Shown here: piece by piece, positions 1-64,000 of the stretch | How positions within the stretch are numbered: the stretch's first letter is position 1 | Layout of the letters: the number at the start of each line of letters is the position of its first letter | Assembly: GCA_949752745.1 (NCBI GenBank) | Contig: OX457024.1 | Coordinates: forward strand, 54,810,510 to 54,874,509 | From: Protula sp. h YS-2021 | Taxonomy: Eukaryota; Annelida; Polychaeta; Sabellida; Serpulidae | Direction: 5' to 3' | Length of the DNA: 64,000 nucleotides | Notes under the pieces: model-generated | What the model saw: the letters and a program-made list of their open reading frames with translations, nothing else | The model's database searches: none | What the model was told of the DNA's origin: nothing | Program-made: the position numbers and the translations under genes

Positions 1-156
1 TTTACTATTGGTTTTCCTTAGATCCATATACTTCGGAAAGTGTATCTCATAATACTGTAAAATAAAATTGAAAGTATCATTTGTTGTTCAAGAGAAAAGT
101 TAATAAAACCAGCCAGATTGATCAGCTGTTTATTTGTTGACGTCGCCATCTTGGTC

Positions 157-240
157 CTGGGACATCGGTTGTAACGCTGTTTGTGATTGGTTCATGTTCT
201 GGGACATCGGTTGTAACGCTGTTTGTGATTGGTTCATGTT
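157..240. repeat. Two tandem copies of a 42-bp unit
   Basis: A 42-bp unit beginning CTGGGACATCGG occurs twice head to tail, at 157-198 and 199-240, with no visible differences. The small open frames over it arise from the duplication and are not evidence of a gene. Confidence 0.9.
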
Positions 241-1239
241 CAGGCCGACATTTTATGTCCCAGATTTGTCTGTTGTTTATCTTAGAAACACAATTTATAC
301 TTTTGTGTATTTTAATGTCCGTATACTGGGAAGTTGCTGTGTTTTGTATTAGCAATGTTTGGTTAGACCTCTTCTGTCGATGGTACGTATTTGTTCACGT
401 GTAAGTTGAGGGATATTTCCCTAAAATCATTAAAAACCCATAATTGTGTCCCAATTACTGTCTCGTCCTTGTAGATAAACATTTAAACATCAATATATTT
501 CGTTTTTTTTTGCCCGAAACGCCTGGAAAAATCCTGTGTTGCTAACCCGAGCTTTGTCATCGACTGAAAGTGTGTCAGTTTCTACTCCATATTGTTTTAT
601 GCTCTTAGGTACAAAGCCAGGTTTGCCGTGATTTAAAAGGGTTGAAGCCATGTGCCAATTGCACGGATCCACATTTGGATGCAGAATGCTCCTTTATCAA
701 CTTTGGAAAGTAAAAAGAAATGCATTTCGGCTGTTTTTATTCATGGAAATACTGATCCCCTGGCCCGGTTTAGATGCCGTAGAGCCTGGTGACTGACTAG
801 TGCTACTACTTGTTCCATGATACAGTGATATAACATAGGGCACAAAAGTTTTGAATAAACCAATTCGTACTTTCATACTTTCAAGGATGGTCAATTTAAA
901 ATCCACGAGGTGGGGTGAATACATGAGAGGAAGAAAAGAAGTGAATTTGATCTAGATAGGCCAAAAGCCAACTTCAGTTGCTGCATGCAAACTTACGTTC
1001 ACGGTTTACTATCAGCAACTTGTTTTTCATAATATTCCACTAGCTAGCTAGGTTAAAACTACAGAGCACATGTATTTGCTGTTGTTGATGTTGATTGAGG
1101 TCCCTACATGTCACAGATATGACGTTGTTGCCCGCACAAATGAAGGAGCAATAGTACTTGTACTAATTAAAAGGTTGTCACTCGCTTCATTTTTATATGT
1201 TAAAAATAATCGAACGTTTATTGGACATATTTTGTACAG
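241..1239. other. Stretch without a recognisable gene
   Basis: No gene is recognised. Two minus-strand open frames (490-672, 60 codons; 697-924, 75 codons) have fairly normal amino-acid composition and could be decayed exons or transposon coding remnants, but neither shows a domain I can name. Confidence 0.4.
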
Positions 1240-1413
1240 GATAGCTTCAGTCGGACCTGGCATATACGTGGCCGGAGGTTTTACCAGAATAAAAAACCAG
1301 ACTCCGCAGCATACAGGTTCTGAGAAAGCTTCAACAGATGTTGTCATGTCCTCAGGAGAAGCTTCAGATGTACTTTCCCATTTGCTTGTGCCAGTATTGA
1401 ATCTTGTGAGCAG
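1240..1413 (+). CDS. Possible internal exon of an unidentified gene
   Basis: This 174-nt segment (58 codons) is open on the plus strand. It is preceded by a TTTTGTACAG acceptor-like site and followed by GTATGG, a donor-like site, so it would be a phase-preserving exon. The surrounding frame is longer (1070-1444), but its flanks look intronic. The peptide is not recognised, and no partner exon was found in the window. It could equally be a chance open frame. A transcript read joining either splice site would settle it. Confidence 0.22.
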
Positions 1414-2050
1414 GTATGGAATAGTATATCTTTGCCAAGATTAATGTGGCTTGTCATGTAATATTTTATTTTCGAAGCATATAGAGATGTTTGGTATTGT
1501 ACTTTCATTTGTTTTAGAATTACTTTAAAAGCGGTATGATAATGAAGTACATAGATTGATATATAAGAGATTTAAATGAGCATATTCAGGGCTTTACGTT
1601 AACTTTTTTCGGCACTTTCCCGATTTCGCCTAAATATCAAATTTCTCTTGCATCAAAGGGCAACCGGTCACTTTACCACCTGCAGTCGAAGCAACACATC
1701 CATGAGGAAGATCCGAAAGTGCGAAATGGTTTATTTGCCACTAGCTATTTTGCCGCCACCCCCGTACCATTTTGCCATTGATTTTTTTAAAGGTCTAATA
1801 TTTCATAAGTTTAATTGCTTAGCTCTTTTCGATAACTTTTGTCATTTGTTTATGTTTCGATATCAGTGCTTATGTTTTATCTCGAGCCGCAATTGTCAAT
1901 TACTTTTGGGATAAAGGAATTAAGACTGTGTATGAGCTTTGGGATTATGATTAGTGACGGCATGATAGCTCCAAGTCAGCTCTGATTTCTATAACATCAT
2001 ATCTCTGTGACTTTGTACCACGCCGCACCTACACCCAATTGCAGAGTTGA
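1414..2050. other. Non-coding, no feature seen
   Basis: AT-rich DNA with no recognisable coding, RNA or repeat signal beyond short homopolymers. The 88-codon plus frame at 1648-1914 has no recognisable domain. Confidence 0.5.
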
Positions 2051-2290
2051 GATTTCACGGTCGCCCAAGCCGACCAACTTTTGGCTCGGGCGACCAACTT
2101 TTTCGAGTTGGTCGCCCGAGTGGCGACTAACTTTTTTCTGAGTATTTTCAGATAAATAAATTTTCATTTTGTTGTTGTTTTTTTTTTCATGTGAGACGGA
2201 CTAGACAAATTTTGCAAAAATTGCGCCGGGCGACTAACTTTTGTGCCGGGTGACTAAATCTTTAAAGTTGGTCGCCCGGAGGGCCACCAG
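2051..2290. repeat. Inverted-repeat (MITE-like) element
   Basis: Several inverted copies of a GGGCGACCAAC / GTTGGTCGCCC motif alternate with AT-rich spacers. The arrangement can fold into hairpins and resembles a small non-autonomous DNA transposon or foldback repeat. No coding content and no target-site duplication was identified. Confidence 0.5.
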
Positions 2291-3670
2291 AAAATTTTGC
2301 GAAGTCTCAATCCTGCAATTGCCAACGTTAACATTTTCCCACAATTTATGGTACAATCGTAAATTTATGTTTAAAGAAAAGATATTTCAAGTTATTTTGC
2401 GTTTAGTATTCAAAAATAAAGTATAAAATATAACAAAATCGGGGAAATTTGGGGATTTTTGTATATTTTTTCGAAGTTTGTCGATGAAAATGCAGGATTT
2501 TGACACACCCATTTCGCCACTTTTTGGCAATCGGGTAAAGCTGGGAACACCAGTGAGCTAAATTGCACTTTGTTTTTTTTTCGAATGTTTGTTTTTACCC
2601 ACACGTCACTATCACTGTTACCAAAAATCTTTGTTTTTACCCTGCACAAACCATTGAAAATCTTCCGCGTGTAGCTGGTTATTTGGATCAGAAGTCCAGG
2701 GTTCGAACTTCGGTCTTTTGACATGGTGGCGATAGTCACCGCCAACGTTTTGTTCTGTTGGCGAAATTGAGGTGACTCATGGAGAAAGTGGCCAACTGGC
2801 AACAACATGAAAACAACAAGTTAAATAAGCGCACCATTGTTTATTATCAATAAACTGGTACAGTGTTAATCTAACAACTTGAAGATCGCCTGTTTACCAG
2901 TTAATAATGTTATTTATGAAAAGAAAATAGTTTAAATTTGTGAACTATGTTTTCCTCAGGTTTTCTGGCGGCAAAATTTCACCACCATGATTTTTTTCTG
3001 GTGGCAAAATGTCAAAACTGGGTGGAAAATCGCCACCACGCCACCGTTAATTTCGGACCCTGAAGTCCAAATTGGCTTTTCCACCATATATATACCATAT
3101 TTCTACCACCTAAATATACCACCATCATTATGTTACTGATTATAGAGAGGTTGCCGACACAGACGTTGGTATCGTTCGCAATGTCGAAGACGGTACAGTC
3201 GTATTCATCATTTATGTCAGTATTTACACAAGCAAGAGTGGTATATATATTTTACGGAATAATGATAAAAACACAGAGCTAATGAAGATTCAAGATAGTG
3301 TTGAATAAATGTTTTTAGGATATTATATATCACACGTTTCACGTCACATTTCAGATAGAGATGTGAGTGGGTGTGATGGCTGGTGCAGCGTTTCCCTGAA
3401 GTAGGCAGTGACAGCCGTAGCAGCGCGGCAGCACACAGCTCCTTAAGGTGAGTACAGTTTTTAATACCGCTGCAGGGTTGGGTGTAGCCGCTGAGCTTGA
3501 AGGGCGGCTTTGTGATGGCGTCGGTATGTCTCAGTTGTTTTTCACTTCCATCTGTAGAGTAGGTCAACGTCCATGTCCTTGCAACTTGCTCTGGCGTCTT
3601 CGCACACATGTTTCTTTCCACTTTCTGTAAATAACAGATAAGGCTTCGGGGTCAAGATTCTTCTTGGTGG
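2291..3670. other. Non-coding DNA with a tRNA-like B box near 2,690
   Basis: No gene is recognised. Around 2,665-2,715 the sequence resembles the anticodon arm to T arm of a tRNA, with a B-box-like GGGTTCGAACTTC, so a decayed tRNA-derived SINE is possible. The open frames at 2410-2808 and 3217-3621 on the minus strand have no recognisable domain. Confidence 0.35.
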
Positions 3671-4193
3671 CGTCAGTGAATCTGTGATCTATCGTTGTTC
3701 AGCTCCACTTGAACGAGCAAAGTGTGAATCGGTACTCTATTTATAAACCTTCATTGTGACAAATCCTCGATTCGAACCCTAAAATATTCTATAACAGAGG
3801 GAAAATGTTGGGCTATATCTGTACCTTTTTCGCCTCTTAAGCATTCGTTAATTACATAACATATCCGGTTTTTCCTATCATCGTATCCATAAGATTCAAT
3901 ATGGCTGCCTAACTAAGTACCCGTATTGTCCGGATCGCAGTTTTATTGGATAATGTTAATCACTTTATAAGAGCTCACCTGTTACGGCGTCAATGAATCT
4001 GAGAGCTATCATTGTTCAGCTCCACTTGAACGAACAAGGTGTGAATCGGTACTCTGTTTATAAACCTTCATTGTGACAAATCCTCGATTCGAACCCTAAA
4101 ATATTTTATAACAGTATGATCTAAAATACATAGGAAAAATGTTGGGCTATATCTGTACCTTTTTGGCCTCTTAAGTATCCGTTAATTACATAA
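3671..4193. repeat. Direct repeat of about 190-205 bp
   Basis: The sequence at 3,671-3,859 recurs at 3,988-4,193 in the same orientation with a few substitutions and a roughly 20-bp insertion in the second copy. Both copies run from CGTCARTGAATCTG to GTTAATTACATAA. A related fragment containing GTTCAGCTCCACTTG recurs further downstream. Confidence 0.85.
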
Positions 4194-4199
4194 GGTTGT

Positions 4200-5000
4200 A
4201 ACCTTGCGGTTGATCATTACTTTATCGCCAACCGAAGGTTATTGGAAATTGTGAGAGTGCAGTAGATGTGGGCTACGAATCCAACTAGTCGCCTTACGGC
4301 ATAAACGAAGAAGATAACCGTTATCTAATTTATTTATTTCTCCATAAGAACGAACAATATTTTACAATTAGCATTGCAAATTAAACCCTAAGTTACACGG
4401 ACCACGAACGTCACACGTCAGAGTTAATCTATCAAATACTAAGAATAAAATACAGACTTCCAAACTCCCGAGCTTAACAACTAGTAAACAACCCCCAGCT
4501 CGATGCCACCGACCAGGACAGGGAACCACCGAAACCCACATTCAATAGCCTGGCAGAGAAGTGGGGAGAAGTTCTTCAGCTCCACTTGTGTGGACATCCT
4601 GGAGTCAAGTAGTTTGCTCTTACTTGGGCTTTTGAGTTTTTCCCTTTCTGCAATTCATCGTTATATATCCATGGCCTTGCTACTACCTCTTTTATTATTA
4701 TTATAAACGTTATTTATAACGCACCTAATACGTATGATTTTACATATAAATCAATCTGTAACAAAGAATTGTACCGGTTAATGGACACTTACACATAATG
4801 TGAATTGTATTTCAAAAACCCGAGATAAATCTCTCTTAAATCGGAAAAGTGGAATGATACTAAATTTTTAAAAAGGAAGAAAATAGAAAGAAAAGTTGGA
4901 TTTTGTGAAGTAAAATAAACGTTTTTAAAGGGCATTGGAATTGTCAATGAGAGTAAATTGAGAAACTAGTTAGAGTAAACGTGTTGCTTTGTACGATAAC
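4200..5000. other. Non-coding DNA with a dispersed repeat fragment
   Basis: No gene seen. About 4,575-4,650 carries the fragment GTGTGGACATCCTGGAGTCA followed by a T-rich tail. Related copies occur near 5,785-5,850 and 6,550-6,605, so this is a dispersed repeat. Confidence 0.5.
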
Positions 5001-5002
5001 AA

Positions 5003-5005
<3 letters not shown>

Positions 5006-5042
<37 letters not shown>

Positions 5043-5090
5043 GCTGGTTTTTATATAGTGCTTTATTCCAAAGCGCTTCACATAATGCAT
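5006..5090. repeat. (AAT)n microsatellite with a retroelement-type flank
   Basis: About a dozen AAT units are followed directly by a GGTTTTTATATAGTGC segment and an AAAGCGCTTCACA palindrome-like segment. That junction is typical of 3' tails of dispersed retroelements in marine invertebrates, which is general knowledge rather than a database result. Confidence 0.7.
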
Positions 5091-7224
5091 TAGCCTAGAG
5101 TTTACAATGTCCAAATGTACTACGTATTAAACCAATCATTATTATTAGACAAACCATACATGTAATTGCTACTGGGCATTTTAACACTACACAACATATT
5201 ATAGAATATACATAACCTAACCCTATGTGGTCATTGCACTGTTGGTACATTTACAGCGTATGACAGACAGATAACCTATAAACACATTATAAATACAGCT
5301 ATTTATTTGCCAATTAGTAGTCTTACATCATTAACAAAATGTAAGACATTCTAAATTGCGTTGTATTTATGTCAGAAAAAGGTGCTTTTGCAACGAAGAA
5401 ATTCCTTAATGGGAATTTTCCTTTGCAATACCGTGACGAATACCTCAGTAGTCGCCAATATCGCGACAGAGAACGCCAATACACAATGGACGGAAAGTCT
5501 GGATCCTATATATTTGAATTTATTACTTATATAAAGGGTAACATTATTAACCAGTTTGGATGTGTAAAGTGGTGTGTCGACACGTTTTCTAATGCTAATT
5601 GCTCAAAAGATACCGGAATAGTATCAAAGTATCCCTGAAAAATGTTGGGCAGAACCGTCACAGGTCGGCCGAACTGGTTATGGGCCGAAGTGGTAAAATA
5701 AAAAAACTGGGCCGATGTGTCCAAAGTGGACCGAAGTGGTTTGGACCGAAGTATCTAAATCCCATTTTACCACATCCAGGAGTCATCCAGGAGTCAAGTA
5801 GTTTGCTCTTCCTTGGGCTTGTGAGTTTTTCCCTTTCTGTAATTTTTCGTTGTTTAGTTCGCTTTGCGTCACTGCTGCTGGATGCGAGCCGGTCTCACGG
5901 TCCCCCATGAACTGATTTTGAAAATAACAGAAACGAGAAAGAGTATTTCTATAAATGGCCATTAACCTAAATAACGGTCACCTGTAGTTCCATGCAGTTT
6001 TTATGGTCCATAGAGGTCGCTTATTTGTCCGAGTTGCTAGGAACCCGCTGTAAAAGGCTCTGGTTTCTTAGCAAGCTTATCACGGAGAAGTACTTCGTGT
6101 ATGAACTGGCTTTCCGCTTCCTTTGACGTGTCCACCAGACGAGCCAATCACACGAACTCCTTGTCCTAAAATGTAGCTACATTATGTCTTCTATATACCC
6201 TACACGTTATATCTATATGAATATCTATATATAAAATTTGATAACTTGGTTTGTATTTGAAATTGAGATTCCTCTTCTCTTGATGGCGTCAATGAATCTG
6301 CGACCTATCGTTGTTCAGTTCCACCTGTGCAAGAAGGCGACGTCCGTGCGCTTGCAACTTTCCACTTTCTGTAAATAACAATAAATAACTTACTCTGGCG
6401 TTGTCGCATACATTTTTCAATTTGTGTCGAACTGGTTTTGGGCCGAATCGACCAAATCCCGTTTCTTTCCACTTTCTGTAAATGACAGATAAGGCTTCGG
6501 GGTCAAGATTCGTCTTTACGACGTCTATGAATCTGTGAGCGATCGTTGTTTAGCTCCATCTGTGTGGGCATCCTGGAGTCAAGTAGTTTCCTCTTCCTTG
6601 GGCTTCCACGCTCAATAAGATTCCCTTTTCAATCAGCACCTCATTGAGGCAACGGCCAACTTTCTGTCCATAATAAAGCAGCACCTCGCAGTAGTCATCC
6701 ATCTGCAATCAATAGATTAATCAACGAACCAGTCAATCAGATAAACAATCGCTCATTCCATTTGTCGATTAATGGGACATATAAACAAATTAATATCACA
6801 GTAACATAATACGTATAGTTTTACATATAAATCTGTTAAAAAGAATTTAACTGTTAGCCGCGTGTATCTTCGGGCCCAAGCGTTGTGTGTTATTGACTTT
6901 CACGAAGGTGTATCACGATGAACGGACACAAGACTGATTATAGTTACTTCGCCATTAAGATTTCAAAGACTGGCCTTCAATGCCACCGTAGGTGATATAC
7001 ATTCATAAGTGAAGTTAATATATCGTTTCGTGTTTAAACATCCGGTGGCCTTGAGGGGGTCAGCTGGGGTAGTATCTCCGGAAAATATCGGAATCGTAAA
7101 AATAAACCATCACTGTTAAATATGGTATGACAGCCTGTCTCAAAAACAAGTTTCACATGCTGTTGTGGCATAGTTCGGTACTTATCTTGCTGTGCTTCGC
7201 CAGGAGATTGCCAGTTCATTGCAT
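5091..7224. other. Non-coding, dispersed repeat fragments only
   Basis: No gene is recognised. Short repeated fragments shared with 3.6-4.7 kb recur at about 5,770-5,860, 6,290-6,380 and 6,460-6,620. Open frames of up to about 100 codons here coincide with the repeats. Confidence 0.5.
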
Positions 7225-7300
7225 AAAAATTGTTAGGCAAGCAACCTGTGGGAGTCGAACCCAAAATAGCATACAATGCAAGCACGCACTGGTGGTCACA
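7225..7300 (-). repeat. tRNA-like / SINE remnant
   Basis: On the minus strand the segment resembles the 3' half of a tRNA: an anticodon-stem-like region with a TGT loop, then a good B box, GGGTTCGACTCCC. The D-arm region is degenerate, and no CCA-proximal acceptor pairing is convincing. It is best read as a tRNA-derived SINE fragment or a tRNA pseudogene, not a working tRNA gene. Confidence 0.35.
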
Positions 7301-7386
7301 TTGGGCAGGCTATGTTAACTACGTTTTAAAACTACAGTAAAGCCCCCATGTAAAGAAAAATTCTCATCTCCGCCCTTATTGCAAAG

Positions 7387-7632
7387 TCAATATTGCAAAA
7401 TTTTCATAAAGAGCGCGACTAAAGGTAATCGTATAAACAGGTTGTCAATGTAAATATCGAAGGCCGATGAAAACTTTACATGTTTCGGGTCGGCAAAGCT
7501 TCTTCTTATTTCCGACTCCAAATTTTCGAGATTTTCCACCAATAAATGAATACCTTCTCTTAAAAATCTATATCGAGTTAAGAGTTCATCGCCATTGTAA
7601 ACTTCAAACGGATTGCTCGTATCTCTAAACAC
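7387..7632 (-). pseudogene. Harbinger (PIF/HARBI1-like) transposase N-terminal fragment
   Basis: The first 50 or so codons read like the N-terminal region of Harbinger-superfamily transposases: a VFRD-type start motif (MFRDTSNPF), an acidic LLTRYRF segment and a helical stretch ending in RRSF. The resemblance stops after that, and the catalytic DDE domain is absent, so the piece is a truncated relic. The palindromic DNA just to the right (7,735-7,925) may be the rest of the same element. Identification rests on family motif memory, not on a search. Confidence 0.5.
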
Positions 7633-7734
7633 TCTTTCCCTCCTAAAAACCTATCATATTCTTTATTTAATCTCAATAAATTCATTGTTGCCAAGTTAAA
7701 GAAAACACTCCGGCTATTTAAATATCGGTTTGGA

Positions 7735-7925
7735 TTGAACTTAAAAATTTAAGTGGAGTCCGAAGTAAACTTAGAAGTTTGAACTTATATTTGAGTGTAA
7801 GTTTAAACTTACATTTTGTGAATACTGCTAAGTTTAACCAATGGGAATCTAAGTTTACTCTTACATCTTTGCACTTAGATTGACTCTAAGTTTAAACTTA
7901 CACTTTCGCAAATAAGGCCACTGGT
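7735..7925. repeat. Palindrome-rich repeat (MITE-like)
   Basis: The 14-bp perfect palindrome TAAGTTTAAACTTA occurs near 7,800 and 7,893, surrounded by inverted AAGTTTA/TAAACTT pieces. The arrangement is typical of a short terminal-inverted-repeat element. It adjoins the Harbinger fragment. Confidence 0.55.
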
Positions 7926-8689
7926 TTACGGGTGAATGTACCAGGTTGGCTATGGGGACGGCCTGTCCGTAAACAACAATTATTGTCAACATCTGCAGGC
8001 AATTGTGTCAGTGTAATTACGGGAAATTTGGTGCCATGATCATTGGTTTTAAATTAGTCCTAGATAATTCTTGCGGTCTTCCTATGGCAGCAAGAGTCAT
8101 AGTTCCTGTAATTGAACGTGTCATTGATGTCAATTTTGCTAATCTCGGCGCATGGCTCAGGCTAGTTGCGTTACTTTAGAACGAGTGCAAATGACCCAAT
8201 TACAAATACGACGCACAATTTCTATGGTTAAACAACAATTTTGCACTCAGAAAAATATTTTTTCTTGGGATCAGGATATAAAATCTTCTATTGCCACCAA
8301 TAGCAACAATAAGCCAATTCGCTCTTTAACTTTTGCCGAAAAGTTTTTGCGTTTCGGCTGAATTCAGGTGGGATAAGGATATAAAGAAATGATAAAAAAC
8401 GGCAAAAATCAACAAAATTGCATTTTGCTAGCAACATATTCACATGCTGGTTATTAAAGGAACTGAATAATATGTAAAATAGTTTTTAGATCATATGATG
8501 GCTTTATAAATTTGAAAGTGTGCATGTTGAAAGAAAATTAGAATTTTTATGTTTTTCCCTTATCATTTCTTTATAATTTAAAATCTCCCAACATTTGCAG
8601 TCAAAACAACGCTTCCACCGGAAAGATCCGAAAGTGCGAATTGGCTTATGGCTCTATAATAATACATTGCTATGTCTCTCAAATACATA
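7926..8689. other. Non-coding, nothing recognised
   Basis: One plus-strand frame of 69 codons (8152-8361) has ordinary composition but no recognisable domain. No RNA gene or repeat was identified. Confidence 0.4.
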
Positions 8690-9130
8690 AATTTTTAGAT
8701 TTCGATTCAACCAAATCTCACACAAGCATTTCTTAATTCTAGAATTGATTCTGCAAACAGTCTTTTGATTGGAATCAGTAAATAGCTACTTTTTAGGCTG
8801 CAGATGGTACAAAATGCAGCGGCTAAAGTAGTGGTTATCGCTGGTTACAGAGAACACATTACGCCAATTTTGTCTTCTTTACACAAGCTACCTGTTGTTT
8901 GCAGAATTCGATATGAAATTTTAGTTCTTGATTATAACTCTTTGCACCAAACTGCTCCTCAACATTTAATAGATCTAGTCAAACAGTACACACCTCAGAG
9001 GAATCTGCGATCTGCTGATAATCGTCTATTAGTTGTGCCAAAATTAGTTGTGACAGATGTTTCGAGATGGCTCAGCTATGGATAGGAACACATTTCCAAA
9101 GGAATTACGCTTTTCTAAATCTTTAAAAGT
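8690..9130 (+). mobile_element. 3' end of a non-LTR retrotransposon (LINE)
   Basis: The frame at 8804-9085 matches the conserved C-terminal region that follows the reverse transcriptase core in CR1/Jockey-like LINEs. It starts with a QNAAAK motif, then HITPILSSLHKLPV, a TPQRNLRSADNRLLVVPK block and a truncated end. The preceding 110 nt, with an ATTTCTTAATTCTAGAATTG stretch, recur on the minus strand at about 18.1 kb and 59.7 kb, so this is a repeated family. The copy is strongly 5'-truncated, as usual for LINEs, and is followed by the tandem array at 9.4-11.2 kb. Confidence 0.75.
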
Positions 9131-9380
9131 TTAAAAAAGGTTTAGGAACCCATCGTTTTGGAGAGCATCTTTGGGATTTTGCTGTTTATTAATACTGCAT
9201 TGTAAATCTATCTTGTTTTCATATTGTATTGTAATTAATACAATATTATTATTATTATTATTATTTTCTGTGTGCCTAGTCAACTGATCATTTGTTAACC
9301 ACATAGCGATTATTACTAGAATAGGTGCTATTGAAATATGAATATTATCATTATTATTAATGTACATCCCTCGAGGTACC
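9131..9380. other. LINE 3' UTR region with an (ATT)n tract
   Basis: AT-rich DNA between the LINE coding end and the tandem array, including an ATT microsatellite at about 9,242-9,265. Similar sequence lies next to the other LINE fragments. Confidence 0.5.
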
Positions 9381-11230
9381 ACTTATAGGCTGAAGATGAG
9401 CTGCTCATATTTTAACGGCCTAAGTAGTCTAACTATAGCATCTATCTTTATGTTAAATAACAGTTTCAGGTCGAATAAATAATCTAGTCGCGAATTACAA
9501 TGCTTATGAGTAGAAACGTGGTTATAGCTACAGCATACAGAATATGGGTTCGGGCTGTGGGTCTGGGTTCAGTTGGAAATGCTCCCTACTCCCACCACGG
9601 CCAAGAAGTGACCACATGGTTATATTTTTATATTAGCGATATGATATTGCACCAAATTTTATCAGCCAAACGGATCGAATAAATAATGTGGACCCCATTT
9701 TCCAATGCCTATATGTAAAACTATGCTTATATTTAAAATATACAGCCGTCGAGGTCGGACTTTGCCTGCAGGGGGAGGCATTTGAGCCGCTGAAATTTTT
9801 GCGACCTAACCGGCCTGTCTACAGCTCCATCTTTCTGGCTTTTACCCCTACTACTAAAGAGGGAGATGAGCCGCTCATAGATTAACATCCTAAGTAGCCT
9901 GACTATAGCATCTATCTTTATGCCAAATAACAGTTTTCAAATCGGTTGAATAAAATTTCCAGAGCAGAGAATATTCCATTTACGCTTATTTTCTTCTTGG
10001 GGCTGGGTTCAATCCAAAATGCCCCCCCCCCATACGGCCCAGGAGTGAAGTGATCCGCACCTTTCACTATGATGCTTTAGTTTTGTATTAGTGACACATA
10101 ATTGCACCACATTTTATCAGCAGAATCGTTGAATAAATAATCTGGTCCTGATTTTCCATGGTTATAAATCGAACTGTGGTTATATCTACAGTAATCAGAA
10201 CATGGATTCGGGCTGTGGCCCATCCCATTCTCAGAAGAAAGCTGAGCTACCTAAATGTTTTGGTGCCAGTAGCCTATCTATAGCGTCTACCTTTATGCCA
10301 AAAAAAAACAGTTTTCGAATCGGTCGAATAAAATCTCCAGAGAAGAAAATATATCATTTTCGTTCATTTTTTACTGCCGGGTAGGAGGAACTCAAAATGA
10401 CCCAGCACGGTCGAGTGAAGTAAACTTGTGACCACACGGCTTTATTTTATAATAATGACACGTTATTGCAGCAAATTTGCTTGTATGTACGACTATGCTT
10501 CCATTTAAAATATACAGCCTTCGGGGTCGGCGTTTCCGCTCACCCACTACAGGACGGAAGGTGAGCCGCCCAAATTTTTGCGGAATATCCGGCCTATATA
10601 GCGTCAATCTCTCTGACAAATAACAGTTTTCGCTTGGGTAGAAAAAAATCGAAGATCAGTGAGGAGATAATTTTTTTATGTTTGGGGTTGGGGCAATTCT
10701 TAATGGCCCACCGAGGCTCAGGAATGACGTGAGCCGCACTTTTGACTGCGGAGTTTTATATGTAAATGAAGAAAAGCAAATTATTGCACTAAATTTATGA
10801 GTCAAATCGGTCGAATATATATTCTGTATTCGATTTTCCATGTTTATAAGTAGAACTGTGTTTATATCTACCACATACAGAAAATGCGGTCGAGCAGTAG
10901 CCTCTCACATTGCAGGGGAGGGGGGGGTCAGTCGTCCAAATATTTTTGCATTCAATAGCCTCTCTAACTCGTCTATCTTCATGCCAAATAGCAATTTTAA
11001 GATCTGTCAAATAAATTCTAGATTTTGTGCTGTGGGGTAAGAACAATTCAAAATGGAGCACCGCTTCCCAGGGTGAAGTGAGACGTACTTTTGAAATCAC
11101 GGTTATATTGTAAATTAGTGACACATTATTGTACCAAATGTTGTCAGCCAAATCGGTCGAATAAATAATATGGATCCGAACTTCCATGCTGATGTGCAGA
11201 ACATTGCTCTTATCTATAATATACCGTCCT
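9381..11230 (+). repeat. Degenerate tandem array of about 350-450-bp units
   Basis: Landmarks recur in fixed order: AGCATCTATCTTTATG, AATAACAGTTTT, CGAATAAATAAT, a TATAAGTAGAAC-type segment, an AATATACAGCC segment, a poly-C-rich GCCCCC block and a TATTGCACCAAAT block. At least five degenerate units can be followed. The same family appears inverted at 16.65-17.0, 21.7-23.1 and 58.55-59.2 kb. Units differ a lot, so the array is old. Confidence 0.8.
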
Positions 11231-11289
11231 CAGCCAACATGCAACGACAATCCATGGTTTCAACCATTAACGTATTTTCAGTATTCAGT

Positions 11290-12760
11290 ATTTTAGTGGT
11301 GAAGCCAAGAAGTTAATAAAAGATTGTGTTTTGCTTCCGCCAGATGTTGGTTATGAGACTGCGATGATCACGTTAAAGAAGAGGTGTCGTCAGAACCACC
11401 TGATTGCTGAAACGAAATCGTCACTGGACTGCAGCTCAAGGCTGGTCAAACGACATTGATGGTCTACTGACGTCAGCTGACGAGATGTCAACGTGGAATT
11501 CTAAGAGCAACTGTCAAGCGGCTTCCGTACCATCTTCATGTTAAATGGGTCGATAAAGTCTACGAAGCCCAACGATAAGCAACGTTTAAGACCATATTTG
11601 CGGAAGCAAAGGCAAAGGCGGCAAGTTCAATGAACGGAAGTGATTTAGCAAGCATCGAGAAGTCAAAGGTTAACAAGTCTGACACAAGTCTGACACAAAG
11701 AAGGTCCCGACCCTAGCAACAACCACAACCAATAAGAAGAACAAGGAGTCCCCACTCAAGTTGGCCAAGAAATCTAATGCAGGACACACGATCAATAAAA
11801 GCCACAGTGTGGCCACTGCGAGGTGAAAAATCACTCAATTGAGAAATGTTTCAAGCTCAGGAACCTGACCCTCGAAGACAAGCTGGACCGAGTGAACAAA
11901 CAGACAGTGTAAACGCCACCATCATGAGCTTCTTCATGATTCAAGTCGTCGTGGACCTACTGCAAAGCAACCCACTCTGAGTTGAGAAGAAAAGGATAAG
12001 TTCCTCCTCAAGTTAAACAAGTTGTCAACGCTGCTGCGTTCAAGTCAAGTTCTGCTGCTGCTCTGGGAACTTTGCCAGTGGTCATCAAGTCTCACAAAGG
12101 TTATATCCATCCGTGCGCTCTTGTTAGCTGTGGACGTAACACCACGCTTATAAAGCGAGATTTAGTCGACAGAGTCGGTTCACCGTAAATTCTATGAGTG
12201 TGCTTTCATCATATCAAGAACAGCTATTGGTTGAAATCAAGTCACCACCATTGTTCCAGACCTTCCTCTGCGGACATTACTCTGCGTGAAAATGCGATGC
12301 AAACAAGCGAAAACTCCAAATAGACTCACCTAAGGGATATTGACGTAGAAATACCAAGCCATCGAACTCGTCATTGGAACAGACCGTCCGGAGATATTTT
12401 GGAGTCTTGAAGAGCGCCGAGTCGGACGTAGAAAGCCAATGGCAAGAAAGACCTTACTTGGTTAGATCGTCCTAGGACTACGAGTTTGCCACGGAGAACC
12501 AAACATTCAAGTCAGTCTCACCCAAGTTGATGCCCTACAGCGACAAGTAGAAGCAATGTGGTCTTCAGACTTACAAGAAATAAAGCCGTTGGATCCAGTC
12601 ATGTCGGTAGAAGACATAGCTGCTCTCAAGTGTATGGAGGACACACTTCACTTCAAAGATAACAAGTACTGCCTTGGTATCCCACTGAAGGAAGACCCAA
12701 AAAACTTTCTTTAGAGCAATCCCTCTGTGGCGAGGTTAAAAATGCTCGAGGAAAGGCTTA
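11290..12760 (+). pseudogene. BEL/Pao gag-protease remnant
   Basis: No long frame survives, but short stretches in different plus frames are recognisable. About 11,800-11,850 encodes a CCHC zinc knuckle with spacing C-x2-C-x4-H-x4-C, as in retrotransposon gag. About 12,095-12,180 resembles the aspartic protease strand-turn (ALVSCGRNTTLIKRDLVD), with the catalytic Asp/Gly context degraded. The segment leads directly into the RT domain. Many frameshifts and stops make it non-functional. Confidence 0.7.
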
Positions 12761-12763
12761 CCA

Positions 12764-13351
12764 GTGACCCAGCCTTACAAGAAAAAGTATACCACCACCA
12801 TTGAGTCCAACATTCAAGATGGTCATGCCAGAGTGGTTAACAAAGAAGAAGCTGGAGAGAAACACCAATGGTTCATACCCCGCCATGCAATGTTCAAGAA
12901 GTTAGACCCCGATAAGTGTCGAGTTGTATTTGACTGTGCGGCCAGGTACAGGGGAGTTTCCTTGAATGATGCAATACTGCAAGGAGAAAGCTTTCTGAAA
13001 AATCTTGCCGGTGTCCTTACGCAATTTTGGAAGGAACCAATTGCCATTGTGTTTGGACATCAAGTCAATGTTTTATCAGGTCTACTACGTTTTACGCCAA
13101 GATCAGCGCTTTCTACGTTTTCTTTGGTGGAACGAGGCAGACACGACAAAGACAGCAATGGTTTATGCTGTGACTGTTCACTTGTTAGGAGCAAAAACAA
13201 GTGCAAATGTCAGCATAAACAAGACAGCCAAGGCAAGGATAAAGAGTCAACTTTCTCGGATATGGCCATAAACACCCTGCGTACATCTTTCTACATCGAT
13301 GATATGCTCAAGTCCGTTGCTGCGAATCATGTCGCCAAAGACCTGATCTAA
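12764..13351 (+). pseudogene. BEL/Pao reverse transcriptase domain, frameshifted
   Basis: The start carries the family-typical block WFIPRHAMFKK and RVVFDCAARYRGVSLNDAIL. The next RT motif, around a catalytic Asp in LCLDIKSMFYQV followed by FLRFLWW, sits in the +2 frame (13005-13271). The polymerase signature then returns in the first frame as FYIDDML near 13,290-13,310. The domain is therefore interrupted by at least two frameshifts. The order of motifs and the YIDD variant match BEL/Pao pol. It is a dead copy. Confidence 0.85.
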
Positions 13352-14030
13352 GACATGGCTTTGCTTCTGCAACAAGGTGGATTCAAGTTAATCAACTTTA
13401 TGTCCACACATCGAGAAGTCATTGAAAAAGTTCCGGTGGAAGAATGAGTCAAGTCTCTCAAAAACTTCAACGTTGAAGACAGTTCGCTGCCACAAGGTCA
13501 GCACTGGGACTTCAATGGAACGTTGGAGGAGAATTCTTCATGTACTCTCTCTCTATGGAGAGCAAACCAGAGACTATAAGTGGTGCATTGAGCATGACTG
13601 CACGTTTTTACGACCCGCTAGGTCCTGTCGCACCCGGGTTATTGACACCAAAGCTGATTCAGCAAGAGTTGTGCCGGCAGCAGTTTGGTTGGGATGATCA
13701 AATACCAGACCAGCTTGTACAGTGCATCCGACATTGGAGTGAGAAAATTCAACATCTGTCAAGCCTCAAGATACCCCGATGCTGCCAACAAAGTCCAAGC
13801 GCAAGTTGTGAAAAAAAGCTCCATATCTTTCCAGATGCCACTGAATGCGCTTACGGAGCTGCAGCTTATCTGAAAGTCAAGTCTTAAGATCAAGTTTGTG
13901 TGTCTCTTGAATCTCCAGTCTTGAATCGCCGGCTGTATCAATCCCACGTGTGGCATTGACGACTGCTGCAGTCGCTACCAAACTTCAGAAGTTATTGATC
14001 GACGAAATGGATGAGAGCGATATAAAAGTC
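13352..14030 (+). pseudogene. BEL/Pao connection/RNase H region remnant
   Basis: The frame at 13540-13887 has the post-RT block of BEL elements: a SMTARFYDPLGPVAPG segment, QQFGWDDQIPDQL and the RNase H-like LHIFPDATECAYGAAAYL. The Asp in FPDA would be the first RNase H carboxylate. A stop ends the frame at 13,887, and the upstream part is in another frame. Conservation of order confirms it as part of the same decayed pol. Confidence 0.75.
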
Positions 14031-14039
14031 TACTTCTGA

Positions 14040-15430
14040 GTTGATTCTATGACCGTCCTTCGGTACATCCGAAACCAGTCCACACGGTTCAAGGATTTTG
14101 TTGCTCATCGTGAGCAGCAGCGTTTGCTGCTGAAGTCAGTACCGATCTTCACAAATTACATCTCCACGTACGACCGCCTGCGAAAGGCAACAGTTTGGTT
14201 GGCCAATTTCATACAGTACAAAGATGGACGGAACGAGTCAAAATCTGTTAGTCTGGACGATATTACTTGTGCAGAGTTTGCGCTAGTGAAGTATGTTCAA
14301 CGACAAGTCTTCTGATCTGAGTTGAAGTCGTTGGCTAAGAATGAAGCCCTTAGCAAGTCAAGTTTGATTCATCAGTTGTGACCAATTATCATTATCAAGG
14401 ATGGAGTTCTGTGTGTCGGTGGTCATCTAGAAAAGGCAATTGAGGAAATTGGAAAACATCCAGTCACACTGCCACGCCACCATCTGACGTCAAACGGACA
14501 TCAATTATGTTCATGCCGGTGCAAATCAAACCCTTAGTACCCTACGCCGCAGCAAATACTACATCACACGGGGTTACAGTCAAGTCAAGCGCGTACTCAA
14601 AAGCTGTGTGACATGCAAGCGTTACCAGGGAAAACCGATGGAACAAAAGATGTCGAGTTTGCGCACAGCATGGACAGTGACTCCATCCTGATGGCTTACC
14701 ATAGATTTGTGACACGCCATAGAAAGCCGTAGAAGTTTTGGTCTGACAATGGTACCAACTTTGTGGCTGCCGACAAAGAGTTAGCCCAAGACATCCAGGC
14801 AATCAATACCAAGAATCTTACAGACGAAATCTTGCTGGAAGCTGTTGAGTGGAGCTTCAACCTGCCGCATGAACCTCATATAGGGAGGGTATGGGAGAGG
14901 CTTATCAAGTCAGTCAACATACTGCTCAGAAACCTCGTACAGGATAGGCTTTTAACAGACGAAGAGTTGTTGTCGTTCAAATGCGAAGTGGAAAAAGTGA
15001 TGAACGATCGGTCTCTCACGCGTATGCGTGAAGAACCCAACGACCAAACGCCATTCACACCAAACCATCTGCTTCTCCTCCGTAGCAGCACCTGTGCTTC
15101 GTCAAGTGAATGAAACCATATCCGACGATGTTGGCAAACGGTACAAGCCATCGCCAACGAATTCTGCAGTCGCTTCGTGAGTGAGTTTCTACCCACCCTT
15201 CAAATATGAAGCAAAAAGTACCACCCAAAGACTGTACAAGTGGGTGATTTAGTCCTGGTCATGGACGAGGACACAAGCCGTGGTCAGTGGCCACTGGGTG
15301 TTGTAGAGGAGATTGAGCTTCCGACAGACGGTCTTGTATGTGCCGCCAAAGTTCCGGTTCAAGAACACTACCAAGCGTCGTCCGATTCACGAAGTGGTTA
15401 TTCGCGAACACAATTAGTGACACTCGTGGT
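14040..15430 (+). pseudogene. BEL/Pao integrase remnant
   Basis: Pieces of integrase follow in order. 14049-14315 includes the FVAHREQQ type linker. A CVTCKRYQGKP zinc segment lies near 14,610-14,640. 14763-15113 holds the C-terminal part of the catalytic core, with the family block HEPHIGRVWERLIKSV, an NDRSLT motif and TPNHLLLL. 15240-15430 has the GDLVLVMDED...GQWPLGVVEEI strand-rich C-terminal domain. Frames change between pieces. The first catalytic Asp region has a deletion. Confidence 0.8.
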
Positions 15431-15500
15431 TATTCAGTTTTTTTTATTTTGTTCTAATGATGCGTTTAAAAGTTCCTTACGTAATGTTTTAAAGGAGGAG

Positions 15501-16220
15501 TGTGGAGAGTTTATCATTCATCCATTTATCGCCGGTCCAAGTACTTTTTGTTTGTGTCTCGACCTGAACTTTGCCCTTTAATAAGTGAAAGGTTTAATTG
15601 TTAATGTACAAGTTCTTTATACCAAAATGACCACTGTAACGAGCTTTGAATGTGATTATAACGAGCTCCTGAAGTTGATTAAACGCTGAACGCTCGTTTT
15701 GTGGGAGAAATACTTTAAAAGCTCTGATTTTACTTTTACGGAAGTGCGATTCGTGTGATTAGTTCGAATTTTTTTATAACTACCTGAGGGTTTCAAATAG
15801 AAAATTTTATATTTACCAGAAAGCTGTATATCTGACCGTTGTGATTAAATAACTGTTTGCTTATTTTGTAAGGAAGAAATTAAATATTTTCTGAACATTT
15901 GATACACAAAATTTTACCAAGCCAGCTCCAAGGTTGGAATTTAAGCACTTGACGCTAACTTTGTCGCTTGTTTCTGATTGGTCAAAAGTTTTTTGGGTCA
16001 CTTGACCTCATGATAGTGTATAAGAATAGATGATCGGACGTCGAAAACACATCACAAAAAGTAGTTTTGAAGTAAGAAAGAGATACGGTCTTAACGCTTA
16101 AGTTTATAGCCTTGTTTTTTCGACAAAGTGATAGAAATGTGTTAAATAAATAAAATATTTATAAATAAAAATTGAATTTATTTATCCACCAAAAGCCGAG
16201 ACGAGCTTCAACTCGTGACA
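15501..16220 (+). repeat. 3' LTR of the BEL/Pao element
   Basis: A purine-rich tract (AAAGGAGGAG at 15,491-15,500) is followed directly by TGTGGAGAG. The segment closes with GTGACA about 720 bp later, giving the TG...CA ends expected of an LTR. Inside are a TATA-like GTGTATAAGAA near 16,015 and clustered AATAAA signals near 16,145-16,170. No matching 5' LTR is present upstream, so the exact right edge is inferred from the CA end only. Confidence 0.65.
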
Positions 16221-16264
16221 TGTCGCTGCAGCAACCAGAACTAAGGATAGTGTAAATAATTTAA

Positions 16265-16618
16265 ATGGAGGATCAGGACTTAAATTCTAGTATAATTGCA
16301 GCATTAACCAAAGACAATATTCCTGATACGGAAGATGAACAATACCTATTTGAGTTATTTAAAAATGATGCTATTATGACGTATGAGACTACTGCGAGCA
16401 CAAATGCAGGTACTACTACGATTATGACACAAAGCATGCCGGTTACAACGGCAGCAAAGAGTAAGGCAGCTATTGAAGTAGTTACTACTACAAGACATGA
16501 TACTGCAAACACTGCAACTGCGGCAGATATAGAAATGAAAAAGAAGAGAGAGAGAAGTTTGATAGCCTCATTGAAAGGGGAGCCTAGATCTAAATTGAAA
16601 GCATATCATGCACAGTAA
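16265..16618 (+). CDS. Small hypothetical protein, Thr-rich
   Basis: A 117-codon frame starts with ATG about 45 bp after the LTR. The product has an acidic N-terminal third, a Thr/Ala-rich middle and a basic C-terminal tail (KKKRERSLIASLKGEPRSKLK). No domain is recognised. Its place just after an LTR could make it the start of a second element's gag, but there is no zinc knuckle or other gag sign. It may be a chance frame. Confidence 0.25.
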   Translation: MEDQDLNSSIIAALTKDNIPDTEDEQYLFELFKNDAIMTYETTASTNAGTTTIMTQSMPVTTAAKSKAAIEVVTTTRHDTANTATAADIEMKKKRERSLIASLKGEPRSKLKAYHAQ

Positions 16619-16639
16619 AAGGAGGAGCAGGGAAGCATT

Positions 16640-17030
16640 GGAAATCAAGACCAGATAATTATAATTTGGCGCAATAACGCGTCACTAATATAGAACAAAA
16701 ACATCGAAGTCAAAAGTGCGGCTCACTTCGCCGCAGGGGCCATGTTAAATTGCCGCCCCCCCCCCCAAGAAGAATATAATGCGACAATGGTATATTTTCG
16801 GCTCTGGGGATTTTATTCGACTGATTTGAAAACTGTTTTTTGTCATTAAGATAGATGCTATAGTCAGGCTACTTAAGTCCAAAAAATGTGGGCAGCTAAC
16901 GTCCCCCCTGTAGTGGTAGGGATCAAAGATCGACCCCTCAGGCTGTATATTAAATATAATATTTCGATTTCTATAGTACCTATCCTAGTAATAAGCTCTA
17001 GGTGCTTAGCAAATGAACACTTAACAACAT
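16640..17030 (-). repeat. Inverted unit of the LINE-tail tandem repeat
   Basis: Shares with the 9.4-11.2 kb array, in inverse orientation, the poly-C block, the CTCTGGGGATTTTATTCGAC segment, an AAACTGTTTTTTGTCATTAAGATAGATGCTATAGTC-type block and the CTGTATATTAAATATAA segment. It leads on its right into a LINE fragment, the same arrangement as at 8.7-11.2 kb reversed. Confidence 0.75.
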
Positions 17031-17094
17031 GAAAAACGATGTATTAATACAGAGTATAATCCGAAAAATACTCTCTAAAGAGATGGGCTTCTTA

Positions 17095-18215
17095 ACGTTT
17101 TTAAAACTGTCTAAAGATTAAGAAAAGCGTGATTCTTTTCGAAGTGTGTTCCTTTCCATAGCTGCAGCAATATCATAACATCTGTCAGCGGTTTTGACAC
17201 AACTACTGAACGATTATCAGCAGATCGCAGGTTCCTCTGAGGTGTAAATTATTTCACTAGATCTGTTAAATACTGAGGAGCAGTTTGGTGCGAACAATAA
17301 CAAAGAACTGTTTGACTGATCTCTTAAATACTGAGGTGCCGTTTGTTGCAAACAATGAAAAACAACTAAACTATAATAACAAAGAACTAAAATTGATATC
17401 GAATTCTGCAGAGGTAACGAGTGTAGAGTACAGAGGAAACTCGACATAGGACCTCCCTAATTTGATCGCCTCTTAAATGGGGCACATTATCCTGAATGCG
17501 CTCCACAGACTTCAGTTGTTAAGGAAACTCCCAATTATGACCATCTCGGTACGAAACATTTCGGGTCACTTTTTTCGGTCCCGAGCACTCAAAATGCCTG
17601 AGATCGGACCACTCTTGGACAAAGGGAAATCACTGTGTCTGTGCGGAATATTATTCACAATACTTAATATGTTGCCGTCTTGGATATTGTTGCTGGGCAT
17701 TATGGCAAAAGTAACCAGAAAGTGGCTTTATTTTTATCTATTGTCTAAACAATAGCACCTGACAATATACAGACTCATTGTCTTCCCTCTGAGTAATTCT
17801 ATGATCCTTAAGCCACTGTTACCACCCCAGCTAATTCTTTGATACATGGTGTTTAAATTTTTCCGGAGTTCAACTACGTTGAATGTGTACAAAGAATTTC
17901 TTATTGCATGTTATCTTACTGTCGATTAGTGCCTAATCTTTTTGAATATTACTTTCATTGTGTTTGGACATCATAGTTGATGTGTTTGGATATCATAGTC
18001 CGATTTCAGAGGTTGCGCTGTATACAAAATCATCGTAATGTGTTCTCTGTAACCAGCCATAACCACTATTCTATCCGCTGCATTTTGTACCATTTGCAGC
18101 CAATGAAGTAGATCTATACTGACTCCAATCAAATGATTGTTTGGATAATCAATTCTAGAGATAACATTATATAAGAGATTTGGTTGAATCGATGTCTAAA
18201 AATTTACGTATTGAA
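17095..18215 (-). mobile_element. LINE 3' fragment, minus strand
   Basis: On the minus strand, 17,100-17,450 contains degenerate copies of the TAPQYLRD block, partly duplicated, seen intact at 8.8-9.1 kb. 18,040-18,205 repeats the QNAAA-coding region and the adjoining AGAATTGATTAT-type DNA. The middle (17,465-18,000) does not match the other copies and may be a nested insertion. All frames are broken. Confidence 0.65.
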
Positions 18216-19139
18216 AGATAAAGCGAAAGGAAAACATAGCACATTGGCATTTTGATCATGTTCGAATCAAAAGCAGCACCTAGCTTTTTTCTGAATTTAT
18301 ATTTGGAATTTCATTTCATTCATATATATACAGAAAAAGAGAGAAATCTGATAGTTTCCAGAAATTCAAAACCATTTGGAATCTAAAAAGTTTCATTTAC
18401 TGTCTTGAAAGAAAAAGGAATCAACAACATTCATGCATCATCCATTACTCACGCAACAGCGACAACTGTTTGCATTCATTTCCACTTTTATATGGGTTTT
18501 CTCGGAAAACTCTAAGAATCACGCAGATAGGAACTAAGAATTTTTCTAGTGGCTCGAATAGTCCCAGGTCCTAGCCAATCAGCATCCTTGGTAGCTTGAT
18601 ATCAAGCCTCATTCTCGTATTGCGTGCGGTAATCAACCACACGCTTTTTGAGGCTGGAAATTTTTTTGTTTTTCCTACCGACAATTTGAAGGTGAATTTC
18701 TCCAAAAAATACTTTTATTGGTTGCATTTAACTTTCATTCATGGATATTTCCAGACAAAAGCTCGTCGGCACATGTAATTTTGAGATTTTCGCCTTCGTA
18801 AGCTCTACTGCTACTATTCTGAGTTTGCATCACGGGGGTTTCAAATGTGTTTCTCCGAAAAGTGTTTGCTAGTGTGGGCGTACGTTCTTTCGACCCACAG
18901 CGGAGCACAGATCATTTCAGATTGCTGATATCTGTCCTGATCTCAATCTACTTGCCACACCTTGGTCATCTGCAGACCGAGCTGGTGCTTCCTAGCAGGC
19001 TGCCAGCATCTCCAGAGCAGTGTGGAGTTGTTTGGAGCTGCCTAACGCAGGGTAGTTGGTTTTCAACCTCTGGGTTGACTTTTTGTTCTACAGACACCAG
19101 TACTTTCTCTTTACCGAGCACGCTCTGCGTTCTGGGTTA
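18216..19139. other. Non-coding, nothing recognised
   Basis: AT-rich to mixed DNA. The 97-codon plus frame at 18847-19140 lies directly before the DIRS-like remnant and may be part of its terminal repeat. No domain is recognised. Confidence 0.4.
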
Positions 19140-21700
19140 AGTTGAGTACGGAGTAAAATCTGGGTCCATCTAGGGATTTAGTAACTTCCAAGTACCAACG
19201 TACTACTAAGCCTTGGTGAGTCACCTAGGCTTGGTACGTCTGGGTAAGAACACCGAGGTCCAAGCGCCATCAGGATTCTTGGTTCTTGGTGCATGACCAA
19301 GCTTGGTGCGTCTTGGTTACGCGTCATGCACGCTCGGATACGCCTATATATTCATTACTGTGGTAAATAGCTTGGTTCAGTACAGGTTCAGTTTTCTGGA
19401 ATGTGTGTAGTAATTTATTTTGATGAAGTTACTTATACACCACAGCAAGTTAAAAGACTTGCTTCAGCAGCTAACTCTCACTCACTCTGTGATCGGTGCA
19501 GGAGGGATAGAGCATTCCTCTGTGCGACGCTTTGTCCACTTGCAAGGAGTGTGTTCATCTATCCCCCAGGTACTGGGGCGCATTGGAGAAGGTACGCACC
19601 AAGAAGATTAAACGGAGAGTGCGTCGTAAGGTTCAGTCCCCGCCTCTGGATATGCCTAGAGCCGGTTCGCTAGTGGTTGGATAGGTGTTTTCTCCTGTGT
19701 GTGCGGACAGCAATGTGGAATCGGACTTTGACTTGCCTCAGAAGAGGAAGAAAGTCAAGTCTACAGCAACTTCGGAGACATTGATTGAGTTATACTTACA
19801 TGAGGTGGGCGAAAGGGCTATTCTGGATAAAGCCTGGTCAGTCCTTCACAAGGAAACGGAGAAAGCCATTTCTGAGGACTCAATCCTCACTTCGCCTCCA
19901 TCCGTCCCCGCCTCTAAGGAGGGTGTGACTGTCACGCATTCCAAGTTGGAGAGATTGGAATCCCCAACGCCCGGATTCTACTCCGTTACAAGTTTTGGAT
20001 ACCCCACAGCTGCTTCAGGCGGAGGCGTTGAAAATTACTTCGTTGCTGGCCATGCAATCCCAGCTTCAGCGGCAAATCCAGGACCTTCAAGAAGCTCTAC
20101 TGTCAAGGCCAGAACCGAGTTGCAGACACACACCAACTGCGAATGTCTCCCGTCCACCAGTCGATTGCCCGGTGCTGTCAGTATCCAGGCCTCCTTCAGT
20201 GTCTGTCCTCACTCTCACTCACCAACAGTAGGAGTTAAACACTAAGGATGCCCCAGAGGCGATCACCTTAAGCGAGATTGAGTCCGGTGATCTCCCAATC
20301 AGGTCAGATCCCACTAACACAACGCGTAGAGGAGGATGGGGATCTCGCCCCACTGGATACTTCACCCCTTGCGGCGATTTCCAAGGATAGATAAAGGGCA
20401 ATTTATATCCCCACATCACGCGCAGTTGCGAAGGAAGAGCTCGGAGGACACTGGTGCGGAAGATGACGCTGAAAGTGACTCTCCAAGCCGCTTTTTCCCG
20501 TCAGTCCAGTTCTCTTTCGGCTCCACAGATCCCACTCTTTCCCCGGACAAAAGACAACGTCTGTGGAAAGACCCAGCAGCTGCAGGGAGACGTCCGATTC
20601 GTACCCCGCCCCACCGGATTTCTACTCGGAGCCTGAGTCACCTATCTCACCACGAGCATAGTCAGTAGTCCCTGAAGACGTGCCATTTCGGGACGCTATG
20701 CAGGAGATAGCCATGCTTGCGGGCGCCCAGTGTCAGACAGAGAGGACCCGCCCATCCATATGACGCCGCAGGCAACTCTCCCCCAACCTGAAGCTTTCGT
20801 ATCTCGTGGCAGTGAAGGAGTAGCCAAAGCTTTGTCGACATGCTGCCGGGAATTCAAGCGCTTGGACGCTGTCGAAGGATGGGTACTATCACGTCTTCAA
20901 CCCTCCAGGCACTGCACGGTAAAGCAAGGCCCATCCCGCACCTCGCACGACCTCATATCCCTGGAAGCCTTGCAACAGCCCACCAAACGTACATTCTAGT
21001 AGAGAATGACGCTAAATAGCCATAGAGGGCTCAACAGGACACGTTTTAAACATCATGTCCTTCCAGGATCACACTCTGAGTGTCCTACAGAGACATTTGA
21101 ATTACCTGAGACTGTCTTACCCGATAACACTAAAACTGCTTGAGTGCCTGGCCTTGGCTAAGAGGGATGTGGTGAAGCTATCTGACCACCTCGCTAGTTT
21201 ACCTGCAACGCGACGCCTTCCTTCATGAACTAGCCCTCATCGCCAGAGCAGGAAGACAGTTCGCACGCCCACAGAAGCGCAAATACTCACCGCCCCCCTA
21301 GCTACGATAGATCGAGGTCGAGTAGCAAGGCTAGGGCTTCACCTTCCGAAGAAACCAAGACAGAAGGGAAGTGGCAAGACACCCCTACGTGCCTCGCAGC
21401 AGTGCAGCTAACAATGAACCAAAGTGTCTGCCAGAGGTCAGCGCCTCGGCTCTAAGAGATACTGTTATCAGGTCAAAAGGCGAAGGGGGCTCCCAGCTCT
21501 CCAACGACTGCTTGCTCGTAGGAGGCAGTCTGGGCAGGTTCTGGCAGGCCTGGCGGGACATGGGGGCTACTAAAGAAGTATTGCGTTGGCTAAGAGAGGG
21601 TTGCGCACTCCCGCTCAGACGCTATAGAGAGACTACTGAAGGCAAAAAAATTGGGTGTCTGGCCTCTCCTATAAAGGGAGGGGCCACAGCCTGACCTCCT
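19140..21700 (+). mobile_element. DIRS-like (tyrosine-recombinase) retrotransposon remnant: gag and start of RT
   Basis: A promoter-like CTATATATTC lies at 19,345, after a segment rich in CTTGGT repeats that could be a terminal repeat. Frames at 19685-20245, 20336-20668, 20730-20999 and 21371-21694 together look like a gag: a Pro/Ser/Thr-rich and basic N-terminal part and a helical middle. The last then enters the RT start motif known from DIRS/Ngaro elements (VGGSLGRFWQAWRDMGA then LRWLREGCALPL). The RT core, RNase H and recombinase are missing. Assignment is from motif recognition, and frameshifts make the copy inactive. Confidence 0.55.
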
Positions 21701-21719
21701 GGACTGTATATTTTAGCTA

Positions 21720-23118
21720 TAAATACAGTTCTACTTATAAGCACGGAAAATCGTAGGCAGATTATTAATGCGACTGAATTTGACTGATGAAAGTTGATTC
21801 AATAATCTGCAACTGACTTAACAGAAGTGGTAGACGGCAAAGTCAGACCCCATGAGAAGTATATTGTTGGCATAAGCATGGTTCTATATACCAGCATGAA
21901 AAGTCCGGTTGAGATTATTTAATCGGGCAGTTCGAATTAAGAGCAATAACGTGTCAAAAATATTGTAGTGAAAGGTGCGGCTCACATCTCCCTGGGCCTT
22001 GGTCTGTAATTTTGAACAGCCTCCACACCACCCCCCTCAGGGAATTAGCGAAAATGGTAAATTTTCTGCTCTAGAGTTTTAATTCTAAAGATTTGTAAAA
22101 TGTCATTTAGTATTAAGATAGAGGCTATAGACAGACTACGTATGCCGTAAAAATTTGGGAGGCATCAACTCCGCCATGGAATGGGCGGAAGCAAGGCCCG
22201 ACCCCGTGGATTACATATAGTGCATGGAAGCACTGTTCTTCATATAGGCATAGAAAATCAGGTCGAGGTTATTTATTCGACCGAGTGGAGTTATGCATTT
22301 TGGTGCAATGATGTGTCACCAACATAAAAATTAAACAACGCAGTGAAAGATATGGCTCACTTCTCCACTGGGCTTTTTTTTACAATTCAACGCCACAGTC
22401 GAAATTAAGCGCAAAGGGTATATTTTCTGCTCTGGAGATTTTGTTCTACCAATTTGAAAACTGTTATTTGGCATAAAGATAGAGACTATAGGAAGAGTAC
22501 TTAAAACGTAAAATTTGGGCTTCTCAGCTCTTCCGTGGAGTGGAAGAGAAAAAAGGCCTATTCCTGGTATTCGATTTTGGGCATATAAGCATGGTCCTAC
22601 ATATAAGCATGCGAAATCGGGTCAAGATTATTTATTCGAAGGATTTTGCTAAGGAAATTTGGTGCAATAACGTATCACTGAAAATTTTATTCTACCGATT
22701 TTAAAATGTTATTTGCAATAACGATACAGATCATAACCATGGTACTTGAGGCGTAAAAATTTTTGCGGCTCAACTCTTCTGTCTAGTGGGAGGCAGAAAA
22801 ACCCAACCCCATGGATTCTGTTTTGTACATATAAGCAGGGTTTTACAAACAAGTGTGGATAATCTAGCATAGATTATTTATTCGAAGGATTTTGCTGAGG
22901 AACTTTGATGCAAGAACTTGCAACCAATGCAGAAATAAAAATAGAAAGTGCTGCTCGCTTCACCCTTGAACTGTGTTCTGCAATTTTGAGTTGCCCCCAA
23001 TCTTCAGTATTAAATAAGCAAAAAAGGCATATTTTCTGCTCTGGAGTGTTTATTTGAAAACTGTTATTTGGCATAAGATAGACACTAGAGACAGGCTACC
23101 TAAACGCAAACATTTGGG
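21720..23118 (-). repeat. Inverted LINE-tail tandem array, left part
   Basis: Three to four degenerate units of the same family as 9.4-11.2 kb, inverted. Landmarks include TTATTTATTCGA near 22,265, 22,630 and 22,875, CTGCTCTGGAG near 22,065, 22,425 and 23,035, and AACTGTTATTTGGCAT near 22,460 and 23,060. The array stops abruptly at the AGTAGGGT end of the big insertion. It appears to continue at 58,544 in the same orientation. Confidence 0.8.
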
Positions 23119-23310
23119 AGTAGGGTGAAAAGGAGAGTTCTGGACCACTTGATGACGTCATACTGTCTGGAAGTGACGTCATAGCGTCTGGACCGGAAGT
23201 GCTGTCTGGACCGGAAGTGTTGTCTGGACCGGAAGTGTTGTCTGGACCGGAAGTGCTGTCTGGACCGGAAGTGACGTCATGATAAGCGTTAGGATAGGCG
23301 CGGCCATCCA
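23119..23310. repeat. Left terminal repeat with CTGGACCGGAAGTG units
   Basis: After the AGTAGGGT end come two TGACGTCA palindromes and four to five copies of an 18-19-bp unit, CTGGACCGGAAGTGNTGT. The unit contains ACCGGAAGT, the ETS-family consensus, and TGACGTCA is the CRE/ATF consensus. The start of element C at 60.3 kb and the right end of this unit share the GGAAGTGACGT part, supporting a terminal role. Confidence 0.8.
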
Positions 23311-23312
23311 TG

Positions 23313-23615
23313 ACGTCATAATGAGGTCATAATGAGGTCATAATGAGGTCATAATGAGGTCATAATGAGGTCATAATGAGGTCATAATGAGGTCATAATG
23401 AGGTCATAATGAGGTCATAATGAGGTCATAATGAGGTCATAATGAGGTCATAATGAGGTCATAATGAGGTCATAATGAGGTCATAATGAGGTCATAATGA
23501 GGTCATAATGAGGTCATAATGAGGTCATAATGAGGTCATAATGAGGTCATAATGAGGTCATAATGAGGTCATAATGAGGTCATAATGAGGTCATAATGAG
23601 GTCATAATGAGGTCA
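23313..23615. repeat. 27-copy 11-bp satellite AATGAGGTCAT
   Basis: A perfectly regular array of the 11-mer AATGAGGTCAT, about 27 copies. Read as half-sites it is AGGTCA repeated with 5-nt spacers (TAATG), the DR5 geometry bound by RAR/RXR-type nuclear receptors. No interruption is visible, so the array is young or actively homogenised. Confidence 0.9.
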
Positions 23616-23644
23616 TGCTGTGTGGCGGCTTCCTAGGGTTTCAG

Positions 23645-23730
23645 TCGATGATCGTCGAAGTCAATGAAGTCAAGCTTTCATTTCCGAAGTCAATCGCCAA
23701 CAGACCCTAAAAAGTGATGACCTCCCCCCC
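23645..23730. repeat. Subterminal inverted repeat of copy A, left
   Basis: TCGATGATCGTCGAAGTC and the next 65 bp recur inverted at 39,473-39,555 with a single visible mismatch. Both run into the poly-C block of the tandem array that follows. The near identity of the two arms suggests recent homogenisation or a recent insertion. Confidence 0.9.
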
Positions 23731-24182
23731 CCCTCGAAATTGTGATTTTTGCATATTTATCCGTTTCAGACGATTCTGAACATTTTTCATTTTTTTTTGG
23801 GTCGACCGACCCCCCCCCCCCCCCTCGAAATTGTGATTTTTGCATATTTATCCGTTTCAGACGATTCTGAACATTTTTCTTTTTTTTTTGGGTCGACCGA
23901 CCTCCCCCCCCCCCTCGAAATTGTGATTTTTGCATATTTATCCGTTTCAGACGATTCTGAACATTTTTCATTTTTGGGTCGACCGAACCCCCCCCCCCCC
24001 CTCGAAATTGTGATTTTTGCATATTTATCCGTTTCAGACGATTCTGAACATTTTTCATTTTTTTTTGGGTCGACCGACCCCCCCCCCCTCCCCTCGAAAT
24101 TGTGATTTTTGCATATTTATCCGTTTCAGACGATTCTGAACATTTTTCATTTTTTGGGTCGACCGACCCCCCCCCCCTTCCC
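23727..24182. repeat. Five-unit subterminal array with poly-C tracts
   Basis: Each unit of about 80-85 bp consists of a run of 9-17 C, a conserved block TCGAAATTGTGATTTTTGCA TATTTATCCGTTTCAG ACGATTCTGAACATTTTT, and GGGTCGACCGA. Two more units lie at the right end of copy A (39,325-39,475, inverted), and a divergent nine-unit version opens element C (60.8-61.5 kb). Long open frames here are by-products of the repeat. The G-rich strand could form quadruplexes. Confidence 0.9.
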
Positions 24183-24227
24183 TGCGAGCAACATCCTGTC
24201 AAGTCAGCTTAAGTTGCAGCAGAGGGG

Positions 24228-24380
24228 TATATAAGGGATGAGCATCCAGCAGTGACAGTCATTTCGGTGAGTGGAGCAAGGAAGCAAAAGTTACAGACAG
24301 CAATTGGATCACATCACAGTGGTATATAAGGGATGAGCACCAGACAACAACAGTGACAACCATTTCGGTAAGTGTTTATT
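24228..24380 (+). promoter_or_regulatory. Duplicated TATA promoters with adjoining 5' splice site
   Basis: Two similar modules contain TATATAAG (24,228-24,235 and 24,323-24,330) followed about 30-40 nt later by CATTTCGGTGAGTG (24,260) and CATTTCGGTAAGTG (24,361). The GTRAGT core is a strong donor site. The first matching acceptor is TTTCAG at 25,049-25,054, so a 5' UTR intron covering the enhancer-like array is plausible. Confidence 0.55.
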
Positions 24381-24990
24381 GAAACATTGTAAACAAAAAG
24401 TGAACTTTGTAAACAAACTTTAGTTATTTGCATAATTGAAACTTTGTAAACAAACTTTGTAAACAAGATTTGTAAACAAACTTTGTAAACAAACTTTTTA
24501 AACAAACTTTGTAAACAAACTTTAGTTATTTGTATAATTAAAACTTTGTAAACGAACTTTGTAAACAAACTTTAGTTATTAAAACTTTGTAAACAAAATT
24601 TGTAAACAAACTTTGTAAACAAACTTTGTAAACAAAAATTTGTAAGCAAACTTTGTAAACAAACTTTAGTTATTTGCATAATTGAAACTTTGTAAACAAA
24701 CTTTGTAAGCAAACTTTGTAAACAAGATTTGTAAACAAACTTTGTAAAAAACTCTAGTTATTTGCATAATTGAAACTTTGTAAACAAACTTTGTAAACAA
24801 GATTTGTTAACAAACTTTGTAAACAAACTTTGTAAACAAAGTTTGTAAACAAGATTTGTAAACAAACTTTATAAACAAACTTTGTAAACAAACTTTAGTT
24901 ATTTGTATAATTAAAACTTTGTAAACAAACTTTGTAAACAAACTTTGTAAACATTTTTTGCATAATTAAACCTTTGTAAACTAGTTTGAG
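24381..24990. promoter_or_regulatory. Array of GTAAACAA and ATTTGCAT motifs upstream of polymerase (copy A)
   Basis: About 25 copies of GTAAACAA, the core forkhead/FOXO (DAF-16) binding element, recur every 11-14 bp, mostly as CTTTGTAAACAAA. Three exact octamer motifs ATTTGCAT (POU/Oct) lie at about 24,426, 24,671 and 24,759, with two ATTTGTAT variants. The array ends 30 bp before the polymerase TATA box. It looks like an enhancer or intronic control region, though it may simply be a satellite. Confidence 0.6.
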
Positions 24991-25013
24991 CAAGTTACAC
25001 ATCATCGGATTGG

Positions 25014-25060
25014 TATAAAAGGAAGAGTGAAACGTATATTTTACTTCATTTCAGTTCTAG
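25014..25060 (+). promoter_or_regulatory. TATA box and initiator of copy A polymerase
   Basis: TATAAAA at 25,014-25,020 lies 31 bp before a TTCAGTTC that fits a TCAGTY initiator and also a 3' splice site. The stretch TATAAAAGGAAGAGTGA is repeated at the inverted promoter of the gene at the right end of copy A (about 39,105-39,122). Confidence 0.6.
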
Positions 25061-25080
25061 CAACAGCAACAGCAACAACG

Positions 25081-28000
25081 ATGGCAACAGTCTACTGTCA
25101 TGATTGCGATGTGACATTTCCATCTCTGGAATTGTTCGTGGCACATACATGCAAACCAGCCGAGTTGAAACTTGCTCGTGAAGAGCTTGTTGAGCAGATT
25201 GAAGTCAAGAGACGAAAGACCTTACAAGATGGTGTTGAAAGACCTGATCCAGTCCTCTGCTGTAAATGCGCCGAGATATTTTCATCTTTGGATGCATTTG
25301 AGACACATGCATGTGATGAGATGGAAAATGTGTCTCATGAAGAACAAAGAAAGAAAGAGACAGGACAAGTAGGCAGAGGCAGAAGAGTGAGTCTTGGTGA
25401 AAACGCACAGGAAAGGCGGTTTGAGCCTGAAGATGGATCAGATTTGCTACTTGAAATGCGACAACAAGAGAATAGAATCAAGAGACATTTGCTAGAGACG
25501 TTAAACCATGGCATGAAATGGTACATTGTCGTGCATGCACGCTTCAAGAAAATGACACCAAATGTTGAAGGCGTGATGGTAGAACAAGTGGATAATGCCT
25601 TCATCAGCAGTCCAACATATGCAGCATACAATCCAACAGATATTGAGAAGGACTTGCCAGAAGCCTATAAAGAATTGTTTACCAGGTTTGATGAACATGA
25701 GCGACAAAAGGCTCTGGCTGGGTGTTGGATAACATATTATTCATTGAAGTACATACAGCTACGTCAGCGCCACTGGAAGCGAGCAGTTTTATCCCACTAC
25801 CGAAGAAAGTAAAGACTACAAAGGCGGTGTTAAACATTCAGAATAAAGACAGCAAATGTTTCTTATGGTCTGTACTGGCTCACCTTCACCCTCATGAGAA
25901 CAACTCACATCGCGTGAGTAATTACACACCATTTGAGAACGAATTGAAGGTGGAAGGCATGACATTTCCAACACCGATTACAGACATTCCAAAGTTTGAA
26001 AAGGAGAATGATGTGTCCATTAACGTGTTTGGATATGAACATGATGTAGTTGTTGCCATACAACTGAGTCGAAACACCAGCGCCAGAGAAATCAACTTAC
26101 TTTTGATTAGCAATGACAAGACAAGACATTACTGCCTCATCAAGAATTTCAGCAGACTGATGTCTTATCGATCAAAGCATAATGGTGTAGCTTTTTATTG
26201 TTTCAACTGTCTTCACGGGTTTAGGCGACAAGATCTGTTAGACAAGCATCGTGAAGTGTGTGGCAAGCATGGCGCACAACGTTTATCATTCCCCAAGGAA
26301 CCCTTCATCAAGTTCAAGAATGTAGCCAAACAACAGCGAGCGCCCTTTGTCATTTATGCAGACTTTGAATGTTTCACGAAAAAGCATGAAGGAGACAAGT
26401 ATCAGCATCCTCGTCCAAACAGCTTCGCCTATGTGGTTGTGAGCCAGTATGATACACGTGCACCAGTCGTGTATCGAGGAGATAATGCTGTGAAAGTCTT
26501 TTTAGACCATATGGTGAATGAGCGTGATCGTATTGTGCATGGTTTACAACAGAAAAAGAAAATGGTGATGACTCATGAAGATGAAGAGCATTATAAGAAC
26601 GCCACAGATTGTTACATTTGTCATGAGCCTCTAGGAGCAGATCATGTGAGAGATCATGCCCATATCAATGGTAAATACCGCGGAGCTGCACATAGTCAAT
26701 GCAATTTACAATTTCGACTTCGAAAGGATAAGCAGGATGTTGAAGATTCTTTCATCATTCCTGTGTTTTTCCACAATTTACGAGGCTATGACAGCCATTT
26801 GATCATGGAAGAAATTGGAAAGTTCAAAAATGAGACGATTACGGTCATTCCCAACACCGTTGAGAAATATATTGCATTCACCATGAGCAATCTGAAATTT
26901 ACAGACAGCTTTCAGTTCATGAGTACTTCTCTACAGAAGTTGGTCTCCAACCTGGCGGCAGAAGGGAAAGACAACTTTTATAACATGATGTCACACATTC
27001 ACGATAGCGACCAACAAGATTTACTGTTGAGAAAGGGAGTGTACCCTTATGATTACGTGGACGAGCCATCCAAGTTTGCTGAAACACAACTACCGTCCAA
27101 GGACAAGTTTTACAGTCTGCTCAGTGAAGAAGACATTAGCGATGAGGATTATGCGCATGCGCAGAAGGTGTGGGAGACATTCCACTGTACTACATTTGGC
27201 GAATACCATTACTTGTACCTGAAATCAGATGTGTTGCTGCTGGCTGACGTGTTTGAAAACTTTCGTCACGTATGTCTCAACACATATGAATTAGATCCTG
27301 CTCACTACTATACAGCGCCAGGACTGTCGTGGGATGCCATGTTGAAAGCGACAAAGGTGAAATTGGAATTGATCAACGACATTGACATGTACCAAATGGT
27401 TGAACAAGGTCTACGTGGAGGAATATCTGTCATCACACACAAGTATGCGAAAGCAAATAACCCCTACGTAGCAGATTACGATTCCTTGAAACCGACCATC
27501 TACTTGACGTACCTGGATGCAAACAACTTGTATGGCTGGGCCATGTCGCAAAGCATGCCGGAAAGTGGATTTATGTGGGTGAGCGAGCCAGAATCCATTG
27601 ACTTTATGGATGTGGATGAAGATGACGAGATTGGATACATTTTAGAAGTGGATTTGGAATACCCATATGCAATCCATGATCGTCATAATCACTACCCAGT
27701 GGCTCCTTAACGGAAATGTGTGAAAGTGGGAGAATTGTCAAAACATAGTCAGAAGCTACGGAAAGATCTAAACATGAAAGGCAAACCTAGTGAAAATCTT
27801 ATTCCCAACTTGTGTGACAAGAAGAAATATGTACTTCATTATAGAAATTTACAGCAATATGTCTCACTGGGATTGAAAGTTACGAAGGTGCACCGTGCCA
27901 TCATGTTTGCACAGAGCAAATGGTTGGCAAAATACATCTCCTTGAACACGGAAAAGAGAAAGTTGGCCAAGAACCCGTTTGAGAAAGACTTTTTCAAACT

Positions 28001-28757
28001 GATGAACAACTCTGTGTTTGGCAAAACCATGGAAAATGTAAGAAAGCGCATGAAAGTGGAACTGGTTCACCAGGAAAAGCGGTTCAAGAAACTTGTGGCC
28101 AAACCTTCCTTCCACAAATTTAGAATTTTCAACGAAGATTTGACCGCGGTACATTTGCGCAAAGTGGATCTGCTTCTGGATAAACCCATTCAAGTTGGTT
28201 TCACCATTCTCGACCTCAGCAAGGTGCTCATGTTCCACTTTCATTACAACTACATCATGACCAAGTATCCCGACGCCAAGCTGTTGTTCAGCGACACCGA
28301 CAGTCTATGTTATGACATAGAAACGGAAGATATCTACAAAGACATGCAGGAAGATGTCGACTTGTTCGACACAAGTGACTATCCCCTAGATCATTTCCTG
28401 CATTCCAACGTGAACAAGAAAGTGCTTGGGAAAATGAAAGATGAGACGGCGGGCATTCCCATTGAAGAGTTTGTTGGAATTCGGCCGAAAATGTATAGTA
28501 TGATGTATGGTGGGAAAGAAAAACGTATGGCCAAAGGCATCACTCGCGCGTGTCAAAGACGTATGAAACATCACCAGTATAGAGACAGTTTGTTCAACCA
28601 AACGCAAACGATAACCACAGGGCACATCATTCGAAGTCATGACCACCAGATCTTCTCGGAGAAGTTGAGGAAAGTGGCTCTCTCTCCTTTTGATGACAAG
28701 CGATATGTGATGAGTGATGACTATTCCACTTTGGCGCATGGGCATTACAGTATATAA
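25081..28757 (+). pseudogene. polB: Protein-primed DNA polymerase B, copy A (one frameshift, one stop)
   Basis: Family B, protein-priming polymerase of the Polinton type, which replicates the linear element. From the N-terminus: two C2HC fingers; a conserved domain of unknown role; a third finger (about 26,190-26,255); ExoI YADFEC (26,355); an endonuclease VII-like Cys/His cluster (26,610-26,710); ExoII HNLRGYDSHL (26,773); ExoIII near 27,220; Pol A LDANNLYGW (27,512); Pol B NNSVFGK (28,006); Pol C SDTDS (28,290). ATG at 25,081 is preferred because the earlier ATG at 25,027 lies only 7 bp after the TATA box. A 2-base insertion near 25,710-25,720, relative to copy B, shifts the frame. An in-frame TAA lies at 27,708-27,710. 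All catalytic motifs remain readable, so decay is recent. Confidence 0.93.
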
Positions 28758-28800
28758 GGGGGAGACACTTCAACTTTAGAGTTAGTTGAGGTGTGAACAC
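28751..28800 (+). promoter_or_regulatory. TATA box overlapping the polymerase stop codon
   Basis: TATATAAG at 28,751-28,758 contains the polymerase TAA stop (28,755-28,757), about 55 bp before the PC4-like gene. Copy B has GCATAAAAG at the same place. The early cassette therefore probably has its own promoter. Confidence 0.55.
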
Positions 28801-28812
28801 TGAAGCGTCTAC

Positions 28813-29163
28813 ATGAATCGGAAAAGATCTGCAACAACGGATATGGATACTCTTGCTGATACAGTCAAAGACATGAATGTGAAAGATCCTGACAATACCA
28901 TCAAGAAATTAAAAGTGGAGATAGCACCAACACCACAGTCGTGGGATGGAATGCTTTCTCTAGGCAATGGAAAGTATATCAAGATTATGAAACAAAGTAA
29001 TGAAGGTGTGATAAACATTCGCAAATACCTCAGAGATGAGGGGACTGGGAAAAACCGTCCAACGAAAAAGGGAATTTTGCTGACAATACCTGAATGGAAA
29101 ATGCTGAAGAAGCAGGTGAAAGAAGTGGATAAAAGGCTTCGTAGACAAGAAGGTGGCTCATAA
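28813..29163 (+). CDS. PC4/Sub1-like single-strand DNA-binding protein, copy A
   Basis: A 116-residue protein. Residues 52-111 match the transcriptional coactivator p15/PC4 domain: a KYIKI strand, the NIRKYLRDE strand-turn, the hallmark RPTKKGILLT and an EWKMLKKQV helix. PC4 proteins bind single-stranded DNA and act in transcription and replication. Here it follows polymerase by 55 bp, which fits a replication or late-transcription helper. The N-terminal 50 residues are polar and probably flexible. Intact in copy A; the copy B homologue is frameshifted. Confidence 0.88.
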   Translation: MNRKRSATTDMDTLADTVKDMNVKDPDNTIKKLKVEIAPTPQSWDGMLSLGNGKYIKIMKQSNEGVINIRKYLRDEGTGKNRPTKKGILLTIPEWKMLKKQVKEVDKRLRRQEGGS

Positions 29164-29176
29164 CAAGGTAACAATC

Positions 29177-29548
29177 ATGAATGCACTCATGCTGAACGGT
29201 GGTGTTTACCTTACTGTCAATGAGAGGAATGAAGTGATACTAGATTCTAAGACAAGTTATCATCGGTTTAAACCTGAAGTGTGGAAAGACTTTAAAAACA
29301 TACCACTTGAACCTGGGTTTAAACGTAGACTTGAAAATAAAGTGGAAGTGACGGTAGCTGAATATGATTCTAACATACGTGTAGAAATCTGTAGAAATCT
29401 TTTACAGGATTATCCAAAGGATTATAAGGGAGTTGTGCCAGATACACCATATACAGATTTGATCCTCTTTGATATCAAGAACTGGCGCGCAGTCTTACGA
29501 TTCCTAGAAGCGATACAACATCCACTCTTCACCATCTTGCGAGCATAA
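29177..29548 (+). CDS. PC4-like tandem-domain protein, copy A
   Basis: 123 residues from the ATG at 29,177; the longer frame would need a GTG start. I see two repeats of a strand-rich segment ending in a helix that starts with an aromatic: FKPEVWKDF and DIKNWRAVLRFL. The second repeat resembles PC4 (VTVAEY, then IRVEICRN, then the Leu/Ile-rich strand before the helix). So a duplicated, divergent PC4 fold is inferred. Intact in both copies (copy B 51827-52198). Function unknown, probably nucleic-acid binding. Confidence 0.6.
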   Translation: MNALMLNGGVYLTVNERNEVILDSKTSYHRFKPEVWKDFKNIPLEPGFKRRLENKVEVTVAEYDSNIRVEICRNLLQDYPKDYKGVVPDTPYTDLILFDIKNWRAVLRFLEAIQHPLFTILRA

Positions 29549-29602
29549 AAACGTCTTTGCAGACAAGGAGACAGCTCATAGTTCATCTGACTGTTGAACG
29601 AG

Positions 29603-29836
29603 ATGGAAGACTTTTTATCGGAATATAAACCAATGACGCATGGATTCTCATATCTGAGAAACGAATATGATGACATTGTGCTAAGACATTTTGGACAGTA
29701 TCTCGTCCTATCACTTGATGACCAATCCGTGTTGAAGGATCACCTAGACAAGTTGAGAATACCCGGCTTTCTCCTAGCAATCTCAAATGAATTAGAAGTG
29801 CGTGTGACTGAGAACGGTCTAGACGTGTTTGTATAA
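29603..29836 (+). CDS. Small early protein, possibly PC4-like, copy A
   Basis: 77 residues from the ATG at 29,603. It contains a strand-helix segment, YLVLSLDDQSVLKDHLDKL, that is reminiscent of the last strand and helix of PC4, but the similarity is weak. It sits between two better PC4-like genes. The copy B homologue has an in-frame stop and is fused by a deletion to the next gene. Function unknown. Confidence 0.5.
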   Translation: MEDFLSEYKPMTHGFSYLRNEYDDIVLRHFGQYLVLSLDDQSVLKDHLDKLRIPGFLLAISNELEVRVTENGLDVFV

Positions 29837-29846
29837 TTTCGTCAGT

Positions 29847-30212
29847 ATGACGAGCTTACAGAATGCTACGACTACATCACCCTCAACACAGTGGAATGGT
29901 ACGCTCTGTTACAAGCATTGGATTGGAAAGAACCTAACGCTTGAATTCAAAGAGGGAGGAATACAACTCAAGCGGGGTACCAAATCCATTGAGCTGACAC
30001 AACCTATGCGTGTGATGGACATTGACTTAGAAGAAGGATATGAACTGAAACTGTCTGAACATGAAACTGTGAAAGTGATAAAGTTTGGTGATGTGCGTTA
30101 TGTGAGCTTTCATAGCATTTACAAACACGGGTATAATGTCTATGATACCTATATCAATTTAGATTCTGATGAATGGCATGCATTGATGAATGTATTGAAA
30201 ATAAAAGTTTGA
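29847..30212 (+). CDS. Early PC4-like protein, copy A
   Basis: 121 residues from the ATG at 29,847, which overlaps nothing upstream. The C-terminal half has RYVSFHSIYK, a DTYINLDSDEW strand-helix junction and a final helix, the same pattern as RYVSF and YINMNDSEW in the accessory protein at 43,918. The two proteins therefore share a domain that I read as a PC4-type fold. The N-terminal half is also strand-rich. Last gene of the early cassette; a polyadenylation signal AATAAA follows at 30,438. Confidence 0.6.
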   Translation: MTSLQNATTTSPSTQWNGTLCYKHWIGKNLTLEFKEGGIQLKRGTKSIELTQPMRVMDIDLEEGYELKLSEHETVKVIKFGDVRYVSFHSIYKHGYNVYDTYINLDSDEWHALMNVLKIKV

Positions 30213-30562
30213 AAATAGTGTAAATAGACTTTGTAGTTAAGAGTTTGTAAATAGTGTAAATAGACTTTGTAAACTTTGTAAATAGAATTTGTAAATAGAA
30301 TTTGTAAATAGAATTTGTAAATAGTTTAAATAGCGTTTGTAGTTAAGAGTTTGTAAATAGTGTTTGTAAACTTTGTAAATAGTGTTTGTAAACTTTGTAA
30401 ATAGTGTTTGTAGTTAAGAATTTGTAAATAGAACACAATAAACAAGACAGTTTGAAAACGTGGTTTGTTTTATTTAACAACAACAACTTAACTAATATAA
30501 CAACAACTTAACTAATATAACAACAACTTAACTACAACTTAACTAATATAACAACAACAACA
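30213..30562. terminator. Convergent 3' ends with GTAAATAG repeats and opposed poly(A) signals
   Basis: Between the converging early (plus) and late (minus) genes lie about a dozen TTTGTAAATAG-like repeats. They are followed by AATAAA on the plus strand (30,438-30,443) and TTTATT at 30,469-30,474, a minus-strand AATAAA, then CAACAACTTAACTAATATAA repeats. No gene. Confidence 0.65.
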
Positions 30563-31000
30563 TTAATAAAACAGTGGTTTATAATGTCTATATACAAAAT
30601 CCTTTACAATAAAATCACCATCCTTTCTTTTTAATATATTCACAATATCAAACATACTCTGACCTCGAGCTCTATGTAATATATAATATACACAATAAAA
30701 ACCACATGATGATGATATTGGCGTTTGTAATGAGATAGAATTATACATATAGTCATTTCTTAAAAATATGTCTAAACGATCATCGAGAGGTAATAGTCCA
30801 TAAGAGTCAAAATATTCCACAGGGTCTTTATCATAATACACTGCCACCCAATGTTCTCCTGGTTCATCTTGATCGTCTGTGTTGATCACATAGGCGCCGC
30901 GTTGTAAAGACGGTAACTGATCCATGGCAAACACGCCTTGAAACAAGTCTTTGGTCATGACATCATGACTCAATATGGCATCAATCTGCTTCGTGTTCAT
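30563..31000 (-). CDS. Adenain/Ulp1-like cysteine protease, copy A
   Basis: 145 residues, the typical length for Polinton maturation proteases. The catalytic set is visible: His in GEHWVAVYY, Asp in EYFDSYG, Gln in SLQTPISS and nucleophile Cys in SSCGFYCVYY. In the adenovirus/Polinton group this enzyme cleaves virion precursor proteins during maturation. Its start overlaps the capsid protein stop by 4 bp (ATGA), indicating translation from a shared late transcript. Intact in both copies. Confidence 0.92.
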   Translation of the reverse strand: MNTKQIDAILSHDVMTKDLFQGVFAMDQLPSLQRGAYVINTDDQDEPGEHWVAVYYDKDPVEYFDSYGLLPLDDRLDIFLRNDYMYNSISLQTPISSSCGFYCVYYILHRARGQSMFDIVNILKRKDGDFIVKDFVYRHYKPLFY

Positions 31001-32369
31001 GACTGGTAGTCGAATTGGATGCTGCGATTTGCACTGATCTCAATAATGTTGTCAAATTCAGCATAGACAATGACATTGATGGTATGTTGCAAAGCCGTAG
31101 CAAAGTTCATTTCTAGCCGCAAATTCCCATGCTTGATCAGGGGGAAATGATCATCGCCATAATAATCCGGTGTTAAGTCAAACGAAAATAAAGCATAACC
31201 TCTAGGCCAATCTTCCCGTTTTATAATTGAACTTTTCTCACCATTCAATCGATCAAACGATTTGTAAAGCGTTTCAAAAGCGTCCAGGCATTTGTTCTGT
31301 GTAATGTCAAGCTTGAGAGGTTTGGATAGAACTGGTTCACCGTCCGTGTACAGTTGCATATAGTCCAGATCAAAATGTTTGAAATCATATGGATTCCTCA
31401 ATACTGATCAACCAAAAGCTTCATTATGAACCAGACCAATGACAATACGATTTGGTAATTGACCCAAAAAGATGTTATCTTTCACAAAAGACTGAAATCC
31501 TGCTGGAATAGCTAAGACTTTACATTCTTTTCTAGTGATGATGATCTTGGCAGGACTTTTCATCAATGCATCTGTATGTCCTAACTGAATACCTGGACTC
31601 ACCCTCACTTTGCGAATGGTTAAAAATGCCTCTTTCACTTCTACCTTATAGGTATTATCTGCAGCCATCAATACATAGTCATCTTTTTGTCTATGGAAAC
31701 GCAATTTCAAACTGATGCCATTCGGAAGATAACGATCCTGCTCAAACAAATCTATCCTTAAACCACCTGCGAGCATAACATCACGGCTAAGACGAGTATG
31801 CAAATAACGACGATGTAAATCATTATGCCTTGCTCAGCCAAGTCACCGCCGTCAGCATTGACATGAAACCCGGATACATATCGTTCATGATTAGGTCTTT
31901 TCACCTCATGACTATTCATTGACCCAGCAGTATCCTTGTACATGAGACGCATAGAGCGCTCAGAATGCAGACTTTCTTCCGAGTCATGGATGAGATGAGA
32001 GATAATGCTGGTATAACCATGAGTATTGTTACTATGCGAAACCAAACGATCATTCAGAAACAATTCAATATTAGACCATAACCCATTAAACACATCATTG
32101 ATGCAAGAGACATTATCATCTGCGCCACACTCTGTTCCATCGGCCTTGACAATGCGACATACAATATGGAGTTTACTGTTCTTTAAATCCAGATATTCTT
32201 CTGTACTCGCAGGAATGTAGAATTCTATTGGAGCGCCTTCTCTAATGCTTGTAAGTGGTTGATAGTCAACATTATAACTTTTCTCTACAGCAGTTTGCGT
32301 TGGTGGTATGTGAAACCATTCCAATGGAGAAAGACTACATTCACACGAATGATTATGAATGAGAGACAT
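30997..32369 (-). pseudogene. Major capsid protein (double jelly roll), copy A, broken
   Basis: Homologous over its whole length to the intact 457-residue copy B protein. Three pieces are seen: 31758-32369 (N-terminal 190 residues), then after a frameshift near 31,805-31,840 the piece 31408-31803, then after an in-frame stop at about 31,408 the piece 30997-31401. In Polintons and related viruses this protein forms the trimeric hexon-like capsomer. The gene lies between the protease and the pVI-like gene, as in copy B. Assignment to the jelly-roll fold is from length, position and family recognition. Confidence 0.8.
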
Positions 32370-32373
32370 GATT

Positions 32374-32715
32374 TCAAAAGATATCTTTGCGATATTTTGA
32401 TGTTATCCGTCTGGCTGTTTTTCGTCTTCTGGCACGTTTCGTCGGTTGCACACGCTTTTGTTCTCCAAACACACGTTCTGCTACTCGGCCCGTCACATCT
32501 TTCGCGACATTCTTTGCAGCCTTCTTAAGATGTGGCGCAACGATCTTAGCCCCAGCCTTAAGTAGTGGAATAGCTTTGCGAGCCAATGATCCCAGTATTG
32601 AACCAATACCATCGCCATATTGGATTCGCGCTCCTTTGAATCCTGGTAATTCCCCGCCCACTTGACGAAGAAAATGGTTGCGATATGCAGACGGATCGTG
32701 TGTATAAGCTTTCAT
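32374..32715 (-). CDS. Basic virion protein with amphipathic segment (pVI/pX-like), copy A
   Basis: 113 residues. A conserved GGELPGF motif (residues 20-26) is followed by a Gly-rich IQYGDGIGSILGS and an amphipathic Lys/Ala helix. The C-terminus is very basic (KRARRRKTARR). Proteins of this plan lie beside the capsid genes in many Polinton-like elements and are likened to adenovirus core or membrane-lytic proteins. The GG before ELPGF may be a maturation protease site. Start and penton stop overlap by 4 bp. Intact in both copies. Confidence 0.7.
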   Translation of the reverse strand: MKAYTHDPSAYRNHFLRQVGGELPGFKGARIQYGDGIGSILGSLARKAIPLLKAGAKIVAPHLKKAAKNVAKDVTGRVAERVFGEQKRVQPTKRARRRKTARRITSKYRKDIF

Positions 32716-33470
32716 ATTGCTTTTGGTCGAAAATGAAGTCTACAGATCACCTTTCCAGTTTGAAATGGAACATTATGGCCTGTGTCGTCCTTAATATTCA
32801 TTTCTATCATGTCAAATTTGGATGTGTTTACAGGAACATAATGCGGTTCGCCATACGTTTTCATGATAATATCTCCATCATGGCCTTGTATGCCAACAGA
32901 ACGTAGTAACGGAACATAATAATCACCAACAACTTGTGGTTCACAAATGCTACAATACACATACAGTGTATAAAACCCCTGTTTCACATCCGCTTTATGG
33001 TCAGCTGTACATGTTTCAGTATACCAGTGATCTGGGATAAATCCTAAAATCTCAGCTAATCCAGTGGAAAAGGACACTTCATAACCATAATCGAGAAATA
33101 GAAACACACGTCGTCTAATCTTATCATACTTTATTCGAATAGCTTCTGTAAGTTTCAGAGCATTAGTCGCTTCTTCATTGACTGCCTCACATAGTTCTTG
33201 TATGGTTCTATAGTACCCATAAGGAATATCGAGAGTGCTAAGAATAGGATCATCGAATAGTTCTTGTCGATACTGAATAGAGTAGTCCATGCCCTGTCTC
33301 ATCGTTGTCCATGTATGTGGATATTGAATTTCAGCTAAAGCCACTTCATATTTTCCATTCAGATAAATGGTTCGAGGCATACGAATTTGATAATTCGAAG
33401 CCTTGTTGTTGGGATAATAGGTCATACTCGCATTGCTAGGCAAAGTGATGTAAAAGCTTGTCGACTCCAT
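32712..33470 (-). CDS. Penton-like minor capsid protein, copy A
   Basis: 252 residues. The N-terminus FYITLPSNAS, YYPNN and a YEVALAEIQYPHTW block are hallmarks of a protein found next to the major capsid protein in many animal Polinton-like elements. By position and size it corresponds to the single jelly-roll penton/minor capsid protein that closes the five-fold vertices. About 90% identical by eye to copy B. Intact. The fold is inferred, not seen. Confidence 0.72.
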   Translation of the reverse strand: MESTSFYITLPSNASMTYYPNNKASNYQIRMPRTIYLNGKYEVALAEIQYPHTWTTMRQGMDYSIQYRQELFDDPILSTLDIPYGYYRTIQELCEAVNEEATNALKLTEAIRIKYDKIRRRVFLFLDYGYEVSFSTGLAEILGFIPDHWYTETCTADHKADVKQGFYTLYVYCSICEPQVVGDYYVPLLRSVGIQGHDGDIIMKTYGEPHYVPVNTSKFDMIEMNIKDDTGHNVPFQTGKVICRLHFRPKAI

Positions 33471-33478
33471 GATGGGAA

Positions 33479-33697
33479 CTAAATGGTATAGGTGCGTTGA
33501 CGTTGTCTATATACTTCACGATAGCGCGCGCCATTCGACCAAGTATGTAAATGATCTTTCACATCATGATGATGATCTACATGATCTATGACTTCTCCTT
33601 CACAACAAGCACTTGTACATCTTATTTTTACAGGAATAGTTGGTTTATCTTCTTGGCAACAACATAGCTCTTTCAGCCATGTTAAAAATTTTCCCAT
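33479..33697 (-). CDS. Small membrane-anchored protein (myristoylation plus Cys cluster), copy A
   Basis: 72 residues beginning MGKFLTW..LCCC. Gly2 with Thr at position 6 fits an N-myristoylation signal, and the adjacent Cys run fits S-acylation. A second CC-containing segment follows, and the C-terminal half is His/Asp rich. The first 40 residues are conserved in copy B while the tail is not. It lies just upstream of the penton gene. Probable peripheral membrane protein; role unknown. Confidence 0.65.
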   Translation of the reverse strand: MGKFLTWLKELCCCQEDKPTIPVKIRCTSACCEGEVIDHVDHHHDVKDHLHTWSNGARYREVYRQRQRTYTI

Positions 33698-34261
33698 CCT
33701 TCAGGAAACTGTCTTTGTTGACGTTGTTTCATTTCTGTTGTAATGTCGTCACGAGTGGTCTTTTTACTAAACATTGTTTTTGGAATATTAGCATCAACAA
33801 TTTCCTGGATAAATGGATGCCAACCATGTGGTGGTATGGCTCGTTCTTTTCTTCTTGTCGCCACCAATGCTTCTTTCATCAAATCAAATGTTGGAATTTG
33901 CTATAATATCACCCGTTTTCAACACAAGTTCATTCTTCTCTGTCCATTTAACACCATATTTCTTCAGTTCTGCTAAAAGTTATGTTATTTTTCCATGATA
34001 GATAGGTTGAAAATGACTTAAAAATAACTTTTCTGGCTTTTCAGGTGATGATGATGATGATGAGGGCTTTTGCTGCCTAGACTGACTTGTTCGTAAATGA
34101 CGACCAAGAAGTTGAGACATTTCTATAGCCTTTTCACGTGTTCATTTCCCACGTAAAAGTTTATTCACTTTCGTTTTGATTTCACCATCTTTTCCCTTCT
34201 TTTCTAGCAACATTTTATATTCATATTCAGGAATGAGGACCATTTTCATCGTATGTTTCAT
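33682..34261 (-). pseudogene. Polinton-conserved protein of unknown function, copy A, broken
   Basis: A start at 34,261 overlaps the preceding basic gene. The first part (34,260 to about 34,140) matches copy B 47420-47695 but contains an in-frame stop, and the frame is broken again near 33,900-33,990. The C-terminal part (33682-33882) has the conserved PPHGWHPFIQEIVDANIPK segment. Related proteins with a basic N-terminus and this Gly-Trp motif sit at the same locus in other Polinton-like elements. Function unknown. Damaged in both copies. Confidence 0.6.
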
Positions 34262-34584
34262 TTTAGCAGTAGTTTGGCTAACAAGGGCAATGCCAATCTA
34301 GCAATAGCTCCAATGAATCCTCCTTTCTGATTAATCAACTTCTTTTTTCGTCGAAGGGATATCTTCTTATCTGCTAGAGTACGTAGCGTATGACGTTCAC
34401 GTTTAAATTCCTTCAACCGTTTTGAGCTTAAGGGTAAATGTCCTTGCAATATATTCAAACAAATTTCAAACAAGCTTGTTAATTCCTCCTTTGTAGCTTG
34501 CTGTAGCAAGGATTTACGTCGTTTAGGCCCACTGCGTGCAAGCAAATGAAGAAACGGCTGGTTCGCTCGAATACGTTTAGACAT
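34258..34584 (-). CDS. Basic protein with C-terminal amphipathic helix, copy A
   Basis: 108 residues. It opens with KRIRANQPFLHLLAR and is rich in Arg/Lys. It ends in QKGGF followed by about 20 hydrophobic residues (Ile/Ala/Leu). The GG in this position suggests a maturation protease site releasing a hydrophobic peptide, as proposed for membrane-active capsid peptides. It overlaps the ATPase stop by 8 bp. Intact in both copies. Likely a core or membrane-penetration factor (inference). Confidence 0.65.
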   Translation of the reverse strand: MSKRIRANQPFLHLLARSGPKRRKSLLQQATKEELTSLFEICLNILQGHLPLSSKRLKEFKRERHTLRTLADKKISLRRKKKLINQKGGFIGAIARLALPLLAKLLLK

Positions 34585-35221
34585 CTTGACTGCGAATGGT
34601 CAAATGAGTTGGTTCTTGTTCATACACTGCTTTATCAATATATACATAATGTGTATCTTTTGGTAAAATGCCTGTACGAATACGTAGTTGATCATTTGTC
34701 TTTGGTTTTAAATCAATGAATAAATAACCAGCATCTTGATAGGCTTCTATGAGAAATTGAGATCTTCCAGGATACATTTGCCGCGCCAATGTACTAATTT
34801 GTTGACTGTCTCTCGGATTTTTAAACAGAATGATATAATGTGTATTCAAACTAATATTTCGCATCTCTTTCCCATGATGGAATAAATTATGCACAATAAA
34901 TATAATGCTTAGATTTTGATGACTGCTGCCAACACTAAAGAGACGTGTCATACGCTCATCACTATGACATTTCGTCATTAAGTCATCAATGATAAGTAAG
35001 TTTGGTTTCTTCGGGTTAAAACGCTCTTCAATGTCATCTGGAATGCCTTGGTAAAATTCCACGCCTTTCATTCCCTTGTACAAAGGCTGATCTGCTGCAT
35101 AGAGCCATAAAATGCTTTTTGGAGAGGGTTGAATCAACTTTTGTTCTAGAATTTCCTTCACCAGAGACGTTTTGCCACTGCCTGTAGGTCCAGAGACCAA
35201 ACATGTAAATGGATGCTTCAT
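34577..35221 (-). CDS. A32-like/FtsK-HerA genome-packaging ATPase, copy A
   Basis: 214 residues from the Met of MKHPFTCL. Walker A is GPTGSGKTS (residues 10-18) and Walker B is LLIIDD (near 70-75). A later SIIFIVHN segment and an Arg in NPRDSQQ fit the sensor and arginine-finger regions. This ATPase pumps the genome into the capsid in Polinton and PRD1-adenovirus lineage viruses. The start overlaps the integrase stop. Intact here, whereas copy B has a nonsense codon. Confidence 0.92.
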   Translation of the reverse strand: MKHPFTCLVSGPTGSGKTSLVKEILEQKLIQPSPKSILWLYAADQPLYKGMKGVEFYQGIPDDIEERFNPKKPNLLIIDDLMTKCHSDERMTRLFSVGSSHQNLSIIFIVHNLFHHGKEMRNISLNTHYIILFKNPRDSQQISTLARQMYPGRSQFLIEAYQDAGYLFIDLKPKTNDQLRIRTGILPKDTHYVYIDKAVYEQEPTHLTIRSQDV

Positions 35222-36320
35222 TGTTGAATGTCTGTTTCTTTCACCCAACTGTTAAACTTGTTTGGCCAACCTAACCACTTGACAAATAATTCTTTCACAC
35301 CTCCTCGTCTTTTACGTGTTTTCAAGACCTTTTCAATTCTATAAATAGATTCAATATCTTTGGTCACTTTCTGCAGTTCTGCTTCATAGAAATGTCCATC
35401 AATATCTTCGTCTAAAAAGTCTTTCACACGATACAAATGTATTCCTTGCTTCTTGCAACGATGTGTGACAATGAAGACTTCTTGCGTCCATTTGATGTGA
35501 TAATCGCGTTGAAACACATATTTAATGTGGGAAATGCGAACATGATCGCCAATGTTAAATTTATACTTCTTCTTCTTCGGTTTCAATTTCAGTTTGTCGA
35601 CATACATATACTTCCACACTTTTGATTCGTTGTCTTTACGAATCTCGGCTGGAGCATATTTATTAGGAAGAGAACCATGAGGTCTATGGTTGTAATTGTA
35701 CACCAAGTCTGGAAGAATGTCTACGTAGCGGTAGGTTTGATTATGTAGAAAATACCGATACATCATTCCCTTCAGAGTACGAATGACTCTTTCAGCAAAG
35801 TTGGCTTTGGTTTCATTCTTTGTGGTATAAGCATGAATTCCTTCTTTCTTCAAAAATGCTTTTACCCATCTATTTTTAAATTCTGTTCCTTTATCAGACC
35901 TTAGAGTTCGCGGTCTTCGTCGTGTGTCATGAAAAATCTTTTGGAAAGCTTGTATGACGCTGGTATGTGATTTATTAGGTATTGGCTGTACCCAGACATA
36001 TTTGGAAAACACATCAATGACAATGAGTAAAAAGCGTATGTCATCATTATAGGGAGCTATGTTTCCCATATCAGCCAAATCAATATCCCACATGTCATCA
36101 ATGCCACGTGTAATCACGCGTTGTCTTTTGAACCTGTATTTGACAGGTTGTAGTAAACTAAAAGCATCTTGATCCTGTAGCCATTTCTTCACATTTGTGA
36201 CTGTGTGACTGCTTGATTATGTTTTCGTAAGATGTGATACAGTTTGTAAGGACCAGCAAATGCTCCAGGCTGTCCAGGTTTGAAGTAAATATTGGTCAAG
36301 TAGTCTTTCCACGTCGACAT
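35218..36320 (-). pseudogene. Retroviral-type integrase with chromodomain, copy A, frameshifted
   Basis: The core has all three carboxylates: Asp in WDIDLADM, Asp in RSDKGTEF and Glu 34 residues later in NFAERVIRTL. A C-terminal chromodomain follows (YRIEKVL...ELFVKWLGWP). One extra base relative to copy B near 36,190 separates the first 43 residues (36189-36320) from the rest (35218-36192). Integrases of this type insert Polintons into the host genome; the chromodomain may guide targeting to marked chromatin. Confidence 0.9.
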
Positions 36321-36426
36321 GGTCACACCGAATGAAAACCACCTTCTCAACAGAACAGCTTTTATTTTATAACTCAACCAACATCACTTAACTAACATGC
36401 ATTTATAACTTAACTAACAAGTTTTT

Positions 36427-36759
36427 TTACAAATCAAGTATGGATACAATGGTATGAATAACTGGAGACCATTGGTCTTCAATGAACACTAACCAATGAC
36501 TGAGTTCATCCAATGTAATAGCATCTACACCATATTTCTCACAACGTTGATTTGCATTCTCTAACACTTTATCTAAATGCATGTAATATTTAGCTTCATT
36601 CCAATATGTATAAACACATGCAGTATGACAAGTATGTTCTTGACACTCTTCATGTTGACAAGCAGGACAGACTAAATGTGCAAACTTTTTTACAGCGGAT
36701 AACATTTCTTCACAATAAGCTTTTTGCACAATATATTGTCTCAGTGTCATGTCCGCCAT
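36427..36759 (-). CDS. Cys-rich small accessory protein, copy A
   Basis: 110 residues from the Met of MADMTLRQ, chosen because copy B starts at the equivalent MVDITLRQ. A central cluster CPAC, EC, HTCH and AC could bind zinc. Flanking regions are helical, ending in an aromatic/hydrophobic helix. About 90% identical by eye to copy B (44890-45222). It always lies just upstream of integrase. Function unknown. Confidence 0.7.
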   Translation of the reverse strand: MADMTLRQYIVQKAYCEEMLSAVKKFAHLVCPACQHEECQEHTCHTACVYTYWNEAKYYMHLDKVLENANQRCEKYGVDAITLDELSHWLVFIEDQWSPVIHTIVSILDL

Positions 36760-36782
36760 TATGCAGTCTTGTGAGTCTTGCA

Positions 36783-36905
36783 ATGCAGCACAAGTCTGTC
36801 AGGTTTAGCAAGTTATGCTGCTCCGGCAATGTAGCACAAGTCTGTCAAGTTATGCTGTTCCGACAATGCAGCATAAGTCTGTCAAGTTCAGCAAGTTTTT
36901 TCCAG
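36783..36905. repeat. Short tandem repeat upstream of the NADAR gene's neighbour
   Basis: About three copies of a 45-50-bp unit containing GCAGCACAAGTCTGTCAAG and TTATGCTG. It lies between the Cys-rich gene and the NADAR gene of copy A and may contain promoter elements. Confidence 0.7.
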
Positions 36906-36950
36906 TTGCTGTTCACTTAACACACTTCTCCATGTTCACACGTCTGCACA

Positions 36951-37388
36951 TCAAGTCTCACAGAACAGTTCTAACAACTTTCCCATAATATTCTGACCAG
37001 GATATCCAGATGACACTTGTTTCACACCAGCTCCCCACCAATGATCATACGTTGCTTCAACTAAAGTTTTGTCTTTACATTCTTTCAACTTGTTGCGAAA
37101 CAATACACACTGATTCCATTTGACTTGTAAAACATCTTGCATTTTACTTCTCTTTACTGTATGCCATAAAGGACATGGTTTTATCCCTTTAGCAATACGT
37201 TTCGCTTCATATCCATTTCTGGATGACACAATGGCTGAAGCAATATCTGGACGGTGATGAAAAACTGCTTTCTCATATTGATACAACGCTTCACTTGAGT
37301 TGAACACATGTCCATACTTTTCAAGTCGTGTTGGAAACATGTTTGAAAGAACGTCCTTATGACCACTGAATAGTACAAGATTCTCCAT
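36951..37388 (-). CDS. NADAR-domain protein (YbiA/DUF1768-like N-glycosidase)
   Basis: 145 residues, a complete NADAR domain. Family features are present in order: LSNMFP near residue 14, Phe-Asn-Ser-Ser-Glu-Ala-Leu-Tyr-Gln-Tyr then KA near residues 30-41, an AKRIAKG segment, RSKMQDVLQVKWNQ and the C-terminal DHWWGAG. NADAR enzymes hydrolyse N-glycosidic bonds of ADP-ribose-like adducts. Known members act on riboflavin intermediates or remove ADP-ribose from guanine in DNA. Only copy A has it, inserted between two conserved accessory genes. Intact. A counter-defence or DNA-repair role is inference. Confidence 0.85.
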   Translation of the reverse strand: MENLVLFSGHKDVLSNMFPTRLEKYGHVFNSSEALYQYEKAVFHHRPDIASAIVSSRNGYEAKRIAKGIKPCPLWHTVKRSKMQDVLQVKWNQCVLFRNKLKECKDKTLVEATYDHWWGAGVKQVSSGYPGQNIMGKLLELFCET

Positions 37389-37590
37389 GTTGACTTTGTT
37401 TCTGTTGTTTTATTCTGACATGTCGGTTTCTTCCTGTAATAAAATATCTTTTAATATATTTGCTGCCTCTTCTATCATGTTCTTTCTTTGTTTACGTTGA
37501 AACCACTCACAAAAAACTAAATTTGTTAGTAAGAAAAACATTGTTATGTTATCAATTCACTATGTTGTTACAAAGATGATTAAAAGGTTT

Positions 37591-37920
37591 TTATATCTTT
37601 AAAGTTACCTGATAAAGCTGCTCGGTTTCCTCTTCTTGTAGTTCACAACAATCTCTCAAATGATCAACTACGGTGAAATATACTTCAACATCAGTACGAG
37701 CAGAATAAAGTGCAGAATCAAAGTTAAAGTCAGGATCTTCTTCTATTCCAATTTTATGACATTCTCCAAGAAATCTTGAATGCAGTTCAATCACATCAAG
37801 ACTATGATGTACAACATCCTAAAAAGCATCCAAATGATAAAGTTGATAGTCTGGAGTGCCACAGCAAGCAAGTTTAGCAATCATCAAGTCAATATAAGCA
37901 TTTTTAAAACATGCGTCCAT
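37591..37920 (-). pseudogene. Small helical accessory protein, paralogue 2, copy A, one stop
   Basis: The ATG at 37,918-37,920 opens a frame similar to copy B 44603-44890: a Cys-Phe-Lys start motif, a Tyr-Ile-Asp-Leu-Met segment and a C-terminal FDSALYSARTD block. An in-frame TAG at 37,819-37,821 interrupts it after 33 codons. The downstream part (67 codons) stays open. Together with 38664-39053 it shows that copy A once had two members of this family. Function unknown. Confidence 0.65.
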
Positions 37921-37944
37921 CTTGTTTCAGTGTCTTGTGGGCTT

Positions 37945-38583
37945 TTACTTTGCTTCACTGACTTTAAGTACTCCACACTTGCCGCAGAAGTTGTTTGGTT
38001 CACACAACTTGCAATTATACTTGTGGCAGTGGCAATGATAATCCTCCACATATCCACAAGCACCGCAATAGTCACAGGTAAGTCCAAGTTGATTTTGTAC
38101 GTTCATGTTCTCCAACTGAACTTCAGCCAGCCTTTTCTTGGATAGCTTTGACACCTTCATCCGACCATCCTTTTGCAGCTTGATGATCGTTTTCTTGTCA
38201 TGACATTCCTCACATGGTGATAGGGCTGAGTTGATGTTGTCCATCTCCTGAAGCAGTGTCTCCCATTCACCATCATTCATGTTGATGTGATGTGTGTATT
38301 CTTTCCCTTCAAACCGTGACGTGCGCACAAAACTCACATAGCGCATATCCAAGTATGAAATGACTTCAAGCCACTTCGTTTGCGTTAAGTACAGTTTGAA
38401 GCCAATGTCGCGTAAATTTTTCAAGCTCTGGCACACAATCTTCCACAAAGATGGTGAATAAGCACACCATCTCTCTCCACGTGTGATGCGTAGAAATGTC
38501 CCATATTCTCCATGCTCCACAGCAATGGTTAAGTTAGCACTAATTTTAAAGCTGCTGCTGCTGCTGCTTGTCTTGTTCTCCAT
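37945..38583 (-). CDS. PC4-like plus zinc-cluster accessory protein, copy A
   Basis: 212 residues from the Met of MENKTSSSS, matching the copy B start. Residues 10-125 hold two strand-rich repeats ending in helices (SPSLWKIVCQSL and MNDGEWETLLQEM), which I read as PC4-like. Residues 130-212 contain a CxxC knuckle, a basic linker and a dense Cys/His cluster (CxYCGAC, then CHCHKYNCKLC and FCGKC) for two or more zinc ions. Its own TATA (38,662-38,668, minus) lies at the end of the upstream gene. Likely a nucleic-acid-binding regulator (inference). Confidence 0.68.
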   Translation of the reverse strand: MENKTSSSSSSFKISANLTIAVEHGEYGTFLRITRGERWCAYSPSLWKIVCQSLKNLRDIGFKLYLTQTKWLEVISYLDMRYVSFVRTSRFEGKEYTHHINMNDGEWETLLQEMDNINSALSPCEECHDKKTIIKLQKDGRMKVSKLSKKRLAEVQLENMNVQNQLGLTCDYCGACGYVEDYHCHCHKYNCKLCEPNNFCGKCGVLKVSEAK

Positions 38584-38663
38584 GGCTGCAACAATGTACT
38601 GATGATCCACTCCCTCCAACTGTCTGCTGAGAAATGACTTCACTCTGCTGAGTCCACTCCCTT

Positions 38664-39053
38664 TTATACCCAACTGTTTGCTGAGTCAGCTCCCTTGCAA
38701 AGTTTTGAGTTCACTTCAACTCGTCCATGGTTGAATCGAACAAGCTCTGATACATTATTTGGAACATCATCATCATAATGTAAAATGATTCTTGCAGCTA
38801 CAGCTAACATGAGCTCAACTGCCCAAATTGTATTCGCGTTGATAAATGCTGAATCAATGTCATAAGTTAACGGTAAATGTAGATCTTCACATTCACGTAG
38901 AAACGAGAGGATGAAACGATCTCTTGGAATGGTCTTTCCAACAGCTTCCCAATGCTGATGTAAGTTCTTCACTTGCAGCATCCAATCCGATTCAAAAGCA
39001 GGAAGCTTTGAAAACACATAGTCAGCATAATTCACTTTGAAGACGTCATCCAT
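38664..39053 (-). CDS. Small helical accessory protein, paralogue 1, copy A
   Basis: 130 residues from MDDVFKV. The longer start at 39,089 lies only about 25 bp after the TATA box (39,113-39,123), so the later ATG is preferred and it aligns with paralogues. The N-terminal 60 residues align with copy B 44603-44890 (VNYADYVF against DKYVDYM, and a FLREC / FIKEC match). The C-terminal part is longer than in the paralogues. No named domain. First gene at the right end of copy A, reading inward. Confidence 0.55.
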   Translation of the reverse strand: MDDVFKVNYADYVFSKLPAFESDWMLQVKNLHQHWEAVGKTIPRDRFILSFLRECEDLHLPLTYDIDSAFINANTIWAVELMLAVAARIILHYDDDVPNNVSELVRFNHGRVEVNSKLCKGADSANSWV

Positions 39054-39104
39054 GGTCTCTACACATCTGTGAAGAAGTAATGTTGACATTGTGAAGTTTT
39101 CTCG

Positions 39105-39290
39105 TCACTCTTCCTTTTATAAAACTTTGATGGTATATGGTGTGTAACTTGTTCAAACTTATTCAATACTCGTTCAAAATTGTTGACTCAGCAGAATGTA
39201 TCACTAGTTGACTAGTTGACATATTTCACTCATGCTTTTATGCTACTTCCATGTAATCAAAATATGGTGTGTAACTTGTTCAAACTTGCT
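39105..39290 (-). promoter_or_regulatory. Promoter region at the right end of copy A
   Basis: A minus-strand TATAAAAGGAAGAGTGA near 39,105-39,122 repeats the polymerase promoter at the left end. The upstream TGTGTAACTTGTTCAAAC, present twice (39,137 and 39,268), is the inverse of GTTTGAGCAAGTTACACA near 24,982. So the inverted terminal homology of copy A includes the two outward-end promoters. Confidence 0.65.
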
Positions 39291-39329
<39 letters not shown>

Positions 39330-39475
39330 TTCAGAATCGTCTGAAACGGATAAATATGCAAAAATCACAATTTCGAGGGGGGGGGGGGGGGTCGGTCGAC
39401 CCAAAAAAAATGAAAAATGTTCAGAATCGTCTGAAACGGATAAATGTGCAAAAATCACAATTTCGAGGGGGGGGG
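39291..39475. repeat. Right subterminal array of copy A: poly-A and two poly-C/G units
   Basis: A run of about 36 A is followed by two inverted units of the array seen at 23.7-24.2 kb, each with a G run of 9-18. The left arm has five units, so copy number differs between ends. Confidence 0.9.
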
Positions 39476-39555
39476 GAGGTCATCACTTTTTAGGGTCTGT
39501 TGTCGATTGACTTCGGAAATGAAAGCTTGACTTCATTGACTTCGACGATCATCGA
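39473..39555. repeat. Subterminal inverted repeat of copy A, right
   Basis: Inverse of 23,645-23,727 with one mismatch. It stops at ATCATCGA (39,555), where the homology would continue on the left arm into CTGAAACC. Copy B begins at the next base. Confidence 0.9.
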
Positions 39556-39790
39556 TACATGGTTAGAGCTCACCTATAAAGCCCCCTTAAAGTCAAAAAG
39601 GGGGTACAAAAAAAGGGGGTAAAAAAATCACCCCTTTTTTTCTTTTTTTTTTTTAAAGCATTTCCCACACTCTCATGCATACACATACATACTAACACCA
39701 TGACACGATTAGCGCTTATTTCGAATTAGTGGATGGCCCTTAGAAGGGCCGGCAGGTTTTTGCTGCCAGACTCAGAAAAATTCGAGCACT
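39556..39790. repeat. Inverted repeat of copy B, left arm (about 230 bp)
   Basis: TACATGGTTAGAGCTCACC and the next 210 bp recur inverted at 57,742-57,974 with a handful of differences and different homopolymer lengths. The arm includes GGGGGTA blocks, a poly-T run, ATGCATACACATACATAC, a histone-type hairpin and the last codons of the RING gene found at the other end. Its outer edge abuts copy A directly. Confidence 0.92.
39735..39750 (-). terminator. Histone-type 3' stem-loop, left arm
   Basis: On the minus strand: 6-bp stem GGCCCT / AGGGCC, 4-nt loop TCTA, followed by ATCCA, then GAAATAAG about 14 nt later. Same as at 57,780. Upstream, only the final codons of a coding sequence remain, so this copy has lost its gene. 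Confidence 0.7.
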
Positions 39791-41400
39791 TGAGCACTCG
39801 AGCACCCGAGCACTTGAGCACTCGAGCTCCCGAGCACTCGAGCACTCCCCCCCCCCCCCACCACCACCACCACCAGTCAACTTTCAGACCTGCCGTTGCC
39901 AGCCGCACCACAGGCCACTCTATGTATACAAGCAATGGCCACTCTTTTTTTTCAGCTTTCTCTCTCGAAACACACACCATGGGAGACTGATAATGGGTCA
40001 GTCGGACAAACGGACACCCGGACAAACGGTCTACCTGGACAAACGGATAGTCGGACAAACGGATAGTCTTTTTTTTTTTTGCCTCTCTCTCCACACGGTA
40101 GCTGGAGGCAAACAAGCAGTCTTTTTTTCGGCTTTCTCACTCTAACCAAGCCATTGCAGCAGCAATTAAAAGAAATGAGCACTCTTTTCCTTAAGGATGC
40201 TATGTTTTAACCACAGAGAGGTCTCCATGCATTGTGGCCATATACAAGCAACAATCCTTTCTTTAAGGCTTTCTCACTCTTCTAACACCTACGGCAACCG
40301 AACAAACGGACACCCAGACACACGGACACCCAGACACGGACACCCAGACACACGGACACCCAGACAGTCAGGTTTTTTTAAAATTTTTGTCTCTCTCTCC
40401 ATCACACCACGGCGTCTGAGGGGCTTTCTCACTCCACACCTTCACTAATCGATTGCCGTAGCAGCAATTAGAAGTGACCTAAATAAGAGACGCTATTTTC
40501 AACCGTGAGAACTCTCTCTCTCTCCCACGCATATATAGGCAACAACAACTCTTTTATTTTTAAACTTTCTCACTGCGTACACACAGAACACCTACGGCAA
40601 CCGGATAAAAGGACACCCGGATAAAAGGGCACCCGGATAAAAGGACATCCGGTTAAAAGGGCAGTCTTTTTTTTATTTTTGTATCTCTCTCTCTCCAAAC
40701 ACACATAACACAACATCAGACGGTTAGACGGACAGATTAAGCGTTTATTTCTCAAGCCTGGATATTTTTAACCCAGGCAGCAATTTGTTTTGCTTTCTCA
40801 GACGGTCAGACAGGCAATGATTTTTTTTATTTTTTAATCTCTCTCTCCACACACATATAACACATCAGACGGTCAGACGGACAGATTAAGCGTTTATTTC
40901 TCAAGCCTGGATATTTTTAACCCAGGCAGCAATTTGTTTTGCTTTCTCAGACGGTCAGACAGGCAATCATTTTTTTTATTTTTAAATCTCTCTCTCCACA
41001 CACACATAACACATCAGACGGTCAGACGGACAGATTAAGCGTTTATTTCTCAAGCCTGGATATTTTTAACCCAGGCAGCAATTTGTTTTGCTTTCTAAGA
41101 CGGTCAGACAGGCAATCATTTTTTTTTATTTTTAAATCTCTCTCTCCACACACACATAACACATCAGACGGTCAGACGGACAGATTAAGCGTTTATTTCT
41201 CAAGCCTGGATATTTTTAACCCAGGCAGCAATTTGTTTTGCTTTCTCAGACGGTCAGACAGGCAATCATTTTTTTAATTTTTTTATCTCTCTCTCCACAC
41301 ACACATAACACATCAGACGGTCAGACGGACAGATTTAGCGTTTATTTCTCAAGCCTGAGTATTTTTAACCCAGACAGCAATTTGTTTTGCTATTTCAGAC
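39780..41400. repeat. Left subterminal satellite region of copy B
   Basis: No gene. It contains GAGCACTCGAGCACTTGAGC-type repeats (39,782-39,845), a 14-C run and CCACCACCA tract, several blocks of GGACAAACGG/GGACACCCGG repeats (40,010-40,060, 40,300-40,370, 40,605-40,665). It also holds at least four full units of about 150 bp (starts near 40,711, 40,861, 41,011, 41,161, 41,311) containing ATCAGACGGTCAGACGGACAG, AAGCCTGGATATTTTTAACC and CTCTCTCTCC. Open frames here are satellite artefacts. Confidence 0.8.
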
Positions 41401-41529
41401 GGGCAGATGGACAGATTTAGCGTTTCATTTCTCATGCCAGGGTATTTTTAACCCAGGCAACAATTTGTTTAGCTTTTTCAGACGGTCAGACGGACAGATG
41501 AGGGGGTATAAATCAATGATTTATAGACT

Positions 41530-41620
41530 CCTTTTTTTTTAGCATTTCCCACACTCTCATGCATACACATACATACTAACAACATGACACGATTCGCGCT
41601 TATTTCGTAATAATGGGTGG
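41530..41620. repeat. Internal duplicate of the copy B inverted-repeat segment
   Basis: AGCATTTCCCACACTCTCATGC through GCGCTTATTTCG repeats 39,656-39,722 almost exactly, 1.9 kb further in. It ends at another histone-type hairpin. So this 3'-flanking block is present at three places in copy B. Confidence 0.85.
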
Positions 41621-41636
41621 CCGCTAAAAAGCGGCC
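41619..41636 (-). terminator. Histone-type 3' stem-loop after the C2H2 gene
   Basis: On the minus strand: stem GGCCGCT / AGCGGCC, loop TTTT, followed immediately by ACCCA, then GAAATAAG about 13 nt later. This is very close to the animal histone mRNA 3' signal (stem-loop plus ACCCA and a purine-rich downstream element). The stem sequence differs from the other three, with compensating base pairs, which supports selection for the structure. Confidence 0.72.
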
Positions 41637-41639
41637 GTG

Positions 41640-42590
41640 GAGGTATTTTCTGCTTTCTCCGCCGGTCCACTTTCTGTCGCTTCCCCTGCCGCCGCTTCTC
41701 CTACTATTTCGCCTTGGCGCCGTCGCCGTCTCCGCCTCTGCCGCTGCCGTCATCCTCCCTACAGCCAGCCTCCTCCTATGCGCTGCTACCGCGGCCCTGT
41801 GTGTCCTGAAACCTCTACCCAGAACGTTACAATAATGGTACTCCGGCTTTAACGCATCTGGGCATGTCTGTTCGTGGACTCGTAGAGAGGTTCCTGCCGG
41901 TAATCCAAAATGACAGAAGCTGCAAAACTGCACATTATCCGCCGTATCCAAAAACTCTACGATATCCTGGAGGGTTGACTTTTTGGAAGAGCCATCCTCC
42001 TGTTTCACGTCAACCAGTTCCACGGTGCAGTCATTATCGGAGGGCGACTGCATGAGGCTGAAGTCCACCTGCGTGAGGTCCGTTATACTGGCGACAGCGG
42101 CTGCTAGCTCTTCCTCAGGAGCTGGTGTCACTGTCTCCGGCTTGGTAACTGTGGCGCTAGGAAGATTTCGCCGTTTGACTACAACTTCTTCCGCCGGAAC
42201 CTTCAAGACAGTGACATCAGCTGCCGTTGGAATCGCTATCGGCGGAGTCGTCAGCGTCGACGTCGTGGCTGCAGCAGGAGTCGCCTTGGCAGGGGTCGCC
42301 GTCGTCGTGGTTGTCGCTGCTGTGGTCCTGGCTGGCCTTTCTTCCTGGCAGGGCGGTGGGTCCTGCCTCCTGTCGAGCAAGCTCTCCCTCCGGCGCTTGT
42401 ATCGTTCCTCCGCCGCCCTGCCAAACCGGTTGAACTCTTCTTCAGGTCTGTTCCTGAGAAAATTCCTCCACTGTCGAAACAGAAATGTTTGATATTCTAT
42501 ATAGATATCTTCCCAGAGATCTACATCCTTCTGCGACAAGAAGTAGCAAGCCCGAAGCTCTGGCGAGAAAAATTCATCTTTGTGTTGCAT
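41640..42590 (-). CDS. Zinc-finger accessory protein with Thr/Ala/Pro-rich linker, copy B
   Basis: The frame runs from 42,590 to 41,478 (370 codons), but the histone-type hairpin lies inside it, so the true end is probably near 41,640-41,660. N-terminal 75 residues are charged and helical (FLRQWRNFLRNRPEEEFNRF). Then follow a Thr/Ala/Pro-rich low-complexity linker, an LQDIVEFLDT motif and a C2HC-type finger (CSFCHFGL...HEQTC) with a degenerate second one. The end is basic and Ala-rich. LQDIVEF resembles the last residues of the RING protein. A TATA-like GTATATTAG lies at about 42,652-42,660. Function unknown. Confidence 0.6.
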
Positions 42591-42659
42591 TTTTAGCTGT
42601 TACTCCTTCAATGATCAAAGGCAGACTGACTGCATACAGTGCGAGGCTGCTCTAATATA

Positions 42660-42765
42660 CAGGACCTCCCCCCCTGGTCAGTCGACCTGAAGCAAGGACC
42701 CCCCCCCCTGGCTCACCAACTATTTAGCCGCTGGGCTCACGGCTCAGTAGTATAAAAACGTCGGG
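42660..42765 (+). promoter_or_regulatory. Poly-C blocks and TATA box before the acidic gene
   Basis: Two poly-C blocks, one following GCAAGGA, are the inverse of the GGGGTCCTTGC repeats at 56.94-57.13 kb. TATAAAA lies at 42,751-42,757, about 45 bp before the ATG at 42,802. Confidence 0.6.
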
Positions 42766-42801
42766 TCGACACCACTATGGCCATTGCATTGCCAAACCAT
42801 C

Positions 42802-43863
42802 ATGGAGACGTCTCGAAAAGCAGCAACGGCTAGCAACATGGAAATTGATAGCCTGTTCAGCAATGAAACAATGGCTTTTACAGATGCAGTTTTAACTGCA
42901 GAGGAGACTGCTACCTTCCTAAGTACACTAGCAGAAGCTGAAAAAGCCTTGGAGGAAGCATTAGGGGCTCCGTCAGACGTGTCTACAGTACAGCAAACTA
43001 GGCCTGAAGAAGTACAGCCAGTACAGCAAGCAATGCCCGATCCCGAGGGATCTGACTATCCGTTCTGGGTTGCCAATGCGCTTGTAAATGGTAGCGCCAA
43101 GCCACTTAGTACAAAGTTAAAGGCTCATCTAGAGCATCTTGAGGAGGAAGAAGTGGTCATGTCAAGCGATGACGACGGTGACGACGTCAATGACGACAAT
43201 GACGACAACGACGATGACGACAGCGACGACGATGACAAGCAGCTCAAATCTAAATTCGAATTGAGCAAAACTATTCCTGTTACTGAGGAAGACGTCACAC
43301 TGTTGAAACGAAACTTTCAAGCAGTGATTCCTCTGATCGATTGCAACATTTTATGGTGTTTATGTGAAGAAGGCTTTTTCGATCAGCACACATACTTGTA
43401 CCTAACGGAAGAAGTGAACACTGTCATTCAGCTTATCTACATGCTAGAAGGAAACATAGAGCATCTTCCCGCGTCAGAGCCGCAGTTCTCCGAAGCCATG
43501 ACCCGACGTTTCGTTCAACTAATTCGAAGTCTTCATGAGGAACTTTTTAAGACTTTATCTCTACCGAAGCCAAAGTGTGTTGATGAGGATCGCGATTCCA
43601 AATGTGCAAAGGTTATGCTACATGGCTTCAAGTACCTTGAAGAACGTATTAAGGTGTATGATATGATGGCTTACCTCTATGAAAAAGGACATTTCACCAT
43701 GCCAATGCTCTTTCAACGGATAATTGGGAGTCGCAAACGAGGAGACTTTTTAGTGATTGTTATGAGACAATCTTTGACAGACGGTTTGCCATCAGCCTTT
43801 CTGGATAGTTTCAACGAGATCACTCCACGATTTTGCAAGCATCTCATGAAAACATACATGTAA
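42802..43863 (+). CDS. Acidic protein with two CARD-like death-fold domains, copy B
   Basis: 353 residues from METS, the start conserved in element C. Residues 1-110: unrecognised, helical. Residues about 115-145: an Asp-rich tract. Residues about 155-245: a helical domain with ILWCLCEEGFFDQHTYLYL, fitting the CARD helix 2-3 pattern (hydrophobic, EEG, turn, Tyr). Residues about 265-353: a second, clearer one, with MMAYLYEKGHFT, then RKRGDFLVIVM and AFLDSFNEI, which fit CARD helices 3 to 6. CARD domains assemble apoptosis and innate-immune signalling complexes. The assignment is by pattern, not by search. Copy A lacks this gene; element C has a near-identical one. Confidence 0.6.
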   Translation: METSRKAATASNMEIDSLFSNETMAFTDAVLTAEETATFLSTLAEAEKALEEALGAPSDVSTVQQTRPEEVQPVQQAMPDPEGSDYPFWVANALVNGSAKPLSTKLKAHLEHLEEEEVVMSSDDDGDDVNDDNDDNDDDDSDDDDKQLKSKFELSKTIPVTEEDVTLLKRNFQAVIPLIDCNILWCLCEEGFFDQHTYLYLTEEVNTVIQLIYMLEGNIEHLPASEPQFSEAMTRRFVQLIRSLHEELFKTLSLPKPKCVDEDRDSKCAKVMLHGFKYLEERIKVYDMMAYLYEKGHFTMPMLFQRIIGSRKRGDFLVIVMRQSLTDGLPSAFLDSFNEITPRFCKHLMKTYM

Positions 43864-43869
43864 TGTCCA

Positions 43870-43905
43870 TATAAAAGGAGTGAGGTGTCAAGTGCAGTCA
43901 TCATT
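43870..43905 (+). promoter_or_regulatory. TATA promoter repeated three times in the window
   Basis: TATAAAAGGAGTGAGGTGTC followed by AAGTGCAGTCATCATTC starts 8 bp after the acidic gene stop. The same module occurs at 62,670 and 63,959. The GCAGTC about 30 bp after TATA could be the initiator. Confidence 0.65.
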
Positions 43906-43917
43906 CAACGCGCAGCC

Positions 43918-44538
43918 ATGGAGAAGACAAGCAGCTTTAAAATTAGTGCAAACTTAACCATTACTGTGGAGCATGGACAATTTGGATTATTTATTCGAAT
44001 CAAACGTGGAGAGAGATGGCTTGCTTTATCACCATCCTTGTGGAAGATTGTGTGCCTGAACTTAGCAAGATTACGCGACATTGGCTTCAAACTGTACTTA
44101 AGGCAAACGAAGTGGCTTGAAGTCATTTCATACTTTGATATGCGCTATGTGAGTTTTGTGCAAGCATCACTGTTTGAAGGGAAAGAATATACGCGTTACA
44201 TCAACATGAATGATAGTGAATGGGAGACATTGCTTCAGGAGATGGATAGCATTAACTCAACCTTATTGCCATGTACGGAATGTCATGGCAAGAAAACTCC
44301 TATCAAGCTGCAAAAGGACAATCGGATGAAAGTGTCAAAGTTATCTAAGAAAAGACTGGCTGAAGTTCAATTGGAGAATATGGATGTGCAAAATCAACTT
44401 GGACTTACCTGTGAATATTGCGGTGCTTACGGATATGCTGAGGATTATGATTGTCACTGCCACAAGTACAATTGCAAGTTGTGTGAACCAGACAACTTCT
44501 GCAACAAGTGCGGCTTACTAACTGTTTCTGTGGAGTAA
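43918..44538 (+). CDS. PC4-like plus zinc-cluster accessory protein, copy B
   Basis: 206 residues from the ATG at 43,918; the longer frame begins before the predicted transcript start. Close homologue of copy A 37945-38583: same N-terminal strand-rich repeats (FKISANLTI, SPSLWKIVC, YINMNDSEW) and C-terminal Cys/His cluster (CEYCGAYG, CHCHKYNCKLC, FCNKCG). Copy B has a Tyr in place of one Cys of the first knuckle seen in copy A. Intact. Probably binds nucleic acid. Confidence 0.68.
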   Translation: MEKTSSFKISANLTITVEHGQFGLFIRIKRGERWLALSPSLWKIVCLNLARLRDIGFKLYLRQTKWLEVISYFDMRYVSFVQASLFEGKEYTRYINMNDSEWETLLQEMDSINSTLLPCTECHGKKTPIKLQKDNRMKVSKLSKKRLAEVQLENMDVQNQLGLTCEYCGAYGYAEDYDCHCHKYNCKLCEPDNFCNKCGLLTVSVE

Positions 44539-44602
44539 GACTGAGAGTCATTTGCTTACCAGCCGCCACAGTGTGCAGACGTGTTATATGGACATGTGAA
44601 AG

Positions 44603-44890
44603 ATGGATGTAGAAACGTGTTTTAAGGACAAGTATGTGGACTACATGATAAGTGAACTGGCACGTTTTGGATCTATTCAACAACAACTGCAACACTTTGA
44701 CATTTATTGGGAACTTGCTCATTCCACGTTGAACGTACCAAACTTACGCGAGGATTTCATCAAAGAGTGTATGTTTTCAAACATTGGTGGAGCTGAGGAG
44801 TTTGATGTGGAAGCAGCATATCACTTCGCTCGATTTGATCCAAAACTGTTTGATGAAGTGAGAGAGTGGTTAATCTACATTGCAGTATAA
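44603..44890 (+). CDS. Small helical accessory protein, copy B
   Basis: 95 residues, mostly helical, no named domain. It aligns with two copy A genes (38664-39053 and the broken 37591-37920), making a three-member family. Its TAA overlaps the ATG of the next gene (TAATG at 44,888-44,892), so the two are probably translated from one mRNA. Confidence 0.6.
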   Translation: MDVETCFKDKYVDYMISELARFGSIQQQLQHFDIYWELAHSTLNVPNLREDFIKECMFSNIGGAEEFDVEAAYHFARFDPKLFDEVREWLIYIAV

Positions 44891-45222
44891 TGGTGGACAT
44901 TACATTGAGACAATATATTGTGCAAAAAACATATTGTGAAGAAATGTTATTAGCTGTAAAAAAGTTTGCATGTTTAGTATGTCCTGCTTGTCAAAATGAA
45001 GAGTGTTCAGAACATATGTGTCATTCTACATGTGTCTATACATATTGGAATGAAGCTAAATATTACATTCATTTAGATAAAGTGTTAGATAATGCAAATC
45101 AACGTTGTGAAAAATATGGTGTAGATGCTATCACATTTGATGAATTAAGTAGCTGGTTAATATACATTGAAGATCAATGGACTCCAATTATTCACACCAT
45201 TGTATCAATACTTGATTTGTAA
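44890..45222 (+). CDS. Cys-rich small accessory protein, copy B
   Basis: 110 residues from the ATG that overlaps the upstream stop. Same Cys cluster as copy A (CPAC, EC, HMCH, C) and the same C-terminal helix. Intact in both copies and always directly before integrase, so probably functional. Role unknown. Confidence 0.7.
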   Translation: MVDITLRQYIVQKTYCEEMLLAVKKFACLVCPACQNEECSEHMCHSTCVYTYWNEAKYYIHLDKVLDNANQRCEKYGVDAITFDELSSWLIYIEDQWTPIIHTIVSILDL

Positions 45223-45347
45223 GACATGTTGATAAAAATAAAATTTAAGATGTGTTGATAAAATGCAAGATATGTGATAAAATGTTAGATGTGTTGATAA
45301 AATAAAATGCAAGATATGTTAACAAGTGTTGATCATTTAGTGTTAAC
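45223..45347. repeat. Short GTTGATAAAATAAAATGCAAGATAT repeats
   Basis: Four degenerate copies of a unit containing GATGTGTTGATAAAAT and GCAAGATATG fill the gap before integrase. They supply several AATAAA signals for the upstream transcript. Confidence 0.7.
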
Positions 45348-46448
45348 ATGTCGACGTGGAAAGACTACTTAACCAATATTTACTTTAAACCTGGTCAACC
45401 CGGGGCATTTGCTGGTCCTTACAAACTTTATCACATATTAAAAAAACATGATCAGCCAGTCACTCATTCACAAGTAAAGAAATGGTTACAGGATCAAGAT
45501 GCCTTCAGTTTACTACAACCTGTAAAATATAGGTTTAAAAGGCAACGTGTCATTACACGTGGAATTGATGACATGTGGGATATTTATTTAGCTGACATGG
45601 GAAACATAGCTTCCTATAATGATGATACCCACTTTTTATTGGTTGTCATTGATGTGTTTTCCAAATATTTATGGGTGCAACCATTACCTAATAAATCACA
45701 TTCCAGCGTCATAGAAGCCTTTCAAAAGATTTTTCAAGAAACACAACGAAGACCACGAACTCTAAGGTCAGATAAAGGAACTGAATTTAAAAACAGATGG
45801 GTAAAAGCATTTTTGAAGAAGGAGGGAATACATGCCTATACGACAAAGAATGAAACCAAAGCCAACTTTGCTGAGAGAGTCATTCGTACTCTAAAGGGAA
45901 TGATGTATCGATATTTCCTTCATAATCAAACGTATCGATATATGGACATCCTTCCAGACTTAGTGTATAATTATAACCATAAACCTCATGGCTCCGTCCC
46001 TAATAAGTATGCTCCTGCAGATATTCGTAAAGACATAGAATCGAAAGTGTGGAAGTATATGTATGTAGACAAATTGAAATTAAAACCAAAGAAGAAAAAA
46101 CTCTACAAATTTAAAATTGGTGATCAGGTTCGCATTTCTCACATGAAATATGTATTTCAACGGGATTATCATATAAAGTGGACGCAAGAAGTGTTCACTA
46201 TCACACATCGTTGTAAGAAGCAAGGAATACACTTGTATCGTGTGAAAGACTTTTTGGATGAAGATATTGATGGACATTTTTATGAAGAAGAACTGCAGAA
46301 AGTGACAAAAGATATTGAATCAGTCTACAGAATTGAAAAGGTCTTGAAAACACGAAAAAGACGAGGTGTTAAAGAATTATTTGTGAAGTGGTTAGGTTGG
46401 CCAAAGAAGTTTAACAGTTGGGTGAAAGAAACAGATATTCGAAAATGA
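45348..46448 (+). CDS. Chromodomain integrase, copy B: open frame but catalytic Asp lost
   Basis: 366 residues, full length, no stop. Core residues: the second Asp (RSDKGTEF) and the Glu (NFAERVIRTL) are present. The first Asp, three residues after Trp in WDIDLADM of copy A, is Tyr here (codon TAT at about 45,590). That residue binds the catalytic metal in all retroviral-type integrases, so strand transfer should be abolished. The C-terminal chromodomain is intact (YRIEKVL...KWLGWP). The stop overlaps the ATPase start (ATGA). Confidence 0.93.
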   Translation: MSTWKDYLTNIYFKPGQPGAFAGPYKLYHILKKHDQPVTHSQVKKWLQDQDAFSLLQPVKYRFKRQRVITRGIDDMWDIYLADMGNIASYNDDTHFLLVVIDVFSKYLWVQPLPNKSHSSVIEAFQKIFQETQRRPRTLRSDKGTEFKNRWVKAFLKKEGIHAYTTKNETKANFAERVIRTLKGMMYRYFLHNQTYRYMDILPDLVYNYNHKPHGSVPNKYAPADIRKDIESKVWKYMYVDKLKLKPKKKKLYKFKIGDQVRISHMKYVFQRDYHIKWTQEVFTITHRCKKQGIHLYRVKDFLDEDIDGHFYEEELQKVTKDIESVYRIEKVLKTRKRRGVKELFVKWLGWPKKFNSWVKETDIRK

Positions 46449-47104
46449 AGCATCCATTCACGTGTTTGGTCTCTGGACCTACAGGCAGTGGTAAAACTTC
46501 TCTAGTTAGAGAAATTCTAGAACAAAAGTTAATTAAACCCTCTCCAAAAACCATTTTATGGCTCTATGCAGCAGATCAGCCTTTGTAGAAGGGAATTAAG
46601 GGTGTGGAATTTTACCAAGGCATTCCAGATAACATTGAAGAGCGTTTTAACCCGAAAAAACCAAACTTACTCATCATTGATGACTTAATGACTAAATGTC
46701 ATAGTGATGAGCGCATGACACGTCTCTTTAGTGTTGGCAGCAGTCATCAAAATCTAAGCATTATTTTTATTGTGCATAATTTGTTTCATCATGGTAGAGA
46801 AATGCGTAATATTAGTTTGAATACACATTACATCATTCTGTTTAAAAATCCTAGAGACAGTCAACAAATAAGTACATTAGCGCGACAAATGTATCCTGGA
46901 AAATCTCAATTTCTCATAGAAGCCTATCAAGATGCTACCAGCAAACCTCATGGCTATTTATTCATTGATTTGAAGCCGAAGACAAATGATCAACTACGTA
47001 TTCGTACAGGCATTTTACCAAAAGATACACATTATGTATATGTTGATAAGGTGGCGTATGAACAAGAACCAAGTCATTTAACCATTCGCAGTCAAGATGT
47101 CTAA
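46445..47104 (+). pseudogene. A32-like packaging ATPase, copy B, one stop
   Basis: Starts MKHPFTCL with Walker A GPTGSGKTS, then an in-frame TAG at 46,586-46,588 after 47 codons. The rest (46604-47104) stays open, with Walker B LLIIDD and the SIIFIVHN segment. A short insertion relative to copy A (ATSKPHG near residue 178) is in frame. One substitution therefore inactivates the gene unless the stop is read through. Confidence 0.9.
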
Positions 47105-47423
47105 ACGTATTCAAGCGAATCAACCTTTCCTTCACTTGCTTGCACGCAGCGGGCCTAAACGACGTAAATCCTTGCTACAACAAGCTACTAAGGAGGAATT
47201 AACTAGCTTGTTTGAAATTTGTTTGAATATATTGCGGGGACATTTACCCTTAAGCTCAAAAAGGTATAAGTTATTCAAGCGTGAACGTCATACCCTACGT
47301 ACACTGACAAATAAGAAGATATCACTTCGAAGAAAAAAGAAGTTGGTTAATCAGAAAGGAGGATTTATTGGAGCTATTGCTAAATTTGCATTACCCTTGT
47401 TAGCTCAGTTGCTGTTAAAATGA
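47097..47423 (+). CDS. Basic protein with C-terminal amphipathic helix, copy B
   Basis: 108 residues, about 90% identical by eye to 34258-34584. Same QKGGF followed by a hydrophobic Ile/Ala/Leu tail. It overlaps both neighbours by 4-8 bp. Intact in both copies, so it was under selection until recently. Confidence 0.65.
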   Translation: MSKRIQANQPFLHLLARSGPKRRKSLLQQATKEELTSLFEICLNILRGHLPLSSKRYKLFKRERHTLRTLTNKKISLRRKKKLVNQKGGFIGAIAKFALPLLAQLLLK

Positions 47424-47951
47424 AACATACTTTGAAAATGGTTCTCATTCCTGAATATGAATATAAAATGTTGTTAGAAAAGAAGGGAAAAGATGTCGAA
47501 ATCAAAACGAAAGTGAATAAACTTTTACGTGGGAAACGAACTCGTGAAAAAGCAATAGAAATGTCTCAAGTGCTTGGACGTCATTTACGAACAATTCAAT
47601 CACAACAACAGCGACAAAAGTCTGTTGCAGCATCTAATGCAGAAAAATCAGAAAAGTCCCAACAGTTCTGGCAGAACTTAAGAAATATGGTATGAGATGG
47701 ACAGATAAAAATGAACAGGTACTGTCATTACAAATTCTAACATTATTGATTTGTTGAAAGAAGCATTGATTGCTACAAAAAGAAAAGAACGACGAGAACC
47801 ACCGCGTGGTTGGAAGCAGTTTATTGAGGAAATTGTAGACGCTAATATTCCAAAAACTGTTTTTGGCAAAAAGACAACTCGTGAAGATATTACAAAAGAG
47901 CAACAACAACGTCAACAAAGATTGTTTCCAGAAGGATGGGAAACTTTTTAA
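47420..47951 (+). pseudogene. Polinton-conserved protein of unknown function, copy B, broken
   Basis: 47420-47695 gives the N-terminal 91 residues, basic and helical. 47751-47951 gives the C-terminal part with the conserved EPPRGWKQFIEEIVDANIPK. Between them the frame is disrupted by small deletions (about 47,640-47,755). Same locus and order as the broken copy A gene. Function unknown. Confidence 0.6.
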
Positions 47952-48145
47952 CATGGATTAAAGAGCTATGGTGTTGTTGTTGTAAAGAAAATGGAAATAA
48001 AAATATTATTCCTGTAAAAATTAGGTGTGTTAGTGCTTGTTGTCAGGGAGAAGTAGTAGATACCAATTTAGATCATGTAGATAGCAATTTAGACAATAAT
48101 GTAGACAGCAATGTAGAAAGTGAGGATGAAGAGTGTCAAACATAA
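47936..48145 (+). CDS. Small membrane-anchored protein (myristoylation plus Cys cluster), copy B
   Basis: 69 residues, beginning MGNFLTW..LWCCCC. Gly2, Thr6 and four following Cys fit dual acylation. A central IPVKIRC and SACCQGEV is conserved with copy A. The tail is acidic with repeats of a VDSN/LD motif, unlike the His-rich tail of copy A. It overlaps the preceding gene by 16 bp. Confidence 0.65.
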   Translation: MGNFLTWIKELWCCCCKENGNKNIIPVKIRCVSACCQGEVVDTNLDHVDSNLDNNVDSNVESEDEECQT

Positions 48146-48195
48146 AGTAATATACATATCTAGTCTATCTACATCACATAAACGATTTAGCTGCA

Positions 48196-48960
48196 ATGGA
48201 GTCAACAAGTTTTTACATTACTTTACCCAGCAATGCTAGTATGAACTATTATCCCAACAACAAGACTTCGATTTATCAAATTCGTATGCCTCGAACCATC
48301 TATCTGAACGGAAAATATGAAGTGGCTTTAGCTGAAATTCAATATCCACATACATGGACAACCATGAGACATGGAATGGACTATTCTATTCAGTATCGAC
48401 AACAACCACTGAATAATGTTGTTCTTGACACAATCAATATTCCTTATGGTTACTACAGATCCATACAAGAGATATGTCAGGCAGTCAATAAAGAAGCAAC
48501 TAATTCTATGAAAGATGACCTTAAAGAAGCTATTCAGATAAAGTATGATAAAATTAGACGACGTGTTTTTCTATTTCTAAAATACGGCTTTGAAGTGTCA
48601 TTCTCCACTGGATTAGCTGAGATTTTAGGATTTATCCCAGATCAATGGTATACTGAAACGTGCACAGCTGAACATAAAGCTGATGTGAAACAGGGATTTT
48701 ATACACTTTATGTATACTGTAGTATTTGTGAGCCACAAGTTGTTGGTGATTATTATGTCCCTTTGCTACGTTCTGTTGGAATACAAGGACATGATGGAGA
48801 CATTATTACGAAAACTTATGGAGAACATTATTATGTTCCTGTAAACACATCCAAATTTGACGTGATAGAAATGAATATTAAGGATGACACAGGCTATAAT
48901 GTTCCATTTCAAACTGGAAAGGTGATCTGTAAACTTCATTTTCGACCAAAAGCATTATGA
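48196..48960 (+). CDS. Penton-like minor capsid protein, copy B
   Basis: 254 residues, intact, close to copy A 32712-33470. Conserved blocks: FYITLPSNAS, YYPNN, MPRTIYLNGKYEVALAEIQ and GFYTLYVYCSICEPQVVGD. The only clear length differences are two residues near position 108. Its stop overlaps the next start (ATGA). Confidence 0.72.
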   Translation: MESTSFYITLPSNASMNYYPNNKTSIYQIRMPRTIYLNGKYEVALAEIQYPHTWTTMRHGMDYSIQYRQQPLNNVVLDTINIPYGYYRSIQEICQAVNKEATNSMKDDLKEAIQIKYDKIRRRVFLFLKYGFEVSFSTGLAEILGFIPDQWYTETCTAEHKADVKQGFYTLYVYCSICEPQVVGDYYVPLLRSVGIQGHDGDIITKTYGEHYYVPVNTSKFDVIEMNIKDDTGYNVPFQTGKVICKLHFRPKAL

Positions 48961-49286
48961 AAGCATACACACACAATCCATCTATATATCGCGACCATTT
49001 TCTTCGCCAAGTGGGTGGAGAATTACCAGGATTTAAAGGAGCGCGAATACAATATGGAGATGGTATTGGTTCAATACTGGGATCATTGGCTCGAAAAGCT
49101 ATTCCACTGCTTAAGACAGGGGCTAAAATCGTTGCACCACATCTTAAAAGGGCTGCAAAAGATATCGCGAAAGATGTTACAGGTCGAGTAGCACAACGTA
49201 TGTTTGGTGGTGGGTTACGAGGACAAAAGAGACCGAAAAAGGCAAAACGTGTCAGAAGGCGAAAGGCAGCTAAGCGGATAACATAA
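48957..49286 (+). CDS. Basic virion protein with amphipathic segment (pVI/pX-like), copy B
   Basis: 109 residues with the same GGELPGF motif, Gly-rich stretch and Lys/Ala helix as copy A 32374-32715, and a basic tail (KKAKRVRRRKAAKR). The tail has been partly re-sequenced by small indels, while the first 85 residues are nearly unchanged. Intact. Confidence 0.7.
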   Translation: MKAYTHNPSIYRDHFLRQVGGELPGFKGARIQYGDGIGSILGSLARKAIPLLKTGAKIVAPHLKRAAKDIAKDVTGRVAQRMFGGGLRGQKRPKKAKRVRRRKAAKRIT

Positions 49287-49314
49287 AAAAAACATAAGAA
49301 AGATTTTTTTAATC

Positions 49315-50688
49315 ATGTCTTTAATTCATGATCATTCTTGTGAATGTAGCCTTTCTCCATTAGAATGGTTTCACATACCACCAACGCAAACTGCTGTAGA
49401 AAAAAGTTATAATGTAGACTATCAACCAATGACTACCATTAGAGAGGGTGCTCCAATAGAATTCTACATTCCTGCGAGTACAGAAGAATATCTAGATTTA
49501 AAGAACAGTAAACTCCATATTGTATGTCGCATTGTCAAGGCTGATGGAACACTGTGTGGTGTAGATGATAACGTGTCATGTATCAATGATTTGTTTAATG
49601 GGTTATGGTCCAATGTTGAATTATTTCTAAATGATCGTTTGATATCACATAGTAACAATACCCATGGTTATACCAGCATCATATCTCATCTCATTCATGA
49701 CTCGGAAGAAAGTCTCAATTCTGAGCGCTCTATGCGTCTCATCTATAAAGATACTGCCGTGTCAATGAATACTCATGAGGTGAAAAGACCTAATCATGAA
49801 AGATATGTATCAGGTTTTCATGTAAATATTGAAGGTGGTGATATAGCTGAAACAGGAAATAATGGTTTACATAATCGCTATTTGTATACACGTCTAAGCC
49901 GTGAGTTTATGCTTACAGGCGGTTTAAGGGTAGATTTGTTTGAGCAGGATCGTTATCTTCCCAATGGTGTTAGTATGAAATTACGTTTACATAGACAAAA
50001 AGATGGATATGTATTAATGGCTGCAAATAATGGTTTTAAAGTAGAAGTGAGAGAAGCGTTTTTAACCATTCGCAAAGTGAGGGTTAGTCCAGGTACTCAG
50101 TTGGGACACGCAGATGCATTGATGAAAAGTCCTGCTAAGTTTATTGTTAATAGAAAAGAATGTAAAGTTTTAGCTATTCCAACTGGATTTCAATTTTTTG
50201 TGAAAGATAGCATCTTTTTAGGCCAATTACCAAAGCGTATTGTCATTGGAATGGTCCATAATGAATCCTTTGCTGGAACAGTATTGAGAAATCCATACAA
50301 TTTTGAACATTTTAATCTTAACTTTATGCAGCTTTACTCTGATGGTGAACCAGTCCTATCCAAACCTCTCAAGCTTGATATAAATCAAGGCAAATATCTT
50401 GATGCTTTTGAAACTCTTTACAAATCTTTTGATAGATTGGATGGTGAGAAAAGTTCCATTATAAAACGGGAAGATTGGTCTAGAGGTTATTCTTTGTTTT
50501 CTTTTGACTTAACACCTGATTATGATGGTGCTGATCATTATGCCCTTATCAAACATGGGAATTTGAGACTAGAAATGAATTTTGCTGGTGCCTTGCAAAA
50601 TACAGTTAATGTTATAGTGTATGCTGAATTTGATAACATTGTTGAAATAAGTGCAAATCGTAGCATTCAATTCGACTACCAGTCATGA
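49315..50688 (+). CDS. Major capsid protein (double jelly roll), copy B, intact
   Basis: 457 residues, single frame. It opens with a short Cys/His-containing N-terminus, then the conserved block EKSYNVDYQPMTTIREGAPI and strand-rich sequence throughout, as expected for a hexon-like double jelly roll. It lies between the pVI-like gene and the protease, overlapping the protease start by 4 bp. Copy A homologue has a frameshift and a stop. Fold assignment rests on length, order and family resemblance; a structure prediction would confirm it. Confidence 0.82.
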   Translation: MSLIHDHSCECSLSPLEWFHIPPTQTAVEKSYNVDYQPMTTIREGAPIEFYIPASTEEYLDLKNSKLHIVCRIVKADGTLCGVDDNVSCINDLFNGLWSNVELFLNDRLISHSNNTHGYTSIISHLIHDSEESLNSERSMRLIYKDTAVSMNTHEVKRPNHERYVSGFHVNIEGGDIAETGNNGLHNRYLYTRLSREFMLTGGLRVDLFEQDRYLPNGVSMKLRLHRQKDGYVLMAANNGFKVEVREAFLTIRKVRVSPGTQLGHADALMKSPAKFIVNRKECKVLAIPTGFQFFVKDSIFLGQLPKRIVIGMVHNESFAGTVLRNPYNFEHFNLNFMQLYSDGEPVLSKPLKLDINQGKYLDAFETLYKSFDRLDGEKSSIIKREDWSRGYSLFSFDLTPDYDGADHYALIKHGNLRLEMNFAGALQNTVNVIVYAEFDNIVEISANRSIQFDYQS

Positions 50689-51122
50689 ACACGAAGCAGA
50701 TAGAAGCCATCCTATCCCATGATGCCACGACAAAAGACTTGTTTCAAGGTGTGTTTGCCATGGACCAGTTACCATCTTTACAACGTGGTGCCTATGTCAT
50801 CAACACAGACGATCATGATGAGCCAGGAGAGCATTGGGTGGCAGTATATTATGATGAAGACCCTGCAGAATATTTTGACTCTTATGGACTTTTACCTATA
50901 GACAGTCGTTTGAACAAGTTTTTAAACTTTAATTTCATTTATAATTCAGTTCCATTACAAACACCGATATCCTCTACATGTGGATTTTATTGTGTGTATT
51001 ATATAATTCAAAGAGCTCGAGGACATAGTCCTTTTGAAATCATTGATGTATTAAGAAGAAGTGATGGTGATTTTGTTGTAAAGGATTTTGTATATAGACA
51101 TTATAAACCATTATTTTATTGA
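50685..51122 (+). CDS. Adenain/Ulp1-like cysteine protease, copy B
   Basis: 145 residues, all catalytic positions kept (GEHWVAVYY, EYFDSYG, LQTPISS, TCGFYCVYY). About 80-85% identical by eye to copy A, with differences concentrated between residues 75 and 125. Last late gene; AATAAA follows at 51,189. Confidence 0.92.
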   Translation: MNTKQIEAILSHDATTKDLFQGVFAMDQLPSLQRGAYVINTDDHDEPGEHWVAVYYDEDPAEYFDSYGLLPIDSRLNKFLNFNFIYNSVPLQTPISSTCGFYCVYYIIQRARGHSPFEIIDVLRRSDGDFVVKDFVYRHYKPLFY

Positions 51123-51272
51123 TGTTGTATTAGTTAAGTTGCATTTGTTAAGTTGTTGGTAATTGTGAACTGTATTATGAATATTGTAAATAAACAAGAC
51201 AGTTTTATACAACATTCTTTTTTTATTGTGTTATACATTATTTACATTTCACAATTATTTTACATTGAATTT

Positions 51273-51780
51273 TTATTTTACAAATACATTCAATACATCA
51301 ATAAACACATGCCATTCATACCAATCTAAATTAATATATGTATCATAGACATTACATCCACGTTTGTAAATGCTATGAAAACTAGCATAACACTGTCCAC
51401 TACCAAACTTTATTATTTTAACATCTTCATGTTCAGACAGTTTCAGTTCATATCCATGATCATTCATGTCAATGTTCATCACCATAACACACATGGGATG
51501 CGTCAGTTCAATGGACTTGGTGCCTCGCATGAGTTGCACTCCTTCCTCTTTGAATTCAAGCCTTAGGTCACACGCACTTCTAATTCATTTGAGACTGTCA
51601 GGAGAAAGCCAGGTATCCTGAACTTCTCTAGATGGTCTTTCAACACAGATTGTTCGTCAGTTGATAGAATGATATACTTTCCAAAATGTCTTAGCACAAT
51701 GTCATCATATACGTTTCTCAGATATCAGAATCCATGCGTAATTGGTTTATATTCCGATAAAAAGTCTTCCATCTCGTTCA
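51273..51780 (-). pseudogene. Two early PC4-like genes, fused and broken, copy B
   Basis: The C-terminal part (51273-51539) matches copy A 29847-30212 from about its residue 39 onward. The rest (about 51,560-51,780) matches 29603-29836. A deletion of about 125-130 bp near 51,560-51,575 removes the boundary between the two genes. A TGA at about 51,725 (TCA in copy A) interrupts the first gene. Neither product is expected to be made. Confidence 0.7.
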
Positions 51781-51826
51781 ACAGTTAGATGAACTATGAG
51801 CTGTCTCCTTGTCTGCAAAGACGTTT

Positions 51827-52198
51827 TTATGCTCGCAAGATGGTGAAGAGTGGATGTTGTATAGCTTCTAGGAATCGTAAGACTGCGCGCCAGTTCTTGA
51901 TATCAAAGAGGATCAAATCTGTATATGGTGTATCTGGCACAACTCCCTTATAATCCTCTGGATAATCCTGTAAAAGATTTCTACAGATTTCTACACGTAT
52001 GTTAGAATCATATTCAGCTACCGTCACTTCCACTTTATTTTCAAGTCTACGTTTAAACCCAGGTTCAAGTGGTATGTTTTTAAAGTCTTTCCACACTTCA
52101 GGTTTAAACCGATGATAGCTTGTCTGAGAATCAAGTATCATTTTATTCCTCTCATTTACAGTAAGGTAAACACCACCGTTCAGCATGAGTGCATTCAT
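51827..52198 (-). CDS. PC4-like tandem-domain protein, copy B
   Basis: 123 residues, nearly identical to copy A 29177-29548 (only a few substitutions). The only early-cassette gene of copy B that remains intact. Same two strand-rich repeats with Trp-containing helices. Probably nucleic-acid binding. Confidence 0.6.
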   Translation of the reverse strand: MNALMLNGGVYLTVNERNKMILDSQTSYHRFKPEVWKDFKNIPLEPGFKRRLENKVEVTVAEYDSNIRVEICRNLLQDYPEDYKGVVPDTPYTDLILFDIKNWRAVLRFLEAIQHPLFTILRA

Positions 52199-52199
52199 G

Positions 52200-52557
52200 T
52201 TTTTACCTTGTTATGAGCCACCTTCTTGTCTACGAAGCCTTTTATCCACTTCTTTCACTTGCTTCTTCAGCATTTTCCATTCAGGTATTGTCAGCAAAAT
52301 TCCCTTTTTCGTTGGACGGTTTTTTCCAGTCCCCTTATCTCTCAGGTACTTGCCACTCCTTCATTGCTTTGTTTCATAATCTTGATATACTTTCCATTTC
52401 CTAGAGAAAGCATTCCATCCCACGACTGTGGTGTTGGCACCGTCTCCACTTTCAATTTCTTGATGGTAGTGGTAGGATTTTTCACTTTTAAGTCTTTAAC
52501 TGTATCTGCAAGAGTATCCATATCAATTGTAGATCTCTTACGACTTTCACGTTCCAT
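52200..52557 (-). pseudogene. PC4/Sub1-like protein, copy B, frameshifted
   Basis: 52342-52557 encodes the N-terminal part through KYIKIMKQSNEGV and then goes out of frame at about 52,345-52,350, where a short deletion removes the NIRK strand. The remaining PTKKGILLT and helix are readable in another frame down to about 52,215. The gene is inactive in copy B. Confidence 0.8.
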
Positions 52558-52614
52558 GTTAACGCTTCAATGTTCACACCTCAAATAACTCTTCCGTTGG
52601 AGGACCTCCCTCTT

Positions 52615-55600
52615 TTATGCTATTGCTTTGTAATGTCCATGCGCTAAAGTGGAATAGCCATCATCCAATACAAATCGCTTGTCGTCATATGGGGAGAGGG
52701 CTATTTTCCTCAACTTCTCCGAGAAAAGCTGGTGACTATGACTTCGAATAATGTGTCCTGTAGCCATCGTTTGAGTTTTCTTGAACAAACTGTCTCTATA
52801 CTGCGCATGTTTAATGCGTCTTTGACAAGCTTGAGTGATGCCTTTAGCTGTATGTTTTTCTTTCCCACCGCACAATAAACTGTACATTTTCGGTCTGAGT
52901 CCAACAAACTCTTCAATGGGGATGCCTGCCGTCTCATCCTTCATTTTCCCAAGCACTTTTTTGTTCACGTTGGAATGTAGGAAGTGATCTGGCGGATAGT
53001 CACTTGTGTCGAACAGGTCAGCATCTTGCTGCATATCCTTGTAGATATCTTCCGTTTCTATGTCGTAACATAGACTGTCGGTGTCGCTGAACAACAACTT
53101 GGCATTGGGATACTTGACCATGATGTAGTTGTAATGAAAGTTGAACATGAGCACTTTGCTGAGGTCGAGAATGGTGAAGCCAACTTGAATGGGTTTATCC
53201 AGAAGCAAGTCCACTTTGCGTAAAGGTACCGCGGTCAAATCTTCGTTGAAAATTTTAAATTTGTGGAAAGAAGGTTTGGCTACAAGTTTCTTGAACAGCT
53301 TTTCCTTGTGAACAAGTTCAACATTGATTCGCTTTCTCACATTTTCCATGGTTTTTGCCAAATACCGAGTTGTTCATCAGTTTGAAGAACTCTTTCTCAA
53401 ATGGGTTCTTGGCCAATTTTCTCTTTTCCGTGTTCAAGGTAATGTATTTCGCCAACCATTTGCTCTGTTCAAACATAATGGCGCGATGAACTTTAGTGAC
53501 TTTCAACCCCAGTGAGACGTACTGTTGTAAATTCCTGTAATGAAGTACATATTTCTTCTTGTCAGACAAGTTAGGAATGAGCTTTTCACTGGGTTTCTCT
53601 TTCATGTTTAGATCTTTCCGCAGCTTCTGACTGTACTCTGACAATTCTCGAACTTTGACACATTTCCGTTCTGGAGCCAGTGGGTAGTGATTATGACGAT
53701 CATGGATTGAATTTGGATATTCTAAATCCACTTCCAAAATGAATCCAATGTCATCATCTTCAGCTACATCCATGAAGTCGAGGGATTCTGGCTCGCTCAC
53801 CCACATAAATCCTCTTTGCGGCATGCTTTGTGACATGGCCCAGCCATACAAGTTGTTTGCGTCGAGGTAATCAGATAGTTGCTTGGTATCTCAGAATTGT
53901 AATCTGCTACGTAGGGATTATTCGCTTTCGCATACTTGTGTGTGATCACAGATATTCCTCCACGTATGCCTTGCTCAACCATTTGATACATGTCAATGTC
54001 ATTGATCAATTCCAACTTCACCTTTGTCGCTTTCAACATTGCATCCCACGACAGTCCTGGTGCTGTATAGTAGTGAGCAGGATCCAATTCATACGTGTTG
54101 AGGCATACTTGACGAAAATTTTCAAACACGTCAGCTAGTAATAACACATCTGATTTCAGGTACAGGTCGTGGTATTCACCAAATGTGGTACAGTTGAATG
54201 TATCCCACACCTTCTGAGCATGCGCATAATCCTCATCGCTAATGTCCTCTTCGCTAAGCTGACTATAAAACTTGTCCTTTGATGGCAGCTGTGTTTCAGC
54301 AAACTTGGATGGTTCATCCACATAATCATAGGGGTACACTCCCTTTCTCAACAACAAATCTTGTTGGTCACTATCGTGAATGTGAGAGGTCATGTTGTAG
54401 AAGTTATCTTTCCTTCTGCTGCAAGGTGGATACCAACTTCTGTAGAGAGGTACTCATGAACTGAAAGCTGTCTGTAAATTTCAGATTGCTCATGGTGAAT
54501 GCAATATATTTTTCAATGGTGTTGGGAATGACTGTAATCGTTTCACCTTTGAATTTCCCAATTTCCTCCATGATCAGGTGACTGTCATAGCCTCGTAAAT
54601 TGTGGAAAAACACGGGAATGATAAAAGAATCTTTATCACCTTGCTGATCCTTTCTAAGTCGGAATTGTAAGTTGCATTCATTGTGCGCTGCTCCACGATA
54701 TTTGCCATTGATATGGTCATGATCTCTCACACGATCTGCTCCTAGAGGTTCATGACAAATGTAGCAATCAACAGCGTTCTTGAAATTCCTTTTGTCTTCA
54801 CGAGTCATCACCATTTCCTTTGGCCGCTCTAAGCCACGTACAATACGATCACGTTCATTCACCATATGGTCTAAAAAGACTTTCACAGCATTGTCTCCTC
54901 GATACACAACTGGTGCACGTGTGTCGTACTGGCTTACAACCACATAGGCAAAGCTGTTTGGACGATGATGTTGATACTTGTCCCCTTCTTCATGCTTTTG
55001 CGTGAAACATTCAAAGTCGGCATAAATCACAAAAGGTGCTCGCTGTTGTTTAGCCACATTCTTGAACTTGATGAAGGGTTCCTTGGGAAATGATAAACGT
55101 TGTGCCCCATTCTTGTCACACACTTCACGATATTTATCTAAAAGATCTTGTCGTACAAACCCGTGAAGACAGTTGAAACAATAAAAATATGCAGCCTTAT
55201 GCTTTGATCGATAAGACATAAGTCTGCTAAAATTCTTGATGAGGCAGTAATGCCTCGTCTTGTCATTGCTAATCAGAAGTAAGTTGATTTCTCTCACACT
55301 GACGTTTCGACTAAGTTGTATTGGAACAACTACATCTTGTTCATATCCAAACACGTTGATGGCTACATCGTTCTCCTTTTCAAACTTTGGAATGTCAGTA
55401 ATTGGTGTCGGAAATGTCATACCCTCTACCTTTAATTCCTTCTCAAATGACTTGTAATGATTCACGCGATTTGGGTTGTTGTCATGAGGGTGAAGGTAAG
55501 CCAATACTGACCACAAGAAACACTTGTTATCATCATTCTTAATGTTTATCACACCTTCTGTTTTCTTCACTTTCTTCGGTAGTGGAACATAACTACTCGC

Positions 55601-56367
55601 TTCTAGAGGAACCAACGTAGCTGTATGTACTTCAATGTACAGTATGTTATCCAATACCCAGCCAGAGCCTTGTCGCTCATGTTCGTCAAACTTGGTAAAT
55701 AATTCTTTATAGGCTTCTGGCAGGTCCTGCTCAATATCTGCTGGATTGTATGCTGCATATGTTGGACTGCTGATAAATGCATTATCCACTTGTTCTACCA
55801 TAACACCTTCATCATTTGCTGTCAGTTTCTTGAAACGTGCATGCACGACAATGTACCATTTCATTCCATGGTTTAAGGTCTCCAACAAATGTGACTTGAT
55901 ACGGTTCTCTTGCTGTCGCATTTCAAGCAGTAAATCTGATCCATCCTCAGATTCAAACCGTTTTTCCTGCGCGTTTTCACCAAGACTAAGCCTTCTACCT
56001 CTCCCTACTTGTCCTGTCTTTTGTTTCTTTGAAACATGTTCTTCATGAGGTGCATTGTCCTTCTCAGCTGGTATGCATGCATGTGCCTCATAAGTATCCA
56101 TAGATGGAAATTTACATTGCATTCCATACACTGTACTTGACCGTATGGCCAAATGTCATCTTCTTCCATCTTTTGTCTCTTTGCTCCTTTCATCTCAGCT
56201 TTACTGCATGTATGTGTCTCATAAGTATCCATAGATGGAAATTTCACATTGCATTCCATACACTGAACTTGACCGTATGGCCAAATGTCATCTTCTTCCA
56301 TCCTTTGTCTCTTTGCTCCTTTCCCATGCTCTTCACTTTTCATCATAGCTAGTTGTTGTTCCGTCAA
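52615..56367 (-). pseudogene. polB: Protein-primed DNA polymerase B, copy B (at least four frameshifts)
   Basis: Reading on the minus strand, open pieces are 56005-56367, 54404-56152, 53797-54393, 53318-53851 and 52615-53361, alternating between two frames. All catalytic motifs of copy A are readable, including YADFEC, HNLRGYDSHL, NNSVFGK and SDTDS. The N-terminus has a 131-132-bp tandem duplication carrying one finger each; a 1-bp deletion in the second copy gives the first frameshift. In the internal finger (about 55,160-55,220), the first His ligand is Tyr (DKYREVC). More decayed than copy A. Confidence 0.92.
56098..56362 (-). repeat. 132-bp in-gene duplication of a C2H2-type finger
   Basis: The segment coding for KGAKRQ, an acidic EEDDIWPYGQVQCMEC and FPSMDTYETH occurs twice in tandem (44 codons each). 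The copy nearer 56,110 lacks one base (TTTACATTGC against TTTCACATTGC). Copy A has two fingers here but with divergent sequence. Confidence 0.85.
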
Positions 56368-56394
56368 CTGCTGAAACTGAAATGCTGAAATGTA

Positions 56395-56425
56395 ATCTCA
56401 GACATACCCCTTTTATACACACTCA
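56395..56425 (-). promoter_or_regulatory. TATA promoter of copy B polymerase
   Basis: On the minus strand, GTATAAAAGG at about 56,410-56,418 is followed by repeated ATTTCAG motifs and the ATG at 56,367, about 45 bp on. The forkhead/octamer array of copy A is absent here. Confidence 0.6.
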
Positions 56426-56466
56426 TACATGGACAGAATTTGCGTTTTCATTTCACAGCAGAGGAT

Positions 56467-56482
56467 GGCCCTTAGAAGGGCC
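56467..56482 (-). terminator. Histone-type 3' stem-loop after the Cys-rich terminal gene
   Basis: Minus strand: GGCCCT / AGGGCC stem, TCTA loop, then ATCC and, 12-14 nt later, GAAATGAAAA, a purine-rich stretch where the U7-binding histone downstream element would lie. It starts 24 nt after the stop of 56507-56860. Confidence 0.72.
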
Positions 56483-56506
56483 GAAAGATGTTAGTGAGTT
56501 GGCTCT

Positions 56507-56860
56507 TCACCAACAAGTCGGATTTCCGCAATTACACTGATATCTGTAAAATTTTTCCATGGAGAACGGTCTTCGTGCACACTTGAACGGATGGAAGTTA
56601 TAGTAGCCAAAGTTTTTCAGCGTCGCACCGCACCACCAGCAGTCCGTGCATGGCTCCGGTCCTGGCAATCTCGCAGTAAACTTGTACCAGAGCAGTCCAC
56701 CGCAAGTTTTGCAGCAGTAATGTCGTGGTGCATTGTGGTGCACCGGGCAGTTGTGTGGTTGACCTGGGTACTCCAACCATACCCAACACTTATAACACTC
56801 AGTCGTTAGCGTCACTGCCTTGCCGTTTCGCATCACTGTGATTTTACGACTTGTCGACAT
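56507..56860 (-). CDS. Cys-rich putative zinc-binding protein, copy B
   Basis: 117 residues with 16 Cys and several His in pairs: CYKC, CPVHH, HYCCKTCG, CTDCWWCG, CARR and CNCGNPTC. The pattern suggests two or three zinc knuckles; no named family is recognised. A TATATAAAG box lies at about 56,898-56,906 (minus), and a histone-type hairpin follows the stop. Present only in copy B. It may be a nuclear regulator (inference). Confidence 0.65.
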   Translation of the reverse strand: MSTSRKITVMRNGKAVTLTTECYKCWVWLEYPGQPHNCPVHHNAPRHYCCKTCGGLLWYKFTARLPGPEPCTDCWWCGATLKNFGYYNFHPFKCARRPFSMEKFYRYQCNCGNPTCW

Positions 56861-56937
56861 CGTGCTGCTTGTGTTGGATAATGCAGCTGTAACCCACCTT
56901 TATATACTACTAGCCACCATCCTCGCATTGTATGCTG

Positions 56938-57135
56938 ACTGGGGGGGGGTCCTTGCTTCATTTCCGCTGCCCAGGAGGGGGGGGTCCTTGCTTCATATCT
57001 GCTGCCAGGGGGGTCCTTGCTTCATATCTGCTGCCAGGGGGGTCCTTGCTTCATATCTGCTGCCAGGGGGGTCCTTGCTTCATATCTGCTGCCAGGGGGG
57101 GTCCTTGCTTCATATCTGCTACCAGGGGGGTCCTT
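56938..57135. repeat. GGGGGGTCCTTGCTTCATATCTGCTGCC array
   Basis: Seven or so tandem units of 28-30 bp with a G run of 5-10 each. The inverse motif GCAAGGACCCCC appears at the other end of copy B (42,690-42,705). Open frames through it are artefacts. Regular G runs could form quadruplexes. Confidence 0.88.
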
Positions 57136-57146
57136 ACTTCAAGTGG

Positions 57147-57203
57147 TATATAAGTGGTAGCCATTTCAGTTCAGGCTCACAACCGCTTTCATCTCTCACG
57201 GCT
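57147..57203 (+). promoter_or_regulatory. TATA box and initiator of the RING gene
   Basis: TATATAAG at 57,147-57,154 is followed 16 nt later by TTTCAGTTC, a TCAGTY initiator, and the ATG at 57,204. The arrangement mirrors the promoters at 24.2-25.05 kb in copy A. Confidence 0.65.
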
Positions 57204-57758
57204 ATGGAGCTCTTCTATGCGTTAAACGATGTTCTCACGGTGAGGGAAGTCAGGGATGTGCAAGTGCCGGTGGTGCCGCCAGCGTTCCAGCCTGAGAGAT
57301 TTTTTTTCTACCAGATGCTGCCGAACCCTGCCAACGCCAAGGTCCTCTGTGTTCCGGTCTTTTTTAACCGGAGGGTGACGCTGGGAAAGCGGTTGGAAAA
57401 TATTGAGCAGGGACATTACGTCGAGGCTTACTTCCGATGCACCATGCTGGGGGAATCGATGCCATCAAGACTTGAGGAGGAAGAGTATCCAGCATGGGGA
57501 AGATTCTTCCTCCAGCAAGACCTCGACATATGTATCTCATGCGGCTGCATGCTCAGTCCTGATCGTGTTATTGCTGTGGATTGCGGCCATCAATCATGTA
57601 TTTACTGCGCTGCAATTTGGACTCACATGACGGCGCTTGCTGATGAATACACGACTGCATGCTTCACCTGCGGACTGAAAACGGATCATTACGTTTTCAA
57701 CAGCCAGCAATTAACACACTGCGCAAGGCCAGTCCAAGACATCGTCGAATTTTTCTAA
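57204..57758 (+). CDS. RING-finger protein (putative E3 ubiquitin ligase), copy B
   Basis: 184 residues. Residues 1-110 are unrecognised, with aromatic and hydrophobic strands. Residues about 117-165 form a C3HC4 RING: CISCG, then DCGHQSCIYC and, after about 17 residues, CFTCG. RING proteins pass ubiquitin to substrates; viral ones often target antiviral or cell-death factors. The final codons (VEFF) lie inside the inverted repeat and are also present, without the gene, at 39,780. A histone-type hairpin starts 21 nt after the stop. Present only in copy B. Confidence 0.8.
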   Translation: MELFYALNDVLTVREVRDVQVPVVPPAFQPERFFFYQMLPNPANAKVLCVPVFFNRRVTLGKRLENIEQGHYVEAYFRCTMLGESMPSRLEEEEYPAWGRFFLQQDLDICISCGCMLSPDRVIAVDCGHQSCIYCAAIWTHMTALADEYTTACFTCGLKTDHYVFNSQQLTHCARPVQDIVEFF

Positions 57759-57974
57759 GTCTGGCAGCAAAAACCTGCCGGCCCTTCTAAGGGCCATCCA
57801 TTAATACGAAATAAGCGCTAATCCTGTCATGGTGTTAGTATGTATGTGTATGCATGAGAGTGTGGGAAATGCTTTAAAAAAAAAAAAAAAAAAAAGGGGG
57901 GTGATTTTTTTACCCCCTTTTTTATACCCCCTTTTTGACTTTAAGGGGATTTATAGGTGAGCTCTAACCATGTA
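57742..57974. repeat. Inverted repeat of copy B, right arm
   Basis: Inverse of 39,556-39,790. It covers the end of the RING gene, the hairpin, the ATACATACTAAC block (inverted), a poly-A run of about 20 and the GGGGGTGATTT/ACCCCCTTTTT blocks. Confidence 0.92.
57780..57795 (+). terminator. Histone-type 3' stem-loop after the RING gene
   Basis: GGCCCT / AGGGCC stem of 6 bp, TCTA loop, then ATCCA and CGAAATAAG 14 nt later. Placement 21 nt after the stop, stem and loop length, the UYUN-type loop and the 3' ACCCA-like flank all match the animal replication-dependent histone signal. Confidence 0.75.
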
Positions 57975-58543
57975 GCTATGAGTTCTCTATTGATAAAATG
58001 GAGAACTTGTACGTTATGGGAGGTGTCTCATCTGTCCGTCTGCCGTTGGATGGTTGTTTGAATGGCCGCCCGTTTGAATGGTCGTTTGTATGGCCGCCCG
58101 TTTGAATGCCGTTTGAATGGTCGCCCGTTTGAATGCCGTTTGAATGGTCGCCCGTTTGAATGACCGCCCACTCTCCATATTACGTCATTATGACGTTCAT
58201 ATGACGTTCATATGACCTCCATATGACCTCTATATGATCTCCATATGATCTCCATATGATCTCCATATGATCTCCATATCACGTCAATAACACGTCCATA
58301 TGACGTCAATATGACGTCACTGTTTTCGGAACCCCATGGGGCTCCGAAACACCTCATGACGTCATTATGACGTCCATATGGCAACCATATGGTAACCATA
58401 TGACAACCATATGACAACCATATGACAACCATATGACGTCAATATGACGTCACTGTTTTCGGAACCCCATGGGGCTCCAAAAACACCTCCTGACGTCATT
58501 ATAACGTCACTTCCTGTTTTCGGAACCCCACTTTTACCCTACT
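57975..58543. repeat. Right terminal satellites of the composite element
   Basis: Outward from copy B: TTTGAATGGTCGCCCG repeats (58,050-58,170), CATATGACCTC/CATATGATCTC and CATATGACGTCAATATGACG arrays (58,180-58,520), two copies of TTTTCGGAACCCCATGGGGC hairpins (58,323 and 58,453), then GTCACTTCCTG and the CCCTACT end. TGACGTCA palindromes recur about ten times. Confidence 0.8.
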
Positions 58544-59200
58544 CACAGTGCTTCATATAAGCATTGCAAAATAGCGTCCAGATTATTTTTGCGTTCTGTT
58601 TGGCTGATAAAATTTGGTGCAATAACGTGCCACTAATATGACAATATAACCGTGTGGTCACAAGTTTACTTTACAACAGCCTGGGCCGTAGGTTATTTCT
58701 AACTGCCGCTATCCCCAGCAGAGAATGAACGAAAATGGTATATTTTTTTCTCTGGAGATTTTGGCATAAAGGTAGACGCTATAGACAGGCTGCTGGGACC
58801 AAAAGATTTGATTAGCTCATCTTGCCACTGATGGGAGAGGTCACTGCCCGAAACATGTTCTGTATATTGCAGATATAACTACAGTTCTACTTATAAGCAT
58901 GGGAAATTGGGACCAGATTATTTATTCGACACATTCATCTGATAGCATTTGGTGTAATAATGTGTCACTAATGCAAAACTAAACCATGGTAGTCAAACGT
59001 GCGACTCACTTGAACCCTGAGCTGTGGGGGCTATTTTCAATTGCCCCCAACCCCAAGAAGAAAATAAGCGTTACTGGTATAATTTCTGCTCTGGAGATTT
59101 TATTTGACTATTTTAAAACTGCTACTTGGCATAAAGATAGATGCTGTAGTCAGACTACTTAGGCCGTTAAAATATGAGCGACTCATCTTCTAGCTGTATT
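58544..59200 (-). repeat. Inverted LINE-tail tandem array, right part
   Basis: Continues the family of 21,720-23,118 in the same orientation directly after the CCCTACT end: TTCATATAAGCATTGC, TTTGGTGCAATAACGTG, CTCTGGAGATTTTG and TTGGCATAAAG blocks, each about twice. It leads into a LINE 3' fragment on its right. Confidence 0.8.
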
Positions 59201-59209
59201 GGTAGGGGT

Positions 59210-59760
59210 AAAGACCCGACCCCGGGGCCTGTATATTAATAATAATGATAATATTTCGATTTCTATAGCACCTATTCTAGTAATAAGCTCTATTTGCTTA
59301 ACAAATGAACACTTGACTAGGCTTCCAGAAAGTAAAACAATTGCAATACAGCATGAGCACAAGATGTAAAAGGTTTGGGAAAGCGTAATTCTTTTTAAGT
59401 ATGTTCCTTTCCATAGCTGCAGCAATCTCAAAACATCTGTCACCGGTTTTTGGGAGCAATTTTTTCACAACTAATAGACGATTATCAGCAGACCGCAGAT
59501 TCCTCTTAGGTGTGTTCCGTTTGACAACGTCTATTAAATACTGAGGAGCAAACAATTATAACAAAGAACTAAAATATCTGTAACCAGACATAACCACAAC
59601 ACTAGCCGCTGCATTTTGCACCATCTGCAAGCCTATGAAGAAGCTTTTCACTGACTCCAATCAGAAGACTGTTTGCATAATCAATTCTAGAATTAAGAAA
59701 TGCTTGTATGAGATTTGGTTGAATTGAAATCTAAAAATTTATCTGTTTGAGAGACAGAAG
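59210..59760 (-). mobile_element. LINE 3' fragment, minus strand
   Basis: The minus frame 59298-59555 has the same APQYLIDVVKRNTPKRNLRSAD block as the 8.8-kb copy, continuing into a GDRCFEIAAAMERN segment. 59,575-59,740 matches the QNAAA region and flanking DNA. 5'-truncated and frameshifted. Confidence 0.75.
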
Positions 59761-59783
59761 GAAGGTAAAACATACCACTTTGT

Positions 59784-60303
<520 letters not shown>

Positions 60304-60369
60304 AGTAGTAGGAAAGTAAGGATTCCACTGCAGGAAGTGACGTCATTCTGTCTGGACCGGAAGTGACGC

Positions 60370-60715
60370 CATAGGTGTAGTCATGGTAACGAAGTAAAGT
60401 AGTCATGGTAGCGAAGCGTAACCATGGTAATGTGTCGTAGTCATGGCAACATAGGCATGATAGTCATGGTAACCCTACTGAGGACCTCCCCCCACCCCGC
60501 CCCCCCCCCCCCCCCCCGCCTAGGCGAGCAACATTTTATCAAGTCAGCACGCTAAGTTACTCACAACAATTTGATCACATGCAAAATCGGTTTGCCACAG
60601 GACAGGTGGTAAAAATCAAGAAATTACAAAGTTCATAGTGTGAGAAACAATTCCACTAGGACAGGTGGCAAAAATCAAGAGATGAAAGAGCTCACAGCGT
60701 GAGAAACAATTAAAG
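60370..60715. repeat. Terminal satellites of element C
   Basis: TAGTCATGGTAACGAAG repeats (60,378-60,475), a poly-C block, then two copies of a roughly 60-bp unit containing AGGACAGGTGG and GTGTGAGAAACAATTCC-type sequence (60,598-60,711). No gene. Confidence 0.75.
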
Positions 60716-60787
60716 TAAGAGGGAAACCGTGAGACTTTCTCACAGGGATAGAGAGAGGCAGCAAGTAGCAGGCCCAGAGTAAGTCGA

Positions 60788-61512
60788 CCCCCCCCCACCC
60801 CCCACCGGGGTTGAATTTGTGATTTGTGCAAATTTTTCCGTTTCAGACAATTCTAAACATTTTTTGTTTTTTGGGTCGACTTCCCCACCCCCGGGGTCGA
60901 ATTTGCGATTTGTGCATATTTATCCGTTTCAGACAATTTTAAACATTTTTGGTTTTTTGAGTTGACCTCCCCCCCCCCCCCCCGGGGTAGAATTTGCGAT
61001 TTTTGCATATTTATCCGTTTCAGACAATTCTGAACATCTTTGGTTTTTTGGGTCGACCCCCCCCCCCCGGGGTAGAATTTGCGATTTTTACATATTTATC
61101 CGTTTCAGACAATTCTAAACATTTTTGGTTTTTTGGGTTGACCTCCTCCCCTCCGGGTCCAAGTTGCGATTTTTGCATATTTATCCGTTTCAGGCAATTA
61201 AAAACATTTTTGGTTTTTAGGGTCGGATCCCATCCCTCTCCGGGGTCGAAGTTGCGATTTTTACATATTTATCCGTTTCAGACAGTTCTAAACATTTTTG
61301 TTTTTTTTTTGGTTGACCTGACCCCCCCCCCCGGGTCGAAGTTGCGATTTTTGCATATTTATCCGTTTCAGGCAACTCTAAACATTTTTGGATTTTAGGG
61401 TCGGACCCCCACCCCCGGGGTCGAAGTTGCGATTTTTGCATATTTATCCGTTTCAGACAATTCTAAACATTTTTGGTTTTTTGGGTCAACCACAACCCCC
61501 CCCCCCCCCAAA
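60788..61512. repeat. Nine-unit subterminal poly-C array of element C
   Basis: Each unit: CCCCCCCGGGGTCGAA, GCGATTTTTGCATATTTATC and CGTTTCAGACAATTCTAAAC followed by GGTTTTTTGGGTCGAC. About 85 bp each. Homologous to the arrays of copy A but with GGGG after the C run and several shared substitutions. The long open frame at 60994-61398 is an artefact. Confidence 0.88.
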
Positions 61513-61538
61513 CGAGCTTCTGGTTCACGAATGAGTAG

Positions 61539-61587
61539 TATAAAAGCGAGTGTTCTTGAATGCTATGACATTTATCACCAAGACATC
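61539..61587 (+). promoter_or_regulatory. TATA box before the element C acidic gene
   Basis: AGTAGTATAAAAGCGAG, the same AGTAGTATAAAA context as at 42,747 in copy B, 45 bp before the ATG at 61,588. Confidence 0.6.
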
Positions 61588-62664
61588 ATGGAAACGTCTC
61601 AGATAGCACCTTCAGCTAGCAACATGGAAATGGACAGCTTGTTCAACAACGAAACAATGGCTTTTACAGATGCAGTTTTAACTGCAGAGGAGACTGCTAC
61701 CTTCCTAAGTACACTGGCAGAAGCTGAAAAAGCCTTGGAGGAAGCATTAGGGACTCCGTCAGACGTGTCTACAGTACAGCAAAGAAAGCCTGAGGAAGTG
61801 TTAGGTGCTTCGCCAGTACAGCAAGCAATGCCAGATTCTGAGGGATCTGACTACCCGTTCTGGGTTGCAAATGCGCTTGTAAATGGTAGCGCTAAACCAC
61901 TTAGTACAAAGTTAAAGGCTCATCTAGAGCATCTTGAGGAATAAGTGGTCATGTCAAGCGATGACGACAACGACTACGATGACGACGACAATGACGACAA
62001 TGACGACAACGACGATGACGACAGCGACGACGATGACAAGCAGCTCAAATCTAAATTCGAATTGAGCAAAACTATTCCTGTTACTGAGGAAGACGTCACA
62101 CTGTTGAAACGAAACTTTCAAGCAGTGATTCCTCTGATCGATTGCAACATTTTATGGTGTTTATGTGAAGAAGGCTTTTTCGATCAGCACACATACTTGT
62201 ACCTAACGGAAGAAGTGAACACTGTCATTCAGCTTATCTACATGCTAGAAGGAAACATAGAGCATCTTCCCGCGTCAGAGCCGCAGTTCTCCGAAGCCAT
62301 GACCCGGCGTTTCGTTCAACTAATTCGAAGTCTTCATGAGGAACTTTTTAAGACTTTATGTCTACCGGCACCAAAGTGTGTTGATGAGTATCACGATTCC
62401 AAATGTGCAAAGGTTATGCTACATGGCTTCAAGTACCTTGAAGAACGTATTAAGGTGTATGATATGATGGCCTACCTCTATGAAAAACGACATTTCACCA
62501 TACCAATGCTCTTTCAATGGATAATTGGGAATCGCAAACGAGGAGAATTTTTAGTGATTGTCATGAGACAATCTCTAACAGACGGTTTGCCACCAGCCTT
62601 TCTGGATGGTTTCAACGAGATCACTCCACGATTTTGCAAACATCTCATGAAAACATACATGTAA
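61588..62664 (+). pseudogene. Acidic CARD-like protein, element C copy, one stop
   Basis: Nearly identical to 42802-43863, with a five-residue insertion before the conserved AMPDSEGSDYPFW. An in-frame TAA at 61,942-61,944 (a Glu-rich stretch in copy B) stops it after 118 codons, just before the Asp-rich tract. The remaining 240 codons, covering the Asp tract and both CARD-like domains, stay open, so a downstream start could still give a protein. The low divergence of the domain half suggests recent duplication or selection. Confidence 0.75.
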
Positions 62665-62670
62665 TGGCTA

Positions 62671-62707
62671 TATAAAAGGAGTGAGATGTCAAGTGCAGTC
62701 ATCATTC
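62671..62707 (+). promoter_or_regulatory. TATA promoter module, interrupted by an insertion
   Basis: Same TATAAAAGGAGTGAG...CAGTCATCATTC module as at 43,870, followed by the 1.2-kb insertion instead of the expected PC4/zinc gene. Confidence 0.65.
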
Positions 62708-63900
62708 TATTATACTGGACCTTGGGGGTGTCCGGTATAAGGGGGGTTTGTCCGGAACAGGGCAGTTTTTCCGGGAGACGGGGAAATGGTCCGGGGAAGT
62801 AGCTCGAGTCGTTACGCTCTAGAAGATGGGGCTGACGAATTAAATTATATGAACTGACTTTTCTAATTATCTTTATTCAGTTTTACGTTATTTTTCAACG
62901 AAGGAAACTACAAATTACTTTAAATCAATTGCTTCTATTTGCTTTTATTAACTTCCCTAAATTCTGCATTTATTTATCATTCGCAATATAACACATCAAG
63001 AATATACATAATTCACTGCGCAGCGTTCATAAAGTTATGTTCCTTACAAAAGTAAACTAAATAATTGAACTGACACAATAAGGTAATGGCCGAAAAGAGA
63101 AGTAATTTTATACCCAAAATAAATGACAATTGTAAACCAAATATTAAAACAAAGCACTTATCTACGGTTATGACGCTCCTTGAAATCTGTTCGTTGTCGG
63201 GTTTCAGGTTTCCTGGTAGCTTAATGGTTAGCTGCTTTTTTCCTTATTTTCCACAAATTATCCTAGGTTCGAATAGTTGAATTTCCACGCCGAAGGTACA
63301 ATTTTGTAATTTTTGGTGTTCCTTTCTTGAAGTCCAAAACGCAACTGCCGTTCAAAATTTTAGAGTGAAAATCGTTCCGAGATTTGGGGGTCGGGCGCGT
63401 TGTAACGCGCTCCCTGATTGGTTTGGCCCAGGAGCGTAAAACTGAAATTATTGGTTGATTCATTTTTATTGTGCAATTTCTTCAATCACGAAGCTGACCC
63501 TCGGACGTGCTAATTTATGCGTGGTTATTGATGTTTAATTTTGAGTTAAAAGGAGAAGAGCACAAAGAGAGCGAATTTACCCTTATTCCCGAAATTGCAC
63601 ATGGGGCCATTGAACATGCCACCCACTAAAAGAACGTCCGTTTACTATTAGACCTAAGTGTTTAATTGTTATGACCACTGGCGCAGAACAATGACATACA
63701 AGAATACAAAGTTTTCCGTAAACGGATTAAGTTAAGCTCGCTGTGGGGTGAACTGACACCTCATCGAATAAATTGCATAAATTAAATTTTATTTAAATTC
63801 GAAATATTTGAATTCGAACGATAGACATAGCTGAAATGATAAAAGTTTATCCCAAGAACCCTATGACAAAAAATGTTATTTTTTGCGATTACAATAATTC
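62704..63900. mobile_element. 1.2-kb insertion, unclassified, possibly non-autonomous
   Basis: The element C sequence breaks at CATCATTC (62,707) and resumes at AATGCACAGCCATGG (63,901). ATTC is present on both sides, a possible 4-bp target duplication. The ends TATTATACTGG and ATTACAATA give a weak inverted match (TATTRTA). The first 110 bp are G-rich, with repeated GTCCGG. There is no open frame with a known domain. It holds a tRNA-like segment near 63,205-63,275. Confidence 0.55.
63203..63276 (+). repeat. tRNA-like (SINE?) segment
   Basis: TTCCTGGTAGCTTAATGGTTAGCTGC fits a tRNA A-box region, in which TAGCTTAATGG matches TRGYNNARNNG. TAGGTTCGAATAG 45 bp later resembles a B box, but the T stem is imperfect. 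Acceptor-stem pairing is not convincing. A tRNA-derived SINE or pseudogene is the likely reading. Confidence 0.35.
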
Positions 63901-64000
63901 AATGCACAGCCATGGAGAAGACCAGCAAACATCTCATGAAAACATACATGTAATGGCTATATAAAAGGAGTGAGGTGTCAAGTGCAGTCATCATTCAATG
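63901..64000 (+). repeat. Start of the PC4/zinc gene, then a duplicated promoter segment
   Basis: AATGCACAGCCATGGAGAAGACCAGC matches the beginning of the 43,918 gene but after five codons jumps to AAACATCTCATGAAAACATAC, the end of the acidic gene, followed again by the TATA module. So the 3' end of one gene plus the promoter of the next is tandemly repeated. The window ends inside this repeat. Confidence 0.8.

Follow-up and report, generated by a model that had tools for sequence, protein, structure and literature searches.

Do the small terminal genes of a virus-like element end with the 3′-end signals of replication-dependent histone genes, and does the element use the histone-mRNA pathway of its host? 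The question is raised by the window (the whole 64-kb stretch of DNA analysed here), in which the original prediction had placed four histone-type hairpins on virus-like genes, at 39,735, 41,619, 56,467 and 57,780. In our analysis, small terminal genes of Polintons in this genome end with a hairpin and a downstream signal of the host histone type, a likeness that points to use of the histone-mRNA pathway by the elements.

Results

All four hairpins were found as placed, and a search with RF00032 (Histone3) at E values up to 10 matched the window at exactly these four sites and nowhere else in the 64 kb. The hairpins, their downstream elements and an associated repeat array are given below; R1 is a model built from 26 hairpins, 22 of them from Polintons.

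57780..57795, + strand: histone-type stem GGCCCU UCUA AGGGCC, 21 nt past the stop of the RING-like gene (stop ends at 57758)
57808..57816, + strand: downstream element GAAATAAGC, 12 nt past the 57780 stem; its core is that of the host H4 gene
56467..56482, − strand: histone-type stem GGCCCU UCUA AGGGCC, 24 nt past the stop of the Cys-rich gene (56507)
56445..56454, − strand: downstream element GAAATGAAAA, 12 nt past the 56467 stem; like the host H2A/H2B form GAAATGAACGC
39735..39750, − strand: histone-type stem, terminal-repeat twin of 57780, preceded by the last RING-like codons only
41619..41636, − strand: seven-pair variant stem GGCCGCU UUUU AGCGGCC with ACCC flank and GAAATAAGC, in a probable diverged copy of the terminal sequence
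40736..41368, − strand: tandem repeats of ~149 nt (repeats D4 and D7), decayed hairpin-plus-GAAATAAACGC units with five weak R1 matches (E 0.87–1)

A six-pair stem with a four-base UNUN loop is present in three of the four window hairpins, the fourth having seven pairs. The loop is UCUA in three and UUUU in one (41619), and the 3′ flank is AUCC in three and ACCC in one (AYCC in 4/4). The purine-rich downstream element that had been predicted lies 12 nt past the stem end, as GAAATAAG at three hairpins and as GAAATGAAA at 56467, with AAATRA in 4/4; the distances of 21 and 24 nt from the stop codons likewise agree with the 21–24 nt given earlier for two hairpins. The 41619 stem is different, as had been claimed; compared with its twin it has a single additional G-C pair, each arm being longer by one base. 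The count of four hairpins, by contrast, overstated the independent evidence. The 39735 hairpin is the inverted-repeat partner of 57780 (repeat I18, 88%), and the region at 41.53–41.65 kb probably represents this terminal sequence once more, in a diverged third copy, since L036 and other loci can be aligned with each of the three. Three of the four hairpins are therefore related terminal-repeat copies and the window holds two independent units, one after the RING-like gene and one after the Cys-rich gene.

The RF00032 scores were 25.8 (57780), 25.0 (39735), 22.8 (56467) and 18.9 bits (41619), with E values in the window of 0.0056, 0.011, 0.075 and 2, calculated over the full set of 4227 families; all four are below the gathering score of 34, and no RF00032 match was present in the window at that threshold. 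Sub-cut-off matches also occurred in 14/14 prokaryote control genomes (E up to 10). A strict stem plus AYCC pattern was found four times in the window, each time with AAATRA downstream, and 11 times in total in 300 dinucleotide shuffles (mean 0.037 per window), never with AAATRA. Model R1 gave 71.1 bits for 57780, from which it was built, and 39.5 bits for 41619, which is not among its rows.

The following open reading frames are associated with the hairpins.

57204..57758, + strand: RING-like terminal gene, 184 aa, its cysteines arranged by eye as C3HC4; a TATATAA lies 57 nt ahead of the ATG
56507..56860, − strand: Cys-rich (CxxC) terminal gene, 117 aa, in divergent orientation to the RING-like gene; a TATATAA lies 46 nt ahead of the ATG
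41478..42590, − strand: ORF in which two C2H2-like motifs were seen by eye; it continues across the 41619 hairpin, and where the gene ends is uncertain

No histone match was found in Pfam for any of the three, and the C2H2-like ORF had neither a Pfam match nor a TATA motif. The RING-like protein matched Pfam RING families below cut-off only (best E 0.11), and searches gave no protein match for it at E ≤ 0.01 or for the Cys-rich alignment at E ≤ 0.001. Predicted structure models were of poor quality (pLDDT 52 and 34); the best Foldseek matches of the RING-like model were RING domains, none significant (best E 0.73). With the C2H2-like ORF left out, a TATA motif lies no more than 60 nt from the start in six of eight hairpin genes (a seventh has one at 72 nt) versus two of 12 other element genes; none was found at L044 or at two host H1-like genes. 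AATAAA or ATTAAA occurs within 250 nt at 11 of 26 other gene entries and at the C2H2-like ORF, and is lacking at both the RING-like and the Cys-rich gene, a distribution too weak to be used as evidence.

The elements are virus-like: they have an integrase of the Polinton kind, and matches to PolB and to a protease fell slightly short of the Pfam cut-off.

39549..57981, no strand: Polinton copy B, its ends set by inverted repeats 39549–39785 and 57745–57981 (I18)
45348..46448, + strand: copy B integrase with chromodomain (rve 2.1e-11, Chromo 3.2e-7)
50685..51122, + strand: copy B putative adenovirus-type protease (Peptidase_C5 0.00029, just under cut-off)
52615..56122, − strand: copy B putative PolB, broken up into several ORFs (DNA_pol_B_2 0.0012, under cut-off)

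The integrase gave 1461 protein matches, which come without their genomic context; of the 120 listed, one carries an organism name, that of the pearl oyster Pinctada imbricata (54%). ATPase-like and capsid-like ORFs were recognised by eye, Pfam finding nothing in the capsid-like ORF. Long terminal inverted repeats were present in copy B (I18) and in a second Polinton, copy A (I21 and I25). No hairpin was found at the copy B core genes (integrase, putative protease and putative PolB) in the R1 scan or in copy A in the RF00032 and R1 scans.

Host histone genes of the same genome carry the layout that had been attributed to the window genes. In one quintet (H2B, H4, H3, H1 and H2A; L065), all five genes have the stem-loop and a downstream element, namely GAAATAAGC in H4, CAAATAAGC in H1, GAAATAAACGC in H3 and GAAATGAACGC in H2A and H2B, and five of five H1-like loci on C4 have both with the same core and spacing. 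The host genes have two forms of downstream element, and both occur in the elements. Model R1 recovered all five quintet genes (E 1.1e-9 to 0.014, rough values). The ACCCA-like flank is not kept at any of the five.

Related elements of this genome have the hairpins at the same genes, as would be expected from the original prediction; this holds for further copies and also for a divergent family of Polintons with a high copy number (family 2). Family 2 has an integrase (rve 1.7e-13, Chromo 1.4e-7), capsid-like ORFs and a 1397-aa ORF in the PolB place; Pfam gave only Endonuclease_7 (0.00042) and no PolB match for this ORF, which was called PolB by its place and by the DNA similarity of copy L014 to the window PolB region. 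Its four small genes (RING-like, Cys-rich, 67-aa and 105-aa) each have a stem and a downstream element, and the four hairpins lie on one strand in a stretch of ~3.3 kb that begins with the Cys-rich gene and extends to the 105-aa gene; no hairpin was found at the family-2 core genes. Between the families, the Cys-rich proteins are 58% and the RING-like proteins 25% identical. The RING-like (37.4) and Cys-rich (35.9) genes of family 2 score over the RF00032 cut-off. Six pairs are kept at 28 of 28 unselected hairpins of the 67-aa gene and 26 of 27 of the 105-aa gene (mismatch in L018), conservation that is weak evidence by itself because the copies are near-identical. The flank departs from ACCCA/ATCCA at the Cys-rich, 67-aa and 105-aa genes (3/4), and an AATAAA lies ~110 nt past the stop of the 67-aa gene.

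Genome-wide, 75 of 158,589 RF00032 candidates were scored, 63 of them over the cut-off; in the 14 prokaryote control genomes none was. The 75 comprise 68 Polinton candidates, five H1-like genes, one decayed H2B and one unassigned candidate, and 54 of the 68 share one identical score, 28 of these having been inspected. Two loci of the window family exceed the cut-off (L036, 34.3; L037, 34.2), twelve other listed places being below it. The hairpin of the Cys-rich gene is intact in seven of eight unselected copies and broken in L045. No relatives came to light in viral_contigs, whether it was scanned with the RING-like protein, with the capsid-like ORF or with alignments A1, A2 and A3, and the exact histone-hairpin pattern had no match there; the conservation is consequently one between divergent families within one genome.

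In a mixed alignment of 15 host and element examples chosen by hand (A5), all six standard pairs are formed in every row (90/90 cells), AAATNA is invariant (15/15) and two stem pairs are changed on both sides; one row (L036) has the loop UGCA. The covariation rests mainly on one pair, and shuffles reached the observed number of both-side changes in 25/500 cases for A5 and in 463/500 in another test. Alignment A4 (26 of 30 stretches; L050, the RING side of L044, L034 and the seven-pair 41619 hairpin were left out) has AAATAAGC in 14/26, AAATGAA in 8/26 and neither in 4/26, of which L038, L046 and L049 are near variants and L037 is not. In the L026 element, the downstream element has switched from one host form to the other. 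A candidate for host U7 snRNA (L056), U7-like by eye, was the best RF00066 match (29.9 against a cut-off of 34, E 0.057), and U7 matches occurred in 12/14 control genomes as well. It was not relied on, its pairing with host or Polinton elements being no better than that of shuffles (246 and 250 of 1000).

Discussion

In this study, we identified on Polinton genes a histone-type 3′ end composed of a six-pair stem, a mostly UNUN loop and, 12–13 nt further on, a purine-rich element in two host forms. It lies behind stop codons, matches the histone genes of the same genome and is conserved across divergent elements with paired changes in its stem. On these grounds, we think it probable that small terminal genes of the Polintons of this animal, and not core genes, carry the full histone-type 3′ end, that SLBP and U7 act on it and that expression is coupled to S phase. 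RNA polymerase II would transcribe the compact, mostly TATA-containing terminal genes, host SLBP would bind the hairpin, the host U7 snRNP would pair with the downstream element, and the RNA would be cleaved 4–5 nt past the stem. From the sequence features we infer that the resulting mRNAs would lack poly(A) and would be produced, and persist, chiefly during S phase; small, possibly regulatory proteins (RING-like and Cys-rich) would then be present while host DNA synthesis is on. With somewhat less confidence, we favour the broader view that these genes form a second, host-synchronised class in the Polintons of this animal, in which each element would have as many as four regulatory genes at its ends expressed via SLBP/U7 to give proteins in S phase only, the core genes using ordinary poly(A).

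Three other explanations are less likely than use of the histone pathway. The 3′ ends of histone genes might have been carried in with host DNA and now be functionless, which would fit signals so closely like those of the host, their position in duplicated, decaying terminal repeats and the splitting of some window element genes over several ORFs. However, one family keeps the pattern at four different genes and a second family at two, the identities of the proteins between the families being those given above, the stem is kept with both-side changes, the L026 element has exchanged one host form for the other, and we recognised no histone gene within the elements; we regard functionless capture as unlikely. 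It is similarly improbable that the hairpins serve the element generically, to terminate transcription or to stabilise RNA, and resemble histone signals by convergence while working without SLBP or U7, a reading with which the hairpin rule of mimivirus transcripts may be compared. Although the hairpins do lie close behind stops and near element ends, where halting transcription helps, the UNUN loop, the GG..CC stem ends (in most) and AAATRA at a fixed distance are those of the host histone genes, and a plain terminator requires none of these features.

That three of the four window hairpins are in related terminal sequences could also indicate DNA features of the terminal repeats that serve protein-primed replication, packaging or recombination. 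The 56467 hairpin and the four family-2 hairpins, however, sit behind genes and in gene direction, and the flanks are strand-specific, which makes such a role very improbable. Use of the host histone pathway by the terminal genes is the reading we prefer.

The closest known system is that of animal replication-dependent histone genes, with which the Polinton genes share the six-pair stem, the UNUN loop, the short distance to the stop, the purine-rich element 12–13 nt on (in most) and ORFs without visible introns; the match to H2A, H2B, H3, H4 and H1 of the same genome is direct. Unlike histone genes, they code for small proteins of a virus-like element, RING-like and Cys-rich ones among them. 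The elements resemble Polinton/Maverick (adintovirus-like) elements in their chromodomain integrase, their PolB-like, adenovirus-protease-like, ATPase-like and capsid-like ORFs and their terminal inverted repeats, but appear to differ from known ones in the histone-type 3′ ends of their terminal small genes, of which the titles and abstract openings in the literature gave no report. Bracoviruses (polydnaviruses) encode viral histones and so also represent a virus exploiting histone-related biology of an animal host; there the protein itself is a histone, whereas in the present elements the likeness to histones is confined to the mRNA 3′ end.

If the broader view is true, dependence on histone-type 3′-end formation would have been found for the first time in a virus-like element, and for the first time in a set of genes for proteins other than histones. 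Use of this route by the terminal genes would mean that the histone 3′-end pathway is open to hijack. Polinton gene expression would acquire a cell-cycle clock, and the terminal genes would be the place to seek how Polintons sense or steer host DNA replication.

Results

RF00032, the Rfam Histone3 stem-loop model, gave exactly four matches in the window at E ≤ 10, at the four places where histone-type hairpins had been claimed, and none at its gathering score. A strict pattern (perfect stem of 6 or 7 pairs, UNUN loop and AYCC flank) was found at the same four places only, with AAATRA downstream in all four, while 300 dinucleotide shuffles produced 11 matches in total, none with AAATRA.

39735, minus strand, hairpin in a terminal repeat
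41619, minus strand, hairpin
56467, minus strand, hairpin behind the Cys-rich gene
57780, plus strand, hairpin behind the RING-like gene, in a terminal repeat

All four are present; however, they make up just two independent units, because one stretch accounts for three of them: 39735 and 57780, in the two terminal repeats, and 41619, as a diverged third copy. The different stem ascribed to 41619 holds in that it is longer than its relatives, with one extra base per arm. Tandem repeats of ~149 nt at 40672-41500 each carry, on the minus strand, a decayed hairpin with GAAATAAACGC after it, and resemble worn copies of a histone-type 3′ end.

The assembly (863 Mb, 218 contigs) contains animal-type histone genes, and the window corresponds to G000:C1:54810510-54874509. 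Inverted repeats delimit two head-to-head Polinton copies, A (~23645-39555) and B (~39549-57981), and a partial third starting at ~61.5 kb. Copy B encodes a chromodomain integrase (Pfam); its adenovirus-type protease and its PolB, split across several ORFs, both fell just under the Pfam cut-off, and the capsid-like and ATPase-like ORFs were named by eye. In copy A (23645-39555), which adjoins copy B in opposite orientation, core genes are present, no hairpin was found and neither terminal gene was recognised among the ORFs. The RING-like protein has C3HC4 spacing by eye and matches Pfam RING families under the cut-off only. A TATA lies 37-57 nt upstream of the start in six of the eight hairpin-bearing element genes tested; in the other two it lies at 72 nt (locus L040) or was not found (L044). 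None was found for the C2H2-like ORF, and TATA occurs in 2 of 12 other element genes and neither of two host H1-like genes. The two terminal genes have divergent promoters, separated by 29-nt G-rich repeats (56979-57153). For a palindrome-rich repeat at 58324-58480 (TGACGTCA, CATATGG), Rfam gave MIR4371 at E 1.6e-8, far under the gathering score; this is probably a long palindrome matching by chance.

The proposed comparison with histone genes of the same species bore out the layout. A histone-fold search gave 60 matches, whose main cluster lies on contig C7. In the one quintet fetched (L065: H2B, H4, H3, H1, H2A on one strand, H4 and H1 being named by eye), all five genes have a stem-loop, 20-46 nt past the stop codon, and a downstream element. 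This element has two host forms, one being GAAATAAGC, GAAATAAACGC or CAAATAAGC in H4, H3 and H1, and the other GAAATGAACGC in H2A and H2B; in the window, the RING-like gene has GAAATAAGC and the Cys-rich gene GAAATGAAAACGC. A model made from 22 Polinton and 4 host hairpins (26 in total) found the five L065 ends at E 1.1e-9 to 0.014, these E-values being rough.

Genome-wide, 63 of 75 scored RF00032 candidates exceeded the cut-off, and such counts are lower bounds because 75 of 158,589 first-look candidates were scored. All 14 prokaryote control genomes gave matches below the cut-off, and none over it. By our sorting, 68 of the 75 places are Polinton-type; 54 of these have one common score (28 of the 54 inspected). 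The other seven are five H1-like genes (named by eye), one decayed H2B (L042) and one unassigned locus (L034). No gene was recognised upstream of the strong histone-type stem at L034 (G000:C2:55616000-55619100), which is accompanied by AAAATAAGC. At L042 (G000:C9:38608300-38611400), an orphan H2A/H2B pair, the frameshifted H2B retains a stem-loop and an AAATGAA-type element.

The hairpin, predicted to recur at the same genes in related elements, is present in other copies of the window's family in this genome, following the RING-like gene on one strand and the Cys-rich gene on the opposite one. In an unselected sample of eight Cys-rich-side hairpins, from loci found via the RING-side hairpin, seven have six standard pairs, two of these with a G-U pair, and the one at L045 is broken.

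A second, high-copy family in the same genome encodes an integrase with a chromodomain (Pfam), protease-, capsid- and ATPase-like ORFs and, in the place of PolB, a 1397-aa ORF that Pfam did not confirm as PolB; by this content the family is Polinton-like. Of its 28 fetched loci, 26 are ~96.9% or more identical to L004 (itself counted), and L026 and L014 show ~91% identity. At one end the family carries four small genes, all on the same strand and each with a stem and downstream element 16-23 nt past the stop:

L050:7344-7658, Cys-rich gene, stem and downstream element
L054:52-255, 67-aa gene, stem and downstream element
L054:862-1395, RING-like gene, stem and downstream element
L054:2262-2579, 105-aa gene, stem and downstream element

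Compared across the two families, protein identity is 58% for the Cys-rich gene and 25% for the RING-like gene. A filters-off scan of four second-family stretches recovered the four hairpins, the 105-aa one only at E 0.1; remaining matches (E ≥ 0.46) were not credited. Six pairs are kept in the 67-aa hairpin, where A-U replaces G-C as the outer pair, in 28/28 loci, and six pairs are also kept in the 105-aa hairpin in 26/27 loci where the region was found, which shows little alone because most copies are nearly identical. In diverged copy L026, the downstream element of the 105-aa gene changes from GAAATGAGC to AAAATAAGC, the other host form. An AATAAA at L054:365-370, ~110 nt beyond the 67-aa gene stop, is a possible poly(A) back-up for that gene.

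In an alignment of 26 hairpins, which is biased to pairing because its rows were chosen by a stem test, 156/156 cells are paired and pair 4 is C-G in 15, U-A in 10 and U-G in one. A hand-chosen set of 15 (7 from the host and 8 from elements, with the row for L036 taken without regard to its stem) has 90/90 cells paired, with changes on both sides at two pairs. The covariation score was reached by none of 500 shuffles in either set, but 463/500 (26-set) and 25/500 (15-set) had at least as many pairs with both sides changed. Most of this signal, which is uncorrected for relatedness among the rows, comes from a single pair.

Discussion

We found no paper combining histone stem-loop or SLBP with Polinton in the open-access library searched (subscription papers lie mostly outside this scope), and among the matches listed from broader searches of it, by titles and the starts of abstracts, no report of histone-type 3′ ends on Polinton genes was recognised. 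In histone pre-mRNA, according to an excerpt of PMC7026596, the U7 snRNP cleaves 4-5 nt past the stem, the U7 5′ end pairing with the downstream element. A candidate U7 did not pass the pairing control. Since the Polinton terminal genes bear the same signals as histone genes, these signals would recruit the same host machinery, and the resulting terminal-gene mRNAs would lack poly(A) and be linked to S phase. As inferred from these shared 3′ signals, the histone machinery most likely acts on Polinton terminal genes to give non-polyadenylated, S-phase-linked mRNAs.
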